A stretch of 64,000 bases of DNA from the NCBI GenBank assembly GCA_038851035.1, contig JAWCLH010000012.1:1-64000 (forward strand), written 5' to 3'. Below, piece after piece: positions 1-64,000 of this stretch. Positions within the stretch are counted from its first letter, which is position 1, and each line of letters opens with the position of its first letter. Below the pieces are notes generated by a model, which searched no databases, had not been told where the DNA came from, and saw only the letters and a program-made list of their open reading frames with translations. The DNA comes from Thermoplasmata archaeon. GTDB lineage: Archaea; Thermoplasmatota; DTKX01; VGTL01. The translations under genes were made by a program, and so were the position numbers.

Positions 1-76
1 GATGGCGTTTATAAGGAAGTTGAGACCCGGGGAAAGGAGGATTTATCTCCGGAACCACCCGGAGGACAAAAGGTGA
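1..76 (+). CDS. possible C-terminal end of an upstream gene (partial)
   Basis: A frame open from the window edge ends at TGA 74-76 and encodes a short, basic, arginine-rich tail (ends NHPEDKR). It could be the last 25 residues of a gene lying mostly outside the window. The product cannot be named. A second frame is also open across the edge and runs into the PHP gene, so the reading frame here is not certain. Confidence 0.25.
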   Translation, partial: MAFIRKLRPGERRIYLRNHPEDKR

Positions 77-150
77 TATATATTAGGACGAGAGGTACCT
101 GGATTCCCCGAGAGCAACTACTTTCGGGATATCACAGGATAGCTACCATT

Positions 151-160
151 ATATTTTATA
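151..160 (+). promoter_or_regulatory. TATA box of the PHP-domain gene
   Basis: ATATTTTATA is centred about 31 bases upstream of the ATG at 187. Archaeal transcription starts about 25-27 bases downstream of the box centre, so the transcript would have a leader of only a few bases. This spacing supports the ATG at 187 over the longer frame starting at 73. Confidence 0.5.
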
Positions 161-186
161 TCCTCGCTCGCTTTCCACGCCCCCAG

Positions 187-792
187 ATGTGCGGCTTCTT
201 TGATCTCCACGTCCACACCAAACGCTCACTCGACTCCTCCATCTCCCCCTCGGCGGCCCTAATAAGGGCAAGGGAGCTTGGGCTGCGTGGCCTAGCCCTC
301 ACAGACCACAATACCCTGACCATGGTGAGCAATCCGTATGAGGAGGTCTTGCTCGTTCCGGGCGCGGAGCTCTCGACCCCTTGGGGGGACCTCCTGGCGC
401 TCGGAATTCAGGAGCTTCCGCCTCCTGGCCTCTCTGTACCGGAAATTATAGACAGAGTTCATGCCCAGGGCGGAGCGGTGGTTATCCCTCACCCCTTCTC
501 CGGGGCTCTTACGTCCATCTGCATGAACGAGCGTGTTTTCGATATTATCGATAGGATAGATGGTCTGGAGGTGACGAGTCCCAAGGTGTCGGTTGACAAC
601 GCGAGGGCCCGGAGGGTGGCTGGTATGTATAAAAGGGCAGCGGTGGGAGGTTCGGACGCCCATTCTCTGGAAGGGCTGGGAAAAGGTCTCACCGTTTGCG
701 AAGCTATGGACCTCGATGGCCTTTTGAAAGCGATAAAAGAGGCAAGGACGGATGGAGTAGTCAGGACTTCAGGCGCAATTACCACACGCTGA
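187..792 (+). CDS. PHP-domain metal-dependent phosphoesterase
   Basis: This 201-residue protein opens with the PHP signature: the motif DLHVHT near residue 6, a TDHN motif near residue 37, HPF near residue 105, and a late GSDAH motif near residue 155. These His/Asp residues form the trinuclear metal site of PHP hydrolases, so a metal-dependent phosphoesterase is likely; the substrate is unknown. Short archaeal PHP proteins of about 200 residues are common and usually stand alone. The frame extends upstream to 73, but the extra residues are unlike the family, and a TATA box at 151-160 points to initiation at 187. tRNA-Leu follows on the same strand after 55 bases. Confidence 0.85.
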   Translation: MCGFFDLHVHTKRSLDSSISPSAALIRARELGLRGLALTDHNTLTMVSNPYEEVLLVPGAELSTPWGDLLALGIQELPPPGLSVPEIIDRVHAQGGAVVIPHPFSGALTSICMNERVFDIIDRIDGLEVTSPKVSVDNARARRVAGMYKRAAVGGSDAHSLEGLGKGLTVCEAMDLDGLLKAIKEARTDGVVRTSGAITTR

Positions 793-847
793 ACCACTTT
801 TTGCAATTTCAGCAATGTTTATGGATAGGAAGAACGTTCAATGGGGC

Positions 848-931
848 GCGAGGGTAGCCAAGCCTGGTCAAAGGCGTAGGACTCAAGATCCTATCCTGAG
901 TGGTTCGGGCGTTCGAATCGCCCCCCTCGCA
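848..931 (+). tRNA. tRNA-Leu (anticodon CAA)
   Basis: Cloverleaf read by eye. Acceptor GCGAGGG (848-854) pairs with CCCTCGC (924-930), followed by discriminator A at 931. The D-arm is GCC/GGC. The anticodon stem TAGGA/TCCTA encloses loop CTCAAGA, giving anticodon CAA. A long class II variable arm is present, and the T-arm GGGCG-TTCGAAT-CGCCC is perfect. The long variable arm plus CAA identifies leucine. No intron and no encoded CCA. Confidence 0.95.
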
Positions 932-2184
932 TTATCCCATAGGACAAATTAATGATGAGACTAGGAGGAACTTTCGCTGGATAGATTGAAAGGAGGGAAA
1001 GAGGCGAGAGGGTGAAGCGGAAGCCCCCTCTTCCCAGGCGTTCTTTGATTTTTCTGACCCCACTCCGCATTTATACTTATGGGCACCATAACTCTCCATC
1101 GGCTGGGGCGTCTTCAATTTTGGCCTCTCACGCTCTCCCGGCCCTCGGGTTGCCAGCCACCGCGATTTCCTACCCTCTGGTATCCACGGCACTGAGCCCT
1201 GGCATTCCACCCACGCCATTTTGTTCTTGCGGTTTGGTAATCCGCGGACCTTGTCCAGAATCTCCGCCGCCCAAACCAATCGCGTGCATGAAAGCAGAGG
1301 AAATTTACAATGAGCCTCTATGCCTTTGCCTTAATCATGGGCAACGCCGTGGGTTTTCGTATTGCAGGGAGGATTGCCGGAGGCGATAGTGTGGAGCTCT
1401 TGCGCGAAGAGTTCGGAATTAGGGCGGCCATCCAGCTCGCCTTCTTCACGCCATTCTCCCCCTCTTGGGATCGGGGCCGGGGAAGGAGGAGGCGCCGCTG
1501 GCGGTCCAGTGATGGTACTCAGGAGAATTCTCTCCTTTACCCTCCCCACCGCTGCCGCTGGCCTCGGCGCAGGGCTCCTCGTTCCCTTTTTCCTCGTCTG
1601 CCTCAAGTTGAGACCCGGCGCAGGTATTACAGCACTGATTTTCACCATCACCTAGCTATTCTGGGTCCTCGTCTTTCTCCAAGCCCCCAGTCTAATGGAG
1701 AGGACCGGTAGCGTCAAGAGTTTTTTTGGTCCAATATTTGGCCATGGCCCGCCTCCTCACGATACCCCCTCAGCCCCTCATTCGAATCCGCCGAACTCCA
1801 ATTTTACACCCATATGAATACGATGAACTTCTACCAGTCCCCTATCCTCACTACCGGTAGGTATCTAATGAGGCTCGTCAGTAAGGACCTTCAAAGGGCC
1901 GATGGCGCAACCAATCCTCTTTCCTAAGAAGTTCCCGCCCACCGCTCCCGTTCTGACAAAGCCCAAAAGAATATAATTTTGAGAGTCTTACCACTCTCTG
2001 GAGCGTTGTCCCTCCTCTACTATAAATTATATATTGTAAAGATTTCAAGGACCGCCACGGTACTTAAGGTGAAGTAGTAGAGATCATAAGGGGGGCCAAT
2101 CAGGGCCACTCAGATAACCCGCTCCGCTCATCTATCCTATTATTATTAATATATATGGCGCAATATAGTAAAAGGAATAGATAG
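932..2184. other. gene-poor stretch between tRNA-Leu and the secretion operon
   Basis: No intact gene is supported over about 1.25 kb. Open frames on both strands are short, overlapping and low in complexity. The only protein-like signal is the MFS-like remnant at about 1310-1733. From about 1735 to 2150 I see nothing recognisable apart from AT-rich tracts, for example near 1975 and 2020-2045. Confidence 0.5.
1310..1733 (+). pseudogene. degraded MFS transporter remnant
   Basis: One frame (ATG at 1512) reads LRRILSFTLPTAAAGLGAG then LLVPFF, resembling the start of the second half (TM7) of major facilitator permeases. It is interrupted by TAG at 1653-1655. The same frame resumes as FWVLVFLQAPSLMERTGSV, matching the TM8 and 'APRLAERFG' loop that normally follows. 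Upstream, in a different frame from 1310, comes a GNAVGF-RIAGRI glycine-rich segment that could be an earlier membrane helix. Stops and frame changes within a short region argue for a decayed gene rather than a functional one. The family call rests on pattern recognition only. Confidence 0.45.
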
Positions 2185-2194
2185 AAATATATAC
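2185..2194 (+). promoter_or_regulatory. TATA box of the secretion/pilus operon
   Basis: AAATATATAC is centred 37 bases ahead of the ATG at 2227, predicting a leader of about 12 bases. It is the last strong TATA-like element before the operon, in an AT-rich tract beginning near 2140. Confidence 0.5.
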
Positions 2195-2226
2195 AGTGAT
2201 GGCTCTAGCAATTAGCTGAGAGGTCC

Positions 2227-3915
2227 ATGGTAACCAGGGTTGAGAAGAAGACCGCATCTGGCCAGCCCCAGGGCACCATAGGGCGTCTAGCCTCCTCCTT
2301 TCTCAAGAACCGGCCAAGACGGATTTTATTGCCCAAAGCGAGTACGGTCGAGGAGATGGCGAAGCAGACGGAGCAGCAGAGAAAAAATCTACCTACCATC
2401 ATCCCCAAAATAACTAATGAAAAGCTCGAGGAAATCGAGATTCAACCCATTAAAGAGCCATTCTCTTTCGTCCGAATTCTTTACAATCGAGACTTAAATG
2501 AATACATATACGAAGTGATTGAGCCACAGCTCTCTCTCGAAGAGAGTAGAGTGCTTGATTTCCTAATGAAAGCGATGATAAAAACGATGGAGTACCATTT
2601 CGATGAGTCCACTGTGAAGGAGAAGGAGGATTATATTAAGAACCACATTCGCCAGCTTCTGAAAAAAATAGGCTTGGGCCTGAACGAGGTGACGCTGCAG
2701 AAGGTAACGTATTATATGATTCGGGACTTCGTTGGTTATGGACCCATTGACGTTCTCATGACCGACGAGCTAATAGAAGATATTTCCTGTGATGGTCCTG
2801 GAATTCCCCTGTTTATATATCACAAGAAATATGAGTCAATGCGCTCGAACATAGTGTTCAAGAACGACGCAGAACTCGATAGCTTTGTGATCAGCCTAGC
2901 CCAGAAGTGCGGCAAGCACATCTCTGTAGCGGAGCCGATGCTCGACGCCACCATCCCCGATGGCTCCAGGCTCCAAGCCACTCTGGCCCGAGAGGTCACC
3001 ACGCGGGGTTCATCCTTCACGATTAGGCGATTCCGAGCCAATCCCTTCACGCCCCCAGACCTCCTGAGGGTCAAAACGATGTCGGCGGAGATGCTGGCTT
3101 ATCTCTGGCTTGCCGTGGAACAAGGCGAGTCGATTGTCGTGTGCGGCGGCACGGCGTCCGGCAAGACCTCAACCCTGAACGCCATTCTTCTCTTCATCCC
3201 GCCCGCGATGAAAATCATCACCATTGAGGACACTAGGGAGATCAACCTTCCCCACGAGAACTGGATCGCGGGACTGACCAGAAGCGGCTTCGGCGCCCGT
3301 GGCCCCAATGGGAAACTCGCCGGCGAAATCGACATGTACGACCTGCTGAGGGCTGCGCTGAGGCAGAGACCTCAGTACTTAATAGTCGGCGAGGTCAGAG
3401 GCATCGAGACCTACACTATGTTCCAGGCGATGGCAACCGGGCACACGGTCTTCTCGACCATGCACGCCGATTCCGTTAAAAGCATGGTCTATAGGCTCGA
3501 GAACCCACCCATCAACCTGCCTAGAATTCTCCTCTCCTCGCTTAATATAGTGGTCATTCAGGCCCAGGTGAAGGTAGGCAAGGGAATCGCCCGCAGGATA
3601 AGGAGCATAGTCGAGATAGTGGGGATAGAGCAGGAGACAAACGAACTAATAACCAACACTGTGTATGTCTGGAACTCCGCGGACGACAACTTCACCTACA
3701 ACGGCCACTCCTTCCTTTTCGAGCGGATAATGAGCATGAAGAATATGACCACCAGCCAAATGAAGGAGGAGTTCAAGCGGCGGGTGGAGATAATCGAGTG
3801 GATGGGTAAGGCCAACGTGAGGAATTATATCGAGGTCGCCAGCATTATTTCGGCCTACTATAAGGACCCGGAGGCGACCATTAAAAAGGTCAGGAGCGAG
3901 CTGTATGGTACATAA
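2227..3915 (+). CDS. type II/IV secretion system ATPase (GspE/TadA/ArlI family), first copy
   Basis: Secretion ATPase of 562 residues that would power assembly or retraction of a type IV-like filament at the inner face of the membrane. Visible motifs: Walker A GGTASGKT (residues 307-314, Lys313), an Asp box IEDTREINLP, a Walker B-like YLIVGEVRG, and a His box ending FSTMHADS. The N-terminal part carries the Arg-rich FTIRRFR segment and the YEVIEPQL segment seen in archaeal members. It opens a four-gene operon; its last 11 bases overlap the next gene. A paralogue of almost equal length closes the operon, and the two are similar over their whole length. The filament type cannot be decided because no pilin or prepilin peptidase is in view. 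Confidence 0.93.
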   Translation: MVTRVEKKTASGQPQGTIGRLASSFLKNRPRRILLPKASTVEEMAKQTEQQRKNLPTIIPKITNEKLEEIEIQPIKEPFSFVRILYNRDLNEYIYEVIEPQLSLEESRVLDFLMKAMIKTMEYHFDESTVKEKEDYIKNHIRQLLKKIGLGLNEVTLQKVTYYMIRDFVGYGPIDVLMTDELIEDISCDGPGIPLFIYHKKYESMRSNIVFKNDAELDSFVISLAQKCGKHISVAEPMLDATIPDGSRLQATLAREVTTRGSSFTIRRFRANPFTPPDLLRVKTMSAEMLAYLWLAVEQGESIVVCGGTASGKTSTLNAILLFIPPAMKIITIEDTREINLPHENWIAGLTRSGFGARGPNGKLAGEIDMYDLLRAALRQRPQYLIVGEVRGIETYTMFQAMATGHTVFSTMHADSVKSMVYRLENPPINLPRILLSSLNIVVIQAQVKVGKGIARRIRSIVEIVGIEQETNELITNTVYVWNSADDNFTYNGHSFLFERIMSMKNMTTSQMKEEFKRRVEIIEWMGKANVRNYIEVASIISAYYKDPEATIKKVRSELYGT

Positions 3916-4942
3916 AGAGGAAAGGAAGAGGACCCTCTTCGAGAGGCTCGAAACGAAGCCTTCCGCTCCGATACAACCAGGAAGGGAGGACCAGCTCGCG
4001 AAGGCACGAATTCCCCATCAGGTCAAGCTCTCGCGCGGCACCGTTCCTTATCATGAGGCCCTCTCGAATTATCAGAAATACGCCAGAATTCTAATGTCCC
4101 CCTTCATAAAAAAGTATTTTTCCCATATAGGCGAGGGGTCCAAGCTAGAGATGGACCTCCTCAAAGCGCACATGAAGTTCAGGGTGGAGGACTTCCTCGC
4201 CTATGTCTGGTTCACCGTCTTCCTCCTCATCGCTGCTGCCCTGATTTCTGGAGTGATTATTGGGGCGCTAGCGCTCGCTTACAAAATTCCCACTCCCATC
4301 CTCCTGCTGGTCTACATCCTCCTCGCCCTGATGCCCCTGATAGCCTACATCGTGCTCATGCACACTCCCGCGAGCCGGGCTTCTAGCCGTGGGAAAGACA
4401 TAGATAAAAAGATAGCCCATGCCATGAACTTCATCTCGACCCTAGCCTCTGCTGACGTGACCATTGACGTCATCTTCAGCGAGCTTGCGAAACAAAAAAT
4501 ATATGGCGAGATACAGAAAGAGGCCCAGTGGATAACCCGGGACATAGAGCTGTTGGGCAAGGACGTTCTTACCGCCATTCGGGAGGCAGCGGCGCGCACA
4601 CCCTCAGCCAAGTTCCAGGACTTCCTTCAGGGCGTCGTGACAACCACTCTCTCCGGCGGCCAGCTCAAGCCCTACTTCATCCTCAAGGCTGAGCAGTACT
4701 CCAGGCTAGCGAAGCTGGAGAGCAAGAAGAACCAAGAGACCCTAGGCATGCTCGCCGAGAGCTTCGTTACCGTTGTGGTCGCCATGCCGCTCTTCCTTAT
4801 CGTCATGATGTCTCTCATGGCCTTGGTCGGGAAGACTTCCGGCTCTTCGATTCTGCTCCTCTACCTCATCGTTTTCCTGATGATTCCCTTATCCCAGTTT
4901 GGCTTCATCATCGCCATCCAGTCAATGACGGAGGAGGCGTAG
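3905..4942 (+). CDS. type II secretion system F (TadB/ArlJ-like) membrane protein, first half-type
   Basis: Membrane platform protein of 345 residues. It has a soluble N-terminal region of about 95 residues, two helices (about 98-126 and 130-152), a cytosolic T2SSF-type helical domain of about 120 residues (ending near residue 265), and two more helices near the C-terminus (about 280-300 and 315-335). The start overlaps the upstream ATPase stop by 11 bases and has a GGAG motif shortly ahead, typical of translational coupling. The following F-type protein begins two bases after its stop. ArlJ-like proteins often carry two such domains in one chain; here the two domains are on separate neighbouring genes. 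Confidence 0.85.
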   Translation: MVHKEERKRTLFERLETKPSAPIQPGREDQLAKARIPHQVKLSRGTVPYHEALSNYQKYARILMSPFIKKYFSHIGEGSKLEMDLLKAHMKFRVEDFLAYVWFTVFLLIAAALISGVIIGALALAYKIPTPILLLVYILLALMPLIAYIVLMHTPASRASSRGKDIDKKIAHAMNFISTLASADVTIDVIFSELAKQKIYGEIQKEAQWITRDIELLGKDVLTAIREAAARTPSAKFQDFLQGVVTTTLSGGQLKPYFILKAEQYSRLAKLESKKNQETLGMLAESFVTVVVAMPLFLIVMMSLMALVGKTSGSSILLLYLIVFLMIPLSQFGFIIAIQSMTEEA

Positions 4943-4944
4943 CC

Positions 4945-5874
4945 ATGGCTGAGCTCGCCTTCTGGAAGCAGACCAGGCCCATGACGCTCGAGGAGATTTA
5001 CGGGCCTAGAATAGAAAAGCAGACCAATTGGAGACTAATAATATATCTGATTGCGGGTGCTGTCTCGGCGGTGAACATTCTCGTGGCGGTGCTGATTCAG
5101 ACAGGTGTCGTAGAACTAGGCGCCCTCAAACCTTTGGATTTCCTCGTCATCGCTCTTCTATGCGCCATTGGCCCGTACGGCTTCTATGAACACCGCAGAT
5201 ACAAAAAAATAAAAGCGCTCGAGGAGAAGCTCCCAGACTTTCTAAGGGACCTGGCCGAGTCGGGGAAGTTCGGGATGACCCTCGCGGCGTCCATAAGGAC
5301 CGCCTCCAAAGGGAGGTATGGTGATCTCACACCCGAGATAAAGAGAATGGCCAATCAAATCGGCTGGGGAGTTTCGGCGACCGAGGCCCTCAGGCACTTC
5401 AGCGAGAGGCTCAACACCCCCCTCATCAACCGGACCTGCGGCATTATCATCAAGGCTTCGAATGCGGGGGGAAACGTTGCCGATATACTGACCCTCGTGT
5501 CAACGGACATTAAAGAGAATCAGATTATGCAGGCGGAGAAGGAGCTCAACATGAAGGCTTACATGGTCGTCATATACGTCGCCTTCTTCGTTTTCCTCGC
5601 GACCGTCCTCATTCTCAACGCCGTCTTCATCCCGCAGATAGAAGCCGCGGGTGGGACAGGGGCCTCGGAAATTTCCGCGGGCGGCATGACGACCGTCAAT
5701 GCCCAGCTGATTCCTCAGGTCAGGTTCATTTATCTGGCTTCGGCCCTCATTCATGGCATTGGCGACGGCGTTACCGCCGGAATTCTGGAGAATGGACAGA
5801 TACCCAATGGGCTGAGGCACAGCTTCTTCATGGTCCTGATCGCTTATCTGGCGCTGAGGGTGATGCTGATTTGA
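4945..5874 (+). CDS. type II secretion system F (TadC/ArlJ-like) membrane protein, second half-type
   Basis: Membrane protein of 309 residues with helices at about 28-52, 63-82, 208-232 and 290-309. The cytosolic segment between helices 2 and 3 has the classical T2SSF features: LPDFLRDLAES-GMTL, then a conserved ASNAGG-ADIL turn just before helix 3. It starts two bases after the stop of the preceding F-type gene and is followed after 41 bases by the second ATPase. The two F proteins are clearly different from each other, so a heteromeric platform is more likely than a recent duplication. It would sit in the cytoplasmic membrane and contact one or both ATPases. Confidence 0.85.
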   Translation: MAELAFWKQTRPMTLEEIYGPRIEKQTNWRLIIYLIAGAVSAVNILVAVLIQTGVVELGALKPLDFLVIALLCAIGPYGFYEHRRYKKIKALEEKLPDFLRDLAESGKFGMTLAASIRTASKGRYGDLTPEIKRMANQIGWGVSATEALRHFSERLNTPLINRTCGIIIKASNAGGNVADILTLVSTDIKENQIMQAEKELNMKAYMVVIYVAFFVFLATVLILNAVFIPQIEAAGGTGASEISAGGMTTVNAQLIPQVRFIYLASALIHGIGDGVTAGILENGQIPNGLRHSFFMVLIAYLALRVMLI

Positions 5875-5915
5875 TCCCGGTGAAGAGGCAAGAAGGGTCG
5901 AGAGGGTGGTGAGCA

Positions 5916-7616
5916 ATGGAGAAATCGGAAACCTCGGCGGCGAGCGAGCGCAAAACTCCGGCAGCGAGCCTTGCAGAGATGCTGGCCAGGAGAAAGCCCC
6001 GAAGAGTGATGCTGCCCAAGTCCTCCACCATTGAGGAGATGGAAGAGGTGACCAAGGAGGCGGAGCGGGCACCGACCATCATCCCCAGAATCACCGACCC
6101 CAAAATCGAGGAGATAGAGATTCGCCCAATTCGGGAACCCTACTCTTATGTGAGGATAACCCTTAACAGGGAGACAAATTCCTATTTGTACGAGGTTATC
6201 GAGCCGCAGCTCAACGAGAAGGAGAAGGAGATTCTCGCTTTTCTAAAGGACACTATATCCAAGACCCTCGACTACACCCTTGAAGAGGCCACCACAAAAG
6301 ACAAGGAAGAGTATCTCCGGAAGAGTATAGACGCCCTCCTCCTGAGCAGGGGCATCAAGCTCTCCGACACGTCAAAAGACAAAATCATGTACTATATCAT
6401 CCGTGATTTCGTCGGCTACGGAATCATAGATGTCATGATGATTGATCCGAACATCGAGGATATCTCCTGCGATGGGACTCGTGTCCCCATCTACATATTC
6501 CACAGAAAGTACCAGTCTATGAAATCCAACCTCGTATTCAACACCGACGACGAAGCGAATTCTTTCATCATCGGTCTCGCCCAGAAGTGCGGGAAAACGA
6601 TATCTGTTGCCGAGCCACTTCTCGACGCCACCGTGCCGGACGGTTCCCGCTTGCAGGCGACTCTGGCCCGCGAGGTGACGACTAGAGGAACCTCGTTCAC
6701 CATCAGGCGCTTCAGGGACAACCCCTTCACCCCCTGCGACCTGATGAGGATGAAAACGATGTCGGTGGACATCGTCGCCTACCTGTGGCTCGCGATAGAG
6801 CACGGAGAGTCGATGTTCGTTGTAGGGGGCACTGCAAGCGGAAAAACCACCACCCTAAACGCGCTCTTCCTTTTCATACCACCACAGATGAAGATAGTGA
6901 GCATCGAGGACACACGTGAGATAAATATTCCACACGAGAACTGGATTGCGGGCCTCACCCGTCAGGGGACAGGCGGGAAAGGCGGGTCGAAGACCGTCAG
7001 CGACATAGACATGTTCGAGCTGATGAGAGCGGCGATGCGCCAGCGTCCCCAGTACCTGATCGTGGGAGAGGTCAGAGGCAAGGAGGCCTACACGCTGTTC
7101 CAGGCCATGGCGACCGGCAAGACGGTCTACAGCACCATTCACGCCGACTCCGTGCGCTCGATGGTGCACAGGCTGGAGAACCCGCCCATCGAGCTTCCCC
7201 GACTTCTTCTCTCATCGCTCAATTTGGTTCTCCTCCAGGGGCAGGTGAAAGTCGGCAGGCAGATGACCAGGCGAGTCAAGGGCATAATAGAAATAGTGGG
7301 TATAGAACCGGAGACAAACGAGCTGATAACCAACACCGTTTTTTCATGGAACCCGGCTAATGATGTATTCACCTATAATGGCCACTCTTTCATGTTCGAA
7401 AAGATAATGTCGGCCAAGAACCTGACCAGTGAGCAGATGAAAGAGGAATACCAAAAGAGGATAGATGTACTTAATTACATGATGAAAATCAATGTGAGCA
7501 ATCATATCGAGTTCGCCAAGATAATCGCCGGGTTCTACAGAGACCCAGAAACCATGGTTTCCAAAGCCCGTCAGACCTTGTACGGCCCCAACTTACCGGA
7601 ACCAACCTCCCAATAG
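5916..7616 (+). CDS. type II/IV secretion system ATPase (GspE/TadA/ArlI family), second copy
   Basis: Secretion ATPase of 566 residues and a close paralogue of the ATPase that opens the operon. Walker A is GGTASGKT (Lys310), followed by the IEDTREINIP Asp box, YLIVGEVRG and YSTIHADS. The N-terminal KIEEIEIRPI and YEVIEPQL segments match the first copy almost position for position, so both arose by duplication. All catalytic motifs are intact, so both should be active. Two ATPases with two platform proteins suggests either a PilB/PilT-like extend/retract pair or two alternative engines; no retraction-specific motif could be assigned. Confidence 0.93.
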   Translation: MEKSETSAASERKTPAASLAEMLARRKPRRVMLPKSSTIEEMEEVTKEAERAPTIIPRITDPKIEEIEIRPIREPYSYVRITLNRETNSYLYEVIEPQLNEKEKEILAFLKDTISKTLDYTLEEATTKDKEEYLRKSIDALLLSRGIKLSDTSKDKIMYYIIRDFVGYGIIDVMMIDPNIEDISCDGTRVPIYIFHRKYQSMKSNLVFNTDDEANSFIIGLAQKCGKTISVAEPLLDATVPDGSRLQATLAREVTTRGTSFTIRRFRDNPFTPCDLMRMKTMSVDIVAYLWLAIEHGESMFVVGGTASGKTTTLNALFLFIPPQMKIVSIEDTREINIPHENWIAGLTRQGTGGKGGSKTVSDIDMFELMRAAMRQRPQYLIVGEVRGKEAYTLFQAMATGKTVYSTIHADSVRSMVHRLENPPIELPRLLLSSLNLVLLQGQVKVGRQMTRRVKGIIEIVGIEPETNELITNTVFSWNPANDVFTYNGHSFMFEKIMSAKNLTSEQMKEEYQKRIDVLNYMMKINVSNHIEFAKIIAGFYRDPETMVSKARQTLYGPNLPEPTSQ

Positions 7617-7958
7617 ATAAACGGGCACGCTCTAGCCACTTTATCGCGACATTTGCTCCCTAGCACGGTCCAGATTAGATATTCCCTGCGCAAATGTCGC
7701 GGAGGGAAGCCTAGGATTCTCAAGGATGGTTCCTCGTCCAAGGGCACCAACCGATTCTGCACTGAGGAAACTGAGCGCGAATGATGGCCCCCGGTCGGTC
7801 CACCGCGCCATATACGCGTTCTCACTTCTTCTTCCCCATTCTGCTCATTCCCCAATACCCATATTGATGTACAGGAATATATAATTTGCTACGGAATGTA
7901 GCATATGTAGCTTTTTAGTAGGGAAGGTTTGAAATAGTAGCACAGGTATATTATTGGC
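7617..7958. other. intergenic region ahead of the small RHH-like gene
   Basis: About 340 bases with no supported gene; a minus-strand frame at 7571-7855 looks like chance and overlaps the ATPase end. The last 100 bases are AT-rich, with TATA-like elements at 7875-7884 (GAATATATAA) and around 7910-7918 (TTTTTAGT) that could drive the downstream gene. I could not choose between them. Confidence 0.4.
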
Positions 7959-8150
7959 GTGGCTAAGAAGGTTAAGCAAGCTCAGTTCAACATCCGGATG
8001 GACCCGGAGCTGTACAGGCGTTATCGCGAATATTGCGAGGCCAATGGCCTGGACCCTGTTCTCCAGGTAATCAATTATATTCAGAGGCTTGTCCAGGCTA
8101 AGTACAATATTCAGGAGAAGCTCTGGGAGGTCATAAGGAAAGAAGGCTAG
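7959..8150 (+). CDS. small ribbon-helix-helix-like protein
   Basis: A 63-residue basic protein starting with GTG. Residues 7-13 (AQFNIRM) would form the beta strand and DPELYRRYREYCEANG plus the following helix the two helices of a ribbon-helix-helix fold, as in CopG/Arc-type DNA-binding dimers. No partner toxin gene is adjacent. It lies downstream of the secretion operon with its own AT-rich leader region, so it could be an independent regulator. Assignment rests on the strand-helix-helix pattern and size, not a specific family match. Confidence 0.6.
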   Translation: MAKKVKQAQFNIRMDPELYRRYREYCEANGLDPVLQVINYIQRLVQAKYNIQEKLWEVIRKEG

Positions 8151-8198
8151 GCGGTCGGGGTTTTATTTGGGGGTGGAGGGACTTCGTTTGACTTTCTT

Positions 8199-9281
8199 TT
8201 AGACCCCCCATCTTACAATATCGAATCGCTTTGCGAGCAGAGCCGCCTCCTTTTTCTCAAAAGCTGAGGGGTTGAAAGCCGCTATAACGCTTGCGCTGTG
8301 CTCGATACAAGCGTCACAGACGCATTTCACAAACCTTAGCGATTCCTGGAATGGGACGAATGGCCTGATAAGCTCCAGCGCATCGAGGAAAATTAGGGGC
8401 CGTTCGGCCGAGCGGATATGCGCCAGCGCCTCTCTCTGGACCTCGTAACCGAGCTTGGTAGGGGGGATGGCCTCCTTGCTTGTTGAGGTCTCCGTCAGCC
8501 AGATGAAATCCACCTTCGCCAGTCCGTATCTCTCCCTGAGCTTCGCTGGTGAAATGGGTGTGAGGCAGATAGCCTTTCTAGATAACGAAAGAAGGCCAAG
8601 GAGTCTATAGGCTTCGGGGCCTGAGGCCATCAAGAGTGATGAGGTTGCGGGCAGCGGGAGGGGCCGGGAGTAGGACCGCACGAGTCTTGAGGACTCGCCG
8701 AGCGGCCTGGCTGTGTCGAAGCATTTAGAAATTGATAAGAGTTCACGGTCAGACAGGCAGAGTGGGTCTAGAGTGGCCAGAAAGGTGGCTCCGTGCTCAG
8801 AAGCGCCATCAGAGGTGCCTTTCACGAACCGGAGTACGGTCTCCAGGCCGAGCTGTGCCATCAGATATTCGATGTCGTCGAGGAAAAGAACCCCGCCCCT
8901 TTTCCTTTTCATATAGGATATCACTCTTCCCAAGACTTCGTACTCGAGGTCCTGGGGACGGGCGTGGGGCTGGCTGGCTCCGGTGTACTCAGTAATCCAA
9001 AGAAAGTCCGTACCCTCAATTCCGTATTTTTCCTTCAATCGATTTGGGTGTACACCGCTGACCACCATTCCATTCCTATTTTTCAGTAGCGCGTGAAAGA
9101 TGCGGTAGGGGGGTGAGGGGGACGGCGAGAGGAGGAGGGAAGAGCGCCCTGGCAGACCGAGCTCTTTGATAGAACGAGCGCTCCTCACCATCTCTGCAGG
9201 AATTGTCTCAGGAGTGGAGGTGTCTCCCGCTAAAACCATGGGCTTGCGCTCCCTCTGGGGGGGGCCGCCAGGGGGGCCCAT
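8199..9281 (-). CDS. tandem DUF835-domain protein
   Basis: A 360-residue cytosolic protein with no signal peptide or membrane helix. It contains two copies of the DUF835 domain, at roughly residues 45-200 and 215-360. Each copy shows the family pattern: a strand with a sensed-loop region, LKEKYG/LRERYG, a D-F-WITE/WLTE strand, a LEYEV/LGYEV helix, a hydrophobic GVLFLDDIEYL/PLIFLDALELI strand and an ETVLRFVK/ESLRFVK helix. DUF835 is typical of Thermococci and Thermoplasmatota and has no established function; its strand-helix layout recalls degenerate RecA/KaiC-like folds. The ATG at 9281 has a strong GGAGAGG; an in-frame TTG at 9320 lies 26 bases from a TATA box and is the alternative. Confidence 0.8.
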   Translation of the reverse strand: MGPPGGPPQRERKPMVLAGDTSTPETIPAEMVRSARSIKELGLPGRSSLLLSPSPSPPYRIFHALLKNRNGMVVSGVHPNRLKEKYGIEGTDFLWITEYTGASQPHARPQDLEYEVLGRVISYMKRKRGGVLFLDDIEYLMAQLGLETVLRFVKGTSDGASEHGATFLATLDPLCLSDRELLSISKCFDTARPLGESSRLVRSYSRPLPLPATSSLLMASGPEAYRLLGLLSLSRKAICLTPISPAKLRERYGLAKVDFIWLTETSTSKEAIPPTKLGYEVQREALAHIRSAERPLIFLDALELIRPFVPFQESLRFVKCVCDACIEHSASVIAAFNPSAFEKKEAALLAKRFDIVRWGV

Positions 9282-9442
9282 GCTCGGAAACCTCTCCTTG
9301 CTCAGATCCCTTTCTGTCAAGCGCCTTGGATTTGGTTTACGGGTATATCATTTCTTGCATCAACGCCCTCTCGGGCAGTTCTTTCTACCACTGAGACAGA
9401 TGGGAGTGGTCGACACCACCTCTTTCACTTACCCCCAGGCTC

Positions 9443-9452
9443 TTTTTAAATA
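9443..9452 (+). promoter_or_regulatory. TATA box of the RNase H-like gene
   Basis: TTTTTAAATA is centred 29 bases ahead of the ATG at 9477, which predicts an almost leaderless transcript and supports that start. Confidence 0.55.
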
Positions 9453-9476
9453 CCACCTTCTTGATGGCATTCCTGA

Positions 9477-10313
9477 ATGCTGCGTCACACCTTCGTTTTT
9501 CTAAGGGGTGTGGGCAGGGCGATGGAGCGGAGGCTATGGAGCGTTGGGGTGCGGGATTGGAGGGATTTTCTCGAGACGCCGAAGATTCCGGGCATTGGAA
9601 GGGAGAGAAAGGCCGCGTTTGATGCCCATCTGCTCGCCTTAGATAGGTGCCTTATCAGGGGTAATGCAAGCGTTCTTTTCGAATCCCTTCCGGTGCGGGA
9701 ACGCTGGAGAATTTATCCCGACTTTAGGCACCGCGCCGCTTTTCTAGACATCGAGACCACCGGCCTAGATATCAGGGCTGACATCACGGTTGTGGGAGTT
9801 TTCCTAGCCGACCGCTACACGCCACTCATCCGTGGCATCAATCTGTGCGAGGCTAACCTCCGGAGGGTCCTGAGCAACACCGATATTCTTGTCACCTTCA
9901 ATGGCTCGTCCTTCGACCTTCCAATGCTCAGGGCATCTTTCCCATCACTACCCCTGAACTTCCCCCACCTCGACCTCCGTCACATTGCGCCCCGGGCCGG
10001 TCTACATGGTGGGCTGAAGAGGGTCGAGAGGGCGCTGGGCATCTCCCGCCCCCGCGAGATTCGCCTCCTGGTCTCTCACGATGCGGCCTATCTGTGGAGA
10101 ATTTGGGAAAGGAAAGGCAGTCGAAACGCCCTACGGCTGCTCATCGATTACAACCGCGCCGATTGCCAGAATCTGAGAGCCGTGGCAGACGAGGTGGTCA
10201 GGAGATTGGCGGAAAGGGTGGGACTGCGGGCCGGCGCGGTCAGCGCATCGGGGCCGAGGTCCTGGCCACAACTCTGCGGAGCGATTTCGGTGAGCTCTTC
10301 CACCTATATTTAA
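9477..10313 (+). CDS. RNase H-fold 3'-5' exonuclease-like protein (YprB type)
   Basis: A 278-residue protein with a helix-hairpin-helix-like N-terminus (WSVGVRDWRDFL then IPGIGRERK) and a DEDD-type exonuclease core. Core motifs: FLDIETTGLD (Exo I, near residue 85), VTFNGSSFDLPML (Exo II, near 140) and YNRADCQNL (Exo III, near 225). This is the layout of YprB-type RNase H-like proteins, presumed to process nucleic acid 3' ends; the substrate is unknown. The ATG at 9477 fits a TATA box 29 bases upstream. The last bases of the gene contain the promoter of the next one. Confidence 0.82.
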   Translation: MLRHTFVFLRGVGRAMERRLWSVGVRDWRDFLETPKIPGIGRERKAAFDAHLLALDRCLIRGNASVLFESLPVRERWRIYPDFRHRAAFLDIETTGLDIRADITVVGVFLADRYTPLIRGINLCEANLRRVLSNTDILVTFNGSSFDLPMLRASFPSLPLNFPHLDLRHIAPRAGLHGGLKRVERALGISRPREIRLLVSHDAAYLWRIWERKGSRNALRLLIDYNRADCQNLRAVADEVVRRLAERVGLRAGAVSASGPRSWPQLCGAISVSSSTYI

Positions 10314-10316
10314 ATA
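10305..10316 (+). promoter_or_regulatory. TATA box of the secreted protein gene
   Basis: TATATTTAAATA overlaps the stop codon of the upstream nuclease gene. A second weaker candidate, CCATTTAAAA, lies at 10326-10335. Either gives a leader long enough to hold the GAGGTG ribosome-binding site at 10365-10370. Confidence 0.45.
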
Positions 10317-10376
10317 GCAGCTTGTCCATTTAAAACGACCGAAGGCCCTCCGTCGGGGGCCTGTGAGGTGCTAAAA

Positions 10377-11738
10377 ATGTACAGACCCTTTGTCGCAGCC
10401 CTCGTGCTTTTCGTGACTGCCCTTCTGGCCGTCCCGACCGGCTCCGCCCTTCCCCCTTCTGCCTGGGAGGAGGGGAGGGAGAAGGAGATAACTGGCCACT
10501 CCTTCGACGAGGAGTATTGGACCAAGGACGCCATTACCAACACGACCGAGGATGGCGTGGAGGCGAGCTTCAGCATCTCCTACTGCAACTACAAGGATGT
10601 GCAGGCCTTCCTCATTGCCCTGAACACAATCAAGAAGAACGGCACCCTCGGAACACTCCCCTGGCAGCTCTTCGGAATGCACTACTACACAAAGAAGGGC
10701 ACGGAGAATTTCCTGGCGGCCGTTCTTGCGTTTCTGCTCGCCTACAACGACACGAACGGAAACGGGATGCCAGACCACGGGAACGAGCCGACCTACTATG
10801 TGATTCCGTTCGGCGTCTCCGACTCTCTCAAGAACGTCTCGGAGAACTTCGTTCCCGATGTGTCGGTCATTCCCGCCGAGAAGCTCGGCGACGGGCACTA
10901 CAGGTTCGGCATGCGCTACCAGAATATGTATGCCAAGATAATAGACGCAAACAACATCGTCTCGTTCTGGCTCTCCGCAGCCCTGCCCATCTACATCGCG
11001 CGATTCAGCGAGCTGAGCATAATATACGATATCAAAATAAACCCGGAGTCGGGGAACGCGACGGCAGAGACCTTCTACACCCTCGGTCAGGTGGATAGGC
11101 TCTGGCTGTGGGGCGTGAACGTCGGCAGGGAGGCCCTGCCGGAGAGTTTGGGAATCGCCGCGGTGCACTATGTCGCCATTTTCGCCGCACGGTACGAGTT
11201 CACGGGGAGCTCAACCGGGACGAGGGTCTCAGCCGGCGTGAACAAGCCCATTGACGAGAACCTGACCCTTAGAATCGGGAGGGGCGAGAGGGCGATGGAG
11301 ATAGGGTACAGGGGGACCTTCGACCTGAAGGACGAGGTTACCGGTAATTATATCGAGAAGGATAAGCGGGCCTATAATTCACTAGTGGCCGCGAGGCCGG
11401 GCGACACCTGGCTGATTCGCTGGCAGGCGGGCTTCTCCCTCGATGTCCTCTGCACCATGGCCTACGGCCTTAGCAAGCAGATGCGGGAGAAGTACTCCTC
11501 CCCCCTCGACCTATATCTGAAGGGAAGGGAGGGGTTCTGGGCCGCGGCCCTGTGGTACGGCGTCGCCTTCCCGTCCTGGAGGGGCTACAGGGTCGAGCAC
11601 GACCCGACGTATACAGTCTTCTTTGGTCCTGAGCCCGCCGAGAGACTCAGGGACTTTTGCAGGAGCGCGATAGTGATTGGCGGGCTCCTACTGGTCGCCG
11701 CTCCAGCACTGGTGGTCACTCGATGGAGGAAGGATTGA
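10377..11738 (+). CDS. secreted membrane-anchored protein of unknown function
   Basis: A 453-residue protein with a signal peptide (residues 1-24, ending GSALP) and one C-terminal helix (about residues 429-448) followed by RWRKD, so the bulk lies outside the cell. The ectodomain has no recognisable catalytic motif; it contains a DTNGNGMPD segment resembling a calcium-binding loop and a tryptophan-rich distal part. I do not recognise the family. GAGGTG six bases ahead of ATG 10377 decides that start; an in-frame GTG at 10368 would lie inside the binding site. A downstream SHMT-like gene converges on it. Confidence 0.8.
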   Translation: MYRPFVAALVLFVTALLAVPTGSALPPSAWEEGREKEITGHSFDEEYWTKDAITNTTEDGVEASFSISYCNYKDVQAFLIALNTIKKNGTLGTLPWQLFGMHYYTKKGTENFLAAVLAFLLAYNDTNGNGMPDHGNEPTYYVIPFGVSDSLKNVSENFVPDVSVIPAEKLGDGHYRFGMRYQNMYAKIIDANNIVSFWLSAALPIYIARFSELSIIYDIKINPESGNATAETFYTLGQVDRLWLWGVNVGREALPESLGIAAVHYVAIFAARYEFTGSSTGTRVSAGVNKPIDENLTLRIGRGERAMEIGYRGTFDLKDEVTGNYIEKDKRAYNSLVAARPGDTWLIRWQAGFSLDVLCTMAYGLSKQMREKYSSPLDLYLKGREGFWAAALWYGVAFPSWRGYRVEHDPTYTVFFGPEPAERLRDFCRSAIVIGGLLLVAAPALVVTRWRKD

Positions 11739-11846
11739 AGTCCGGAGGGACGGGAGTCACCGGGACATGGTATAGAACCTGCAGCCGCCGACCGCTGAGG
11801 TCGCCTTCGATGAGCTGAGCGGCAGCCCGTCAGGGGAGGGGTCCGC

Positions 11847-13016
11847 TCACCAGCGTGAACTTACGAAGCCTTTCACGTCTCTGGCAAGGGTCCTGCTGGG
11901 GCCTGATTTATATAGCCGCGCTATGAATCCCGCCACATTCTCCATATCTCCTTCCCTCATACCCCTGTGGGTCAGCTCTGCGGTCCCGAGCCTCCCGCCC
12001 TCGTCAATGAAAATACCCACCCTCTCTCCCTGATGGCAGAGCTCCGCCGCTCTGTCCGGCCTGAGGTCCATAAGGAGCTGATGCGTCTTGGTGTAGCCCC
12101 GCCCGGAGAACTTCATCGGGACGCCGCGCTCCTCCAGCGCCTTTCCAAGGGCTTTCGCGTTTCTCACCACCCTCCTGCCGTAGCTTTTGTCCCTTAGAAT
12201 TTCTTCGAGTGCTACGCCCAGAGCAGCGATTCTGTTCGGGTGTGGATTGTCCACCAGCCCTATCCCCCTCTCGATGTCGACATCGAGGAATGACCTCATT
12301 GCCGCGTCCAGCTCTTCCGAGTTTGTGAGAATCACGCCCCCCTGCGGACCGTACAAGGACTTGTGGGTGCTTCCAAAGAGCACATCCGCGCCCTCTTTCA
12401 AGGGGTCCTGGAACGCACCGGTTGCGATGAGGCCCAGGACGTGGGCACCGTCGTATGTAACACGCGTGGGAAGTCCCGCCCGGCGCACAGCCTTTCGCAC
12501 CTCCTCCACAGGGTGGGGGAAGAAGATGAACGAGGAGCCGAGGAAGGCGAGCGCCGGCCTCTCCCTCTCAAGCAGGGCCGCGGCTCCCGCCGCATCCACC
12601 GCATAAGTACTTTCGTCCACAGGCAGAAACACTCTTTTCCTGTGGAACTTGTCGATGCCCAAAGGAAAACCCCCGTGGCTGAACGGGGGAATAGCCACCT
12701 TGTCGGCGGGGGCAGTGAATGTGTGGAGGACGGTCAGGTCGCATATCAGCCCGGATAAGGGAGTCACGAGTGCATGTCTTGCCCTGAATGCTCTGCATGC
12801 GAGCCTTTCAGTCTCCTCGATTATTTTCCTTATGTACTGAGTCCCCCCATACCAGCTCGAGTGGTACCTTCCACCCATGTCGCTGGTCATCACCGTCCTG
12901 ACTAGGGGCGAGAGCCAGTTCTCGGACGGGATGAGGTTGAGGCCCTGATTGCGCATCTGCTCATGCTTTTTGACCAGCTTGAGAATTCTCGAATGGGGCA
13001 TGGTGGTCACCTTCAT
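11847..13016 (-). CDS. serine hydroxymethyltransferase-like PLP enzyme
   Basis: A 389-residue fold-type I PLP enzyme with SHMT features: N-terminal LIPSENWLSPLVR, GGRYHSSWYGGTQYI, and the PLP-lysine motif FGSTHKSLYGPQGG near residue 225, followed by the NPHPNRIAALGVALEE and YTKTHQLLMD segments typical of SHMT. True SHMT interconverts serine and glycine with tetrahydrofolate. This protein is shorter than usual GlyA (about 430 residues), and parts of the pterin-binding region look diverged, so another amino-acid substrate is possible. The frame is open far upstream, but the start ATG overlaps the stop of the DUF2284 gene (ATGA), which decides it. Confidence 0.75.
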   Translation of the reverse strand: MKVTTMPHSRILKLVKKHEQMRNQGLNLIPSENWLSPLVRTVMTSDMGGRYHSSWYGGTQYIRKIIEETERLACRAFRARHALVTPLSGLICDLTVLHTFTAPADKVAIPPFSHGGFPLGIDKFHRKRVFLPVDESTYAVDAAGAAALLERERPALAFLGSSFIFFPHPVEEVRKAVRRAGLPTRVTYDGAHVLGLIATGAFQDPLKEGADVLFGSTHKSLYGPQGGVILTNSEELDAAMRSFLDVDIERGIGLVDNPHPNRIAALGVALEEILRDKSYGRRVVRNAKALGKALEERGVPMKFSGRGYTKTHQLLMDLRPDRAAELCHQGERVGIFIDEGGRLGTAELTHRGMREGDMENVAGFIARLYKSGPSRTLARDVKGFVSSRW

Positions 13017-13612
13017 TCTATCAAAACCAGACTGTACCAGTTCTGCGGCTCTCTCTCCTCCCTTAGGGTCTCTATAGGCAGTCCCTGTTTCCGAGCGGTC
13101 GCATAGACGTCGATTCCGAGCGCTTGCATCGCCGGTCGGGCCTTCCTCGGGTTCCTGCACGACTCCGGTAGGGCGCAGCCCTCGCAAAGCGCGCAGTCGC
13201 TCATTGAAAAAGCGAAGTAGTGGCCGTCCAAGAATGCCCGGCGCTCTATCTCGAAGGATATCTCCTGCGAAGTCTTCTTGTCCCGACAGTGAATCAGAAG
13301 AGCCCTCCTGTACCTCTTCATTATCATCGGGAATTCCCAGGGCTTTACCGCTCCCGGCGCGGAGGGGCAGGTCCAGTTCTTTCCCCAGTCCTTGCAGCCG
13401 AACATGCATTTGAGGTATGTCCTGGGGTCGAGGACGACCTCGGATGCGCGGATGGGGACGGCGTGGAGGGCGCCCATTTTCAGCGCGATGCTAACGTATT
13501 CACCTGCCCAGTGGCGACATCCGGCTTTAACCTCCGCTGTCGCCCTCTGCCTCATGGCCCACGACTCGGCTCCACTCGCGCCTCCCTTCCCCTTTCTTTT
13601 TACGCGCACCAT
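13013..13612 (-). CDS. DUF2284 cysteine-rich metal-binding protein
   Basis: A 199-residue protein with two cysteine clusters. The first is CMFGCKDWGKNWTCPSAPG (near residues 69-87); the second is CALCEGCALPESCRNP (near 141-156), followed by ARPAMQALGIDVYATA. That arrangement is the DUF2284 signature, a presumed metal- or Fe-S-binding family of unknown role. It is translationally coupled to the SHMT-like gene by an ATGA overlap, which suggests a functional link. The first 20 or so residues are basic and low in complexity; an internal ATG at 13558 is an alternative start. Confidence 0.8.
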   Translation of the reverse strand: MVRVKRKGKGGASGAESWAMRQRATAEVKAGCRHWAGEYVSIALKMGALHAVPIRASEVVLDPRTYLKCMFGCKDWGKNWTCPSAPGAVKPWEFPMIMKRYRRALLIHCRDKKTSQEISFEIERRAFLDGHYFAFSMSDCALCEGCALPESCRNPRKARPAMQALGIDVYATARKQGLPIETLREEREPQNWYSLVLIE

Positions 13613-13762
13613 CTATCTTCCCTCCTCCCTTTTTTCCCAGCCCGGGTGCCGCGTCCCTCCTGAATTTCATGACGGCGTAACTTTTCCTCGGATGGGGCTC
13701 CACGATAAAAAGCCTTCACTTCCAAAAGAATATTAAATTGGGAGGATGTGTGGGGGTCTCAG

Positions 13763-14404
13763 ATGGACACTATCGAGCGTCTGAGGCGCTCACTCGAGGC
13801 CTCACCGGTGGTGAGAATGGGGGGGTATGAGTACTTCGTCCACCCCCTCGCGGATGGCGTTCCGGCCCTGGACCCCTCAGAGCTGGAGGCGGTGGCGATT
13901 CTAATGGCCGACATGATGGACCTGAGCTTCGACCGCCTCCTGACAGTCGAGGCCCTCGGAATACCTGTGGCCACCGCCATCTCCCTCATTCTAAAGGTCC
14001 CATTGACGGTGGTCCGGAAAAAGAAGTACGGCCTGCCCGGCGAGGTCTCGGTGCGCGCCAGCACAGGCTATGCGAGCCACGAGCTATACCTTAACGGCCT
14101 GAGGCGCGGGGAGAGGGTGGTCTTCGTGGACGATGTGCTCAGTACTGGCGGAACTCTCAGGGCCGTTGCCTCCGCCCTTCATCAGGTGGGCGCGGTGCTC
14201 TGCGGAGCATTTGTGGTGATTGATAAATCGTCGGACAAGAGCTCGCTCGAGAGGGAGCTTGGCGTCCGGATCGGGGCGTTGGTGAGGGTCCGGCTCGAGG
14301 GAGGGAGGGTGAGGACCGAGCGCCTACTCGATGCCCAGCAGGCCGGGAACGGGGTGAGGGGGGAAAGGGCGGTTAATCCAGATGTGGGTCGAAAAATGGG
14401 ATAG
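13763..14404 (+). CDS. hpt: hypoxanthine/guanine phosphoribosyltransferase, archaeal type
   Basis: A 213-residue purine salvage enzyme that would attach hypoxanthine or guanine to PRPP. The PRPP-binding loop is VVFVDDVLSTGGTL near residues 115-128. The surrounding pattern (SPVVRMGGYEYFVHPLADG at the N-terminus, VEALGIPVATAISL, VVRKKKYGLPGEV and TGY..ELY) follows methanogen Hpt closely. ATG 13763 aligns with family N-termini; a GTG at 13748 would add five residues. The C-terminal 30 residues beyond RTERL are glycine-rich and look like a non-conserved tail. dph2 follows after 84 bases. A different PRTase lies at 55.6-56.3 kb. Confidence 0.85.
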   Translation: MDTIERLRRSLEASPVVRMGGYEYFVHPLADGVPALDPSELEAVAILMADMMDLSFDRLLTVEALGIPVATAISLILKVPLTVVRKKKYGLPGEVSVRASTGYASHELYLNGLRRGERVVFVDDVLSTGGTLRAVASALHQVGAVLCGAFVVIDKSSDKSSLERELGVRIGALVRVRLEGGRVRTERLLDAQQAGNGVRGERAVNPDVGRKMG

Positions 14405-14488
14405 TCAATTGTGGAAAAATACGAAGGGAAAAGAGGGTAAGGTGGGGTGGGAGATGATGGAGCCACAGAGGGGCACTGGAGGCGCTTG

Positions 14489-15541
14489 ATGGCGGCCAGA
14501 AATGGAGGTCCGGGAGGAGAGGAGCAATTTATAGAGGCGCTGCAGCCGGGGCTGGAACGCGCTTGTGCCTTAATAAGAAAGAAGAAGGCACGGCTCATTG
14601 GAGTTCAGCTTCCAGACGGTCTCCGGGGGTATTTCAGGGAGCTCGCCGCGTTCATAGAGGCGAGGGCAGGGGCTGCGAGCGCCTTCTTGACAGAGCCCTG
14701 CTACGGGGCATGCATGGCTTACCTACCTACCTCCCTCGACTTCGTTCTACATATAGCGCACGACAGAATTTTAAGCCATCAACCCAGGATAATCTACATT
14801 CCGTACTGCCCGCGCCTTGATGTTAAAAAGTCTGTCATGGAGGCCTTACCAATGCTCAAGCGCCCCGTGGGCGTGGTTACAACAGCCACACACGCCCATC
14901 AGCTTGAGGAGGTCATGGGAGTGCTGCGGGGCGCAAGCCTTGACCCCCTCACGGCCAGAGGGAGAAGAACCCAGAGAAAGGGAGTGCTGTTGGGCTGCGA
15001 CCTGAGCGCTGCCCGCGCAATAGCATCGCGGGTGGGCTCGTTCCTCTTTGTTGGCAGCGGCAGCTTTCATCCTGTCGGAGTGGAGCTGGCCACTGGAAAA
15101 CGCGTGGTCTGCGCAGACCCGTACGAGGGAGTAGCGCGTACCTGTGAAGATGTCCGGGACAGAATTCTCCGTATCAGGCATGCAGCTGTCGAGGTAGCAA
15201 GAGACGCAAAGGTGTTCGGCGTCTTCCTCGGTCTTTTCCCAGGACAGGCGAGAAGAACGAGGGCGCTGGCATTGAAACGGCTTCTGGAGGGGAGCGGAAG
15301 GGAGGCCCTTATATTGGCGGCAGGACGTTTCGACCCTGAGAGCCTCTCCCACCTAGGAATAGACGCAGCTGTCAGCACTGCGTGCCCCAGAATCGCTATA
15401 GAGGATTCGGCTCGCTACCCATTCCCTGTACTGACCCCACCAGAGCTTGAGATCGCGCTCGGTAGGAGGAAATGGGAGGATTATGCGTTGGACGAGACGG
15501 GTCCGGCAGATCGCGAGCGGAGTCGCCGGGGGACCCGCTGA
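14489..15541 (+). CDS. dph2: diphthamide synthase Dph2 (3-amino-3-carboxypropyl transferase)
   Basis: A 350-residue radical enzyme that performs the first step of diphthamide formation on elongation factor 2, transferring the aminocarboxypropyl group of S-adenosylmethionine to a histidine. The three cysteines that hold the unusual [4Fe-4S] cluster are visible: PCYGACMAY near residue 67, VLLGCDLSAA near 172, and STACPRIAIED near 295. The N-terminal VQLPDGLRGY is also typical. ATG 14489 with GGAGG six bases upstream is preferred; an in-frame GTG at 14447 would add 14 atypical residues. Probably expressed near hpt on the same strand. Confidence 0.9.
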   Translation: MAARNGGPGGEEQFIEALQPGLERACALIRKKKARLIGVQLPDGLRGYFRELAAFIEARAGAASAFLTEPCYGACMAYLPTSLDFVLHIAHDRILSHQPRIIYIPYCPRLDVKKSVMEALPMLKRPVGVVTTATHAHQLEEVMGVLRGASLDPLTARGRRTQRKGVLLGCDLSAARAIASRVGSFLFVGSGSFHPVGVELATGKRVVCADPYEGVARTCEDVRDRILRIRHAAVEVARDAKVFGVFLGLFPGQARRTRALALKRLLEGSGREALILAAGRFDPESLSHLGIDAAVSTACPRIAIEDSARYPFPVLTPPELEIALGRRKWEDYALDETGPADRERSRRGTR

Positions 15542-15617
15542 ACGACCGATACTATGGGCTCTGGGATCAGCCCCGCCCGCCCCAGCCCTCAGGCCTCCAT
15601 CGACCGGCGCACTAGTG

Positions 15618-18600
15618 CTACCATCTGTCGAACTTTCTCTTGAGCTGGTTATACTCCAGCTCCTTCAATGCCCGGCTGTTCACGGGAACAAGCACCGTGG
15701 CCTCGTGAAGCGACGCAACCTCATTGATATTGTGTACGAACTCCAGTACTTTCTCGAATCCATGGGTCTGAATCAGTAGCTCAAGACCATCAATCACCAC
15801 CACAGCGCTCGAGCGGTGAGTCTTTATGAACTCCAGAATTCTCTCGGTCATTTCATAGTCCATCTTGGAGGGTTCAATGTTTGGAGCCTCTTCATCGGAT
15901 ATCTCGGAGAGCCAAAGGACATCGATGCCTCGGGTTTCCAGAATTCCTGGTATTTTCTTCGGGTGGGTGTGGGAGATCAGGAGGCCTCTCGCTCCCTCCG
16001 ATACCAATCTGCGCAGGGCGTCATAGGCGGGTTCTGGCTTTTCGGTGTCTATCAGATAGTTCAGCCCCATCTCAACCACAGGAGGAGGCCCCTTCGGTGG
16101 ACCCCGGAGAGGCGTGGTCGCGGGCGCGCGCTGCCTCCTCCTCAATACCACAACCGCTGCAAAGGCGCTTAGGAGGGCCAGTAGACCGATGAGGAGGGCC
16201 AAGATAGCGAGCCGGGTCATTTCAGGGCCCTCGGATGGACCCTTTCCAGCGACCCTGAGTTCCGATGTATACACGTCGGTGAGGCCGCCACGGTCCCTGA
16301 CCCTGAGTCTGACGGTGTAGGCCCCCGGAGTGTGGTAGACATGATACACTACTTTCCCCAGAGCCCCCTGACCATCCCCGAAATCCCAGCTGTAGTTCAA
16401 GCTCATGGAGTCCTCGTCGATGGTAAGAGAGGCGTCGAATTCGACCTCTTGCCCCACTTTCGGGGAGAATGGCCTGAAGGAGAACTGGGCGACCGGGGGC
16501 AGGTTCTCGCCCCTCCTGAAAACCCTCACAGCCAGCATGGCCTCGGAGCTCTGGTTCATAGAGTCTCTAACGACCAGCCGGACCACGAAGGCCCCGTCCC
16601 TCGAATAGATGTGTGAGACCAGCACACCACGCCCGATTCCGCCGTCTCCGAAGTCCCATTCGAAACTGGCGGATGCGAGATCCTCGTCAGAAGAGTTGGA
16701 GGCGTCGAAAATCACGGGTTCTCCGGCGTAGGCCATATTGTGCTGTGTTATTTGGGCAAGAGGGGGCAGATTCGTGCCCTGGACGAAGACTTTAATGGAG
16801 CGATAGGCGGTGTCCGACTGTCCGGAGGAGTCTGTGACCCTCAGCCTCACGGTGTATGTCCCCTCTTTTTTATATACATGTGATACCACAGCGCCCATTG
16901 CTCCCGAGCCGTCCCCGAAATCCCACTCGTACCTTAGCGTCTGCGGGTCCTCGTCCGTGGAGCCGGAGCCGTCGAATGTGACCGGCACGTCTGTGTATAC
17001 GGTCGGAATAGATGCGATTCTGGCTGAGGGTGGGTAATCGGCGCCTCTGACCAACACCCGGACGTCGCTGCGGGTTGTGCAGGTAAGCCCCGCGCGGTCT
17101 CGGACCGTCAGGGTGACCCTGAAGACGCCGGGCTGGTTGAAGGTGTGATTTACGACTGTACCTTTCACGGGCCCCGAGCCGTCTCCGAACTCCCACTCGT
17201 GCGAGACTGCGTCCACCGACTGGCTGCCATCAAAGAGGGCCGTCTCGCCTAAGTATATTGGATAGGGGACCGACATCACTGCTATGGGCGGGGTGCGGTC
17301 AACTTTGACCACGCGCTCCTCCGGCCGCTCCTGATTTCCCACATTATCGGAGGACCAGAAGAGCAGCACATGCTCCCCATCGCTCTCGAGAATCAGCTCC
17401 CTCCCAGTGATTAGCTGGCCGCCGTCTAATATGTAGAACGTGTGGGCGACGCCGCTGCATGCGTCGGAGGCGTTAAGAAGGACGCGGACCGGACTCGTGA
17501 ACCATCCGTTCTCTCCATCTGGTTCTGGCGGCTCGGTTTGCAGTTCGGTGACAGGCGGTGACGCGTCCTGGGCCGAGTGGACGGGCGCTGATGGGGGACC
17601 CTGTAGCCCTGCGCAGTCCACGGCCGACACTATATAAAAATATCTAACCCCATCGGCCAGACCCTCAAATACGTGGAAGGTCCGATTTCGGACATCCACA
17701 ACCGCCACAGGGTTCCTGAAGTCCGGGCCGTCGTCACAGATGAGCGTGTAGCGGTCGATACCGGATGTCACCTCTTCAGGAGCGCTCCAGCTCACATTGT
17801 TCTGGGTCCCACGCGTAAATAACGACATTTCCCTCATCACAGGTGCGCCGGGGGGTGTGGTGTCTACGGGAATCACAAACGACGGGCTCGAGTTCAGGTT
17901 ACCAGCGATGTCACGGATTGTGAACCGGATGAGGTTCCGGGATGCGGATTCCCTATTAAATGGAACCCTCGCGGCTGATAGGCTTAGTACCAGTGGCGCC
18001 CCCGAAACCCGCCCGCCCGAGAATGTCAAGTTGGGAACTGGGGACCAGCTCTCCCCTCCATCGACCGAGAAGCTGGCTTCGGCCGAGGAGCAGTTTAGGC
18101 CGGACAGCACATCAGCGACGCTTACATTGACAGTGGGGCTTCGGTCGGAGGTGTGCCAGCCAACGGGCGCTTCAAGCCTCCATCCTTCGGGCGGGGAGTC
18201 GTCAACCCGTACATAATAGGTGGGGCTGATGTTCAGATATCCAACGACATCCCTTACCATGAAGCGGATGAGGTTGTTGGTCTCTGAGGAGTTTCCGAAT
18301 GGAACCCCCCGCGCGAGCAGGGTTTGCTGTGCGGTGGTGCCCTGTGGGCCCTCGCATTCCGCTGGTAGCCACTCAGACCATCTCGTTCCGTTGTCGGTAG
18401 AGAACTGGTAGCTCGCACTGGAAACATTCAAGCCCGACGTTGTGTCCTGAACGCGAATCGAGCAGTCCGGGCTTGTGTCGTTGGTCCACCCATCCGGCTG
18501 GAATGAAGCCCACCCCTCCGGCGGCTTTGCATCGATGACCGTCTCCCCCGATGGATCTATGCTGCTCCCCGGACACGTACGGCCGTCGATGGTGAGCTCG

Positions 18601-19097
18601 TTCTTTGGAATTCTCAGGTCCACCTTGTTCCCGTGGGTGGCGCTCCCCTTTATATCCACAGCGAGGTAGAACTGTTGGTCCTGAAGGAAGGGCATTTTGA
18701 AGTTGAGGCTGAGCACTATCGGGTTCGAGGAAGGAGTGAAATTGGAAGCGAGGAGAGCGTCCTGGGAGGCGTCGAAGCTACCACCGCTCCGGTCAGTCTC
18801 GCAGAAGATGTGGACGGCGGCTAGGTCGCTTATTGATGTGCCTCTGTACTCCACCCGCGCCTCCGTGAAGTACTCGTTGAGGGCGTCATCCCTGAGAGTG
18901 AATGTCAGGATGGTGAGATTAGTGACGCCCGGGGGGGCGAAATCGGGCGTGAGGTCAGCGGATGACCTGAGGGTGATGTTGTTGTTTGGAATTCCCTGGG
19001 CGGGCCCGGGAGGCAGGCCCAGCGCACAGAGTGCGAGGATTGTGGCCAGAAATGCGGCCCCGGCCCTCCGGCTCCCATCCAGTTCGGGCTGCGACAT
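15618..19097 (-). CDS. PKD-repeat surface protein with transmembrane helix and cytosolic DUF835 domain
   Basis: A 1159-residue single-pass membrane protein. Signal peptide at 1-35; then Ig-like repeats each introduced by a PPEGW motif (about 190-420); an FN3-like domain (about 425-520); another Ig-like domain; and four PKD domains (about 610-945), each with the W-E/D-FGDG signature. One helix at about 950-976 ends in RRRQR. The cytosolic tail holds a complete DUF835 domain (about 1000-1159, ending KRKFDRW). The layout is that of a receptor or adhesin carrying a signal inward. A TATA box (TTATAAAGG on the minus strand, near 19117-19127) predicts a leaderless start at 19097. The subtilase gene lies upstream in the same orientation. 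Confidence 0.88.
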   Translation of the reverse strand: MSQPELDGSRRAGAAFLATILALCALGLPPGPAQGIPNNNITLRSSADLTPDFAPPGVTNLTILTFTLRDDALNEYFTEARVEYRGTSISDLAAVHIFCETDRSGGSFDASQDALLASNFTPSSNPIVLSLNFKMPFLQDQQFYLAVDIKGSATHGNKVDLRIPKNELTIDGRTCPGSSIDPSGETVIDAKPPEGWASFQPDGWTNDTSPDCSIRVQDTTSGLNVSSASYQFSTDNGTRWSEWLPAECEGPQGTTAQQTLLARGVPFGNSSETNNLIRFMVRDVVGYLNISPTYYVRVDDSPPEGWRLEAPVGWHTSDRSPTVNVSVADVLSGLNCSSAEASFSVDGGESWSPVPNLTFSGGRVSGAPLVLSLSAARVPFNRESASRNLIRFTIRDIAGNLNSSPSFVIPVDTTPPGAPVMREMSLFTRGTQNNVSWSAPEEVTSGIDRYTLICDDGPDFRNPVAVVDVRNRTFHVFEGLADGVRYFYIVSAVDCAGLQGPPSAPVHSAQDASPPVTELQTEPPEPDGENGWFTSPVRVLLNASDACSGVAHTFYILDGGQLITGRELILESDGEHVLLFWSSDNVGNQERPEERVVKVDRTPPIAVMSVPYPIYLGETALFDGSQSVDAVSHEWEFGDGSGPVKGTVVNHTFNQPGVFRVTLTVRDRAGLTCTTRSDVRVLVRGADYPPSARIASIPTVYTDVPVTFDGSGSTDEDPQTLRYEWDFGDGSGAMGAVVSHVYKKEGTYTVRLRVTDSSGQSDTAYRSIKVFVQGTNLPPLAQITQHNMAYAGEPVIFDASNSSDEDLASASFEWDFGDGGIGRGVLVSHIYSRDGAFVVRLVVRDSMNQSSEAMLAVRVFRRGENLPPVAQFSFRPFSPKVGQEVEFDASLTIDEDSMSLNYSWDFGDGQGALGKVVYHVYHTPGAYTVRLRVRDRGGLTDVYTSELRVAGKGPSEGPEMTRLAILALLIGLLALLSAFAAVVVLRRRQRAPATTPLRGPPKGPPPVVEMGLNYLIDTEKPEPAYDALRRLVSEGARGLLISHTHPKKIPGILETRGIDVLWLSEISDEEAPNIEPSKMDYEMTERILEFIKTHRSSAVVVIDGLELLIQTHGFEKVLEFVHNINEVASLHEATVLVPVNSRALKELEYNQLKRKFDRW

Positions 19098-19323
19098 GCG
19101 CTTCAGAACTAGGCTCTTCCTCCTTTATAACCGTTATTGAAAGCCTTTTTCTGGTCTCAAACGCATAGGATAAGCGCCACGATGATGAAGAACGCATCTC
19201 ACGCTGACCGGTGATGAGTGATGGGCGAGCTGAGTGGTTTGTGGTGCTTATTCTATTTGGTCTATCAATTTATCTAGCATGAATAATCTACTGTTTCTCC
19301 AACCGCTGAGGCGGGTTGCGTCT

Positions 19324-19388
19324 CACGAATTTCGCCACCTCCGACTATTCCCGAATTCAAAGCCTCGTGCGTCCCAGCGAAATTCGTG
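19324..19388. repeat. perfect 12-bp inverted repeat in an intergenic gap
   Basis: CACGAATTTCGC (19324-19335) and its exact complement GCGAAATTCGTG (19377-19388) are separated by 41 bases, inside the 320-base gap between the subtilase stop and the PKD/DUF835 start. No gene is visible in the gap. It could be an RNA hairpin downstream of the subtilase, a regulator binding pair, or a mobile-element scar. Confidence 0.6.
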
Positions 19389-19418
19389 GGGCCATTCCTG
19401 ACTTGACTGAGAGAACTC

Positions 19419-21764
19419 CTATCTGCCCAGCTGGAGAAACTTTGATAGCGAGCCCCTTTTTCGGGCGTACCAGAACAACGCAACACCGACGACCAGACCC
19501 AGCGCGAGCGCCGCCAGCCAGGGTCCCGGGGCACCCTCAGAGGGTGAGGGCCGCGGCCTCTCCGGCGGGGTTAGTCTGTTGAGGTCGTAGAACAGGCGCT
19601 CCATGGTCACCGACATATTACCCCCGGTGTAGGGGCCGAATTCCCATTGGGCATAGGCAGCGTGCAGGTCCACCTCCGGTATCCTCGCCCCTCCGTCCAC
19701 CGGATTGAGCTGGGCCTGAATTCCAATGGTGTACTCCACCAGAAGCTCCCTGAACTGGTTCGTTATCGGGTTCCCGTCCCAGCTCGGTAGCCTAATGAAG
19801 TTTCCCTCGATGTAGAAGTCCCATACGGAGCCCGTGGGGCCTATCGCGCTCGCATCCACCTCGTCGTGCTTCGAGCCCGAATTGGACCACCCCCCGTGGC
19901 CCCTCCAGTCTATGCTCCCGTCGCCGTTGGAATCGACTGCAACAGTGAGCTCCCCGAGCGCCCTCTGCTTGCCTATGGTCGGGTTGTAGTTGAGGTCTAT
20001 GATGAGCTTACCGGCGTTCTCGGGAATAAGCACTTTCCGGGCGTGGTGGGTGACTAGGGTATTCCGGTTATCCATGAGGTATCCCCAGTCACCCTTCCAG
20101 CTCGTCACGATGGTATCGGTCTGCTTCTTCACCTCCTTTTTAACAAGCAGGCCCTGAGCCCTCATATAAGCCTCGAAGGCTTGCTGGGCGGTGGCGCAGA
20201 CGTCGGTCCTCCTCATCTCTTCGAGAGTCAGCGCCACCTCCACCGCCCGACTTGCGTTGACTAGGCCATAGCCCTGGCCATAGTCGTAGGGGTGGTTGAA
20301 GTGGGTCGGAGAGGTCGAGTTGTTGGGAGGGACGCCGTTGGTGCTCTCGTTAACCATGTAGTCGGCCGTGACCTCGAGGATGTACTCCGCCTCGTGAATT
20401 CGGGTCAGGGGGTCTGTCCACCATGTTGGGTCGGAGCCGTTGTAGTTCTCGTGGAGCTCCATAACCCTTAGGCTCGGGCAGGCCTGCCATAGAAGGGCCA
20501 CCAGACCGGAAACGTGCGGCGTGGCCATCGATGTGCCACTTATCGCCATATAATATGCATCAGGAGCGTCCGTGGATGGATTGTTGAGCTTGACCATCGC
20601 GGTTATCTGCGTCCCTCTGGCCTCAGTGGCCCAGATTCTGTAGCCGGGGGCCGCGACGTCGGGCCATGTCTGGTTTAGGTCCGACTGTCCCCGCGAGCTG
20701 AAGTAGGCCAGACCCCCACCATCGTGCAGCGCCGCCGCGACTTCGATTATACATGGAGTGTTGCCGTAGGTGCTGGTCTCTATGGTGTGGCCGTCGTGGT
20801 TGTTCTCGCCCGAGTTGCCGGCTGCAAAGACCACGACGACATTGTTCTCGTAGGTCAGCTTCATTGCTAGCTGGCTAACAGCATCCTGAGGGTCATATTC
20901 TCCTGCTCCGGCGCCCCAAGAGTTGCTACAGGCCCTTATATTCCAGGGGTTGTTTCCGGGCCGGCTGTGCTCGTAGACCCACTCCAGCGCGCCCACGACG
21001 TTCTGCAGCCAATGCTCCCCGGTACTAATTGAGACCAGCCTCGCACCAGGTGCCACGCCCCTCCGGGCTCCAGCGGAGGCGTCGCCGTTCCCTAGGATGG
21101 TCCCAGCGCAGTGAGTCCCGTGCCCGCTCCCAGTGTCCGTGTCCTGCATCTCAGTGAAGCTCTGGTCAAAGTCCGACTTGAGATTGATTATCACCTTCTC
21201 CCCGTAGTCGAAGTCCGGGTGGCCACCGTCGCACCCCGTGTCCACCAGAGCCACCGTCACGCCAGTCCCATCTATCGGATGACGGGTGTAGCCTCCCCTC
21301 TCGATTATCTCCGAGGCCCACACTGTTGTGGCATTTATAACGGTCGTCGTTCCGTTCATCAGGAGTTCCATTCTCGAATTGTGCTCCATCCAAAAGGTTC
21401 GGGGGTACTGGGAGAGGAGGAAGATGGCCTCTCTCGTGCCGATCGCGTAGACCGCTGGGAGGGCCCGGTATTCCCTTAAAACGCGAATGCCGAGGTTGCT
21501 CAGAACTTCCCGGTCCTCGCTGGTTATCCTCCCGACGAATTGGGCGATAACCCCGACCTCATCGCCGGGGCGCTTCAGGGCGAGCGTTTCAGCAAGGGCC
21601 CGGTCAAGCACCGAATCCGGTCTGGGGAGAGCCGGTAGATGGGTGTGGTGTTTGGGGGTCGCCGGTTCGACCGGGAGGGATGCCGAGGGGAGGGAGACGA
21701 GTAGGATTGCAATGGAGATTGAAAGAAAGAGCCACCGGGGTCGCCCCCCGCCGGTTGCTGACAT
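19419..21764 (-). CDS. membrane-anchored S8 (subtilisin-like) serine protease
   Basis: A 781-residue secreted protease. Signal peptide at about 1-30 and an I9-like propeptide (about 65-135). The catalytic triad is Asp175 (VALVDTGCDG), His215 (GHGTHCAG) and Ser412 (SGTSMATPHVSG), with Asn317 (AAGNSG) for the oxyanion hole. A long C-terminal beta-rich region follows, then one helix near 750-770 and a basic tail (YARKRG), so the catalytic domain faces outward and stays attached to the cell. All active-site residues are present. It could process neighbouring surface proteins or degrade peptides for uptake; nothing in the sequence decides between these. Confidence 0.93.
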   Translation of the reverse strand: MSATGGGRPRWLFLSISIAILLVSLPSASLPVEPATPKHHTHLPALPRPDSVLDRALAETLALKRPGDEVGVIAQFVGRITSEDREVLSNLGIRVLREYRALPAVYAIGTREAIFLLSQYPRTFWMEHNSRMELLMNGTTTVINATTVWASEIIERGGYTRHPIDGTGVTVALVDTGCDGGHPDFDYGEKVIINLKSDFDQSFTEMQDTDTGSGHGTHCAGTILGNGDASAGARRGVAPGARLVSISTGEHWLQNVVGALEWVYEHSRPGNNPWNIRACSNSWGAGAGEYDPQDAVSQLAMKLTYENNVVVVFAAGNSGENNHDGHTIETSTYGNTPCIIEVAAALHDGGGLAYFSSRGQSDLNQTWPDVAAPGYRIWATEARGTQITAMVKLNNPSTDAPDAYYMAISGTSMATPHVSGLVALLWQACPSLRVMELHENYNGSDPTWWTDPLTRIHEAEYILEVTADYMVNESTNGVPPNNSTSPTHFNHPYDYGQGYGLVNASRAVEVALTLEEMRRTDVCATAQQAFEAYMRAQGLLVKKEVKKQTDTIVTSWKGDWGYLMDNRNTLVTHHARKVLIPENAGKLIIDLNYNPTIGKQRALGELTVAVDSNGDGSIDWRGHGGWSNSGSKHDEVDASAIGPTGSVWDFYIEGNFIRLPSWDGNPITNQFRELLVEYTIGIQAQLNPVDGGARIPEVDLHAAYAQWEFGPYTGGNMSVTMERLFYDLNRLTPPERPRPSPSEGAPGPWLAALALGLVVGVALFWYARKRGSLSKFLQLGR

Positions 21765-21893
21765 TTTTCCTCTCCCACCCTCAATACCTCGACGATAATA
21801 TAATTAATTGTTGGTGCGGGGGCTATGGACGAGGGCTATTGCGCCTGTTGTATCTGGCACGAAGAAATCGGCGAACCAGAACAATTGAGATAG

Positions 21894-21903
21894 ATATTTA
21901 ATA
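21894..21903 (+). promoter_or_regulatory. TATA box giving a leaderless GTG start
   Basis: ATATTTAATA is centred 27 bases upstream of the GTG at 21926, so the predicted first transcribed base coincides with the start codon of the glycosyltransferase gene. Confidence 0.6.
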
Positions 21904-21925
21904 TGGGGGGCATCAATTTGGGGCT

Positions 21926-23284
21926 GTGAGAATTCTGCAATTGTGCACCCGCTTCCCTCCGGCCCCGGGAGGGGTCGAGACCCATGTACTGGAGATATCC
22001 AAAGCAATGCGTTCCCGTGGACATGAAGTCACCGTGCTAACCTCTGATTTATACTCGGAGACCCCCTTTCTACGGCTCCAGGAGCGGGACCCGAAGATTG
22101 GGATGGCAACCGGCGGAGCACGCGCACCGTTGGAGGAGGAGGTCGAGGGGGTGCCGGTCAGGCGCTTTAGAGCCTGGACTCCCGGGGGAGAAGCCCACTA
22201 CGTATTTTATCCCGGCATGATAACGGGAGCCCTGAGCCACGATGCGGACATCATACACGCACACTCCTATGGCTATTTTCAGGCCAATGTCGCACCCTTT
22301 GTCGGGAGAATTCGAGGAGTCCACACCGTGCTGACAGCCCACTTTCACCCCCGCTGGTCCACATGGGGCGGTGATAAGAGAAGGATGCTGCGTGGTATCT
22401 ACGATTCGACCGTCGGCCAATGGGCGCTCAATCATTTCGACATCATCATCGCTCACACAAGAAGCGAAGTCCGTCTGATGGCAGAGCTCGGCCTCGACAC
22501 TTCAGGCAAAAGGGTCAGGGTCTTGCCCGCAGGGGTCGATTTCTCAAAATTCGATCCCCCTCCGGACGGCACCCAGTTCCGAGAGTTCTTCGGCATCCCA
22601 CGCGGTGAGCGTGTAGTGCTGTATACCGGTCGGCTTGCGGTAAACAAAGGACTGATGGTCTTGGCGGAGGCTGCCCCCCTCGTGCTCCGAGAGCACCCCG
22701 ATACGCGCTTCGTGCTCGCGGGTGGGGACATGGGTGTGAAGGACGCCCTTCTGAAGAGGCTGGAGGAGCTCGGCATCAGGGAGCGGTTCCTCCTGACCGG
22801 CCACATTGCCGATGAGACGCTGTTCAGGTCAGCCTACGGCGCTTGCGACGTCTTCGTTCTGCCCTCGGAGTACGAGGCGTTCGGGCTTGTGCTTCTGGAG
22901 GCCATGGCCTCCTCAAAGCCAGTGGTCGCCACGGCGGTGGGCGGCGTGCCGGAGGTCCTAGGGCTTGAGTATACCGAGAAGAATCTTGCCTCCCGAGAAG
23001 TCGATGGGTGGAGTGGTCGTCGGAGGTCTGGACTGGGGAGGCGCGAGGCTCCCCAGGAGGGAGGTGCGGAGCGGCGCTTCGGAGGGGCTGTCGAGACCTC
23101 CTGCGGGCTGATGGTTGACTATGGAGACGCGGGCGCTCTGGCTGGGGGAATCTCCCGGCTTTTGGCCGATGAGGGCCTTAGGAGGAGGATGGGCAAGGCG
23201 GGGCGCGAGCGTGTCCGGAGGCACTTTAACTGGGATGCCGTGACGGAGGCGCTTCTCGGCATCTACGGCGAACTCACAAGGTAG
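21926..23284 (+). CDS. family 4 glycosyltransferase (GT4)
   Basis: A 452-residue GT-B enzyme. The N-terminal fold begins RILQLCTRFPPAPGGVETHV with the usual glycine-rich GG-E-H motif. The nucleotide-sugar-binding half has VVLYTGRLAVNKGL near residue 230, RFVLAGGD, and the retaining-GT motif EYEAFGLVLLEAMASSKPVVA near residues 312-332. It likely transfers a hexose in surface glycan, lipid or S-layer glycosylation; donor and acceptor are unknown. An insertion of about 40 Gly/Arg/Ser-rich residues (about 350-390) interrupts the usual C-terminal region between VGGVPEVL and GLMVDYGDA. The GTG start is supported by a TATA box exactly 27 bases upstream. Confidence 0.9.
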   Translation: MRILQLCTRFPPAPGGVETHVLEISKAMRSRGHEVTVLTSDLYSETPFLRLQERDPKIGMATGGARAPLEEEVEGVPVRRFRAWTPGGEAHYVFYPGMITGALSHDADIIHAHSYGYFQANVAPFVGRIRGVHTVLTAHFHPRWSTWGGDKRRMLRGIYDSTVGQWALNHFDIIIAHTRSEVRLMAELGLDTSGKRVRVLPAGVDFSKFDPPPDGTQFREFFGIPRGERVVLYTGRLAVNKGLMVLAEAAPLVLREHPDTRFVLAGGDMGVKDALLKRLEELGIRERFLLTGHIADETLFRSAYGACDVFVLPSEYEAFGLVLLEAMASSKPVVATAVGGVPEVLGLEYTEKNLASREVDGWSGRRRSGLGRREAPQEGGAERRFGGAVETSCGLMVDYGDAGALAGGISRLLADEGLRRRMGKAGRERVRRHFNWDAVTEALLGIYGELTR

Positions 23285-23368
23285 TGCCCCCTCTAGAGCC
23301 TCCTCTCAAGGGCGTAAATCTACTGGCATGCGTCAGGAATGGGACGGGGCGCTCCCCAGACGCTTTTT

Positions 23369-26300
23369 TCAAAGAATCTCCGAGGGCCTTATCCTTCGCT
23401 CCGCCTCGCGGAGCGTTCTAGCGTCCTCCTCGAGCTCCCTCTTCTCGCGGGCCCTCTCCTCCTCCTTGATTTTTTTGTCCAACTTTTCGGCGCAAATGCG
23501 CCTGTCCCTCTGAATCTCAATGTCCTTGGGGGATAGGTCCTGGGCCTTCTCATAAGCGGCGACGGCCTCGTCCAGTCTTCCCAGATGCTCCAGCGCCCTC
23601 CCCTTGTTATGCCAGGCGGCCGCGAACTTGGGGTCGTGCTTTATGGCCTTCTCATAGGCGTCGAGCGCCATCTCATGCCTGTTGAGAGCGGCTAGGGCGG
23701 CCCCCCTGTTCACGTGTGCCTTCACATACTTTTCGTTCAAATTCACAGCGATGTCAAAGCACCTGAGGGCGTGCTTCACGTCCCCGAGGTTCATCAGGGC
23801 CACTCCCTTGTTGTACCAGGTTCGCTCGTCCTTCGGCGCCAGCACCGTCGCCCTCTCGAAACACCTCAGGGCCTCCTCGTTCCTGTTCAAGTCGATGAGC
23901 GCACTGCCTTTGTTCATCCACGCCACTTCGTCCTTGCTATTTATGTCCAGGGCCTTATCGAAACATGTGACCGCAGCCTCGCTGTTCCCGAGCTCGTGAA
24001 GCGCAACTCCGATATCGACCCAGCAGTCCTCTAGACTCGGGTTAATGGATATCGCCCTATGGTAGGACTTCACAGCCTCCTTTATCAGGCCGAGGTCGTG
24101 CAGGGCGCTGCCCTTGCTGTACCATCCCACATCGTAGTTCGGACCGTGGCGCAAACCCTTGTCGAAGCACTCTATCGCGGCCACATGCTCCCCCTCTCTG
24201 ACCAGCGCGCTCCCCTTCCCCACCCAAGCCTTATGATGGTCCGGCACGAGCTCGAGCGCATTGTCAAAGCACTCGATGGCCTCCTCTGCCCTGTCCAGCC
24301 TATACAAGGCGGCGCCCTTGTGGTACCAAGCCTCCGCGTTGTTCGAGTTGATATCAAGCGCCTTCTCAAAACAGTCCAGAGCGTCCTCGACCTCGCCCAT
24401 TTCGAGGAGGGCGAGGCCCTTCTCGTCCCAGGGTCTGTCGTAGCCCGGGTTGAGGTCTATCGCCTTATCAAAGCACTCGACCGCCTCTTTCAGCCTCCCG
24501 AGCTGCAGGTTGAGGGAGCCTTTATTGAACCAGCCCTCCCCGTTTTTTGGGTTGAGCTCGATGGCCCTGTCAAAACACTCCAAAGCCCTTTTGATTTTGC
24601 TCAGCTTGCTCAGCTCCCACCCCTTGAGGTTCCATGGCTCCTCTCTTGCAGGGTCGAGGTCTATGGCCTTGTCGAAGCAGCGGATGGCTTCTCTCGGCTG
24701 GCCCAGCGCAGAGTGTGTTTTGCCCTTGTTGAGCCATGCTTCCATGAATTTCTGGTCGAGCTCCACCGCTTTTTCATAGGCCTGAAGGGCGTCATGGTGG
24801 CGCTTCAGCGCATTGAGCGCAAGCCCCCGGTAGAAATATATCTTGGGGTAATTGGGATCTATCAGGATGGCCCTATCATAGGCCTTCAGGGCCTCTTCTG
24901 GTTGGCCGGCTTCAACGTGCGCCCTGCCCCTCCCAACCCAAGCCTCCACACATTTTGCGTCAAGCTCTAGTGCCCTGTCGTAGGCCTCAATCGCCTCCTC
25001 GACCCTCTTGAGGGACGTTAGCGAGTTGCCCTTTGCGACCCAGAGCTCTTTCTCCGAGGGCAGTAGCTCAATGGCTCGATCGAGCGCGTCCAGAGCATCA
25101 CCGTCGCGCCCTAGCGCCTGAAGCGTAAGTCCCTTATTCCACCAGGCCTCGGCGAAGTCGGGCTTTATTTTCAAGGCCGAGTCAAAGCACTCCAGCGCCT
25201 CTGAATTCCTGTTGAGCTTGCGCAGCGCCCTCCCCTTGCTGTTCCAGGCACTGTGGTCGCTGGGGTTGGCCTGTATCGCCTTGTCCAGGCACTCGATTGC
25301 CTCTTCTATTCTCCCCAGCCTCTCGAGAAGGTCGAGCTTGCTCTTCCATGCATTGTCGTAGTTGGGGTTGACCTCAAGCGCTTTGTCGTAGTTCTGGATG
25401 GCGCTCTCGGTGTCGTTAAGCTCCTCGAATATCGCCCCGACCCTCCACCAGCCCTCCTCGTTCTTCGGGTTGAGCTTCAAAGAGCGCCTGTAGCACTTGA
25501 GGGCTTCCTCGACCTTCATTAGTTCGTGGAGCGCGGTCCCTTTCTTAAACCATATTTCCTCGTCCTTGGGCTTCAGGCGGAGGATTTTGTTGTAGCATAT
25601 AATTGCATCCTGGAGCCTTCCATTCCGCCTGAGGAGCTCGGCCTTGGTTCTGAAGAGCGAATCGTCCTCCGGGCGAATTCGGATGAGGGTGTCAAGAACC
25701 CTAATCGCATCTTCGTCCCTGCCCAGACTTCTGAGCGCGGTCGCCTTGTTCTGAAGGGCTTCCTCGAGCTTAGGCCTGAGCTCGAGCGCTCTGTCGTAGC
25801 ACTTTATCGCCTCCTCCAGCCGGTCGATCTTGAAAAGGACGTTGCCCTTGTTGTTCCAGGCCTCGACGTTCTTCTGGTCCTTCTCGAGAACGCGGTCGAA
25901 GCACGGCAGAGCCTCCATATATCTGCCAAGGGAATAGAGAATTCCGCCTCTGTGTTGCCAGGCCCTCAGGTTGTCTGGGTTGATGTCCACCGTCCTCTCG
26001 AAGCAGCGCAGGGCCTCGTCGATGAGTTTCCTAGAGAGGTAGAGCTCCCCGAGGTCGAACCAGGCGGCCTCAAAATTGAGATTTATCATCGTGGCCTTGT
26101 CCAAGCACTGAATCGCCTCCTCGTCCCTGCCCAGCCTCCTTAGAACGGTACCCTTTTTGTACCACGCATCGTAGTCGTTGGGGTTGTTGGCTATGGCGTT
26201 ATCGTAGCACGCGAGCGCCTCCTCAAACCGCCCCGCCCTGACCAAAACGTCCTCGAGCCTGCTCCAGGCCTCCTGGTTCTTGGGGTTCAGGGCCAGAACC

Positions 26301-29143
26301 TTGTTGTAGGCCTCGACGGCCTCGTTGACCAGCCTCATCCTCTCCACGATGACGCCACGGTAGAACCAGCCCATCTCGTTGTTCGGCTGGAGCTCCAGGG
26401 AGCGCTTCAGCGCCGCCAGAGCCTCGGTATTCTTCTCAAGGTTCAGGAGGGCCTCGCCTTTGTGGAAAAGAACCTCGGCGTCGTTCTCGTTGAACTTCAG
26501 AATCTGGTCGTATACCTTCGCGGCCTCGACCCATTTCTTTCCGGCGCGCAGGGTCTCGGCCTTGTACCTGTAGGCTATCTCGAGGTCGGGCTTGAGCTTG
26601 ATGGCCATGTCCAGGGCCCTCAGCGCCAGCTCCTCTTTTCCGAGGAAGTGGAGCGCCCTGCCCTTGTTCGTCCAGGCGTCATGGTCCTTTGGGTTCCGGT
26701 CGAGAAGCCAGTCGAAGCACGATATCGCCTCTTCATACCTCCCCAAATTGAATAGCGTATAGCCCTTCCCGTGCCAGACCCTCTCGCTTGGGCTCATCTC
26801 CATCAGTCGGTCGTAGACCATCAGGGCCTCCTCGTATCGCTCGAGGGCGTAGAGGGCGTCGCCCTTCATCTGCCAGCTCTCGACGTCGTCAGGCCTGAGC
26901 TCGAGCAAGCGGTCCAAGGCTTTTACGGCCTCGGCCATCCTGCCTAGAGCATAGTGGGTCCGAGCCATGGCCTTCCAAGCCTCGACGAAATTGGGGTTGA
27001 TCAGCGTGGCGCGGTCGAAGCACTGGATGGCCTCCTCGGGCCTTTTGAGCTTGATGAGAACATCACCCTTCTTGTACCACGCATTGTAGTCGTTGGGGTT
27101 CTGGCGGATGGCGTTGTCGTATACCTCGAGGGCCGCCTCGAGCCTCCCGGCCTTGACTAGGGCCTCCTCCTTCCTCTTCCAGGCCTCGGTGTTCTTCGGG
27201 TTGAGCTTGGTCACCTGGTCCCAGGCGTCAAGGGCGTCCTGGAAGAGGCCGAGCTGCTCCAGCGTCACCGCCTTCTCGAACCAACACCTCTCGCCGCGAG
27301 GCTCAAGCTCCAGAGAGCGGTTGTAGCTCTTCAGAGCGTCCTGGTGGCGGCCCAGCTCTGCGAGGGCGGTTCCCCGATTCAGCCAGACCTCCGCGTCATT
27401 CGGGTTGAGCTTGATTACCATGTCGTAGCACTTCACGGCCTCACCCGGGTTCTTCATTTTGCGGAGGGCAGCGGCCTTGTTCCTCCAGGCCTCCTCGAGG
27501 TTGGGCTTCACTTTCAGAGCCTTCTCGTACGCCTCGACAGCCTCCTTGTACCTCTCGAGTTTGTAGAAAATATTACCCCGGGCGTTCAGGACCTCCGCGT
27601 TGGACGGGTCGATGGAGAGAACACGGTCATATGTCTTTAGAGCGTCCTCGTAGCGCTCCAGACCATAGAGAGCGTGGCCCTTTCCAATCATCCAGGCCTT
27701 CTCGTCGGGGTAGTGGCTGAGGGCCTTCTCGAAGGACCGGGCAGCATCAATGTGCTTCCCGAGCCTGAGCAGGACCTCCCCCCTCGGGCCCCAGACGTCC
27801 TTGTGGTTCGGGTTTAGCTCCGTCACCCTGTTGAAGGCCTTGATGGCGATTCCCCAGTCCCTCGCCTCCTGCGCGAGTAGGCCGAGCTCGTACCAAGCCT
27901 CCCAGTGGGTCGGCTCTATGCCGACTGCCTTATCAAGCGCCTCCATCGCCTCCCTTTTTCTCTGGAAGTGCTTAAGAACCAGTCCCCTCTCGAAATGGGC
28001 CAGGGCGTTCAGGGGGTCTATCTCCAGAACCCGGTCGAAGCAGGAGAGGGCCTCCGCGGGCTTGCCCAGCTTCGTCAGGCCGACGCCCTTCTTGAACCAG
28101 GCGTCCTTGTCTCCAGGGGCACTCTCCAGCACCCGGTCGAAGCACATGACGGCCTCGCTGTACTTGCCTATCTCGTGTAGCGCGTTGGCCTTGTTGTACC
28201 ATGCCTCCATGCGCGTGGGGTTTATCGAAATCGCCCTGTCATAGGCTTGAATCGCCTCCATAACCCTTCCAAGCTTCTTCAGCGCCACGCCCTTGTTTAT
28301 GCAGACATCGACATCGTTGGGGTTGAGCTCTAGAACCTTATCATAGCACCGGACTGCCTCGTTGAACTGGCCCAGGTAATGGTAGGCGACGCCCTTGTTG
28401 TTCCAGGCCTTTTCATAATCCGGTTTGAGCTCAGTGGCGCGGTCGAAGGCCTGTATCGCTTCTATATGCCTCTCGAGGTGGTAGAGCGCCACGCCCTTGT
28501 TGTACCAGGCCTTCTCGTTCTTCGGGTTGAGCTGGAGGGCCTTTGTGTAGCACTCGACCGCCTCCTGATGCCTCTTCATGTCGTCGAGGGCGTTGCCCTT
28601 GTTGTATAGGGCGGTCTCGTAGTCGGGCTTAAGCTTCAGGGCTTTATCGTAGTTTTCTATCGCCTTCTGCAGGTCGCCGTAGCTGTACGCGACATTGCCA
28701 AGCCTCAGATATGTCTCGGGGTTGCCCACGAGCTTCCCGGTCGCCTCTTCGACCTCCTTGACCTTCTGGCTTATCAACTCCACGACGGCCCTGTCGCCCT
28801 TGGCGAGCTGGAGCTTGGCGTCCTTGTCCATGTCCAGCGACACGCCCATCCTGTTCATCAGAAGGTTGAGCTGGTTTGCCATCGCCTCGAGCTGGGCCTC
28901 GGTCAGCGAGCGCACGTTTATGCTCTTGATCTGCTGGACGACGTCACCTTCGGAAACGAAGCTCAGGGCGTCGCCGTATGTCGTCGGGCCCACGGAGATT
29001 GAGGTCGAGGCGCGGGCCGCCGGTCTCCTGCGGAGACCGGACGTGTCGTCGAGCAGGGCTCCACCCGTGATTCGCTGGCCGCACTTCGAGCAGGACTTTG
29101 CGTCCTCGGGGTTCATGAAACCGCACTTGCTGCATCTGGGCAT
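23369..29143 (-). CDS. giant tetratricopeptide-repeat protein with N-terminal zinc ribbon
   Basis: A 1924-residue cytosolic protein. A zinc ribbon at the N-terminus (Cys4, Cys7, Cys18, Cys21) is followed by a 100-residue linker and then about fifty near-continuous 34-residue TPR units (about 140-1880). They show the consensus W.NKG.AL..LGR..EA..CFD.AL...P. A short charged coiled-coil tail (KIKEEERAREKRE) closes it. There is no signal peptide or membrane helix. TPR arrays form superhelical scaffolds for protein partners; the length suggests several simultaneous partners. The frame is unbroken despite 5.8 kb of repetitive DNA, which argues for selection. Confidence 0.92.
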   Translation of the reverse strand: MPRCSKCGFMNPEDAKSCSKCGQRITGGALLDDTSGLRRRPAARASTSISVGPTTYGDALSFVSEGDVVQQIKSINVRSLTEAQLEAMANQLNLLMNRMGVSLDMDKDAKLQLAKGDRAVVELISQKVKEVEEATGKLVGNPETYLRLGNVAYSYGDLQKAIENYDKALKLKPDYETALYNKGNALDDMKRHQEAVECYTKALQLNPKNEKAWYNKGVALYHLERHIEAIQAFDRATELKPDYEKAWNNKGVAYHYLGQFNEAVRCYDKVLELNPNDVDVCINKGVALKKLGRVMEAIQAYDRAISINPTRMEAWYNKANALHEIGKYSEAVMCFDRVLESAPGDKDAWFKKGVGLTKLGKPAEALSCFDRVLEIDPLNALAHFERGLVLKHFQRKREAMEALDKAVGIEPTHWEAWYELGLLAQEARDWGIAIKAFNRVTELNPNHKDVWGPRGEVLLRLGKHIDAARSFEKALSHYPDEKAWMIGKGHALYGLERYEDALKTYDRVLSIDPSNAEVLNARGNIFYKLERYKEAVEAYEKALKVKPNLEEAWRNKAAALRKMKNPGEAVKCYDMVIKLNPNDAEVWLNRGTALAELGRHQDALKSYNRSLELEPRGERCWFEKAVTLEQLGLFQDALDAWDQVTKLNPKNTEAWKRKEEALVKAGRLEAALEVYDNAIRQNPNDYNAWYKKGDVLIKLKRPEEAIQCFDRATLINPNFVEAWKAMARTHYALGRMAEAVKALDRLLELRPDDVESWQMKGDALYALERYEEALMVYDRLMEMSPSERVWHGKGYTLFNLGRYEEAISCFDWLLDRNPKDHDAWTNKGRALHFLGKEELALRALDMAIKLKPDLEIAYRYKAETLRAGKKWVEAAKVYDQILKFNENDAEVLFHKGEALLNLEKNTEALAALKRSLELQPNNEMGWFYRGVIVERMRLVNEAVEAYNKVLALNPKNQEAWSRLEDVLVRAGRFEEALACYDNAIANNPNDYDAWYKKGTVLRRLGRDEEAIQCLDKATMINLNFEAAWFDLGELYLSRKLIDEALRCFERTVDINPDNLRAWQHRGGILYSLGRYMEALPCFDRVLEKDQKNVEAWNNKGNVLFKIDRLEEAIKCYDRALELRPKLEEALQNKATALRSLGRDEDAIRVLDTLIRIRPEDDSLFRTKAELLRRNGRLQDAIICYNKILRLKPKDEEIWFKKGTALHELMKVEEALKCYRRSLKLNPKNEEGWWRVGAIFEELNDTESAIQNYDKALEVNPNYDNAWKSKLDLLERLGRIEEAIECLDKAIQANPSDHSAWNSKGRALRKLNRNSEALECFDSALKIKPDFAEAWWNKGLTLQALGRDGDALDALDRAIELLPSEKELWVAKGNSLTSLKRVEEAIEAYDRALELDAKCVEAWVGRGRAHVEAGQPEEALKAYDRAILIDPNYPKIYFYRGLALNALKRHHDALQAYEKAVELDQKFMEAWLNKGKTHSALGQPREAIRCFDKAIDLDPAREEPWNLKGWELSKLSKIKRALECFDRAIELNPKNGEGWFNKGSLNLQLGRLKEAVECFDKAIDLNPGYDRPWDEKGLALLEMGEVEDALDCFEKALDINSNNAEAWYHKGAALYRLDRAEEAIECFDNALELVPDHHKAWVGKGSALVREGEHVAAIECFDKGLRHGPNYDVGWYSKGSALHDLGLIKEAVKSYHRAISINPSLEDCWVDIGVALHELGNSEAAVTCFDKALDINSKDEVAWMNKGSALIDLNRNEEALRCFERATVLAPKDERTWYNKGVALMNLGDVKHALRCFDIAVNLNEKYVKAHVNRGAALAALNRHEMALDAYEKAIKHDPKFAAAWHNKGRALEHLGRLDEAVAAYEKAQDLSPKDIEIQRDRRICAEKLDKKIKEEERAREKRELEEDARTLREAERRIRPSEIL

Positions 29144-29289
29144 AGCGAGGCCCCGCGTTCAATTACTCATTAAGGTAATGGGTCTTGTATTTATTAATTA
29201 TACTGGCTCATCCTCATCGGGTGTTATGGCTTGTCCGGTGGCGTTCGGGGAAATGTTTAATGTCGTCCGATGCTGCTGCGGGCGGGCAC

Positions 29290-30669
29290 CTAGCTCTTTG
29301 CCCTCCCCGTCCAGCAGTGGTGACAGATGTAGACGGGCTCGCCGCTCTCTCCCGTTGCGACCCTATGGCTCCGCGTCATGGAGCCGCAGAGAACGCACCT
29401 GCCGTCAGGAACCTCTCTAATGAGAAGCGGCTCCAGCTCCTGCCACTCTCCCCTAGCCGCGGAGTCCACGTATTTATCGATGAAATCCTCAACGCCCCGG
29501 GCGGGTAGGTAGGTACCGTGGGTTATCCACCGGACCTCATCAGCTCTTTGATAGATGATATAAGCATCCTCGAGGATGTGCACCCCCACGGACCCCTCAT
29601 TCTCCCCGATAAAGCTTTCCCGAAGGCTCTCCAAGAGAGCCTTTCGGCTGCGCAGCACTGTCATCTTCGATATCAGTGGTGAGTCGCCCTCGAGCCAATG
29701 AATCACCCTATTCACGCCCAGCACATTTGAGTTGCCTGTGAGCCTGAACGCCCTGACTGTTTCGAGGGTCTTGACGAGCGCGGAGGCCGCCTCTTCTGGA
29801 GTGAGGGGCTCACCGGTCTGCAGGTACCTCTGGGCCACCCGGAGCATCTCGCTCGTTGCAAGAAAATACCTGAGCCTGAGAAAGCAATCGATGTGGTAGA
29901 GCGCTCCCCGGAAGACGGTACCCCCTCTCCCGGCCTCCGCGGCTATTCCTTCCCCTTCGGCGCCATCCGCGCCCCTTGCGGTTGCCGATTCCGCTTCTCC
30001 GCCCTGGTCTGGTCCGGTACCCGCTCTGGGATAAACTGCATCCCTGGCCACTTCTCCCCCGCAGAGCACGCACCTTGTTCTGTCTCCTGTAAGCTCCTTT
30101 TTCTCGGTCGCGAAATACCCGCACCCGCACCAGTGAATCAGTGTGAGACGGGGGTTGAGGCGGGTGGCAAACTCAGATGCAACGCGCGCGGCTGTAGCCA
30201 TGGTCTCCTTTCCGCAACGGGGGCAGAGGGAGAGGTTCGCCGCCCCCTCCCTGAGTTCCTCTTCGGTCAGTGAACCAATATCCAGCTCCTGAGAACTCCA
30301 GGCGAGGAAGTAGGGGCATTTGCGCAGGGTGCCCGGCTCCTGGGCCCTCAGACCGCTGAGCGTCCTCTCCCTCCAGGCCCCGCACTCCCTCCTCGCCTCA
30401 TCCGGACAGGATGCACATAACTCGCCGAATTGAAGCCTGTCGCCCCCCTCGAACCACGCGAACAGCAGAGCAAGGGGCTGGAGCTCCGGCGCGCCGGAGA
30501 ATTGGATTGGTCTCTTCTGTCCGGCTTCGCCCCCGCCGTTCACCCTATCGCTCTTCCACCCCTCCCATCCGTCGCCTCCCGCTCCGTTGCCGCTGTTCTC
30601 ACTTGAGCCTCTTCCTCCGTTCTTCTCGCCTCTTCCCCCGCCCGCCTCCTCCGCCACCTTTCTTCCCAT
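29290..30669 (-). CDS. cysteine-rich multi-zinc-ribbon protein of unknown function
   Basis: A 459-residue protein I do not recognise. The first 50 residues are Gly/Glu-rich and low in complexity. Four cysteine groups look like metal sites: CASCPDEARREC, CPRCGKE, WCGCGYF with CVLCGGE, and a C-terminal CVLCGSM...YICHHCW pair. Between the third and fourth groups lies a helical region with no membrane segment. It starts four bases after the stop of the cyclodeaminase-family gene, so the two are probably cotranscribed. The true start could be internal, because the early low-complexity tract is atypical. Confidence 0.65.
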   Translation of the reverse strand: MGRKVAEEAGGGRGEKNGGRGSSENSGNGAGGDGWEGWKSDRVNGGGEAGQKRPIQFSGAPELQPLALLFAWFEGGDRLQFGELCASCPDEARRECGAWRERTLSGLRAQEPGTLRKCPYFLAWSSQELDIGSLTEEELREGAANLSLCPRCGKETMATAARVASEFATRLNPRLTLIHWCGCGYFATEKKELTGDRTRCVLCGGEVARDAVYPRAGTGPDQGGEAESATARGADGAEGEGIAAEAGRGGTVFRGALYHIDCFLRLRYFLATSEMLRVAQRYLQTGEPLTPEEAASALVKTLETVRAFRLTGNSNVLGVNRVIHWLEGDSPLISKMTVLRSRKALLESLRESFIGENEGSVGVHILEDAYIIYQRADEVRWITHGTYLPARGVEDFIDKYVDSAARGEWQELEPLLIREVPDGRCVLCGSMTRSHRVATGESGEPVYICHHCWTGRAKS

Positions 30670-30673
30670 AATA

Positions 30674-31306
30674 TCAACCCATCCGGGAGCGGCAGGCGGT
30701 CAGAATATCCCTGAGGCGTTCGTCAGAGAAGCTCGTGTAGCTCTTTAACTCCTTGAGAATCCGCTCATTGAAATCCTGGTCCCTGATGTTCTTTAGGTTG
30801 ATCTCGACATTGAGGGCGGCCCCCATCAGACCTGCGTGAACGAGCAGCGCGCCCACGCCGGCGTCGCTCGCCGCACTCGGGTTGCCCTTCTCAGCCAACA
30901 CCCTGAGACCGTCCAGCGCGGCGCTGCATTTACCCGCCAGCTTCAGGGGCACGAGGGCGGCGCCCTTGAGCGCCTCCTGAATCGCTTTCGAGCGCTCCTG
31001 CTTCTGGTTGCCCGTCTCCCTCGGCATCGCGAAAGCGGCGGTCACCCTGTTGAAGGCCTCTGTGTCCCGGTCCACTATTTCAAGCATCTCTTTCCTCAGG
31101 GATTCCAGTTTCTCGAGGTCATTCTGGAGCTCGCCGCTGACCCGCTCGTAGCCAGGCTTCCCGATTGTTAGCCGGGCCACCATGCACCCGAGCGCTGCAC
31201 CGAGCGCGCCCGCAAGGGCGGAGACGCTACCCCCGCCGGGAGCGGGAGAGCTCGACGCCACCTCTTCCACAAAGTCGCTCACCGGTTTTGCCACTATTCC
31301 TGTCAT
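30674..31306 (-). CDS. cyclodeaminase/cyclohydrolase family protein (FtcD_C/FchA type)
   Basis: A 210-residue all-helical protein. It shows the family hallmark [22 protein letters not shown] near residues 18-38, then [12 protein letters not shown], and later [37 protein letters not shown]. Relatives include the cyclodeaminase part of FtcD and methenyl-tetrahydrofolate cyclohydrolase FchA. It therefore likely acts on a one-carbon folate or pterin intermediate. The length matches the single-domain FchA type. It is divergent from the HerA-like gene and leads a two-gene unit with the cysteine-rich protein. Confidence 0.88.
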
Positions 31307-31340
31307 CGAAACCCTTCCCCCAGCCCATCATGGGGCTCCG

Positions 31341-31349
31341 ATATAAATG
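31341..31349 (+). promoter_or_regulatory. TATA box of the HerA-like gene
   Basis: ATATAAATG is centred 57 bases ahead of ATG 31402. It predicts a leader of about 30 bases containing the purine-rich GGAGGGGGG at 31383-31391. Confidence 0.5.
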
Positions 31350-31401
31350 TTGCCCAGAAACGATTTCATCCTCCAGCTCGTTGGAGGGGGGTCGGGGTTC
31401 G

Positions 31402-32958
31402 ATGACCGTCGTTGGCCAGCTAACTGGTGGGGAGCACGGGGCTCTCGTCCTCCGCCAGAGGAGCGAGAGCGGTTTGGAGCTAGGGGAGCTGCTTGTTGCC
31501 CCTCTCAATTCCTCGGGAGATGAGTACATTATCCTCCAGGTTTTCGACCTCCTTTATGGAAGCCAGCTCGAACCGAAGGTCATTGAGATGATGAGCGGGA
31601 TGAAGCTTGAAGGGTACGGAGAGGGCGCGGATTTCATGGATCGAAATCTGAGGGCATATATTCTTGCGAAAGCTAAGGCGCTCGTGCATGTCAGGCGAAA
31701 GGACGGCCGCTGGATAATTAAGACACCAAAGATTCTTCCCCCGTTCTTCTCCGAGGTGTACAGCGCCTCGGCCGAGCATTTGGCCTTTCTCGAGCGGCCG
31801 CCCAACCCGGTCTATTTGGGTAAGGTCAGGAGCGGCTCGAGAGTGGTGGATGTGGATGTCTATCTCGACGGCCGAGAGCTCTTCTCTCACCACGTCCTCA
31901 TTCCCGCGACCACCGGCAGGGGCAAGAGTAATCTTGTGAAGGTCATGCTCTGGAGTGTGATAGGCCAGTCCTACTGCGGCGTGCTGATTCTCGACTCGCA
32001 CGATGAGTACTACGGCCGCTCGGGGCCCGGGCTTAAGGACCACCCCCAGGCCTCGCAGGGACTTGTCTACTACTCACCATCCCCGCCCAAGGGAGCGCGG
32101 TCCCTGCGCTTCAACCTCTCCCTCCTCCGGCCCTGGCACTTCAGGGGCATCGTGCCCCTCACCGATGCCCAGTACGAAGCGATGAGGGCATTCTACAACC
32201 GCCATGGGGAGAGTTGGATTTCGGCCCTGATGCAGACGCCAGAGGAGGAGGCGCTGAACAGGCTAAAGGTGCAGCCGATCACCGCCCTGACCCTGAAGAG
32301 GCGCCTAGACCTCGTGCTGGGCATCTATGTCAATCAGGAAGGCTATTTGCGCAGCAGGAACCAGGTATTTGTTTCGGAGGGCGGCGAGTCGACAGTGGAG
32401 GACATCGTGCGCCATCTCGAGGAGGGAAAAAAGGTCCTGGTCGACACTTCCCGACTCACCGACCAGGCCGAGCTCATCATCGGCAGTATAATCGCCAATG
32501 AGATTCTGGACAGGTACAAGAGCTATAGGGGGGATGGAGAATCGACCGGAAGGCCGGTGATATCGATCGTAATAGAAGAGGCCCCTCGAGTCCTGCACAC
32601 CAGCGAGGAGAGCAACGTTTTTGGGACGATAGCCCGCGAGGGGCGCAAGTTTGGGGTGGGGTTGGTTGCGGTCACCCAGCTCGCCAGCCTGATACCGAGA
32701 GAGATTCTAGCCAACCTCAACACAAAAATTATTCTGGGCAACGAGATGAGGGCCGAGAGGGAAGCGATAATCGGCAGTGCTTCGCAGGACCTCTCGAGCG
32801 ACAGCAACATGATAGCAGCCCTCGACAAGGGAGAGGCGCTCGTCAGCTCCGTGTTCACCAGATTCGCCATTCCGATTCAGATTCCACTCTTCGAGAGCCT
32901 TGTCCCAAGAGGGGGCAAGGATAGCGATAAAGAGAGAATCAGGCTTGTTGGCCTGTGA
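31402..32958 (+). CDS. HerA-like hexameric DNA translocase/helicase
   Basis: A 518-residue HerA/FtsK-superfamily ATPase. It has an N-terminal HAS-barrel region (about 1-110), Walker A TTGRGKSN (Lys175), a [11 protein letters not shown] strand, and late motifs VIEEAPRVL (Walker B with catalytic Glu), [14 protein letters not shown] (sensor/arginine motif) and a C-terminal region that can latch onto a neighbouring subunit. HerA normally pairs with the NurA nuclease in DNA end resection, but no nurA is nearby, so this may be a paralogue with another role. ATG 31402 is chosen for the family N-terminus and upstream GGAGG; the frame extends to 31165 with low-quality residues. Confidence 0.88.
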
Positions 32959-33165
32959 CCTACAGGCACATCTGTTATTTCGTCTCACGGGAAAAATATT
33001 CTACCCATATTTGGGCTCATGGGCCCAGACCTTTGATTAAAGCGCTTTCAGGCATTTGACCAATATGGCGGCTGTTGAGGGATCCTCACCTTGGTCGGAG
33101 TACAACATCCGGCACCCGTCCCCCCGAATATCGCTCTGGGGCACGGCTGCCCCTTCTACTGTTGC

Positions 33166-33684
33166 TCACCACCTCTCATGGTGCAGAATCTCTGAAAGCG
33201 CCAGCCTCCTTCTCTTCGCCGGCCTCTCTGCTGGGACACCGATGGGCAGAATCGCGACGGGCCTGACCCAGTTCGGGAGATCGAGCGCCTCCGAGACCTC
33301 TGCGTCGTTGAAGGCCCCCACCCAGCAGGAGCCCAGCCCCTTTGAGTGGACATATAGAAGTATGTTCTCTATTGCGGCCGCAGTGTCCTGGAGCATGTAG
33401 AGCTCCCTTCCCCTCTCGCCATAGTGAGCGATTCTGCGCGCGTTGGCGCAGACAACGAGTACCACCGGCGCCTCTGCTATGAAATCCTGTCCGAGCGCAG
33501 CTTCAGCAAGTCTCTTCTTTGTGCCTGCGTCCCTCACAACGACAAAGTCCCGGGCCTGCAGATTCCCCGCGGAGGGGGCCAGGTTGCCTACTCTGACAGC
33601 TTCTTCGATAAAACCCTCCGGCAGCTCTTCATTTTTAAATGCCCTGACGCTCCTCCTCCCCTCAATCGCCTCGACGAGTTCCAT
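33166..33684 (-). CDS. nitroreductase-family flavoprotein
   Basis: A 172-residue single-domain nitroreductase fold. The N-terminus MELVEAIEGRRSVRAF carries the FMN-phosphate-binding RRSVR motif, followed by APSAGNLQARDFVVV and the C-terminal GLGSCWVGAF segment and VAILPIG strand, all standard for the family. Such enzymes use FMN and NAD(P)H to reduce quinones, nitro groups or cofactors; the substrate is unknown. ATG 33684 is chosen because the frame upstream (to 33852) does not look like the family. The intergenic stretch at 33685-33914 holds nothing recognisable. Confidence 0.88.
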   Translation of the reverse strand: MELVEAIEGRRSVRAFKNEELPEGFIEEAVRVGNLAPSAGNLQARDFVVVRDAGTKKRLAEAALGQDFIAEAPVVLVVCANARRIAHYGERGRELYMLQDTAAAIENILLYVHSKGLGSCWVGAFNDAEVSEALDLPNWVRPVAILPIGVPAERPAKRRRLALSEILHHERW

Positions 33685-33914
33685 GAGCAATCCCCCCCAA
33701 TTTCTAGTTCTGGGCCGCGCGCACTCCCCTTCCATCCAGCCCAGGACGGGGGTCGTAGGGCAATTGTAGCTGCCTCCTCTCACCGCCAGAGTAGCGCGTT
33801 CCAGGGTGGAATGGCTGGTGAGGCACGGACCCGTGTCAACGGGCAGTATCATCGGGCGGGGCAGAGATAAAGATTCCTCTGGGTGGCTTGAGAGGGAGGG
33901 GGAATAGATGGTCC

Positions 33915-36902
33915 TCAGGACTTTCTCCTAAGCAACGCGTAACCCAGACCCGCTATTACAAGGGCCATTCCGACCGCGAGGCCTTCGAAGCCGGGAATTC
34001 CGGTGCCCTTACTCTCCGGCCTGACTTTTATGTAAATGTAATGCCTCGCAACCCCTCCTCGTCCATCTTGAACCTCGAGCACCACGACGTGCTGTTTCCC
34101 GGCGGAGAGTACCTTAGAGAAGGTAGAGGTGGTGCTTCCCGTTGTGGTCTTGAGTAGCGTGCCATCCGCGAGCCTCCAGTAGAATGTGAGCGGGTCGTTG
34201 TCGGGATCGGTGGCATTGGCGGTGAAGGTTATCTTCTTACCCGCATCCACCTCGGTGTTGTTCTGGGGCCATACCTCGTTTATCACAGGGGGCTGATTTG
34301 TTTCGTTGACCGTGATGTTCCACTCAGCGTCTATAAAATCAATTCCATCGCTTATTCTCACCTTTATAACATGCAGGCCTGCATCGTCGAAACTTGCGCG
34401 GTATGTATAGGCCGATGTGCCGAGCTTGGTCTTTTCAACGTCGTCCACGAACCAGATGTATCTGAGTTCGGAGGTCTTATTGTCGATGTCGGCGGCGGAG
34501 ACCCTGAAGGTCATCATCTCTCCCTCGTTCATCATCAGCTGCTCGTAGGGGTCGGGTATCTGGCCGCCCGGAAGGAGGTAGGGCGGGTCGTTTATGTTCT
34601 GGATGCGAATCAGAAGCTCTCCGGAGCGGTTCGCACCTAGCGGGTCTATCGCCCTGAACCTGACGACCTCCTGCGCGGTGAAGTAGTTGGGGGAGGGGGT
34701 AAAGACCGCGCTGCCGTTACCTGCGATATTCACGGTCAGGTTGTCCGAAGCACCTCCGAGGTAGGCAAAGGTCAGGGGGTCGTTGTCCGGGTCGGAGAAT
34801 AGCCTGTTTAGGTCGAAGTAAGACACCTCGTCTTCATTGATTGCGAGAAGGTTGTTTGCCTCAAGATACTCCGGAGGATGGTTCAAGTTCAAAACTGTGA
34901 TGTTGACCGGGTGGATGACCTCCGCACCAGATTTGTCTCTTGCGGTCACATTCACCACCACCACCACATTCTCTTTACCTGGGAAGCTTGGTGCGGTTCC
35001 GAATGTCAACTTGTCGTCCTTTATCCAAGCGGGGAAGGTCGAGTTGTCCACATAAAAAGTGATGTTATCGTCCCCGAACGGAGGCATGTCCGGGTCGGTG
35101 AATACGTTGAATAGGTTGATATCCTTCATTGTGGCGTTGAACTCTCCCTCACGCACAGTGAAGTCGGGAATTCTCGTCTTAATAAGGGGTGGGTCGTTGA
35201 CGGGCAGCACCCTCACATGGACCACCGTTGAGTTGGATTTTCCGTAGAGGTCTGTGGCCGTGAAGGTAATGTCGGCCTCACCGTTCCAGTTCTCGTTGGG
35301 CTTGATGGTTGCTGTCGCCTCCGGGTCCTCGCTCCAATTGTTGTTGATCTTTATCTGGAAGTCCGGATGGCCGCTGGATGTGAATGTCAGGGCCTCACCC
35401 CATTCTTTTGTGAAATCGACGTCGGTGAAGACGCCATTATTAGTTCCGGTGTAGTTCAGCTTTAGGGTGGTGTCGACACCGTCCTCTGGCATCACTATCT
35501 GGGGCGGCTCGTTCTGGATGATGGGGGGTAGCGTCCTGTCTGGGAGGGTGATGTCGAGCTTGTACTTGCACCAGGCGGTCTGAACCGTCCAGTCGGCTAG
35601 GTTGGATATGTTTCCGGGAACGAGCCCTATCTGGGCAATAACACCTATATAATACCAACCCTCCTGCGTCACGTTTGTGGCCAGTGAGGTCACCCGGTTG
35701 AGAATCGTGTGCTCGGGCTTATTGGTCCAAGAGCTCATCAGATCGTATCCCTTCTCCGGATAGGGCGATGTCAGATTCTCGCGATAGATGGAAAGCCTGA
35801 ATATAGCGGAGGACCTCTCTAATAGGGTCATGGTGGCTTGGACGCCCTCGCCTTTTTTCAAATAGACTTTGTACCAGTCGAACATGTCCTCGCCGCGAAT
35901 TACGCTCCCGTACTTTGTCACGGTGGTCTTGCCCTGCTCGTAGGTCACTGGCGTCGCAGTCAGTAAATGGTTGTCGCCGTCGCTCTCTATCTGCGTTTTA
36001 GTCAGGCGAAGCTCATAGTTCTCGGACCTTCCCCCTGAGGTGTTGTAGGCCTGCATATCTAAGTAATACCATCTCTCGCCCGGATAGCAGGCGGCCGCAT
36101 GTACCTCCTCATACTGAACATAACTATCCAACCACCACGAGTGGTTGAGCCAATAGGAGAAGGTCTCGGGCTCGAAGTTCCGAACATAAACATCGCCCCA
36201 AAGTCTCTGCTCTGGTGCCCCAGGCTCGGTAACGTTGACATAAAGATAGTCATTCATCTTTTGGTCGCCTATTGTCTGTTCGCCCGTGAGTTTGAATCTA
36301 TACCACTTGCCAGGATACCATTTCAAGGAGGAGATCTGGCCGGGTATCGTCGCCCCGTACATTCCGCCCGTGCCTATCTTGCTCGTGATATCCTCGGCGT
36401 CGGAATACTGGACATGGAGGATATAGCTGATGTCGCCCGTTCCGGCAATCGGGTTGAGCTGGAGGTAGTAGTCGCCCGTAATAACACACAAGAGGGTGAG
36501 GGCCTCCCACTGCCTCCGGTCGGGATTGTCCTCCCTGTTAGACCATGCTAGTGTATCAAGATGGTACTTGTTGAATGCCTTCAGGATGAGAGCCTGGTTG
36601 TTAAAATTGGTTATTCTGCAGGAAGCGTTGATGATTTTGCCAGCGGGGACATTCCGTAGTACATACGTATCTATTCTGTGGGGATCCCCAAGGCCCGTCA
36701 TGCCCGTCACATAGTCGCCACTGTTCAGCTCCTGGGCCGTCGAAAAATCATCGTTGTTCGAAACGTCTGTGTCCGGTCCCTCAAGAACGTAAACTCTTCC
36801 AGCGTCGTCCCCAAAGGAGACGTTGGAAAGCCCGAGGGTTGAAATGACCATTAACAAGCCGAGCATTAGTCCCTTGGCTGCTCCACCCGAAAGCCTCCGC
36901 AT
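33915..36902 (-). CDS. secreted PPC/cadherin-like repeat protein with PGF-type C-terminal anchor
   Basis: A 995-residue surface protein. Signal peptide at 1-31; then pre-peptidase C-terminal-like (PPC) beta domains (about 35-460); then cadherin-like repeats joined by VNDPPL and NINDPPYL linkers (about 480-790) and two PKD/Ig-like domains. The C-terminus reads GIPGFEGLAVG, a hydrophobic helix and RRKS, which matches the PGF-type sorting tail processed by archaeosortases. A strong GGAGGT lies seven bases ahead of the ATG. It resembles the wHTH-tailed neighbour at 37.1-40.1 kb over the ectodomain, but carries an anchor instead of a cytosolic domain. Confidence 0.85.
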   Translation of the reverse strand: MRRLSGGAAKGLMLGLLMVISTLGLSNVSFGDDAGRVYVLEGPDTDVSNNDDFSTAQELNSGDYVTGMTGLGDPHRIDTYVLRNVPAGKIINASCRITNFNNQALILKAFNKYHLDTLAWSNREDNPDRRQWEALTLLCVITGDYYLQLNPIAGTGDISYILHVQYSDAEDITSKIGTGGMYGATIPGQISSLKWYPGKWYRFKLTGEQTIGDQKMNDYLYVNVTEPGAPEQRLWGDVYVRNFEPETFSYWLNHSWWLDSYVQYEEVHAAACYPGERWYYLDMQAYNTSGGRSENYELRLTKTQIESDGDNHLLTATPVTYEQGKTTVTKYGSVIRGEDMFDWYKVYLKKGEGVQATMTLLERSSAIFRLSIYRENLTSPYPEKGYDLMSSWTNKPEHTILNRVTSLATNVTQEGWYYIGVIAQIGLVPGNISNLADWTVQTAWCKYKLDITLPDRTLPPIIQNEPPQIVMPEDGVDTTLKLNYTGTNNGVFTDVDFTKEWGEALTFTSSGHPDFQIKINNNWSEDPEATATIKPNENWNGEADITFTATDLYGKSNSTVVHVRVLPVNDPPLIKTRIPDFTVREGEFNATMKDINLFNVFTDPDMPPFGDDNITFYVDNSTFPAWIKDDKLTFGTAPSFPGKENVVVVVNVTARDKSGAEVIHPVNITVLNLNHPPEYLEANNLLAINEDEVSYFDLNRLFSDPDNDPLTFAYLGGASDNLTVNIAGNGSAVFTPSPNYFTAQEVVRFRAIDPLGANRSGELLIRIQNINDPPYLLPGGQIPDPYEQLMMNEGEMMTFRVSAADIDNKTSELRYIWFVDDVEKTKLGTSAYTYRASFDDAGLHVIKVRISDGIDFIDAEWNITVNETNQPPVINEVWPQNNTEVDAGKKITFTANATDPDNDPLTFYWRLADGTLLKTTTGSTTSTFSKVLSAGKQHVVVLEVQDGRGGVARHYIYIKVRPESKGTGIPGFEGLAVGMALVIAGLGYALLRRKS

Positions 36903-37107
36903 TCTCTGACCTCCACTTGCCTACGGCTGGACTAATATAGTTCCTCCATTTAAATATTATGTGGGACAAAAATGTAACTGAACGACTGCTAAGCGGCGGA
37001 AGGTGGAGTCCCCTGTGCCCGTTATAGCGTGCCTCCGTGCCTCCCTGCCCACCCCTTCCTGCATAGCCGGGGACGGCTAGGACCATTCCTGACCCCGGGG
37101 AGATGAA

Positions 37108-40080
37108 TCACCAAGCGCGCTCAGAGGGGTAGCAATGGCAACCCTTACCCCTTTTCTCGACACGCACGAGCTTCGCTTCAACCATTTTGGAAATGTGGTA
37201 TGAGACCACCCTTTTACTCAGGCCAGTGCTATGGCATATCTCCTTCTGGGAGATGCTCGGGGTTTTTTTAATGAGCTCGAGAATCTCCTTCTGGACTGGC
37301 GTGAGCTCCACATCGCCCCTCTTTGAGTAGGGCATCTGGGCGGGGTAAAACCTTTTGTAGAGACCATCCCACTCCGAGCGGATGAAGCCCTCTCTCTGAA
37401 GGGTGGAGAGGTGGTAGGTTAGGGTCCCGTTGCCCACTCCCAACCTCTTTTTAATTAGCGTATAGTGAATTCCCGGGTTGCTCTCAACCAGACCGTAGAT
37501 TCGTCCTCTGGTAAAGTGGTCGAGTACCTCCTCCTTATGGAGCTTGGTGTAGAGGGGAATGAAAAGCATCTTAAATATGGCATATTTCCCGTGCTCCGAG
37601 ACGCCAACCAGTACGGCCACCCATGCAGCCAGCCCTACCACGGCAGCGGCCCCCGAAGCTTGTATGGCTCTTGCCGCCTTTGGACCGTTGGGCTCTTTCG
37701 GTTTCTCCAGAATCGTCAGCGCCCAAGTATGGGAGCACAGTAGGCCCTCTGGGTCGCAGGCGACTACCGTCACTATATGATTTCCAGGTGTGAGGGCCTT
37801 GATGGAAAGGGCATTGCCATGTTTTGATGAAGCATTAATGGTCTTCCCGTCCAACCTCCATTCGTAGGAGATGTTCGTTGAATCTGAATCGGTGGCCGTA
37901 ACGCGCAAGACCAGATCTGTTCCCTCCAGCGCGCTTAGGTTCTCGGGTGGTTGGATTGAGATAAAAGTGGGCGGGTCGGGGATGGGCTTCACCACCACCA
38001 TTAGGGTGGCACTGGTTGAGAGCCCTTCTGTGTCCCACGCTTCGATATATATCTCCTCGCTCCCGCTCCAGTTTTCCTTGGGTGTTATGCGGAGAAGACC
38101 GGTTTCGTCGACCGAGACCGAGACCCTGCCCTCATTCCTGAAAACAAGGCTTAGGGACTGGCCCTCGGGGTCGTAGAATAGCTCGGAGATGGCGGGACCG
38201 ACGTGGACTGTGTCCTCGTCAATATGGAGTAGGAACGAGAGGGATGTAGCCATAGGGGGCTTCGGGACCCTGAGCACCCTGATATTGAGCTCGACACTTG
38301 CTTCTGCCCCTGAGGTGTCGAAAGCCCAGACATTGACTCTGTAGTCACCGGGCGGTGCGCGGACCGGACCGCATTCGAGCATGCCACCGGGGTCGATTCG
38401 AAGCTCCAGAGGCGAGGGTGAAACACTGAATGTTAGCTTGTCGCCATAAAACAGGTCAGGGTCTTCAAATAGCTCGGAGACATTGATTAGAGAGGGATAG
38501 GTGACCCCTTCGCTCAGGACAAGGGGCGGGGGAGGTGCTCGCGGGAGAGGCGGGTCGTTGATAGGAAGGACTGTGATTGTGGTCCTCCACCGCGCAGAGG
38601 CGCCCATTGAATCAAGCGCTTTCACCACCAGCTCCTCACTTCCAGACCAGTTCGGAATCGGCACCACGGCAAGCTCTGAGGGGCCGGTGAGCCGCGTCGA
38701 GAGGTGCCCTGAGCCTATAGCGGTAAAGCTGATTCTGTCGCCGTCTGGTAGGTCCGGGTCGCTGAATATCTCACTTAGCTCAAGGTGGAGCTCCGTGTCC
38801 TCCTCTGTATATAACACAAGCGGGGGAGTTGCCACGAAAGGGGGTCTGTTCTCGCGAGCGACCGTAAAGCTGATGCTGTAGGCAGTGGCAGCTGGAGCGT
38901 CGGTCAGGTCCATGGGGTTGGCTATCGAGAGGCCCCACTTTGCCATCAGCGAGAAATAATATATCCCATCTGCCTCAATTCTCCACGCCAGCTCAAGACG
39001 GTCGGTGGTGGCGGCTTTTCCCTTTGGACTCGGCGGGGGGACGAAATTGGTCACGGAACGAATCACAGTGAGCCTCTCATCGAGCAAGAAGAGCTCGAAC
39101 AGTCCACTCCTCCATCCGTCTCGGAGAGAGACCGTGGCGGAGACCGAGTTTCCGGTTTTCCCGCTGAATCTGTACCAGTCGTAGTGGTCCATGGACTGGT
39201 GAATTGTGTCGTTAAATATTGTGGTGGCATAGACTGCTCGAGTACGGGGCGGAAAATCGTCCTCGCCCGGCTGACCGGCCTCAATAGTAATATTTAGCTC
39301 GTACCTGCCGGAGCCGTTGAAGGCCGTGACGAGAATGAAAAAGTAGCCCTCGTGAGGGGCTCGGGCCTCCAGCGCCTCGCTGGGATCCCCCCACCAAGAG
39401 AGGTCGAGGTAGGTGTATAGATGGGAGAGGGGCCAGAGGTCCATCAGGTAGAGGTCTATTGAGACGTCACTCGCAGGCGGAATGGGAGTCTCGTTCATCC
39501 CTGCCCTGAAAATGTCGCCGGCATTGAGCCACACCTTATAAATATCTGACGGATGGTTGGTGTTATTATAGAGAGTGCCAGAGTAATGCCCACCATTTTT
39601 AACCTCGTATGGCTCCTGGATATTGACGGTTAGGGTGTAATTTCCGGAACCACCTCCAGCCTCAACGAATACCCTAATGTAGTGGGATCCGGTCAGGGGA
39701 GTGACGACGACAACAGTCTCGTAACGGTGGGGCGAGGTCGAGTAACCCTCCCTGAAGGGGATACCCTCCCTTATCGTGTAGACCTCAAGCGAGGCGTTTA
39801 AAAATGGCCAATCGAGGGTGTAGAGGGTGGCGTTCAGGACCTTCCCCTTCTCCGCCTGAACGCTGAACCAGTCGACGTCATCCACTCCCTCGCCGAGCCA
39901 GTACCGGCCGGTCTCCCCCGACTTCAGGGGGTGGGCCGTTGGAAGGTCATCGTTGGGCTCGACCCCCTCGTCCCCGCCAGCTCGACTGGCGGGGCTCTCG
40001 CTCGGGACGGGAATGGTAAAGAAGGCTCCAGCGATTGTAGCGATTAGGAGCAATACTGTCGCTGAGCGCATCTGCCCCAT
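37108..40080 (-). CDS. PPC/cadherin-like surface protein with cytosolic tandem winged-helix domains
   Basis: A 990-residue single-pass protein. A signal peptide (GQMRSATVLLLIATIAG) is followed by PPC domains, then cadherin-like repeats with VLPINDPPLPRAP- and VKPIPDPPTF-type linkers (about 400-810), and one helix (AAAVVGLAAWVAVLVG, about 830-850). The cytosolic tail of about 140 residues holds two winged-helix domains: IYGLVESNPGIHYTLIKKR-GVGNGTLTYHLSTL and EILELIKKTPSISQKEICHSTGLSKRVVSYHISKM. Those helices resemble ArsR/MarR-type readers and predict a membrane-bound transcription regulator. A TATA box at 40106-40117 favours ATG 40080 over the longer frame beginning at 40131. Confidence 0.88.
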   Translation of the reverse strand: MGQMRSATVLLLIATIAGAFFTIPVPSESPASRAGGDEGVEPNDDLPTAHPLKSGETGRYWLGEGVDDVDWFSVQAEKGKVLNATLYTLDWPFLNASLEVYTIREGIPFREGYSTSPHRYETVVVVTPLTGSHYIRVFVEAGGGSGNYTLTVNIQEPYEVKNGGHYSGTLYNNTNHPSDIYKVWLNAGDIFRAGMNETPIPPASDVSIDLYLMDLWPLSHLYTYLDLSWWGDPSEALEARAPHEGYFFILVTAFNGSGRYELNITIEAGQPGEDDFPPRTRAVYATTIFNDTIHQSMDHYDWYRFSGKTGNSVSATVSLRDGWRSGLFELFLLDERLTVIRSVTNFVPPPSPKGKAATTDRLELAWRIEADGIYYFSLMAKWGLSIANPMDLTDAPAATAYSISFTVARENRPPFVATPPLVLYTEEDTELHLELSEIFSDPDLPDGDRISFTAIGSGHLSTRLTGPSELAVVPIPNWSGSEELVVKALDSMGASARWRTTITVLPINDPPLPRAPPPPLVLSEGVTYPSLINVSELFEDPDLFYGDKLTFSVSPSPLELRIDPGGMLECGPVRAPPGDYRVNVWAFDTSGAEASVELNIRVLRVPKPPMATSLSFLLHIDEDTVHVGPAISELFYDPEGQSLSLVFRNEGRVSVSVDETGLLRITPKENWSGSEEIYIEAWDTEGLSTSATLMVVVKPIPDPPTFISIQPPENLSALEGTDLVLRVTATDSDSTNISYEWRLDGKTINASSKHGNALSIKALTPGNHIVTVVACDPEGLLCSHTWALTILEKPKEPNGPKAARAIQASGAAAVVGLAAWVAVLVGVSEHGKYAIFKMLFIPLYTKLHKEEVLDHFTRGRIYGLVESNPGIHYTLIKKRLGVGNGTLTYHLSTLQREGFIRSEWDGLYKRFYPAQMPYSKRGDVELTPVQKEILELIKKTPSISQKEICHSTGLSKRVVSYHISKMVEAKLVRVEKRGKGCHCYPSERAW

Positions 40081-40105
40081 GCAGTTCGAATATTGGGCCC
40101 AATCC

Positions 40106-40117
40106 ATATTAAAATAT
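40106..40117 (-). promoter_or_regulatory. TATA box of the wHTH-tailed surface protein gene
   Basis: The AT-rich element ATATTAAAATAT (plus-strand reading) is centred 32 bases upstream of ATG 40080, giving a near-leaderless transcript. Confidence 0.5.
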
Positions 40118-40292
40118 GCTGGTACGAGCATGTAACTATCCCATCATCCGTTTCGCCGCCATTCGCTATTTGAGAGATGGCTGCGTAAGCATCCCCGAGC
40201 GGGATAGTCAGTGCTGCGGCTGGGTGAATTGATTCGGTAGGGAGTCTGGGCCGACCTCCCGCCCCCACTGCTCCGGAAGAGACGATGCCCTC

Positions 40293-43200
40293 CTACCACT
40301 TGTACCTCTGAAGGAACTCCGGGCGGCTCTCGTCTGCATAGTACCACTTGCCCATTATAGCAACTAGTGGCTCGTTTTGTGGAGACATACCCCTCTCCCC
40401 ATCAACCACCATACTCGCGAGCTCTTCCGGACTCAGGTATTGAAGTTCGAGCGGGAGCATGGGGCGCATGGAGTTTATCGTCCTGAGGACAGTGTCGTAA
40501 TCCGCCTGGGGCTGCATTCCAACAGGGGGTTCCAGCTCAAGAGCTATCCTGCCGCCGGTTTGCTCCTGTTCTATTGCTCCGACCCCAACCTCCGTTCCGG
40601 GAATGGTGGAGCTCGGCGTTTCTGTCTCGGGCGGCGCGACGGTCTCACCTTCGGGAATCCAGCGCGGTCCGGCCGGCTTTGTCTCTTCCTCTTCCATTTC
40701 TGGCCTCTCGCCTCCTCCGGACAATTCACTGGGAACGGCCTCCTCTATTGTCTGGGCAGGGCTTGGCGGCATCGCGGCCCCTTCTTCCAGCGGCTTTTCC
40801 CCTTCTACAACCGTTTGCGGCGCGGAGGAAGCTTCCGCAGCGACCTCCCCTAGCGCCCCCGGAGCAGCTCCTTTCTTGTCTTGCGACGCCAGATACTCCC
40901 TCTCGAGACGCTCGGCTTCTTCTAGAGCTTCTTTTTCCTCCTCCTTTTCCTTTTTTCCCTCCACTTTACCTTTTGAAAGAGCTGTCGGGGACGGCCCCGC
41001 ACCCCGGGCAGGCTCCTTTTCAAGGGGATTAGGAGATGCGGCTCCAGCGGGCGGTAGGGAAGGGGGTTGGACAAGAGGGACACCGGACCTCCTTTTCCTT
41101 GACCACAGGAAACTCCCCGCGCCCACGGCTGCCCCAATAATCATCATTACAATAATTATTATCACCATCTCACCGCTCCCCGCGGAAGCGGTGCTCAGGG
41201 GCTCATTCCTGACTACAATCCGGAGCTCGACCAGCTCCGAGTATCTCTCGCCGTCAAAGGCCCTAACCCGGAGCGTGTGGGGCCCATTTTTCTCTTTGGT
41301 GGTATCCCAGGTGAACGCCCAGTTCTCTGTGCCGGAGGCGTCCTGCCACGAGCCGTTGTCAATACGAATCTGAACGAGCGTGACGCTCTTTCCGGCCTGC
41401 TTGTGCAGCGCAGTCCCAGATATCACAACCTTCCCCCTCACCGTGGCTCCCGGAGCCGGTCCCGAGACGCTCACTTTAATGGGGCTCTCATCGACCCAGG
41501 GCAGTCTAACTCTCGTGGTAGCCTTGGCTACTTCCGGATAAGCTCCAACGTTGCCTGCAACATCGGCGGCTCTGGCCCTGAACGAGTAGGTCTCATTGTG
41601 TCGCCCGGTAAAGACAGCGGATGTGTAATTCACCCCCGTTAGCCAGTCGGTCCATGGACCTTCTCCCACCCGGACCTGGACGTCGTAGTATTTAACTCCG
41701 CTCGTCTCGTCAGCGCCATTCCAACGCACCGTGAAGCTCTCCGTCTCCGTCACTGGAGGGAGGGTCGAGACCACACATGAGGGGGGAGTGCCATCATAGA
41801 TGATGGCCTCCGAGACCGGATAACCGGCGTTTCCGGCTAGGTCACGCACCTTTGCGTAAACGCGGACCAGGCCCTCTTGGGAAGGGAGTTCGATGGTGCA
41901 TAGGGTTCTGAATGGTTGCCACGATTCACCCACGAAGTTCGAGTTCGTGGATATCATCATCTCTGCGACGCCGTAATTATCTGAAGCCTCTAGCTCCAGC
42001 GTCACGGCGCGGTCTATAGTGTATTCCGCACCACCGTCAATGGTCAGGGAGAGAGACGGAGGGGTTGTGTCTAAAATAATGCTATCGCTCTCGAGGCCCG
42101 AGGTATGGCCGGCGGCGTCCCTGAAGACCGCATAGACTCTTCTCTCCCCATCGCCCGGTCTGAGCTCCCACACCATGCTGGGCTGATAGTCAATCCACTC
42201 CGCATCGTCAAGGGACTGCCTGTTGCTGAGCATCACATCCGATATCCCGGACAGGTCGTAAGCATCTAGGGTAAGTCGTACCGTGGTCGTGGCTGTGAAC
42301 TCTGCCCCGCCATTAATAACCACGCTCCCCCTAGGGGGGGTCTCATCAAGAATGATGGAGTCGCTGCAGACCTCCGACTCCCAGCCGTTGGCGTCTCTGA
42401 ATTTTGCATAAACGGTCTTCTCTCCATCGCCCGGAGATAAAATCCACCTGACCGAGCTCTGGTAGGACTGCCATTGAGCACCACTGAAGGTAGAGTTCTC
42501 GCTCAGCATCACTTTCATTACGCCGTAGCTGTCCGTGGCCCTAAGCTGTAGTTCGACCTCCCTCTGAGGGGTTATGGGTGCCCCGAGGTCGATAAGTATG
42601 GAGCCTATGGGCCTGGTTGTATCGACGTCCAGCTCGATGGCGGTGTCCTTGATGTCGCCCTCATAATCGGTCACCCTGGCCCAAATCGTGTGGTGGCCGT
42701 CGGGTAGCTCGATTGTCACGTACCAGCTCTCCGTCCCCTCGGCCGGTATCCAGGTCTGTTTGCTGTCAGTGCTGACCTCGACCTTGAGGACATTTGCACG
42801 GTAGCTCAGCTGTATCTCTTTGAAAATGGGGCTTGACAGGCCTTGGGGACTGGACATCTCGAAAGAGTATTGGATATAGCGCCGGGCCTCCGGCAGGTTA
42901 GAGCTCTGGCCGTTGGTTACTGTTGTCCATGGTGTGGGATAAGACATGTCCGCGCTCGCCGAGGAGCGAATTCTTACAGAGAGCTGGGTACCGGCGGGGA
43001 CCGTCTCTAACCATGCCACCTTCGTCAGGGTGGGCGCTGGAGACCCGGTGTCATACACCTCTGAGAGGTACCGGCCCTCTTTGCTGAAAAAGCAAGTAAC
43101 ATTGTCCCACACAGACCCGACGACGCCTCCATACATGTAGACCCTGCTCCGGAAAACGCACCGCGGGCTATTCAAAGTGATCGAGTAGCTGCCCAGCTGG

Positions 43201-43910
43201 GTGCTTCCACGGTAGGCGTAGACGCGGCCTCCCTCATACACCAGGGAGTATGTGTGGACCCCCGTCGCTGCGTCACCGAGAGCGGTCTCGCAAGCTGCGC
43301 CGGAGACATTGTAGGCGAGCACAGTCTTTGGCTGGAGCCCATAGAGTTCTATATCGAACGCAAGCTCCAGAAGAATTTCGTTACCGGTGTCGTCCCTGAA
43401 CCCGAAGCCTGCGCGATATCCAGTCCCGGCGCCGCTGAACGACCATAATTCAGCGGAGACTCGGCTAGAGACCATGCCGAGGGTGCTGACACCCGCACGC
43501 GCCGTCCAGCATCCCTCCGAGTTTCCAGGGCCGCCTATCACCAGCCTTCCGCCGGTCTCAGAGACAACCACTCCCCCGAATTCCTCCTTCGTCCATTTCG
43601 AGGCGTCGAGCTCGCCGTCATTGAAGTCGTCGTATATGACAGTCTGAAGTCTCATGTCGCCATTGGGCTCCATGGTCAGATTCTCCGTAGTGCCGGTGCT
43701 GAAGTCCTCAAAAGTTGTCTGAGTCCAATCCTTAGGCGAGCCCAGCGCGCTGCCGGTAACATTCACGTGGGACGTGAGCAAAACCGCCCCCTCCTCAGGA
43801 GCGGTAATTGAGACCGATGGGTCGCCGGGAGTGTTGAAGGAGAGGAGGCATACCAGAATCAGGGAGCAGGCGAGGAGATTAACTCTTCTCACACAGTTCG
43901 GTAGGAACAT
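40293..43910 (-). CDS. Ig-like repeat surface protein with long acidic cytosolic tail
   Basis: A 1205-residue single-pass protein. Signal peptide at 1-29 (RVNLLACSLILVCLLSF). A lectin/LamG-like region (about 70-260) follows. Then come several copies of a 90-residue Ig-like unit marked by DGGAEYT starts and GDGE..VYA..RDAAG ends with a DSIILD-TPP linker. One helix (MVIIIIVMMIIGAAVGAG) lies near residues 905-930. The cytosolic tail of about 270 residues is Glu/Pro-rich and ends in a defined segment of about 70 residues (LRTINSMRPMLP...EFLQRYKW) that may be a folded domain. The repeat unit recurs in the 1742-residue protein at 48.9-54.1 kb. ATG 43910 fits a TATA box at 43933-43943. Confidence 0.85.
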   Translation of the reverse strand: MFLPNCVRRVNLLACSLILVCLLSFNTPGDPSVSITAPEEGAVLLTSHVNVTGSALGSPKDWTQTTFEDFSTGTTENLTMEPNGDMRLQTVIYDDFNDGELDASKWTKEEFGGVVVSETGGRLVIGGPGNSEGCWTARAGVSTLGMVSSRVSAELWSFSGAGTGYRAGFGFRDDTGNEILLELAFDIELYGLQPKTVLAYNVSGAACETALGDAATGVHTYSLVYEGGRVYAYRGSTQLGSYSITLNSPRCVFRSRVYMYGGVVGSVWDNVTCFFSKEGRYLSEVYDTGSPAPTLTKVAWLETVPAGTQLSVRIRSSASADMSYPTPWTTVTNGQSSNLPEARRYIQYSFEMSSPQGLSSPIFKEIQLSYRANVLKVEVSTDSKQTWIPAEGTESWYVTIELPDGHHTIWARVTDYEGDIKDTAIELDVDTTRPIGSILIDLGAPITPQREVELQLRATDSYGVMKVMLSENSTFSGAQWQSYQSSVRWILSPGDGEKTVYAKFRDANGWESEVCSDSIILDETPPRGSVVINGGAEFTATTTVRLTLDAYDLSGISDVMLSNRQSLDDAEWIDYQPSMVWELRPGDGERRVYAVFRDAAGHTSGLESDSIILDTTPPSLSLTIDGGAEYTIDRAVTLELEASDNYGVAEMMISTNSNFVGESWQPFRTLCTIELPSQEGLVRVYAKVRDLAGNAGYPVSEAIIYDGTPPSCVVSTLPPVTETESFTVRWNGADETSGVKYYDVQVRVGEGPWTDWLTGVNYTSAVFTGRHNETYSFRARAADVAGNVGAYPEVAKATTRVRLPWVDESPIKVSVSGPAPGATVRGKVVISGTALHKQAGKSVTLVQIRIDNGSWQDASGTENWAFTWDTTKEKNGPHTLRVRAFDGERYSELVELRIVVRNEPLSTASAGSGEMVIIIIVMMIIGAAVGAGSFLWSRKRRSGVPLVQPPSLPPAGAASPNPLEKEPARGAGPSPTALSKGKVEGKKEKEEEKEALEEAERLEREYLASQDKKGAAPGALGEVAAEASSAPQTVVEGEKPLEEGAAMPPSPAQTIEEAVPSELSGGGERPEMEEEETKPAGPRWIPEGETVAPPETETPSSTIPGTEVGVGAIEQEQTGGRIALELEPPVGMQPQADYDTVLRTINSMRPMLPLELQYLSPEELASMVVDGERGMSPQNEPLVAIMGKWYYADESRPEFLQRYKW

Positions 43911-43932
43911 GATTGGAGAATTCCTGAACGCG

Positions 43933-43943
43933 TATTTAATATT
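43933..43943 (-). promoter_or_regulatory. TATA box of the Ig-repeat surface protein gene
   Basis: TATTTAATATT (plus-strand reading) is centred 28 bases from ATG 43910, predicting a leaderless transcript. It excludes the longer frame starting at 43949. Confidence 0.55.
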
Positions 43944-44032
43944 ATTCAATGAACAAGCTTATATTATCCTCCGCTAGTAAGGATTTTCACGGTGCGACAG
44001 GACAGGGAGCTCTCACCGCAGTGGGTGGTCGC

Positions 44033-44266
44033 ATGGAAACGGTCTATGTCCTGGTCAAGACGGAGCCCGGTCTGCTTGAGAACATAATAGCGGAGCTAAA
44101 AGCGAAACCCCAGGTTACAGAGGTCTCTGCGGTCACGGGGGCCTACGACCTGATTGTTAAGGTCACAGGAGAGTATATCACTGATGCTCTCGGAATAGTG
44201 GTCAGGGACATCCGCAAGATACACGGCGTCGTGAGCACTGAGACGCTGATTGCCGTGCGGATGTAA
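44033..44266 (+). CDS. stand-alone RAM (Lrp/AsnC ligand-binding) domain protein
   Basis: A 77-residue protein consisting only of the ligand-binding and oligomerisation domain of Lrp/AsnC regulators: ETVYVLVKTEPGL, then VTEVSAVTGAYDLIVKV and a C-terminal VVSTETLIAVRM strand. The glycine-tyrosine-aspartate turn (TGAYD) is the usual effector site. With no helix-turn-helix it cannot bind DNA alone; such single-domain proteins are thought to modulate Lrp partners or bind amino acids. ATG 44033 matches family N-termini, while the frame to 43949 adds atypical residues. The Alba gene follows after 42 bases. Confidence 0.85.
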   Translation: METVYVLVKTEPGLLENIIAELKAKPQVTEVSAVTGAYDLIVKVTGEYITDALGIVVRDIRKIHGVVSTETLIAVRM

Positions 44267-44308
44267 ACGGTCCGCATATCCACACAACCGAACAATGGAG
44301 GCGATTGC

Positions 44309-44644
44309 GTGAAAGGCGAGGAACTCTATGTCTATGTCGGTAAGAAACCCCTAATGAGCTATGTTCTTGCAGCGGTGATGCAGATAAACTCCGATGCAAG
44401 AGAGGTCGTCATCAAAGCCCGAGGTAAGGCGATAAGCAGGGCCGTGGATGTCGCGGAGATTCTCAGGAACAAATTCGTCCAGAGCGCGAGGGTCAAGGAC
44501 ATAAGGATATCGACCGAGTCACTGGCGTCGGAGCAGGGTGGCCAGACCAACGTATCTTCTATAGAGATAGTCCTGGTCAGGGAGGAAGGCGAGGCGGGGT
44601 CGCAACCCACCGCCCCGCCCCAACCTCTGAAGACATCTCGTTAG
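44309..44644 (+). CDS. albA: Alba DNA/RNA-binding chromatin protein
   Basis: A 111-residue protein with the Alba fold: [20 protein letters not shown] with the conserved lysine pair near residues 11-12, then [23 protein letters not shown] and a [10 protein letters not shown] beta-hairpin. Alba dimers coat archaeal DNA and also bind RNA; the N-terminal lysine is the known acetylation site in relatives. Initiation is at GTG 44309 with GGAGG about eight bases upstream. The last 20 residues are a Pro/Gln/Glu-rich extension beyond the usual fold. Likely cotranscribed with the RAM-domain gene. Confidence 0.92.
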
Positions 44645-45144
44645 GGGCGGCAGAAAAACTGCAGCTTTTCCGGGAAGCGGGATCATCTCTAGTCGCCCTC
44701 TGCAGCTTGGGATCTCATCTCTGGCTGCCGGTTGTTTACGATGAGGCTCCCCTCAAAAACGCTGGACTCACCGGGCTGTCGAGTGCTTTTGCCTTGATGA
44801 CTTGAGGGGCCGTTCTCGAGCCCGCGTGTGTTTATCTCGAAAAGTTGGGAGAGGGGTCCGGCGGCGAGCTCCCGGTCCCCAATATCAGAATGAACCATAG
44901 AGTCGAGCACGCTCCTGTTCAGGTCGGGGTCAGGTTGGGGTAGCAAGTGCTACCCAGACGCTCAACCGCCCGGGAGGGCATCATTGGGCCCTCACGGAGC
45001 CGGCCGATTCGAGTTGCGGTTACCCCGGAGCCGGCCCGAGAGGAGTCATTAATCCGACTAGACCGATAACAGCGAGGGACCAAATACTCCTGCGCATCAA
45101 TTCCTCATCGGTGGGCAACTGACAAGATTCATGGTTCATAGAAT
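44645..45144. other. 500-base intergenic region
   Basis: No convincing gene. Minus-strand frames at 44689-44946 and 45020-45139 are short; the latter encodes a 39-residue peptide with one hydrophobic stretch (IWSLAVIGLVGLMTPLG) that resembles a truncated signal peptide. An 18-base hairpin sequence lies at 44938-44955, and CGGAGCCGGCC occurs twice between 44990 and 45045. Confidence 0.45.
44938..44955. repeat. 8-bp inverted repeat with 2-base spacer
   Basis: GGGTAGCA and TGCTACCC flank AG, forming a near-perfect palindrome. It lies between the Alba stop and the aldolase stop, so it could be a transcription terminator hairpin or a dimeric protein-binding site. Confidence 0.55.
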
Positions 45145-46311
45145 TTAATTGGCCTTCCGGACGCCGTAATGGACCATCATCTCCTCCATCGAGTGCCCCC
45201 TGACCTCCGGAGCCAGCCCCGCGCACCCAAACTCCCTGCAAAGGCGCTCGACCTGAGCTGCCACCCGCTCGCTCACCATCCCCATCACCTCTTCGAGGGG
45301 GGTTCCCCGGGGGTCTGCGCGTAGAAGGGTCCTATCCAAGCCACCGAGGTACTCGCGCGGGTCGATGGCGGCGGGGTTTGCCTCGATCGCACGCTTGACC
45401 TCCGCCAGCTCCGCCGACTTCCTTTCCACGGCCGGGTGCTCGACGAAGTACCTTCGGAAGGTGGCGGTGATGCCCAGCCTGAGGTCGGTGTCTATGTTGA
45501 TTTTCCTTATTCCCGCCCCGATGGCGGCCCGGAGGCGGTCCATCGGTATGCCCCTCGCCTCCTTTATCTCCCCGCCGAAGCTGTTTATCTCGCGCACCAG
45601 CTCCTGCGGGACGGTGGAGGAGCCATGGGAGACCAGGAAGCGCTCGCCGCTCAGCCCGGCTTCCGTCATGCGCCTGTAGCTTCGCTCCACGATATGAATC
45701 GCGAGCCTCTCCAGACCCGCGCCCTTGTTGGGACCGTGGGAGGTTCCGTATGCAATCGCCAGCATGTCCGCCCCGCTACGACGCAAGAAGTCGGGTACCT
45801 TCTCAGGGTCGGCGTAGGTCGTCCTCTCCGCCCTCACCTCCTCCTCTACGCCCGAGAGCTGGCCAAGCTCCGCCTCAACGGAGACACCTCTCGCGTGAGC
45901 GAGCCCGGCTATGCGCGCCGTCGCCGCGATGTTGGCCTCGTAATCCAGTTTGGAGAGGTCAATCATGACCGAGCCAAAGCCTTTCTCTATGCATTCGCGC
46001 GCGGAGGGCTCGTCCCCGTGGTCCAGATGGAGGCAGACCGGGAGGGAATGTCCAGAGGCGCGGATGGCTAGGCGCACCATCTCTGCTATCCTGTCCGGCC
46101 CGCCCTGAAATTTGTTCGCACCGCGGCTCGCCTGCAGGATGCCCGGGGCGCCCGCCCTGCGAAGGCCCTCGAGAATTCCCTCGGCCTGGCTGTAGAAGTT
46201 CACATTGAAGGCCCCGATGGCCGCCGGATGGCCGCTCCTGGACCTAAGCTCCGCTGCCCTGAGCATCGGGACCGCCGGACCGAGCGAACCGCTCTCAACT
46301 CTCTCGACCAT
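45145..46311 (-). CDS. class II fructose-bisphosphate aldolase family protein
   Basis: A 388-residue zinc-dependent TIM-barrel aldolase. Zinc and catalytic residues are visible: CLHLDHGDEP near residue 98, FGSVMIDLSKLDYEAN, GVSVEAELGQLSGVEEE, AYGTSHG with its zinc histidine near residue 200, and SHGSSTVPQE with GIRKINIDTDLR for phosphate binding. Substrate could be fructose-1,6-bisphosphate or a related sugar phosphate. It is longer than E. coli-type enzymes by a C-terminal extension of about 60 residues. Most archaea use other aldolase families, so transfer from bacteria is plausible. ATG 46311 has GGGGGAAGGG upstream; the frame to 46380 is not supported. Confidence 0.85.
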   Translation of the reverse strand: MVERVESGSLGPAVPMLRAAELRSRSGHPAAIGAFNVNFYSQAEGILEGLRRAGAPGILQASRGANKFQGGPDRIAEMVRLAIRASGHSLPVCLHLDHGDEPSARECIEKGFGSVMIDLSKLDYEANIAATARIAGLAHARGVSVEAELGQLSGVEEEVRAERTTYADPEKVPDFLRRSGADMLAIAYGTSHGPNKGAGLERLAIHIVERSYRRMTEAGLSGERFLVSHGSSTVPQELVREINSFGGEIKEARGIPMDRLRAAIGAGIRKINIDTDLRLGITATFRRYFVEHPAVERKSAELAEVKRAIEANPAAIDPREYLGGLDRTLLRADPRGTPLEEVMGMVSERVAAQVERLCREFGCAGLAPEVRGHSMEEMMVHYGVRKAN

Positions 46312-46381
46312 TCCCTTCCCCCAACCCTCAAAGCGCTCCCGTAGGAAAAGTTTTCCCACCGCAGGCCCTCTGCACAACAAG

Positions 46382-46391
46382 AAATTTATAG
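46382..46391. promoter_or_regulatory. shared TATA element between divergent genes
   Basis: AAATTTATAG reads CTATAAATTT on the other strand. It lies 38 bases before ATG 46424 on the plus strand and about 75 bases before ATG 46311 on the minus strand. One AT-rich element may therefore serve the surface-protein gene, the aldolase gene, or both. Confidence 0.45.
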
Positions 46392-46423
46392 ATTAGGAGT
46401 CAATGTAAAAGTGGGTGACAAGC

Positions 46424-48967
46424 ATGCTCCGCAGAGAGAGAGCGGGATGTCTCCTGCTCGCCGCCGTGCTCATCGCATCGGCCCCGGTCAATATCGGCGG
46501 GGAGGAGCAGACGCTCTTCGCCGGCGGCCTTCCGGACCAGCTCATTCTGTTCCCTCCCGGGGGTGGCGAGAACTCCTCCGTCGCCGTCGAGCTGCCGGCG
46601 GGGGTCGAGGTCCTCAACGCCTCGATGGACCTTGAGGGCAGGCGGGCCCTGAACGGCTCGACAAACTACACGACCGACTTCTTCATTCCGCAGAGGAACC
46701 TGGCGTGGGCAGGCAACGCCAGCGTTCTACCCCCGGTTCTGCCCCCGGCGAGCTATGAGGCCCTGAATATCACGGCTGCGCCGGGAATCAAGAAGAGCGA
46801 CGACGTCAGGTACGAGAGCTACACCATCAACTCCGCCCCCTACCATCTCTTCGAGTTCTACGTCGGTGAGGCGAATGTGAGCGCATTCAACATCACCTGG
46901 GAGGGCATAGGCTTCACCCAGCCCCAGATCGGCTTCGGAGACAACGGCGCAACCATCTATCTCTGGGACCGCGTCGCGAGGGTCTGGGTAGCGATGGACA
47001 CCCAAGGCACGCCCGAAGTGCCCATGGAGGTTGTCCTGACTGCGAGCTCGACGGTGAATCCCTTGAGATACATCGACCAAGAAGGGTACATATATGCTTT
47101 CGTGGCCCCCAAGCGAATTCAATACAGTAACGAACTCGAGACGGATTATGTTAAGTTGACCTTTGGCGCGTACTACGCGTCCTACCCGGAGAACCTCACT
47201 CTCGACGTGGGCGCGGACGGGAGCGTGGAGTGGGAGCGCCGGGGGCCCCTCAACGCAACCGAGATCTTCTCCGGGGCCGCCTTTGTTAGCGCGCTTCAGA
47301 AGGCTGTGGACGCAGCCCATGGCGGCACCGTGCGAATTCCCCTCAAATTCACTTCCACCAGCGGCGGCCTGCTCTTCCTCTCCAACCTGAGCATCGGCTA
47401 TGGACCGAAGGACCTGCCTCCCGCGCTGGTCAGGAGCATCCCCGCTCTCGAGCTCCCCGAGGACGGCAACATCACGGGCGCTTTGGACCTGAGGGAGCAC
47501 TTCAGCGACGACGGAGGGGCCGGCAACCTGAGCTTTGAGTTCGTGTGGGAGGGCGGGAGCGGCGAGGTCGAGGCCGTGATAGAGGGCGGGGTGCTCAGCC
47601 TCTTCGCCCGGGCTCCGGACTGGAACGGTGACCTCAGGGCGCACGTGAACGCTACCGATGCCAAGGGTCAGGTCGCGGTCTCCAACTCGTTCAAGGTGCG
47701 GGTTATGCCCGTGAATGACCCGCCGGTGCTTGAGCCCGTGGGCGAGCTCAGGGCGAGGGAAAGGGTCCCATTCGAGTACGACTTCAACGCCACCGATGTG
47801 GACGGGGACAGGCTGACCTACTCGCTGAACTCAAGCATTATGAGCATCGACCCATCGACCGGGCTGGCGCGCTTCACACCCTCCGCTAGGGACATAGGCG
47901 TCCACATGTTGAAAGTGGCTGTCGAGGACGGGGCGGGGGGCAGGGACTCGCTCAACTTCACCCTCGTCGTAGAGAACGTGAACGACCCTCCAGTGCTCTC
48001 CCAGCCTGAGGACGCAACGGTGGAGGAGGGGCAGGAGTTCACGATGAGACTTGAGGCCCGGGACCCGGACGTTGAGCTCGGTCTCGATGCCTTGAGATTC
48101 TCGGACGACTCGCCGCTGGTGACGACCACTCCGGAGGGTCTCGTACGCTTCCTCCCGGACGACGAGCACGTCGGCGTCCACAGGGTCAACTTCACTGTGA
48201 CGGACTCCACCGGTCTCTCGGACACGAAAGGCATGACGCTGACGGTCCTCAATGTCAACGACCCGCCCGTGCTCCTGAACCCCGGCGACCTGACGGCGGA
48301 GGAGGACCGGCCGTTCTATATGAAGCTCAACGCCACGGACGAGGACGCGGGAGACTCGCTCAGGTTCAGCTCCTCGACATCCCTATTCATTATAAGCCAA
48401 GCCGGGGAGATATCCTTCACCCCGACCCAGAAAGACGTCGGAAAGCACCTTGTCCGCATCACAGTGACAGACAGCGCAGGGGCGAGAGCGTCGGTGGAGT
48501 TCAACCTGACCGTCCTCAATGTCAACGACCCGCCTGAGAGGGTGAGAATTCTGAGTCCTCTGGAGGGCCAGAGCTTCATCGAAGGAAAGGAGGTGACGCT
48601 CGAGGCGGAGGCGGAGGACGAGGATGGGGACGAGCTGACCTACACCTGGTACTCCGGCGGGAGCGAGCTGGGCAAGGGGAGGGTGGTGAGCACCAAGGCC
48701 CTGAAGGCCGGCGACCATTCAATCACAGTCAAAGTCAGCGACGGAAAGGAGACCGTTTCCTCCGCACCCGTCGCAATAAAGGTGAAGAAGCCACCCGGGA
48801 AGAAAGGGGGCTTCATGCCCGGCTTCGAGGCCGCCGGCCTCCTCGCCGCTTTGCTCCTCCTCTGGAGCGGAAACCGATTCCGGAGGAGCCGGGCCGGGCG
48901 CGGCCTTCTGACTAGGTCGCCCTGGGGCCCTTGTAGAGCCCGCTCCTCCCGCATCCGGGGCAGGTGA
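46424..48967 (+). CDS. cadherin-like repeat surface protein with PGF-type anchor
   Basis: An 847-residue secreted protein. Signal peptide at 1-24, then a unique N-terminal beta-rich domain (about 30-330), and a row of cadherin/dystroglycan-like repeats joined by VNDPPV linkers (about 335-715) ending in a PKD-like domain. The C-terminus has a basic, glycine-rich linker (KKPPGKKGG), MPGFEAAG, a hydrophobic helix and RFRRSRAG, a PGF-type anchor. Unlike usual anchors, about 20 Arg/Gly-rich residues follow; these are encoded opposite the end of the gene at 48912-54140. GGGTGA five bases before ATG 46424 decides the start over GTG 46415. Confidence 0.85.
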   Translation: MLRRERAGCLLLAAVLIASAPVNIGGEEQTLFAGGLPDQLILFPPGGGENSSVAVELPAGVEVLNASMDLEGRRALNGSTNYTTDFFIPQRNLAWAGNASVLPPVLPPASYEALNITAAPGIKKSDDVRYESYTINSAPYHLFEFYVGEANVSAFNITWEGIGFTQPQIGFGDNGATIYLWDRVARVWVAMDTQGTPEVPMEVVLTASSTVNPLRYIDQEGYIYAFVAPKRIQYSNELETDYVKLTFGAYYASYPENLTLDVGADGSVEWERRGPLNATEIFSGAAFVSALQKAVDAAHGGTVRIPLKFTSTSGGLLFLSNLSIGYGPKDLPPALVRSIPALELPEDGNITGALDLREHFSDDGGAGNLSFEFVWEGGSGEVEAVIEGGVLSLFARAPDWNGDLRAHVNATDAKGQVAVSNSFKVRVMPVNDPPVLEPVGELRARERVPFEYDFNATDVDGDRLTYSLNSSIMSIDPSTGLARFTPSARDIGVHMLKVAVEDGAGGRDSLNFTLVVENVNDPPVLSQPEDATVEEGQEFTMRLEARDPDVELGLDALRFSDDSPLVTTTPEGLVRFLPDDEHVGVHRVNFTVTDSTGLSDTKGMTLTVLNVNDPPVLLNPGDLTAEEDRPFYMKLNATDEDAGDSLRFSSSTSLFIISQAGEISFTPTQKDVGKHLVRITVTDSAGARASVEFNLTVLNVNDPPERVRILSPLEGQSFIEGKEVTLEAEAEDEDGDELTYTWYSGGSELGKGRVVSTKALKAGDHSITVKVSDGKETVSSAPVAIKVKKPPGKKGGFMPGFEAAGLLAALLLLWSGNRFRRSRAGRGLLTRSPWGPCRARSSRIRGR

Positions 48968-51900
48968 TTTTCACAGGGTAGGTGCTGGTATATATCGGGA
49001 CCCGGGCTCCGCAGGCAGAGCATCGTATTGTTTTGACGGGAGCAGGTGCCTCCCCCGCCGGGGGTGTCTGTTGTCCAGGAGCCCCCTGAGTTCCTGCTTG
49101 GGCCGCGCCTGGGATAGTTTCACCCCCGCCCCCCTGTTGCGTCCCCTGCGTCCCCCTACCGGCCCCACCCGGCTTGTAGGGGCCTCTCCTGCCACAGATG
49201 GGGCAAACGACCTCCTGCGGACCGTCGTGGTAAAGCGGAATTCTCGTTCTACATACGGGGCACCGGATATGCTTCACCGGCTCCCGGACGGGGGCCTCCA
49301 TGGGCTGGCTCCTCTGTGGCCCCACTGGAATCGCTCCAACCTCCGCACTCCGAGCCTCTGCAGCCCCAGCGGCCCTTATTTCACCCTGTCTTGCCCCACC
49401 TCCGACTTCTGGCGTTGACGCTGCTGACTTCGATATTGAGTCCTTGGGTGCAGGGGCCTCCGCTCCCCTGTCTTCCATCTCGAGCACCTCGACTTCTGGC
49501 TCTTCCGTAGCAGGGCCCGAGGGCACTCCTGGCCGGGGCCTCTGGCGGTGGAAAATGGCCACGCTGGCTGCAAGGAGCAGTATAAAGGCCACGGCGAGGA
49601 CCACCAACATCCACGGAAACTCACTCCTCACAGCCCTGGGGTTGGGGCTGGGCAGCGGTCCCGGGCCCTTCAATGTCGTGAAGTTGAGGTCAGCTATCGA
49701 TCTAGCAATGTTCCCGGCAGGGTCCACAGAGACCACCCTGAAGCGATAGGTGGTGCCTGGACTGAGTCCCGTGAGGTGAATCGAGTGGTTCAGGACCATC
49801 ATCATCGAGGACACGTTCCGGCCATAAAATAAGTCCGTCCCGAATTCGACCGAGCTGGTCGAGGGCTCATCGGTGTTCCAGATAATGGTCGCGCTGCTGT
49901 CTGTGATATTGACCACTTGAACCCCGGTTATGACAGGTGGAGTGGTGTCCGGCTTCGAGCCCGTGGTGAAGGTTATGTCAGGACTGAGGGATGGGCCGTT
50001 ACCATAAACGTCGAAACACCTGACCCTGAGATGGTATTCCGTGGATGGCTGCAAGCCATCAAGAAGAACACTGTGGATTATCCCGAAGGCGGCCTCGCTC
50101 ATTCTTAAGCCGTAGGCGGTTGTGGTCCCGTACTCGACCTCTCCACTAGCTGGCTCGTCAGTTCTCCACATTACTACCGCGCGCGTGTCCGAAACGCCTG
50201 CGACCACGAGCTCCGAGATAACAGGGGGGACTTTGTCAGGGCCTGGAGAGCTCTTTCTCGTTCTGAAGCTCATGTCCTCGCCCGTCTTCGAGTTGCCACT
50301 CGGGTCCCTGGAGCGGACTCTGAAGTGGTAGGTGGTGTCGGGTTCAAGCTTCAGTAAAAGAACACTGTGCTGTAGGGTGTAGTCTGGAACCGATGCATAT
50401 AGGCCGTAGGCGGTGGTCTTACCATACTCGACCACAGCATCCGCCAGCTCGTCCGTTTCCCAGATGATTGTCGCCGAGCTCTCCGTCACTCCCTCAACCC
50501 TCACGTTCAAAATCACGGGTGCTCTCGTGTCCGGTTCGGCGAGGGTTGTGAAGGTGAGGTCTTCGCTGAAGGATGGCCCGTTTCCGGTGGCGTCGGTGGA
50601 GCTGACCCGGAAGTGATAAGTCGTCGAGGGGAGGAGGTTGCGCAGGACGATAGAGTGGAGCTGCAGTAGAGACGCGTCCCTCACGCTCTGGCCATAGGCC
50701 GTTGTTGTGCCGTACTCGACCGCGCTGTCGGCGGGCTCGTCCGTCTCCCAGCTGACAACCGCAACGTTGTCCGTTATACCTCCTACCTTCACACCAGATA
50801 TTATGGGCGGTTTTGTATCAGGCTCCGCGAGAGTCGTGAATGTCATGTCCTCGCTCGTTGAGGGCCCATTCCCGCTCGTGTCGGTGGACTGGACGATGAA
50901 GTGGTATGTTGTCGAGGGCTGGAGATCTGTCAGCGTCACGATGTGCTTCAGCACGAAGGCGGGATCGCCGGCCCTGAGGCCGTAGGATGTGTCCCTTCCA
51001 TACAGAACCACGCTGTCGGCTGGCTCGTTGGTCACCCAGCTGACAATCGCTATTCTGTCGGTTATGCCGGATACCGACACCGATGTGATTACTGGCGGGA
51101 ATTTGTCGGGGGCAGGGGCGGTGATGAAAATGTAGTCCTCGGAATAGGAGGGTGGGTTTCCTGCGCGGTCCATAGAACGAACCCTGAAGTGGTACGTGGT
51201 ACCGGGCGAGAGCCCCTGGAGGGTGACAGAATGGGCGATGACATATGAATCATCTCCGGCTGAGGAGCTGTACGAGGTCGTTGTGCCGAACTCGACCCGG
51301 CTGTCCGCCTCCTCGTCCGTGACCCAGGAGACGATTGCTGAAGAGTCGGTAATGCCGCTCACGGAGACCGAGGAAATGACAGGAGGGTGCGTGTCGAGCA
51401 CAATCGAGTCATAGACCGGCCCCGCCTCATTGCCCGCTTTATCCCTGACCATAAAATAGACTGTCTTTGTCCCATCGCCAGGGCTGAGGGTGAAACTCCG
51501 GATTGTAGAGAAAGCCTCCCAGTCTGTCCAGGCTGAGAGGTCTTCGCTGAATCGCATCGCATATGTGCCCGAAGCAGGTGCGGGGTCGGTCGCTCTGAGA
51601 GACAGGGTTATCACGGGGCTTGTGGTATAGCTCGCTCCATCGTTAATCGTTACACTCAGATTCACGGGACTCACGCGGTCGAGAAATATCGTGTCTTTCA
51701 CAGGTCCAGCAACATTTCCGGCCCGGTCGCGGACCTTTAGGTAGACCCCCTTCTCTCCATCCGCGTCTATTCCCCCCGGGCCCGACGTGAGGCTCCAGCC
51801 GTCTTTCGAGGTCGAGAAGAATTCCCAGTTGATGAGCGCACCCTCCTCGTTCGCCAGAGCCATCTCTGAGAGCTGAGACGAAGGGGTCGGGTCCGTTGCG

Positions 51901-54140
51901 TATATTGCGAGGGACACTGAGCTCGAGTTGGTGTATTCCCTCCCGTCGTTTATCACGATGCTCAGGCCCTCCGGGGGTCTCCTGTCGAGGAATATGCTGT
52001 CCCGGACGGGGCCCCCGATGTTGCCGGCGCGGTCCATTACGCGCAGGCTGACCGTTCTGTCCCCGTCGGCCTCCGAGCCCCCAGCGCCCGAAGTGAGGGA
52101 CCACGAGCACTCTCCGGACCAGTCGACCCAATCGCTCCAGCTTATTCCATCGTTGCTCAGGCTCATCTTCCAGAGGCCCGAAGCGGGAGAGGGGTCAGTC
52201 GCTCCGAGCTTCAGGGAGACGTTCGCGCTTGTAGCGAATTCGGTGTCTCCGTTGATAACTATGGACAGCTCTTGGGGCGCCACCCTATCAAGAAAGATGC
52301 TGTCGCTACCTTTCCTCTCCGAGGGCATCTCGTTCCCGGCCGCGTCTTTGGCCTTCACATAAACCCATTTAACTCCGTCAGTGTTCGTACCTCCGTAGGC
52401 CGAGTTGGTCAGGTCCCATCCGGAGAGGGAGCCGGTCCAGACCTCCCAGCCAGTCCATGCGCTCCCGTCGTTGCTTATCGCCAGCCACGCCACCCCGGAG
52501 CCGGGGGATGGGTCGGTGGCACTCAGGGACAGCGAGACGATTTTCTCATTTGTATAATCCGCTCCGTCATTGATTGAGACCTTTACGGATTCCGGAGGGG
52601 TTGTGTCTATCCAGATGGGGCCATAATGCGAGGCGCTCTTGTTCCAGTTCAGGGCATTGTCCCGGGCCTTAATATGGAAGTACCAGATTCCGTCAGGAAG
52701 GGTAGTGGTGTAGCTGCTGACCGATTCCTCGGAATCCTTGATGTCGTCGGGGATGGTGAGGGGTTTAGTGTCCCAGAGATATGAGTAGCCGTCGATTCCA
52801 CTGATGTCCTTCCCCCCGTCCTTCCAGAGAACTCGCACGGTGGCATTGGTGTACCATTTTGAAGTCTCAGGGTGCGTATCGCTCCATACTATCGGGTTGG
52901 GAGGGGGTACCTTGTCGGCGTAGAACTGATACGCGTGGCCGTCGGCGGAGGCTGCGTAAACCTCAGTTAGGCTCGGGTCTCCGGTGGCCGACCCCACAGC
53001 GACGCCCCTGATGGCTCCGTCCCCTGACCCAACGGAGGACGATACCCATTTGGCGCCAACGCTGTCATAGAGAATCTGATAGACCTGATTGTTGGAGCAG
53101 CCGGCGTAAAGCTCGTCCTTGCCGTCCATGTTTGCGTCGCCGATTGTCAAGGTTAGCGCGTTGATGCTTCCGCCGAGGGAGACGAGCTTTTGAATATCCC
53201 ACTTTGTGGTATTTTTATTGTAGTTGTATCTGTAGATAGTGGCATTGATGTATGAAGCGGAATAGACCTCGTTCCTGCCGTCCCCGTCCGGGTCGCCCAC
53301 GGCCACGGCGTACATCCCCTGGCTCCAGGCATTGTCCGTTCCGTCGTCCTCCCCTCGTCCCATTTCCTTCACTGCCCAGCTATTGCCGGTGTACTTGAAT
53401 TGGTATACCTGCTGGTCAGAAGCGGCGCCATAGACTTCAGGGTACCCGTCGTTGTCGCCGTCCCCCACAGCCACGTCTCGCATAATGGGGGTGTTCCATT
53501 GATTGTTCCGATAATATCTCGTGGCGTTCCCCATGTCTTGGGTGTTCCAGTCGTTACCCTTCGTGTACATGTACATATGCCCGTCCCTGTTGGAGCAGAA
53601 GACCTCTTTCCTGCTGTCGTTGTTTCCGTCACCTATAGCGATTCCTGTGATGTATTCGCCTCCCGCCCCACCCATATCCACCCTGTTCCAAGTTGTGCCG
53701 TTGTGATAGAACTGGAACATCCTGTTCACCCACGCCTGCCAAAACTGGTCCCTATACCTGCCACTAACGTAGATATCTAACTTCCCATCATCATCGCCAT
53801 CGCCTATTGCGAGTGCGAAAGCCTGGGCCTCATTGGCCCTGGCGATGGGCCCCACCTCGGTACTTGACCAAGTATCGTTTGTGCAATTGAAACGGTAGAT
53901 AATGCCGTTCTGGTTACAACTCACGTAGACTTCTGTCCTCCCGTCCCTGTCCCCGTCCCCAACGTCGATTCCCCAGAGGCCGGAGCCGATTTGGCCTCCA
54001 TATGGCCTTCCCATGTCGACCTTTATCCAGTAGTCTGCCGCGGTGGCCGTTGGAATAAGAAGAATGAGGCCGCTCAGGACGAGGAGAGCACCAAGGAGTA
54101 CAGCACTAAACCGCCGTGGGGGGGCTCTAGACCGAATCAT
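48912..54140 (-). CDS. giant FG-GAP/Ig/FN3 surface protein with cytosolic tandem zinc ribbons
   Basis: A 1742-residue single-pass protein. Signal peptide at 1-34. FG-GAP/VCBS-type repeats with D-G-D-D-G calcium loops form a likely beta-propeller (about 40-410). Four Ig-like units follow (INDG-YT starts, DSIFLD linkers; about 510-880), then six FN3-like domains each with a SW.TDEPADS.VEYG core (about 885-1480). One helix (MLVVLAVAFILLLAASVAIF) lies near 1505-1525. The tail of about 215 residues is Pro/Glu-rich and carries two zinc ribbons (CPVC...CPICG and CSACG...CPGCG). GAGG with favourable spacing precedes ATG 54140. The stop region overlaps the convergent gene by 56 bases. Confidence 0.9.
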   Translation of the reverse strand: MIRSRAPPRRFSAVLLGALLVLSGLILLIPTATAADYWIKVDMGRPYGGQIGSGLWGIDVGDGDRDGRTEVYVSCNQNGIIYRFNCTNDTWSSTEVGPIARANEAQAFALAIGDGDDDGKLDIYVSGRYRDQFWQAWVNRMFQFYHNGTTWNRVDMGGAGGEYITGIAIGDGNNDSRKEVFCSNRDGHMYMYTKGNDWNTQDMGNATRYYRNNQWNTPIMRDVAVGDGDNDGYPEVYGAASDQQVYQFKYTGNSWAVKEMGRGEDDGTDNAWSQGMYAVAVGDPDGDGRNEVYSASYINATIYRYNYNKNTTKWDIQKLVSLGGSINALTLTIGDANMDGKDELYAGCSNNQVYQILYDSVGAKWVSSSVGSGDGAIRGVAVGSATGDPSLTEVYAASADGHAYQFYADKVPPPNPIVWSDTHPETSKWYTNATVRVLWKDGGKDISGIDGYSYLWDTKPLTIPDDIKDSEESVSSYTTTLPDGIWYFHIKARDNALNWNKSASHYGPIWIDTTPPESVKVSINDGADYTNEKIVSLSLSATDPSPGSGVAWLAISNDGSAWTGWEVWTGSLSGWDLTNSAYGGTNTDGVKWVYVKAKDAAGNEMPSERKGSDSIFLDRVAPQELSIVINGDTEFATSANVSLKLGATDPSPASGLWKMSLSNDGISWSDWVDWSGECSWSLTSGAGGSEADGDRTVSLRVMDRAGNIGGPVRDSIFLDRRPPEGLSIVINDGREYTNSSSVSLAIYATDPTPSSQLSEMALANEEGALINWEFFSTSKDGWSLTSGPGGIDADGEKGVYLKVRDRAGNVAGPVKDTIFLDRVSPVNLSVTINDGASYTTSPVITLSLRATDPAPASGTYAMRFSEDLSAWTDWEAFSTIRSFTLSPGDGTKTVYFMVRDKAGNEAGPVYDSIVLDTHPPVISSVSVSGITDSSAIVSWVTDEEADSRVEFGTTTSYSSSAGDDSYVIAHSVTLQGLSPGTTYHFRVRSMDRAGNPPSYSEDYIFITAPAPDKFPPVITSVSVSGITDRIAIVSWVTNEPADSVVLYGRDTSYGLRAGDPAFVLKHIVTLTDLQPSTTYHFIVQSTDTSGNGPSTSEDMTFTTLAEPDTKPPIISGVKVGGITDNVAVVSWETDEPADSAVEYGTTTAYGQSVRDASLLQLHSIVLRNLLPSTTYHFRVSSTDATGNGPSFSEDLTFTTLAEPDTRAPVILNVRVEGVTESSATIIWETDELADAVVEYGKTTAYGLYASVPDYTLQHSVLLLKLEPDTTYHFRVRSRDPSGNSKTGEDMSFRTRKSSPGPDKVPPVISELVVAGVSDTRAVVMWRTDEPASGEVEYGTTTAYGLRMSEAAFGIIHSVLLDGLQPSTEYHLRVRCFDVYGNGPSLSPDITFTTGSKPDTTPPVITGVQVVNITDSSATIIWNTDEPSTSSVEFGTDLFYGRNVSSMMMVLNHSIHLTGLSPGTTYRFRVVSVDPAGNIARSIADLNFTTLKGPGPLPSPNPRAVRSEFPWMLVVLAVAFILLLAASVAIFHRQRPRPGVPSGPATEEPEVEVLEMEDRGAEAPAPKDSISKSAASTPEVGGGARQGEIRAAGAAEARSAEVGAIPVGPQRSQPMEAPVREPVKHIRCPVCRTRIPLYHDGPQEVVCPICGRRGPYKPGGAGRGTQGTQQGGGGETIPGAAQAGTQGAPGQQTPPAGEAPAPVKTIRCSACGARVPIYTSTYPVKITCPGCGRSGLYKGPRAT

Positions 54141-54328
54141 CTTTTCAACTCCTCTATTTTAATCATAAAATTAGTAGTATATTATTTTTCTGTTATAATA
54201 GTAAAAATATAAAAAGACAGAGAGATTGGAACATAGAGAGATGAAAAATTCATGGATACCCGGCTATTTGGGTGATTCCTGTTGTTCATCCGGAGTTCGG
54301 GGGAGGTCGTTTTCCGAGAATGATTAAT

Positions 54329-54424
54329 CGCCGCCGGACGGATTTGAACCATCGACCTCCCGGTTGCCGCGCCGGGTGCAACCCGGTTAACAGCCGGACG
54401 CTCCACCAACTGAGCTACGGCGGC
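54329..54424 (-). tRNA. tRNA-Asn (anticodon GTT) with a 23-base intron
   Basis: Acceptor GCCGCCG (from 54424) pairs with CGGCGGC (54330-54336 complement), with discriminator G at 54329. D-arm GCTC/GAGC; anticodon loop CTGTTAA with anticodon GTT. The T-arm GATGG-TTCAAAT-CCGTC is standard. Without the inserted 54365-54387 segment the tRNA is 73 bases. The insert lies between positions 37 and 38, the usual archaeal site. Because ACCGGG is directly repeated at both borders, the exact cut is ambiguous by up to six bases. The 5' ten bases overlap the stop region of the HTH gene. Confidence 0.92.
54365..54387 (-). other. predicted tRNA intron (position 37/38)
   Basis: The 23 bases can fold as a 5-bp hairpin, CCGGG-TTGCA-CCCGG. 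Bases 32-35 of the anticodon loop (CUGU) can pair with GCGG near the 3' end of the intron, using two G-U pairs, which gives a relaxed bulge-helix-bulge for the archaeal splicing endonuclease. Base-pairing was worked out by eye. Confidence 0.7.
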
Positions 54425-54810
54425 ATTTGTCTCAGGGGACCAAGCGACTCCCTGACTTTCTTTATCGTAGTCTCCATCTCGCTCAGGAGGGCGTCCATGC
54501 GCGGAAGGAATTCCCCGACCTTCTCTGTGACCACCGCGCCCTCCGGGGAGGGCCGAATCAGCCCCTCCTGCTCAAGAATTCTCAGAGAGTACCGAATCTT
54601 ATGCTGGGGGTGCTTGAGGAGTTCGGCGAGCCGGATAATGCCTATCGGTCCGTGCTGTTTGATTGTTCGAAGCATGAGCACGTGCCTCTGGAGAATCTCC
54701 ATCTCGGTCTGAAGCCTTCTCGTGAGACCTCCCTCACCCTCTGGCAAGGCTTCCTCTCCCAATTCTCCCTGTTCACCCAATCGCCCACCCCCGATTCTTC
54801 TCTGACCCAT
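54415..54810 (-). CDS. winged-helix DNA-binding regulator
   Basis: A 131-residue protein. A Gly/Glu-rich start is followed by a helix (TRRLQTEMEILQRHVLML) and a winged-helix domain (TIKQHGPIGIIRLAELLKHP, KIRYSLRILEQEGLI and an EGAVVTEK wing), then a C-terminal helix suited to dimerisation (LLSEMETTIKKVRESL). This resembles archaeal COG3432-type predicted regulators. ATG 54810 is 17 bases after the L40e stop; the longer frame to 54921 lies inside the L40e gene in another frame and is rejected. Its stop codon falls within the 5' end of tRNA-Asn, so both are probably on one transcript. Confidence 0.75.
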   Translation of the reverse strand: MGQRRIGGGRLGEQGELGEEALPEGEGGLTRRLQTEMEILQRHVLMLRTIKQHGPIGIIRLAELLKHPQHKIRYSLRILEQEGLIRPSPEGAVVTEKVGEFLPRMDALLSEMETTIKKVRESLGPLRQMPP

Positions 54811-54827
54811 TCCGCCCGACGCGGATT

Positions 54828-54977
54828 TCAGGTCTTCCTCACTTCCTTTGTCTTTATTCTTAGTCCCTCGTACCCGCACTTCCTGCATCTCGTGGCCCTC
54901 ACCGAGTTCCGCGCGCTGCAATTCATGCAGATCTTCTTGTCCAGTCTCCTCCTTTCAGCCTCGACGAACCTAGCCAT
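54828..54977 (-). CDS. rpl40e: ribosomal protein L40e (eL40)
   Basis: A 49-residue protein read directly from the minus strand: it begins [20 protein letters not shown], continues with [17 protein letters not shown], and ends in KEVRKT. Four cysteines (CMNC and CRKC) bind zinc. Length and pattern match archaeal eL40, a component of the large ribosomal subunit. It lies between tsr3 (36 bases upstream) and the HTH gene (17 bases downstream), consistent with a translation-related operon. The reading frame is unambiguous. Confidence 0.95.
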
Positions 54978-55013
54978 ACGACGCTACCGCCGGCTCAAAT
55001 ACCGATTTGCATA

Positions 55014-55601
55014 TTAATACCTTTTCTCCTGTGTTCCCTCCAATGTTCCCTCGACAACACCCGAGTAGCTCGATGACGCTCTCCTAATGGCCCCTTCGTC
55101 CACAGCCTCCTCGTAGTCTTTCAGCGGCTCCCGGTTGAGCTCGAGGAACCTCGGACCCCATGTATAGAGGCCGAGCAGTTCCTCGGCCTGCCTTCTTCTG
55201 CCGAGTATTATGAGCGCGGCGGCCAAGGCCTCTAGCGTCGAGAGACGGAACGGTTGGCCGAACTTCACCGGGTTGGCGGCTAATAGATACGGAAGCGCCC
55301 GGGGCTGGGTCCTCAACCCTCTCGTCATTGCGCGGAAGCTCTGGCCGTCGGTTTGGTCCCAAGATGAGTCCAGGGCTATCAGCCCCTTCCTCTCAGCGAG
55401 CGGTGAGTCCTCCCTCGACAGAAATCTGGGTGCGAAGGGGTCAAGAAGCGGCGCGCCGTGGGGCAGAAGTAGGGAGCGTAGGTCCTTGACGAGAACGGCC
55501 CTGCCGAACCGCGCCATTTTCATTGCCGTGCACTTCTTCGGGTCGCACTGGCCAAAGTGCAGCACGAACAACCTGATCGCGGTCAGACAGCTCTCTCCCA
55601 A
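55014..55601 (-). CDS. tsr3: Tsr3/DUF367 rRNA aminocarboxypropyltransferase
   Basis: A 195-residue SPOUT-like enzyme. In eukaryotes and some archaea Tsr3 transfers the aminocarboxypropyl group of S-adenosylmethionine to a hypermodified uridine of small-subunit rRNA. Visible family features: FGQCDPKKCTAMKMARFG at the N-terminus, LIALDSSWDQTDG near residue 75, RALPYLLAANPVKFGQPFRLS and the following STLEALAAALIILGR. The N-terminus overlaps the end of the upstream PRTase by 19 bases, so translation may be coupled; a start a few codons later is possible. The next gene encodes L40e. Confidence 0.9.
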   Translation of the reverse strand: MGESCLTAIRLFVLHFGQCDPKKCTAMKMARFGRAVLVKDLRSLLLPHGAPLLDPFAPRFLSREDSPLAERKGLIALDSSWDQTDGQSFRAMTRGLRTQPRALPYLLAANPVKFGQPFRLSTLEALAAALIILGRRRQAEELLGLYTWGPRFLELNREPLKDYEEAVDEGAIRRASSSYSGVVEGTLEGTQEKRY

Positions 55602-56284
55602 AGCGCGCCCTTCCTCCTGACCTTTCCCTCGGCCTCGAGGTCGGCGAGGGCGGTTCTGATGAGCGCTTCTGGAGGGCTGATGAAGAACTGCTTTTTAAAG
55701 GCCGACCTTATCTCCTTCACGGTTTTGGGCCTGTCGAGCGTTTTGGGCGTCAGGGTGCGCATGTCCTCATTCAAGTTCCACGGGAAAATAAACCAGGTCC
55801 ATTTCTCCTTCGGCACCTTGACTGTATAGAAGTCTGGCTCGATTTTAGAGTGAGTGATGTGGAGGAGGGTCGCGGTTCGAATCTCCCTCGGCCTCATCTT
55901 GAACAGATGCGCGAGGGCTAGGGTCATGCTCTCCCCAGTGTCGGTGATGTCGTCGACCACGAGCACGCTCTCCTTCTCAATACTCACGTTCAGCTCTTGG
56001 GTGAGTAAGGCCTTCCCATCTGGATTGGCGGTGACCCCCCAGTGTTCAGTCTTGACAGCGTAGAGCTTCTTGACCTTCAGGTGGTCGCAAAGGAGGCGGG
56101 CGGGAATCCAGCCGCCCCGCGTGAGGCCGATTACGATCGTCGGCCGGCAGCCGCATTCACGAATCTTTTGTGCAACCTCCGAAGTCCATTTCGCGATTTC
56201 ATCCCATCTAACCAGCCTGCACCTGAACGATTCGACTGCCTCGCCCTTCTCCACGCTTTCACCCCTCACCCGTTCTTCTTTCAC
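55583..56284 (-). CDS. phosphoribosyltransferase with C-terminal winged-helix-like extension
   Basis: A 233-residue type I PRTase. Key segments: VIGLTRGGWIPARLLCDHL and the PRPP loop VLVVDDITDTGES near residues 109-121, then FPWNLNEDMRTL, which places it with the COG2236 hypoxanthine/guanine/xanthine PRTases rather than the Hpt at 13.8 kb. A C-terminal segment of about 60 residues (TVKEIRSAFKKQFFISPPEALIRT...EGKVRRKGALWERA) looks like a helix-turn-helix/wing, absent from minimal PRTases. Purine salvage is the likely role; the extension could add regulation. It heads the run leading through tsr3 and L40e. Confidence 0.85.
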   Translation of the reverse strand: MKEERVRGESVEKGEAVESFRCRLVRWDEIAKWTSEVAQKIRECGCRPTIVIGLTRGGWIPARLLCDHLKVKKLYAVKTEHWGVTANPDGKALLTQELNVSIEKESVLVVDDITDTGESMTLALAHLFKMRPREIRTATLLHITHSKIEPDFYTVKVPKEKWTWFIFPWNLNEDMRTLTPKTLDRPKTVKEIRSAFKKQFFISPPEALIRTALADLEAEGKVRRKGALWERAV

Positions 56285-56308
56285 TCATTGCCAAGACGCA
56301 TACCTCTT

Positions 56309-57103
56309 TCAGACCCCCGCATTTCTCAGCGCCTCCCCGCAGGCGCAGTTCCTTCTATCGAATGGAATTCTCTGAAGCACATCCTCCAGAAGCCTTCGGG
56401 TGTTTCTGACGTTTTCCGCAAAGGTCTTCATAACCTCCTCTGCGCTCACGGGTCTCTCGGCCCAGACATCATAGTCAGTGACCATAGCGACGCTGGCATA
56501 GCACATCTCCTGCTCCCGGGCGAGTTGGGCCTCAGGACACAGTGTCATTCCTATTATGTCAGCGAACTGCCTGAACATCCGGCTCTCCGCCCGAGTCGAG
56601 AACCTGGGTCCTTCGATGCAGACGTAGGTCCCCTTTGCAGAGAGGGGTAATCTGAGACGCTTTGCAGAGGATATGAGCAGGCCCCTCAGCTCCTCGCAAA
56701 AGGGGTCGGCGGTCGAGACGTGCATCGTCCTCCCGCCATCGTAGAAAGTATACTGGCGCGTCTTGGTGAAATCGATGAATTGGTCGGGAATCACGATGGT
56801 GCCTGGTCGCAGCCTCATCTGCAACGAGCCCACTGCGCAGGGCGATATAACCCTCTCCACACCCAGGCTCTTCAGGGCCCAGATATTGGCTCTGTAATTT
56901 ATTTTGTGGGGTGGGATCTGATGCCCCTTCCCGTGCCTAGGCAGGAAAGCCACCCTTCTTCCTTTGAACTCTCCCACCTCGACAATCCCAGATGGAGCTC
57001 CATAGGGCGTCCCCACTTTCACAGACTCCACATTCTTGAACATCTCCATGTCGTACAACCCGGACCCGCCGATTATCCCGATTCTTGGCACATCTGCGCT
57101 CAT
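56309..57103 (-). CDS. mtnP: S-methyl-5'-thioadenosine phosphorylase
   Basis: A 264-residue member of the trimeric MTAP/PNP family. It shows the phosphate loop [34 protein letters not shown], and the purine-binding [21 protein letters not shown] region. Substrate-contacting [13 protein letters not shown] and [12 protein letters not shown] follow. It cleaves methylthioadenosine to adenine and methylthioribose-1-phosphate in methionine salvage. The CACG and two-cysteine tail (RRNCACGEA) resembles archaeal thermostable homologues with disulfides. A TATA-like ATTTTTAAAATC lies about 45 bases upstream. Dph2 and Tsr3 in this window both make methylthioadenosine, giving this enzyme a local rationale. 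Confidence 0.93.
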
Positions 57104-57204
57104 GGGCGCACCGACCGTGAATTGCTGTTAGAGTATTAATTGATTTTTAAAATCCATTCCTGGCGTCCTGCCCTCTTCTGACCTCGTCTGGCCAAGAGGG
57201 GGCC

Positions 57205-57981
57205 TCAGCCTTTTTCAGTCCCCTCTTTTTCAGGCGCTGCGGGACTCACTACGATACTCCCGGCTGGGGGGCCCGCAGCGGTCCCCATACCGTCTCCGAC
57301 CTCGCCTGCCTCCGACTTCCCACGCGTCTCGCTCCCGGCCTCTTTTCCCTCACCCTCGCTCTTCCCCTCCCCGCTACCCGGATGGGTGCCTTTTGATTCC
57401 TTCACTTCGGATGGTTTTGGAGCTCCCGTGGGGGCTCTCCCCAATAGCCTACCGAAAAGAGATGTGACGAAGCCCCTCTGGCCCGGAGCTTGGGTCTGCT
57501 CGCTCTCGTCCTTAACCCGCTCCCCCGTGCCCCTCTCCTCGGTCCGGGACACCCCAGCGCTGGGGATATCTACTTTCCCGGACGAGCCTCCGGCCGATAC
57601 CGCTCCTGCATCGCCGGTCCCCCTCTCACGGCCGGAAGGGCCTCCGGTGCCGGTTGTGGCGCCCTCCTCGACAGCACCCACAATCACCACTCCAGCCGTT
57701 GAGGCCTCCGGCCCGCTCTCCGCAACACTTTTTTCCTTGCCTTCCTCCGGGAAAACGCTGTCCAGGTTGGCCTTTATAAAGCGCGCCAGTGAAATGCCCA
57801 CGCCCGGAATCCGGATTAGTTCCTCTAGAGTGGCTTTCCTGAGCATGCCGGGATTGGTATAGCCAGCGTCGTAAATTCTCTCCGCGCGAGAGCGCCCGAG
57901 ACCTGGCAGGCGCATGAAGCTCTCAACCATCTCCCGCCTGGCGGTGTCGAGATTGCTGACGGCTGAGCCCAGACATACCAC
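57205..57981 (-). CDS. helix-hairpin-helix protein with low-complexity tail
   Basis: A 258-residue protein. The N-terminal 75 residues hold two helix-hairpin-helix motifs: FMRLPGLGRSRAERIYDAGY and ELIRIPGVGISLARFI, typical of nonspecific DNA-backbone binding. The rest, about 180 residues, is Gly/Glu/Ser/Lys-rich without secondary-structure cues and probably disordered. Initiation is at GTG 57981, with GAGGTG just ahead. No catalytic domain is visible, so this may be a DNA-binding adaptor. The MTAP gene lies about 100 bases downstream and a COG1325-type gene 32 bases upstream, all on the minus strand. Confidence 0.75.
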   Translation of the reverse strand: MVCLGSAVSNLDTARREMVESFMRLPGLGRSRAERIYDAGYTNPGMLRKATLEELIRIPGVGISLARFIKANLDSVFPEEGKEKSVAESGPEASTAGVVIVGAVEEGATTGTGGPSGRERGTGDAGAVSAGGSSGKVDIPSAGVSRTEERGTGERVKDESEQTQAPGQRGFVTSLFGRLLGRAPTGAPKPSEVKESKGTHPGSGEGKSEGEGKEAGSETRGKSEAGEVGDGMGTAAGPPAGSIVVSPAAPEKEGTEKG

Positions 57982-58013
57982 CTCACGAAAGAAAGGTTTT
58001 GAATGATAAAAAA

Positions 58014-58520
58014 TTAACTATCGGGGCTTCTTTCCGGAATGCCGGACCCCCCGAGCTCCCTCAGAAAATGCCTCACCTCTTCAATCACCCTGTCCCTTCT
58101 GCAGCGAGTCGGCGCGCCTGTCGGGAATCCCCTCACTCTCGCCCTGGCGATAACTACATCGTCTCCTTGGGAAAGGACCAGTCTGCCCTCGACCGCCGCC
58201 TGCTTGTCAAAGCGCAGGAATAGCTCCCCGCTGTCGTTTACTCTCTCCTCCAAGTTCTCCTCTATCCCCGCCAGAAGGCCTCTGCTACGGAGCCTCTCCC
58301 AGAATGCCCCCACGGCTTCTTTTGATGTCAGCACAGTTTCTAACACAGCTATACGATTACCATAGTACCCCTCTGCAAGAGTTTGCCTATAGTCTTTCGA
58401 GCCGGAGATGGTTTCTAGGGCGAGCAGAACCTTCTCATGACTCTCCGTGGCATGCTCGAAGGTCCTCAGCAAGACCTCCTTAATAGTGCTAGGAAGGGCC
58501 ATAGCCTTCATCTCCTTCAT
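58014..58520 (-). CDS. COG1325-type RNA-binding protein (predicted exosome subunit)
   Basis: A 168-residue protein. The pattern HATESHEKVLLALETI, then EGYYGNRIAVLETVLTSK with FWERLRSRG, and LFLRFDKQAAVEGRL..GDDVVIAR matches archaeal DUF54/COG1325 proteins, whose genes often lie near exosome or ribosome genes and which have an RNA-binding fold. Proposed role: RNA binding in exosome-linked processing. The C-terminus after RDRVIEEVRHFLREL is non-conserved. ATG 58520 has GGGAGAG immediately upstream; two further in-frame ATGs follow within six codons. Confidence 0.82.
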   Translation of the reverse strand: MKEMKAMALPSTIKEVLLRTFEHATESHEKVLLALETISGSKDYRQTLAEGYYGNRIAVLETVLTSKEAVGAFWERLRSRGLLAGIEENLEERVNDSGELFLRFDKQAAVEGRLVLSQGDDVVIARARVRGFPTGAPTRCRRDRVIEEVRHFLRELGGSGIPERSPDS

Positions 58521-58556
58521 CTCTCCCTTAACTGAATAATGAGTATTGTATCAATG

Positions 58557-58565
58557 TTTATATAC
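58557..58565 (+). promoter_or_regulatory. TATA box of the CARDB surface protein gene
   Basis: TTTATATAC is centred 39 bases ahead of ATG 58600 and predicts a leader of about 12 bases. It supports that ATG over the longer frame from 58546, which would begin upstream of the box. Confidence 0.55.
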
Positions 58566-58599
58566 TTTTACAAAAATACTCATCGAAGAGGCCGGGAAA

Positions 58600-61500
58600 A
58601 TGAGGCGTACGGAGAGCTCACGTCCGTCCAAGGCATGGGTCCTGGGCTGTATTGTGATGCTGACGATGACGATGTTGCCAGCGGTCGTCCCGGGGGATAG
58701 ACAGAGCGGTGCTGACCTCGTGATTATCCCCGGGTCCATTACAATCAGCCCTACCCATCCCGACGTCGGCGATGTGGTAAGGGTCATGGCGATTATTGCC
58801 AACGATGGTGAGGTGAGCTCAACCGTTGATGTATTTTTCTACGACGGGCCCCCCTCGCAGGGACGCGTTATCGGCAGCTACCAGACGGTTCTCGGCGAAC
58901 ACGAGCAGCAGCCCGTCAGCATCAATTGGAATACTTCCGGCGTTCCATCGGGGTTCCATGAGCTCTGGGTCGCGGCCTATCCCTCGGACCATCCCGAGGT
59001 CGATTGGTCGGACAACAATGCATCAGCTGACATAACACTGACAACGATTTTCTCCTGGGTGGTCTACGATAGACTCGAGACATTCCCCGGACCGACGAAG
59101 GTTATGGCGGATATTTTGGGTGTGTGGGGGATAGGAAGGCTAGTTATTGAGAATTCAACGATTTATTTCGCTCAGGAGAGGGACTATCAGTACGGGATAG
59201 TGATCGATGAGCAGGGTATGCTGACGCTCCGCAACTCTGAAATAATAAGCAACTTTGCCCTGAGAATTCTGGTGGAGGGGAATGGGCAGCTCATCGTCGA
59301 CCCCGATTGCACACTCTCCGCCACCGTCGTTACCCGGGACCGGGCCCAGGTCCGTATATCCAACAGTACGCTCACCGGGGGTCTGAGGGTCCGCGGGGGG
59401 AACATAACTGCCTCCGATTCATCCGTCGAGGGCGTTATAAATTTTGAGCGAACGAACGCCACCATCGCGAGCACCACCGTCCTTTCCAATGAAACAATAA
59501 GAATCACTCACTCCACCCTGACCGCAATGGACTCAGTTTTCCAGCTCTCTGGTGGCTCTCTTCAGATGGCCGCGGATACAATGAACGTCACGGGCTCGTC
59601 GGTGGTCTGGCTAACAGGTGTTGTGTCCGGGACGATCGACGTTAGGGACACCAGCCTCGTGTACATCCATAGATATCTGACCATGCACGCCGAGGACACC
59701 AGCGGGCTTTCCATCCCATACGCAACCCTCTGGGTGCGGAACCTATTCGGATATGGCCAGGCCCTCTGCCAGACCACGGACAAGTACGGCGATGCCCGGT
59801 TCACTGTGATCACAGATATTCTCCTCCCCGGACCGATTCCCAAACCGATAGGCTCCTACAACATCACTGGTGTCATGGGCAGTGTGCACGCCCAGACCAA
59901 CATCCAGCTGCCGTTCTACCCGACGATGACTCCTGAGTCCAACAACGTTCGGAGGACCATTGTTTTCGAGCCGATATTCTATCAGACGGGCCACAGCCCC
60001 TGGAACGTTACTACCCCAACAACCAAAGGCGACCCTCTCGGACCCGGCTCCTATACATGGTCCGGGGATATCTACGTCTGGTCCACGCTGACATTTCACA
60101 ATGTTCCCCTATACATCGAGCAGCCGAGCGACTTCTGGGCAGGGGTTTATATTTATCCAACAGGCAAAATGATATTCCAGGGTGGGGGCATTACAAGCAA
60201 TAAAAGGCTCAACGTTTACATCATAGGCTCGGGGCAGCTGACCATTGAGCCCACGAGCGTGATGCCTGGAGTGATGAACATCAACGCCCTTGTCGGTCTG
60301 GAGGACGAGCAAACGGGCGCCCGAGGGAGCTTCAACGCCCGGAACATCGAGCTGAACGGCAGCATCATGGGGACTTTCAGCGAGGTGAAACTCACAATCA
60401 CCTCCCTCCTACCCCACCCGTTCAATAGCCTAAGAGGAGCTCTGGTGTTCAACGTTGAGATGGGTGAGATCGGCAATGCAACCATACAGGGTCCCCCACC
60501 AGGCGGCACTGCCTCAAGAATCAATGTTGGTCAGAGCTTGAAGTTCACGAATTGCGGGATCGCCGTGCCGGAGCTAACGATAACCGGCAGCGTTGTCTCG
60601 TTCTCCAAGTGCGTCATCTCTGGCGATTACTTTGAGAAAGGTCTGGAAACGAAAGCGAATTCTAAGCTCAACCTTACCGCAACGACCATATCGATAATAG
60701 AGTGCGAGCTCAACTATGAGAGCATCGAGCTCAGCGCCCAGTCCTTTATCTCAACAAGCACGAACTACCCTATACCGCTCGTTTTCGACGGGGCCAGCGC
60801 TGGCCTACTCACCAACGTCTCCGCACCCGACATAGTAGTGAACGGCAGCGCGGAGGTGACGGTCCAATGGCTCTTCACCCTCACCGCGCTCGATTCGCTC
60901 GGGACACCGGTCGAAGGCGCTGAGGTCACGGTTCGCAACTACACCACGAACGCCACCATCCCGGGAGGGGTACAGAGCACGGCCGCAAATGGGAAGGCGG
61001 TGTTCCTGCTCGTGGGAAAAAAGGTGCTCGCAAACGAGGTCATTTTCCTCGGTAACTACAAAGTCGTGGTCTCGAAGACCACAGCACCCGGAGAAAGTGT
61101 GACATACGGACCCTATGACATCAGCATGAGGGAAAACGTCGAGCTGACCGTTCTAATGGACAGATACACGAATCCCCTCGAGCGACTTCTGGTCAAAATC
61201 GACAACCTCAGCAAGTACGAGGGCCTCGCCGAGGGGGAGCTTATTTACTGCAGGGGCCATGTGTGGAAGATTTATAAGGGCGGATACGTCGAGCCGGCCG
61301 CAAGCGTCCCGGTAAGGCTCACTCTGAGCACCAGCGGGAGCGCCTTCGAGGCGACCACAGGACCCGACGGCTTCTTTAACATAACTTTCAACGCTCCTCC
61401 CCCATCCGAACGGAATATTACAGTAACGGTCACCGCTTCGGTTGAGGGCGCGGAGCCCGGGAGCGATTCCGTCTTTAACCTCTCCGTTCCCGCGCCACAG

Positions 61501-62331
61501 CCCGAGAAGCTGAGGATAAACATCAGGGGCTTCGACAGGTCCGATAGAAAGTATCTCAGGAACAAAGATGATGTCATCATCTATGGTGATGTGGAATTCT
61601 TAATCATTGATAAAGCGACAAGAAAGGAGAAGAGCCTTGGTGTTGCCTCCAACGCCACTGTGATAGTCTCCGTGCCTGCCGCCGGGAAGAACTTCGTTAC
61701 CACGACCAATGCGATGGGCGGGTTCAGCGTGAACATGGGTAAGTTTTCGATGGTGATGCAGTATACAGTCACCATATCAGCCTCATATACTGCGGGCAAC
61801 CTTAGTCTTAGCGCCCCCTCCGTGGCGGCGGTGTTTACGGTGAAAAAAGCTGTCGTGGGCGCCGAGGCAGCCCCGATTCCTGCCTGGATCATCGCTGTTA
61901 TCGGCACACTGGTCGTCGTCATTGTGGCCGGTGTTGGCTTGTTCCTCTGGAGAATGCAGGTCGAGGCGGCCAAACTGGTCGAGTGCGGCGCCTGTGGGGC
62001 GTTTATTCCTGAGAACGCCCTGAAGTGCCCCAAGTGCAACACGGAATTCGAAACCGAGGTTGTGAAGTGTTCTGCGTGCGGCGCTTGGATTCCGCCGCAG
62101 TCCACTGAGTGTCCCAAGTGTGGCGTGTCGTTCAGGAGAAGAGCCAAGAAAGCGAAGGGCGGAGGACAGGAAGAGGCGGTCAAAAAGGAGGAAAAGCCGG
62201 CGGAGGCAAAAGAGAAAGAGAGGGAGAAAGAGAAGGGGCGGGAAAAACCCACGGAGAAGGGCACCCAACCCGAGTTGCCCCTGCCTCCTCCCCCGGCCGG
62301 CACTCCTCCGCCTCCCCCGCCCAGCCTCTAA
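58600..62331 (+). CDS. CARDB/beta-helix surface protein with cytosolic double zinc ribbon
   Basis: A 1243-residue single-pass protein. A signal peptide (RPSKAWVLGCIVMLTMTMLP) is followed by a CARDB domain (SADLVIIPGSITIS-type start; about 35-145), then a long region of irregular short strands and turns rich in Asn/Ser/Thr (about 170-780) that suggests a right-handed beta-helix, and carboxypeptidase-regulatory-like domains (about 790-1080). One helix (IIAVIGTLVVVIVAGVGLFLW) lies near 1095-1118. The tail has two zinc ribbons (CGAC...CPKC and CSAC...CPKC), a Lys/Glu-rich tract and a poly-Pro end. This is the third zinc-ribbon protein in the window and the second with a membrane anchor. Confidence 0.88.
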   Translation: MRRTESSRPSKAWVLGCIVMLTMTMLPAVVPGDRQSGADLVIIPGSITISPTHPDVGDVVRVMAIIANDGEVSSTVDVFFYDGPPSQGRVIGSYQTVLGEHEQQPVSINWNTSGVPSGFHELWVAAYPSDHPEVDWSDNNASADITLTTIFSWVVYDRLETFPGPTKVMADILGVWGIGRLVIENSTIYFAQERDYQYGIVIDEQGMLTLRNSEIISNFALRILVEGNGQLIVDPDCTLSATVVTRDRAQVRISNSTLTGGLRVRGGNITASDSSVEGVINFERTNATIASTTVLSNETIRITHSTLTAMDSVFQLSGGSLQMAADTMNVTGSSVVWLTGVVSGTIDVRDTSLVYIHRYLTMHAEDTSGLSIPYATLWVRNLFGYGQALCQTTDKYGDARFTVITDILLPGPIPKPIGSYNITGVMGSVHAQTNIQLPFYPTMTPESNNVRRTIVFEPIFYQTGHSPWNVTTPTTKGDPLGPGSYTWSGDIYVWSTLTFHNVPLYIEQPSDFWAGVYIYPTGKMIFQGGGITSNKRLNVYIIGSGQLTIEPTSVMPGVMNINALVGLEDEQTGARGSFNARNIELNGSIMGTFSEVKLTITSLLPHPFNSLRGALVFNVEMGEIGNATIQGPPPGGTASRINVGQSLKFTNCGIAVPELTITGSVVSFSKCVISGDYFEKGLETKANSKLNLTATTISIIECELNYESIELSAQSFISTSTNYPIPLVFDGASAGLLTNVSAPDIVVNGSAEVTVQWLFTLTALDSLGTPVEGAEVTVRNYTTNATIPGGVQSTAANGKAVFLLVGKKVLANEVIFLGNYKVVVSKTTAPGESVTYGPYDISMRENVELTVLMDRYTNPLERLLVKIDNLSKYEGLAEGELIYCRGHVWKIYKGGYVEPAASVPVRLTLSTSGSAFEATTGPDGFFNITFNAPPPSERNITVTVTASVEGAEPGSDSVFNLSVPAPQPEKLRINIRGFDRSDRKYLRNKDDVIIYGDVEFLIIDKATRKEKSLGVASNATVIVSVPAAGKNFVTTTNAMGGFSVNMGKFSMVMQYTVTISASYTAGNLSLSAPSVAAVFTVKKAVVGAEAAPIPAWIIAVIGTLVVVIVAGVGLFLWRMQVEAAKLVECGACGAFIPENALKCPKCNTEFETEVVKCSACGAWIPPQSTECPKCGVSFRRRAKKAKGGGQEEAVKKEEKPAEAKEKEREKEKGREKPTEKGTQPELPLPPPPAGTPPPPPPSL

Positions 62332-62566
62332 GATAGACGGAGGAGCAGCGTCAGCGCGGGCCGGGGGGTGTCGGCATTTAAACCCTGGTGCCGGCTGAGT
62401 GTGAGTGTGCGCCCTCGCTTTGATTGGCCTAACCCATCACGAGGGAGTAAAGGAGCAGGATATTAAGAACGACGAGATTTGGGGTATTTGCCATGGGAGC
62501 ACGGGTGTTCTGATTCCGGATGGCGAATGGGCCTCGGATGATTATCCTGGTACCTACCATAGAGTG
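62332..62566 (+). other. intergenic region
   Basis: No gene is supported. A frame from GTG 62405 to 62608 (67 residues) lacks recognisable motifs and contains the promoter of the next gene near its end. A TATA-like CATTTAAACC lies at about 62374-62383 without a clear target. Confidence 0.4.
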
Positions 62567-62576
62567 ATTAAATACC
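62567..62576 (+). promoter_or_regulatory. TATA box of the lamin-tail-domain gene
   Basis: ATTAAATACC is centred 36 bases ahead of ATG 62608, predicting a leader of about nine bases. Confidence 0.5.
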
Positions 62577-62607
62577 CCGTCTTCGGGTCAAGCGCCGTGA
62601 TGAAATA

Positions 62608-64000
62608 ATGCGCACGCGTCCCATGAAGCTCGTAATTCTCGGAATCGCAGTCTGCATTGGATTGGTGACCCCAGAAGCCAGCTACCTCGCCCGCGGCCCC
62701 GAGGTCTCGGCCGTTCTACTGGACGAGGGGTGGAGCCCTGCCCCGGACTCCCTCGTTACTGAGGGGGCTCCCCGGGAGATATGCCGCAGCGCTGGCCCCC
62801 CTGTCTTGATCAACGAGGTTCTCTACGACCCGGCGTGCAGCGAGGTCGAGGGGGAGTTCGTCGAGCTATGGAACCCCGGACCGCAAGCCGTGAATATATG
62901 TGGCTGGACCCTCAGCGATGGTGACGGCGACCGGCCCGACATCGCCTTTCCCGATATCATTCTCCCAGTCGGCGCCTTTCTCCTCATCAAAACCTCCGCA
63001 GGGGTCGACGACACAGAGCTCTCAGACGGTTCGGGCACATTGTACATCGGCGCGGGGGCTCCCATCTGGACAAACACCGGCGACGACGCACTCCTGTCCG
63101 ACGCCTCCGGCGCGTGTGTTGACTACGTCGCCTACGGCTGTGGGACCTACTTGGACCCGCCTCCGAGCGAAGGAATGTGGTCCGGTCCCAACCCCTATGC
63201 TCCTGAGGGACTCTCCATCGGGAGGCTCCCCGGTGGTCCGGACACCGATAGTGGGTCCGACTGGTTCGCCTCCCTCCCCACTCCCGGCGCTCCCAATGAG
63301 AATGGAGAGGTGGGCCCGGTGAGCTTGAACGAGGTGATGCCCTGCCCGGCCCGTGACTGGAACGGTGACGGAAAGATAGGCCCGGGAGACGAGTGGATTG
63401 AACTCTTCAATCCCTCTTCAACTAATCCTGTGGACCTGGCGGGCTATGCGCTGGATGATTCTCAGGGCGGCTCTAGGCCTTTCGTGTTCAGGGAAAGCGC
63501 AAGAGTTCCACCTATGGGGTACCTCGTCCTTTTCGGAAGCCTCACACATCTGGGCCTGAACGATGAGGGGGACATTGTCAGGATTTTGGACCCTTCGGGA
63601 AAGGAGCTCGACAATATCAGCTATTCAGGCTCGGCCCCAGACTTTTCAATAGGGCGATATCCGGACGGCACTGACTCTGTGACCAATCTTACCATTCCCA
63701 CGCCAGGGGAGACGAATATTCTTGACATTCCGCCTAAAATAGTTACGGTGCGACACGAGCCCGAGGAACCTGGCGAGAATCAGCCAGTAACCGTCATGGC
63801 CGAGGTGCAGGACGACTTCGGTGTTGTGTCAGTGAATCTGCTATATTCGTTCCACCCTGGCTCCCAAAACCAGTCCGAGATGTTGTTCTCAGGTCGGGTG
63901 TGGACAGGCGAGATTCCCGGTCTGCCGTCGGGGAGTGTCGTGAGATACAGAGTGAAGGCAACAGACACGAGGAACCAGACCACCGCCTCCACAAACGATA
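62608..64000 (+). CDS. secreted lamin-tail-domain protein (partial, runs off the window)
   Basis: A frame open from ATG 62608 to the window end (464 complete codons, no stop). A short N-terminal hydrophobic stretch (LVILGIAVCIGLVTP) fits a signal peptide. Two lamin-tail-like (LTD) domains follow: one begins VLINEVLYDPAC..GEFVELWNPG with CGWTLSDGDGD, the other begins SLNEVMPCPARDWNGDGKIG..DEWIELFNPSS with LAGYALDD. A third Ig-like segment (IVTVRHEPEEPGENQPVTVM) begins before the edge. LTDs occur in secreted nucleases and surface proteins. Whether a catalytic domain or anchor follows cannot be seen. Confidence 0.85.
   Translation, partial: MRTRPMKLVILGIAVCIGLVTPEASYLARGPEVSAVLLDEGWSPAPDSLVTEGAPREICRSAGPPVLINEVLYDPACSEVEGEFVELWNPGPQAVNICGWTLSDGDGDRPDIAFPDIILPVGAFLLIKTSAGVDDTELSDGSGTLYIGAGAPIWTNTGDDALLSDASGACVDYVAYGCGTYLDPPPSEGMWSGPNPYAPEGLSIGRLPGGPDTDSGSDWFASLPTPGAPNENGEVGPVSLNEVMPCPARDWNGDGKIGPGDEWIELFNPSSTNPVDLAGYALDDSQGGSRPFVFRESARVPPMGYLVLFGSLTHLGLNDEGDIVRILDPSGKELDNISYSGSAPDFSIGRYPDGTDSVTNLTIPTPGETNILDIPPKIVTVRHEPEEPGENQPVTVMAEVQDDFGVVSVNLLYSFHPGSQNQSEMLFSGRVWTGEIPGLPSGSVVRYRVKATDTRNQTTASTND

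Follow-up and report, generated by a model that had tools for sequence, protein, structure and literature searches.

Single-pass surface proteins with distinct cytosolic tails in a Thermoplasmata archaeon, and a recurrent winged-helix cassette as a candidate membrane-anchored regulator

In a window of 64,000 nucleotides from an uncultured Thermoplasmata archaeon (assembly GCA_038851035.1, contig JAWCLH010000012.1, positions 1 to 64,000), five large proteins (P0001 to P0005) combine, as originally predicted, a signal peptide, a long β-rich ectodomain, one C-terminal transmembrane (TM) helix and an intracellular module. Among their tails, the tandem winged helices of P0002 are the best-supported case, and proteins of this class most likely act as membrane-anchored one-component transcription regulators. 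We favor, with some reserve, the wider reading that these regulators are receptor copies of surface proteins and that the zinc-ribbon, DUF835 and new-domain tails dock cytosolic partners. The set of proteins is probably this organism's way of sensing the outside without two-component systems. For archaea that lack such systems, the proteins offer a large, recognizable set of candidate receptors which combine a constant readout with variable outside parts.

The five reading frames are open over the intervals given in Table 1, and hydropathy showed that all five products begin with a hydrophobic signal segment and carry a single strong hydrophobic segment towards the C-terminus. Pfam matched the DUF835 and tandem winged-helix modules proposed for P0001 and P0002. 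As judged by sequence comparison, the proteins have a common plan and not one ancestry: the ectodomain groups P0001, P0002/P0007, P0003/P0004 and P0005 are separate, the ectodomain of P0005 has no match to the other four, and the ribbon, DUF835, new-domain and winged-helix proteins have only generic Ig/PKD-type repeats in common. The term "family" in the original prediction is therefore wrong in the sense of homology. Pfam detected no HisKA or HATPase_c domain in P0001 to P0005, as would mark a two-component sensor kinase. Genome-wide counts rest on searches of the genome, which is 99% complete; a profile search gave no Response_reg match, and of three HATPase_c matches two are GyrB and topoisomerase VI-B, which excludes them as histidine kinases. 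Among the papers covered, a literature search on this protein set or on ribbon-tailed archaeal surface proteins yielded nothing specific. Two further proteins of the window have a signal peptide and a C-terminal TM helix (10368-11738, and a subtilase at 19419-21764).

Table 1. Positions of the proteins and tail elements within the window
Feature	Position	Strand	Basis
P0001: signal peptide, four PKD domains, one TM, DUF835 tail, 1159 aa	15618..19097	-	Pfam, hydropathy, orthologues
P0001 DUF835 (inactivated-KaiC-like) tail	15630..16043	-	Pfam PF05763, E 1e-22
P0001 TM helix, residues 965-983	16149..16205	-	hydropathy 2.87, then VLRRRQR
P0007: twin of P0002 with a PGF-type anchor; shares its ectodomain, lacks a readout domain	33915..36902	-	alignment to P0002
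P0002: PPC/cadherin-like ectodomain, one TM, tandem winged helices, 1007 aa	37108..40131	-	Pfam, hydropathy
P0002 two winged-helix domains (predicted fold)	37153..37512	-	Pfam, AF2, Foldseek, PDB profile match
P0002 juxtamembrane segment EHGKYAIFKMLFIPLYTKLHKEEVLDHF, continuous with first helix of wHTH1	37516..37596	-	homologues, AF2, hydropathy
P0002 TM helix, residues 826-844	37600..37656	-	hydropathy; AF2 helix
P0003: Ig-like ectodomain, one TM, 270-residue acidic/proline-rich tail ending in new domain	40293..43949	-	Pfam, hydropathy
P0003 C-terminal domain, residues 1150-1218, pattern LPxGLPxxL...GxWYxAD...FL	40296..40502	-	homologues, AF2
P0009: cadherin-like surface protein, PGF-type C-terminus	46415..48967	+	motif, hydropathy
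P0004: FG-GAP, Ig-like, fn3 ectodomain, one TM, two zinc ribbons, 1742 aa	48912..54140	-	Pfam, hydropathy
P0004 zinc ribbon 2, residues 1704-1737	48930..49031	-	regex; 50% identity to orthologue
P0004 zinc ribbon 1, residues 1624-1656	49173..49271	-	regex; 64% identity to orthologue
P0004 tail linker motif EVLEME, residues 1551-1556	49473..49490	-	E[VT]LxM[DE] in P0004-family tails
P0005: beta-rich (beta-helix-like) ectodomain, one TM, double zinc ribbon, 1261 aa	58546..62331	+	Pfam, hydropathy
P0005 double zinc ribbon, DZR-type	61984..62124	+	Pfam DZR, E 5e-5, below cut-off

In the tail of P0002, Pfam assigned HTH_HVO_0163_N to residues 874-935 (3e-13) and HTH_24 to residues 946-990 (3e-16); both domains match transcription-factor families (HTH_24, MarR, ArsR). 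The winged-helix fold is predicted: AlphaFold2 (AF2) modeled it with pLDDT values of 95-98, Foldseek led to winged-helix proteins, a profile matched PDB entry 5duk, and the second domain matches MarR/ArsR-type regulators in the PDB. P0002 thus unites a DNA-binding domain (Pfam, AF2, Foldseek) and at least one TM helix in the same protein, as transmembrane transcription regulators do. Orthologues occur in the genomes G001 (49%) and G002 (31%), and the tail is better conserved than the protein's own ectodomain (71 versus 46% and 50 versus 29% identity).

The winged-helix tail and the juxtamembrane helix form a cassette that was found in 51 of 60 genomes of the phylum Thermoplasmatota, with 1-53 matches each and 11 in the source genome. 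A hydrophobic segment lies just upstream of it in 51 of the 54 proteins examined, nearly all of which have a signal segment, and the signal-peptide proteins that bear it reach 2285 aa. Their ectodomains adopt unrelated folds (beta-propeller, beta-helix, Ig, Big_7, CARDB, CarboxypepD_reg, MG2, PPC/cadherin). Because the same tail is carried by ectodomains of unrelated fold, outside parts have been recombined on it; an ectodomain is common to only 27 of 1215 paralogue pairs with tails less than 50% identical, versus 40 of 106 pairs above 50%. The proposed recombination holds as one constant inside part on varied outside parts, not as a free interchange of outputs. As this DNA-binding switch tail occurs on many unrelated outer parts, the proteins are probably outside sensors.

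Alternatively, the proteins could be adhesins or surface-layer components, whose tails merely anchor or organize them: the inside modules would bind cytosolic scaffolds, and the winged helices would tether the surface protein to chromosome or protein partners with no gene regulation. In favor of this, most ectodomains consist of generic Ig/PKD/fn3 repeats of the sort that adhesins typically have, no output activity is evident in the ribbon, DUF835 and P0003 tails, Foldseek also returns winged-helix proteins with structural roles (ESCRT-II and ScpB among them), and the PGF-anchored twins described below have the same ectodomains without any tail module. We nevertheless judge this explanation unlikely: the matches of both winged-helix domains to transcription-factor families, of the second one to MarR/ArsR-type PDB regulators, and the conservation of the tail above its ectodomain argue against it. 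Moreover, some relatives have ectodomains of only ~150 residues and adjoin transporter genes, an arrangement typical of regulators; these short-ectodomain proteins lie next to a large exported protein at five loci (L182, L183, L184, L186, L189), which is SBP_bac_5 at L182, L184 and L189, and a permease was confirmed at L184.

The alignment of P0007 with P0002 spans 882 columns at 26% (E 1e-50). The two genes are adjacent in the source genome and in G002 (L133), and G001 has the P0002 orthologue without a twin alongside. A second ectodomain family exists in both forms, with the cassette in L115/L124 and with a PGF-type anchor in L236-L241; G000, G001 and G002 each hold both. The two PGF-anchored proteins of the original prediction, P0007 and P0009, possess the PGF motif, a TM helix and a basic C-terminus, and the genome contains an exosortase/archaeosortase-family gene (PF09721 above cut-off, C37:22703-23560); the PGF-CTERM model of NCBIfam, a kind of short model that is easily missed, gave no match to either at E<=0.01. 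P0007, P0009 and L236-L241 resemble PGF-CTERM archaeosortase substrates in ending with PGF, a hydrophobic helix and basic residues, and differ in that some are twins of receptor-type proteins. Among 112 TM-tailed proteins, whole-ectodomain matches across tail classes with a known output module pair the winged helix with the plain PGF-type anchor only, and no whole-ectodomain swap was found among DUF835, ribbon and winged-helix tails. The supposed interchangeability of outputs is thus confined to winged helix versus anchor in two ectodomain families, and free exchange of all tails is not supported. Two apparent pairs of a DUF835 tail with another tail class came from a misassignment, as L174 aligns with DUF835; a P0003-type tail on P0009-like cadherin repeats (G003/G004) is a partial, repeat-based match and was not counted. 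No operator shared by the upstream regions of P0002 and P0007 rose above shuffled sequence.

We propose that a receptor copy of an anchored protein would arise when the standard cassette is fused to an ectodomain already in surface use, as in P0002 and its twin P0007. With the ectodomain outside, a single membrane pass and the small C-terminal module in the cytosol, binding or assembly of the ectodomain would alter how the TM and juxtamembrane helices pack or oligomerize; since the latter runs directly into the first winged helix, DNA binding beside the membrane would change. The receptor may sense the ligand of its twin, or the state of a surface layer that the twin forms, and adjust its expression in response. 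The anchored-twin pairs thereby give a concrete, testable guess at what at least some receptors read. A more specific version is speculative and, taken as a whole, rather improbable: in Thermoplasmatota lacking two-component systems, receptor copies of surface proteins would serve as a general means of sensing, in which the cassette is joined to any ectodomain in use in the surface layer and the cassette-fused receptor would co-assemble with its PGF-type twin and feed the surface state directly back to gene expression, the DUF835, ribbon and WYxAD tails being parallel readouts.

The juxtamembrane segment also bears on a Notch-like mechanism, in which a tail, be it winged-helix, DUF835 or ribbon, would be released when a surface or intramembrane protease cuts near the membrane. 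Type I proteins with a single pass would suit such cleavage, and the surface subtilase gene mentioned above adjoins P0001; we consider release by proteolysis quite improbable, given that neither a site of cleavage nor a protease dedicated to it was seen to be conserved with the winged-helix, DUF835 or ribbon proteins. In 50 homologues, the juxtamembrane columns E, PLY, LD and RG are near-invariant, and in the AF2 model (pLDDT 91) a helix extends from this segment into wHTH1. A conserved helix continuous with wHTH1 suggests mechanical coupling rather than proteolytic release.

The topology of the tails was deduced from hydropathy, charge and N-glycosylation sequons. In the five proteins basic residues come after the membrane segment, sequons amount to 0.9-3.4 per 100 residues outside versus 0-0.8 in the tails, and DUF835 and the P0003 domain are also found in proteins without TM helix or signal peptide; for these reasons the tails were placed inside, in line with the original prediction. 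They are conserved in orthologues as well, so that neither modules outside the membrane nor unconserved tails were encountered. In P0002, a signal peptide, one C-terminal TM helix, sequons lying mainly outside and basic residues that follow the juxtamembrane segment agree with a cytoplasmic DNA-binding domain, although the hydrophobicity of that segment leaves room for doubt. A second pass through the membrane by the juxtamembrane segment, with the winged helices left outside and unable to bind chromosomal DNA, is very improbable: the segment's hydropathy is moderate (mean 0.75 versus 2.01 for the TM helix), though up to 2.0 in L119, which like L126 and L127 is nearly TM-like, its 3.2 charged residues in 19 on average and the following 3-5 basic residues fit an inside location, and we know of no precedent for outward-facing HTH domains.

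Members of the ToxR/CadC family are likewise winged-helix regulators that are bound to the membrane and have their sensor outside the cytoplasm. They consist of an N-terminal OmpR-type winged helix, a TM helix and a C-terminal sensor, whereas the order is reversed here (signal peptide, sensor, TM helix, two C-terminal winged helices of HVO_0163/HTH_24 type), and Pfam found no Trans_reg_C match in P0002. ArnR and ArnR1 of Sulfolobus are archaeal membrane-bound one-component regulators with an HTH; to our knowledge, they have no large ectodomain of the P0002 kind. Their HTH lies in the N-terminal region (PMC13286277). Transmembrane transcription regulators, which join a DNA-binding domain and a TM helix in one, mostly single-pass polypeptide and, by prediction, sense the exterior while acting on DNA at the membrane, were surveyed by Demey et al. 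2023, who counted 4 ± 2 per archaeal genome; Thermoplasmatota are not mentioned in the main text of that survey (PMC10269533). In contrast, we find one cassette with tens of matches per genome, located C-terminally on large signal-peptide proteins and accompanied by anchored twins. Such regulators are already known; what is new is how far the cassette has expanded, its arrangement with anchored twins, and the P0003 tail domain.

The DUF835, ribbon and P0003-type tails are without a recognizable enzyme or DNA-binding domain and are therefore read as sites that probably dock cytosolic partners. P0001 has a whole-length orthologue in G001 (46%) and is largely aligned in G002 (32%). Its residues 1019-1156 match PF05763 with 80.7 bits (gathering score 33.1), have weak similarity to FlaH (E 0.0016) and, by reading, lack the P-loop GxxxxGK[ST], in agreement with an inactivated KaiC. 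DUF835/iKaiC is listed as a response-regulator output, REC-DUF835 (Galperin et al. 2018, PMC5847659), whereas here it forms the tail of a surface protein that spans the membrane once, and the genome is without response regulators. A soluble tandem-DUF835 protein is encoded at 8199-9320. The C-terminal segment of P0003, noted earlier as conserved-looking, proved to be a real domain: homologues occur in 5 of 194 genomes, all of the same class, and AF2 gave a pLDDT of about 92-96 over the last 66 residues. A search of the PDB returned no known fold at the sensitivity used (best E 0.29), and the domain seems to represent a small fold not described before. Neither the P0001 nor the P0003 module is clearly better conserved than the respective ectodomain.

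Tandem zinc ribbons had been predicted for P0004 and P0005. Four CxxC pairs, found by regular expression, make up two ribbons in each, but these are not one module, since the types are unrelated (CPxC..IPxY..CPxCGxxGxYK in P0004, DZR in P0005). The DZR match of P0005 scores 23.9 bits, below the gathering score of 27.3; its orthologues are in G001 (58%) and in G002 and G003 (25%), with 79%, 60% and 52% identity in the double ribbon. P0004 has an orthologue in G001 with 51% identity across the full length. The linker motif E[VT]LxM[DE] is present in all six P0004-family tails and occurs elsewhere once in 215,229 residues.

The five tailed surface proteins of the window follow the common plan that the original prediction had ascribed to them: each possesses a hydrophobic signal segment and a single strong C-terminal hydrophobic segment. 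Likewise, two further proteins end, by motif, in the PGF-type anchors proposed for them. In the home genome (2.69 Mb in 50 contigs, 99% complete; the window is contig 12, bases 1-64000), a search with P0001, which is rich in PKD domains, gave 88 matches, so proteins of this kind are not rare there. Three genes of the window had been overlooked, namely a subtilase directly adjoining P0001, which has the same anchor plan (signal peptide and C-terminal TM), a small SP/TM protein, and a soluble tandem-DUF835 protein that may be a partner of the P0001 tail.

Features of the window and of related loci, with the residues of the C-terminal hydrophobic segment and the part that follows it
Feature	Position (strand)	Hydrophobic segment	Followed by
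T2SSE/T2SSF genes	2227-7616 (+)		
Soluble protein with two DUF835 domains	8199-9320 (-)		
Small SP/TM protein	10368-11738		
P0001	15618-19097 (-)	965-983	DUF835 domain
Subtilase	19419-21764 (-)		
TPR-like repeat protein	23369-29143 (-)		
P0007, PGF-type anchor	33915-36902 (-)		
P0002	37108-40131 (-)	826-844	two winged helices
P0003	40293-43949 (-)	929-947	270-residue tail
P0009, PGF-type anchor	46415-48967 (+)		
P0004	48912-54140 (-)	1512-1530	two zinc ribbons
ARAGORN call	54328-54425 (-)		
P0005	58546-62331 (+)	about 1115-1140	two zinc ribbons
Apparently broken cassette (L112, L113)	G000:C3:133936-134359		
Tandem winged-helix-tailed surface protein genes	L154 229-11043		
Short regulator and exported protein	L182 6530-12432		

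Topology was judged from signal peptide, hydropathy, basic residues, sequons and cysteines. Four indications agree in suggesting that the tails lie inside the cell: a signal peptide with a single span further along the protein, basic residues behind this span, N-glycosylation sequons (0.9-3.4 per 100 residues outside versus 0-0.8 in the tails), and cysteines gathered in the ribbon tails. Proteins lacking TM and signal peptide can likewise carry DUF835 or the P0003 domain (the tandem-DUF835 protein, L002, L217, L218). One doubt concerns the winged-helix class, where the stretch behind the span is moderately hydrophobic (mean 0.75 vs 2.01 for the span). With its roughly three charges and the basic residues that come after it, this stretch is more probably an interfacial helix than another span.

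The cassette consisting of TM, juxtamembrane helix and two winged helices was matched in 51 of 60 relatives, with 1 to 53 matches per genome, including short ones that may be soluble proteins. Seven copies of the home genome appear intact with TM; one on contig 3, distributed over two reading frames, looks broken. A hydrophobic segment immediately precedes the cassette in 51 of 54 fetched proteins, and a glutamate behind the span, then PLY, LD and RG are near-invariant among fifty aligned cassettes. In the AlphaFold2 model (pLDDT 91), the juxtamembrane segment continues as a single long helix into the first winged helix; Foldseek and a PDB profile search led to winged-helix proteins, some of them regulators of the MarR and ArsR types. 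Orthologues of P0002 retain both halves. In G001 and G002, the nearest relatives among the genomes compared, identity is higher in the winged-helix tail than in the ectodomain (71 vs 46% and 50 vs 29%, respectively).

The ectodomains joined to this cassette include a beta-propeller with PKD (L117), beta-helices (L130, L151), Big_7 (L116), CARDB with NPCBM_assoc (L115), CarboxypepD_reg (L118), MG2 (L131) and PPC/cadherin (P0002). Since there is no homology between the propeller, helix and Ig folds, these combinations reflect recombination and not divergence. The predicted interchangeability holds for one winged-helix tail on non-homologous ectodomains, but a free exchange of all tails is not supported: similarity among the DUF835, ribbon, P0003-type and winged-helix proteins is confined to repeat regions. 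Any ectodomain similarity was seen in 27 of 1215 protein pairs with tails less than 50% identical, and in 40 of 106 pairs above this value. Locus L154 encodes two winged-helix-tailed surface proteins in tandem, 1819 and 1746 residues long, whose ectodomains are homologous.

Exchanges of a whole ectodomain between tails with a module and tails of a different class were found in two families of twins only. The ectodomains of P0002 and its neighbor P0007, which ends in a PGF-type anchor, are homologous (26% over 882 alignment columns, E 1e-50). In G002 (L133) the two genes are likewise neighbors, in unchanged order and with a gap of 8 bases; no twin lies beside the P0002 orthologue in G001. In the second, non-adjacent family, L115 and L124 carry the cassette and L236-L241 (about 1120 residues each) clear PGF anchors; the latter match the L115/L124 ectodomain across 700-1100 residues, and three genomes possess both forms.

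Some shorter relatives are found beside transporter genes. In L182, L183, L184, L186 and L189, a TM-winged-helix regulator with a short ectodomain precedes a large exported protein, confirmed as SBP_bac_5 in L182, L184 and L189. A permease gene comes next; it was confirmed as BPD_transp_1 in L184, and look-alike ORFs occupy this place in L182, L183 and L186. In L189, the regulator's ectodomain resembles the C-terminal domain of the SBP_bac_5 protein next to it (38% over 84 residues, E 2e-9); the same comparison in L182/L183 gave E 0.006-0.008.

No response regulator was found in the home genome. Of the three HATPase_c matches there, two are GyrB and topoisomerase VI-B. On this basis, membrane-bound one-component regulators would be a main route from the outside to the genes. 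For the whole protein set, we consider receptors fused to the cassette and acting from the membrane the best reading and a reasonably probable one. Our confidence is higher for the winged-helix class and lower for tails of the ribbon, DUF835 and P0003 types, which can be called docking sites at most; inward signaling is in all cases an inference. Judged by domain content, the winged-helix class would belong to the transmembrane transcription regulators (Demey et al. 2023, PMC10269533); it is not a member of ToxR/CadC, whose domain order differs. Membrane-anchored regulators as such are known; new here are an expanded C-terminal cassette that is independent of the ectodomain fold and has anchored twins, and one small domain.

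The latter is the C-terminal segment of P0003 that had looked conserved. This 66-residue domain was found in 5 of 194 genomes, which five belong to a single class, with up to eight copies per genome, on several ectodomains and in two proteins without TM. Its predicted structure is confident and has no fold match in the PDB. Behind a P0003-type domain, the tails of L163 and L211 end in a helical segment (...LEGNISEEMYERLK...) that by eye looks similar to SHOCT-type ends. The DUF835 domain of P0001 belongs to a family described as inactivated KaiC and listed among response-regulator outputs in other archaea (PMC5847659). Neither module is clearly better conserved than its ectodomains. The two zinc ribbons predicted for both P0004 and P0005 are present, but represent two types and not one module. 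Between P0005 and its orthologues, identity is much higher in the ribbons than in the ectodomain (79, 60, 52% vs 58, 26, 27%). All six P0004-family tails contain the motif E[VT]LxM[DE], which occurs once more in 215,229 residues and suggests a docking site; these tails are paralogues or orthologues and hence not independent.

Elsewhere in the window, a pilus/secretion motor cassette is duplicated: two T2SSF proteins lie between two T2SSE-type ATPases that share 62% identity. A 1924-residue protein is, by reading, built almost entirely from TPR-like repeats and has a zinc ribbon at its N-terminus; G001 (L155) contains a 29% relative close to its P0003 orthologue. The ARAGORN call shows an unusual anticodon of four bases and is probably spurious.

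Follow-up and report, generated by a model that had tools for sequence, protein, structure and literature searches.

A membrane-anchored tandem winged-helix regulator of a Thermoplasmata archaeon and its surface twin share a putative operator

The regulator gene and its surface twin

We analyzed a window of 64,000 nucleotides from a Thermoplasmata archaeon (GenBank assembly GCA_038851035.1, contig JAWCLH010000012.1), to which all positions refer. A gene for a membrane-anchored protein with a large ectodomain and two winged helices (the regulator) is followed directly downstream by a gene for a second surface protein (the twin). The features of the two genes and of their promoters are as follows.

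37108..40080 (-): membrane-anchored tandem winged-helix regulator, 990 aa (ORF list, Pfam, hydrophobicity, AlphaFold)
40000..40080 (-): signal peptide of the regulator (hydrophobic segment 24-42 of the 1007-aa ORF)
37672..39999 (-): regulator ectodomain, PPC-like beta domains followed by cadherin/Big_9/PKD (Pfam, ectodomain model, sequon excess)
37597..37656 (-): single transmembrane helix of the regulator (hydrophobicity, AlphaFold)
37525..37599 (-): conserved cytosolic juxtamembrane helix with the motif TExG[KR]Y...PLY[TS][RK] (column conservation, 63 copies)
37327..37512 (-): winged helix 1, PF24266, HTH_HVO_0163_N (Pfam, AlphaFold)
37123..37305 (-): winged helix 2, HTH_24/MarR_2-like (Pfam, AlphaFold)
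40120..40136 (-): putative operator copy in the regulator's own promoter, GTTACATGCTCGTACCA (motif searches; no binding data)
40107..40115 (-): TATA element of the regulator promoter (sequence)
33915..36902 (-): surface twin, a co-linear ectodomain paralogue without winged helix and with a C-terminal anchor (ORF list, Pfam, alignment)
33918..34001 (-): PGF-like C-terminal membrane anchor of the twin, IPGFEGLAVGMALVIAGLGYALLRRKS (sequence)
36962..36978 (-): putative operator copy in the twin promoter, GTTACATTTTTGTCCCA (motif searches; no binding data)
36949..36957 (-): TATA element of the twin promoter (sequence)

The mechanical ORF of the regulator spans 37108-40131 (-) and encodes 1007 aa; residue and Pfam numbering below follows it. 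A start at 40080 (residue 18), giving 990 aa, fits best, because the TATA element and operator (40107-40136) fall within the longer ORF. Four ectodomain matches exceeded their Pfam cutoffs (PPC at residues 85-154, Cadherin_4 at 420-473, Big_9 at 625-712, and PKD at 741-798). In the tail, HTH_HVO_0163_N (PF24266) was matched at residues 874-935 (50 bits against a cutoff of 31) and HTH_24 at residues 946-990 (59 bits against 21.9), with HTH_20, MarR_2, and HTH_5 also above cutoff. The protein remained below the NCBIfam cutoff for the ArsR/SmtB metalloregulator NF033788 (37.9 bits against 55). It has two hydrophobic segments (residues 24-42 and 826-844). Glycosylation sequons are in excess in the ectodomain (14 in 770 residues where 4.5 would be expected, a count that no shuffle out of 2000 reached), and the cytosolic part contains one. 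Both the hydrophobic segments and the sequon distribution support an exported N terminus and an ectodomain outside the cell, an inference from sequence alone in the absence of localisation data.

Structure models agreed with this layout. The AlphaFold2 model of the membrane-plus-tail module, built with 63 homologues, had a pLDDT of 91.6 and consists of a membrane helix (2-25), a second long helix (27-65) that is predicted to enter winged helix 1 without a break, and two complete winged helices. Foldseek searches with this model returned ArsR, MarR, and tandem winged-helix proteins, and the best solved-structure sequence match to winged helix 1 was 5duk, a putative DNA-binding protein in the PDB (E = 1.4e-6). 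In the full-length model (overall pLDDT, 69.9), the ectodomain is all-beta and well formed, with a fold that resembles cadherin and Ig ectodomains. Its confidence is moderate (pLDDT of about 70-90) because the alignment had only seven sequences. An earlier sequence-only reading of this gene had described a membrane-anchored protein of about 990 residues with a PPC/cadherin-like ectodomain and two adjacent winged helices as its C-terminal tail. Both descriptions held, the former by Pfam, hydrophobic segments, and models and the latter by Pfam, AlphaFold, and the ArsR/MarR matches in Foldseek; a C-terminal segment that is not winged-helix, which would have refuted that reading, can be ruled out.

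The twin is 26-27% identical to the regulator over about 860 aa. Its PGF-like anchor did not reach the cutoff of TIGR04126 (PGF-CTERM): the window's twin was not listed, and its homologues scored 10-17 bits against 24.5. An archaeosortase A gene is present in the same genome (G000), with TIGR04125 above cutoff at G000:C23. The pair is kept in a second genome, G005, where the regulator ectodomain is 45%, the module 68%, and the twin 68% identical, and in G017, a genome of another family, the locus has two consecutive twins. The regulator and its twin(s) are thus syntenic in three genomes from two families. Across the wider family of regulators described below, same-strand genes adjoining regulators look secreted more often than those elsewhere (29/73 versus 105/841; P = 3e-8).

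Several other large genes lie in the window, all on the minus strand. Directly upstream of the regulator, 40293-43949 encodes a 1218-aa surface protein with Big_7/Big_13 domains, a membrane helix, and a cytosolic tail that is long and charged. The 1159-aa product of 15618-19097 has PKD ectodomain repeats and a C-terminal DUF835, making it another receptor-like fusion. The remaining two are a 1924-aa protein with dozens of TPR repeats after a CxxC zinc-ribbon-like N terminus (23369-29143) and a 1742-aa protein that combines FG-GAP and fibronectin type III repeats with a zinc-ribbon-like C-terminal end (48912-54140).

A receptor-like family in Thermoplasmatota

To the sequence-only reading, such a protein was unusual for an archaeon, and this needs correction: within Thermoplasmatota it is not unusual, as paralogues with other large ectodomains reach at least 10 per genome in many lineages. 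In the 2.7-Mb genome of the window, a search for the 180-residue module gave 11 matches. Besides the regulator itself, they include five that carry large ectodomains, a short one with additional membrane helices, one that is disrupted, and two that are soluble. A paralogue at L049 16553-18436 (G000:C3, near 134 kb) has its module split over two frames and is either a pseudogene or an assembly error. Matches to the module were found in 115 of the 145 Thermoplasmatota genomes sampled, and 24 genomes had at least 10 copies; these counts also take in soluble relatives. A plain scan of genome contigs with a single protein as the query found no relatives. With a close alignment as the query, relatives were found, and the best 80 loci in the named genome collection were all from Thermoplasmatota except for one chimeric record. 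That record (L107; CP070825.1, named Aminicenantes bacterium) was rejected as a bacterial member. We judged it, from its sequences, a likely chimeric assembly because an archaeal-type S15 ribosomal protein lies beside the module, with bacterial genes adjoining.

Of the 105 intact copies, a membrane helix was present at the module in 95, of which 88 also carried a hydrophobic segment at the N terminus, giving the order hydrophobic segment, ectodomain, membrane helix, and tandem winged helices. The sequence N-terminal of the module has a median length of about 640 residues, with a maximum of about 2660. Paralogue ectodomains vary and include PQQ beta-propellers with PKD, Big_7, CARDB with NPCBM-associated, and carboxypeptidase-regulatory-like domains, among others. 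A constant tail and membrane edge are thus combined with a variable outer part, the layout of a receptor family. The orthologues in G005 and G017 keep the hydrophobic segment, so that homologues lacking the membrane segment, which would have counted against the sequence-only reading, do not refute it; in the G017 orthologue, the segment is less pronounced and did not pass the threshold of the family-wide count. More distant, soluble tandem winged-helix relatives, which that reading did not take into account, exist in haloarchaea. Outside Thermoplasmatota, we also observed the regulator architecture on a small scale in a 235-aa Methanomethylovorans plasmid protein (L165 2258-2965), in which a hydrophobic stretch at the N terminus precedes a short outer part, followed by a membrane helix and two winged helices in tandem.

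We then compared columns across 63 copies. In the membrane helix, only hydrophobicity is conserved. The cytosolic edge is strongly conserved, with T-E-x-G-[KR]-[YF] followed by P-L-Y-[TS]-[RK] and then the start of winged helix 1, and is the most conserved stretch outside the winged helices. Conservation across homologues, which the sequence-only reading had proposed to examine, differs between the two domains. The recognition helix of winged helix 1, NG[TS]Lx[YH]HLxxLE, is nearly invariant (G83 and H88 are invariant; N82 is found in 59/63), whereas that of winged helix 2 is more variable. This pattern would be expected if all copies still bind DNA, with one half-site common and the other specific, although there are no binding data.

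The conserved membrane edge bears on how a signal might reach the winged helices. One alternative is regulated proteolysis, in which an ectodomain signal would cut the winged-helix pair free to act as a soluble factor on the same operators. The soluble haloarchaeal relatives and the two soluble copies in the window's genome suggest that the module can exist free. However, the membrane-edge motif, modeled as one helix running into winged helix 1, fits mechanical coupling better than it fits a disposable linker, and no conserved cleavage motif was seen. We therefore regard proteolysis as unlikely. Our preferred reading, signaling by the anchored protein, matches the proposal of the sequence-only reading that a signal passes through the helix without a kinase. 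That proposal is compatible with the continuous helix of the model and the conserved juxtamembrane motif and may be correct, but it has not been shown.

A shared motif upstream of TATA

The bipartite motif GTTAC-N6-GTNCCA sits directly upstream of TATA in both the regulator and the twin promoters, ending 6-8 bases before the TTTAA core. Both sites are kept in all three genomes that hold the locus, i.e., in six promoters (the regulator and the separately promoted twin). When we searched these six for all 5-mer/gap/6-mer patterns, GTTAC-N6-GTNCCA was the sole common pattern, and none of 300 shuffles gave any. Combined with the TATA core, it occurs in the three whole genomes at this locus only (at two promoters each in G000 and G005 and at one in G017); the operator site of the G017 regulator is not followed by a strict TTWAA. 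When TATA is not required, the three whole genomes yield seven matches, six of them at these promoters. The seventh, the third in G000, lies inside an unrelated ORF and was taken as chance.

The motif was identified post hoc, and the locus is found in only three genomes. Duplication could also explain the likeness of the promoters, although in G000 and G005 this likeness is limited to the motif and TATA; a longer stretch is common to the two in G017. Because the two promoters of one genome have little else in common in G000 and G005, the motif appears to have been kept and not merely copied.

Related elements were found in front of other regulators. A CCAAT-TATA element lies upstream of 25/95 regulators (26%) versus 27/761 other genes of the same loci (4%; P = 3e-12), and scrambled control words were mostly not enriched. 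The enrichment persists after regulators are clustered at 60% identity (P = 4e-7) or 50% identity (P = 0.005), although most regulators lack an exact match. Several of the other genes with the element are adjoining surface genes (L103, L109, and L113). The typical family site is TTAGA-N7-ACCAATCT-TATA, and the TTACA-N7-[AC]CCA of the window has equal spacing. A residue in recognition helix 2 partly tracks the distal half-site (TTNGA was found with Thr in 17/42 and with Val in 2/27), a difference that shared ancestry inflates. Other tests were weaker or negative. Applied as a weight matrix to other regulators, the window motif gave only a weak signal (P = 0.02), the broader CCAAT-TATA test being much stronger. 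TTNGA-N7-NCCAAT was not specific as a strict genome-wide pattern, and 24-base stretches common to regulator and neighbor promoters were not above background for most pairs. In the L042/L053 branch, no single operator was common to regulator and neighbor. There, the promoters of the surface genes adjoining the regulators conserve an element, CAACAAACTWTTWATAT (two sites in G000 and one in G005), that was not seen in the promoter of the neighboring regulator. This second surface-gene-specific element was observed (L209, L207, and L208) only upstream of secreted surface genes.

It is possible that a different factor binds GTTAC-N6-GTNCCA. In the extended form of this objection, the motif belongs to a different soluble regulator of surface genes, and the tail acts elsewhere or serves mainly as a chromosome tether at the membrane. 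Binding by the regulator does rest on association only, and CAACAAACTWTTWATAT is an example of a surface-gene element that was not seen in the promoter of the neighboring regulator. Against this, the motif is limited to promoters of the regulator and twins in three genomes, variants recur upstream of regulators family-wide, and the tracking by helix 2 would be unexpected for an unrelated factor, even if ancestry inflates it. We consider the extended objection unlikely and continue with the regulator as the factor that would bind the motif.

The position of the motif also bears on the direction of control. Archaeal promoters have their TATA about 26 bases and their BRE about 34 bases upstream of the start, and factors that bind upstream of BRE/TATA are mostly activators, while those over or downstream of it are repressors (PMC4158304), a rule to which CsmR and EarA also speak (PMC13286277). 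As the operator is directly upstream of BRE/TATA, activation is likelier than repression. Repression is the main alternative and remains possible: the operator would abut BRE, and its occupancy would block TFB/TBP until the ectodomain is engaged. In its favor, the motif touches the BRE position, given where it ends relative to the TTTAA core, and Pfu TrmB represses from a BRE/TATA site (PMC4158304). Published upstream sites mostly speak against it, and an autoregulated receptor that is needed for sensing would be easier to run as an activator, although both modes could work.

A proposed receptor-transcription factor and known systems

We propose that the regulator is likely receptor and transcription factor in one membrane protein (a one-component system), acting on its own gene and on that of the surface twin and probably activating both; its binding to DNA, the signal it receives, and the direction of its control are inferred. 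The architecture, the family, the synteny, and the shared operator are shown by sequence. That the regulator binds the operator, acts while anchored, and activates, and what it senses, are inferred without binding, expression, or localisation data. In the proposed scheme, the N terminus would be exported, leaving the PPC/cadherin-like ectodomain outside, and one helix would cross the membrane and continue as the conserved juxtamembrane helix into winged helix 1, offering a direct mechanical path for a signal. The membrane-held pair of winged helices would bind GTTAC-N6-GTNCCA upstream of BRE/TATA of its own gene and the twin and would most likely activate transcription by aiding the recruitment of the basal factors TFB/TBP. 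The state of the cell surface would set DNA binding, plausibly through contact with the twin or through a ligand common to both.

The general kind of protein is already known. Transmembrane transcription regulators (TTRs) are widespread; Demey et al. (2023, PMC10269533) counted 1,384 archaeal members, about 4 per archaeal genome. The regulator meets the TTR criterion of a DNA-binding domain and at least one membrane helix within one protein, whereas control of transcription from the membrane is inferred only from the operator and synteny. Like TTRs, which are mostly single-pass and act without a kinase, it combines both parts in one polypeptide (PMC10269533). Unlike them, it has a signal peptide, then a very large ectodomain, and a tandem winged helix at the C terminus, and its family reaches at least 10 copies per genome in many Thermoplasmatota. 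The main text of the TTR paper (PMC10269533) does not mention its group. ArnR and ArnR1 of Sulfolobus are likewise archaeal membrane-bound one-component proteins, helix-turn-helix regulators of surface structures, but have an N-terminal HTH, HAMP-like and sensor domains, two C-terminal membrane helices, and no large ectodomain (PMC6396743); by Pfam and hydrophobic segments, the regulator does not fit this layout. ToxR/CadC-type regulators are single-pass, with the winged helix inside and the sensor outside, as in the regulator; they are type II proteins with an N-terminal OmpR-type winged helix. The regulator is instead type I, with the domain order reversed (signal peptide and ectodomain N-terminal, two ArsR/MarR-like winged helices C-terminal). 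ToxR-like regulators often pair with an adjacent membrane partner, and co-component systems are listed in PMC10269533; here, in contrast, the neighbor is an ectodomain homologue. HVO_0163-type proteins (PF24266) resemble the regulator in winged helix 1, which is above the Pfam cutoff, and in tandem layout, but haloarchaeal plasmid members are soluble and about 170 aa long, and 5duk is an isolated 77-residue domain. We found no description of the regulator family in the open-access literature searched; subscription journals and preprints were mostly outside its scope, so a description elsewhere is not excluded.

What sets the regulator apart from TTRs is its topology, tandem winged helix, ectodomain size and variety, copy number, and ectodomain twin, and what is new here is a probable target, its own promoter and that of the twin, inferred without binding data. 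Because the putative operators at 40120-40136 and 36962-36978 are short and unique, DNA binding, so far an annotation, becomes straightforward to test. A bolder reading, which we offer only as a possibility, is that Thermoplasmatota hold a large repertoire of receptor-transcription factors whose adhesin-like ectodomains report directly to surface genes, with the twin sensed by homophilic contact and a family-wide bipartite operator by TATA that offers one half-site per winged helix. Signaling from the surface to genes is poorly known in archaea, and few membrane-bound archaeal regulators (ArnR and ArnR1) have been studied. The receptor-like family described here is phylum-wide and in some lineages has tens of members in a genome, with adhesin-type ectodomains and now with predicted DNA targets, and the ectodomain twin hints at what such a receptor might watch.
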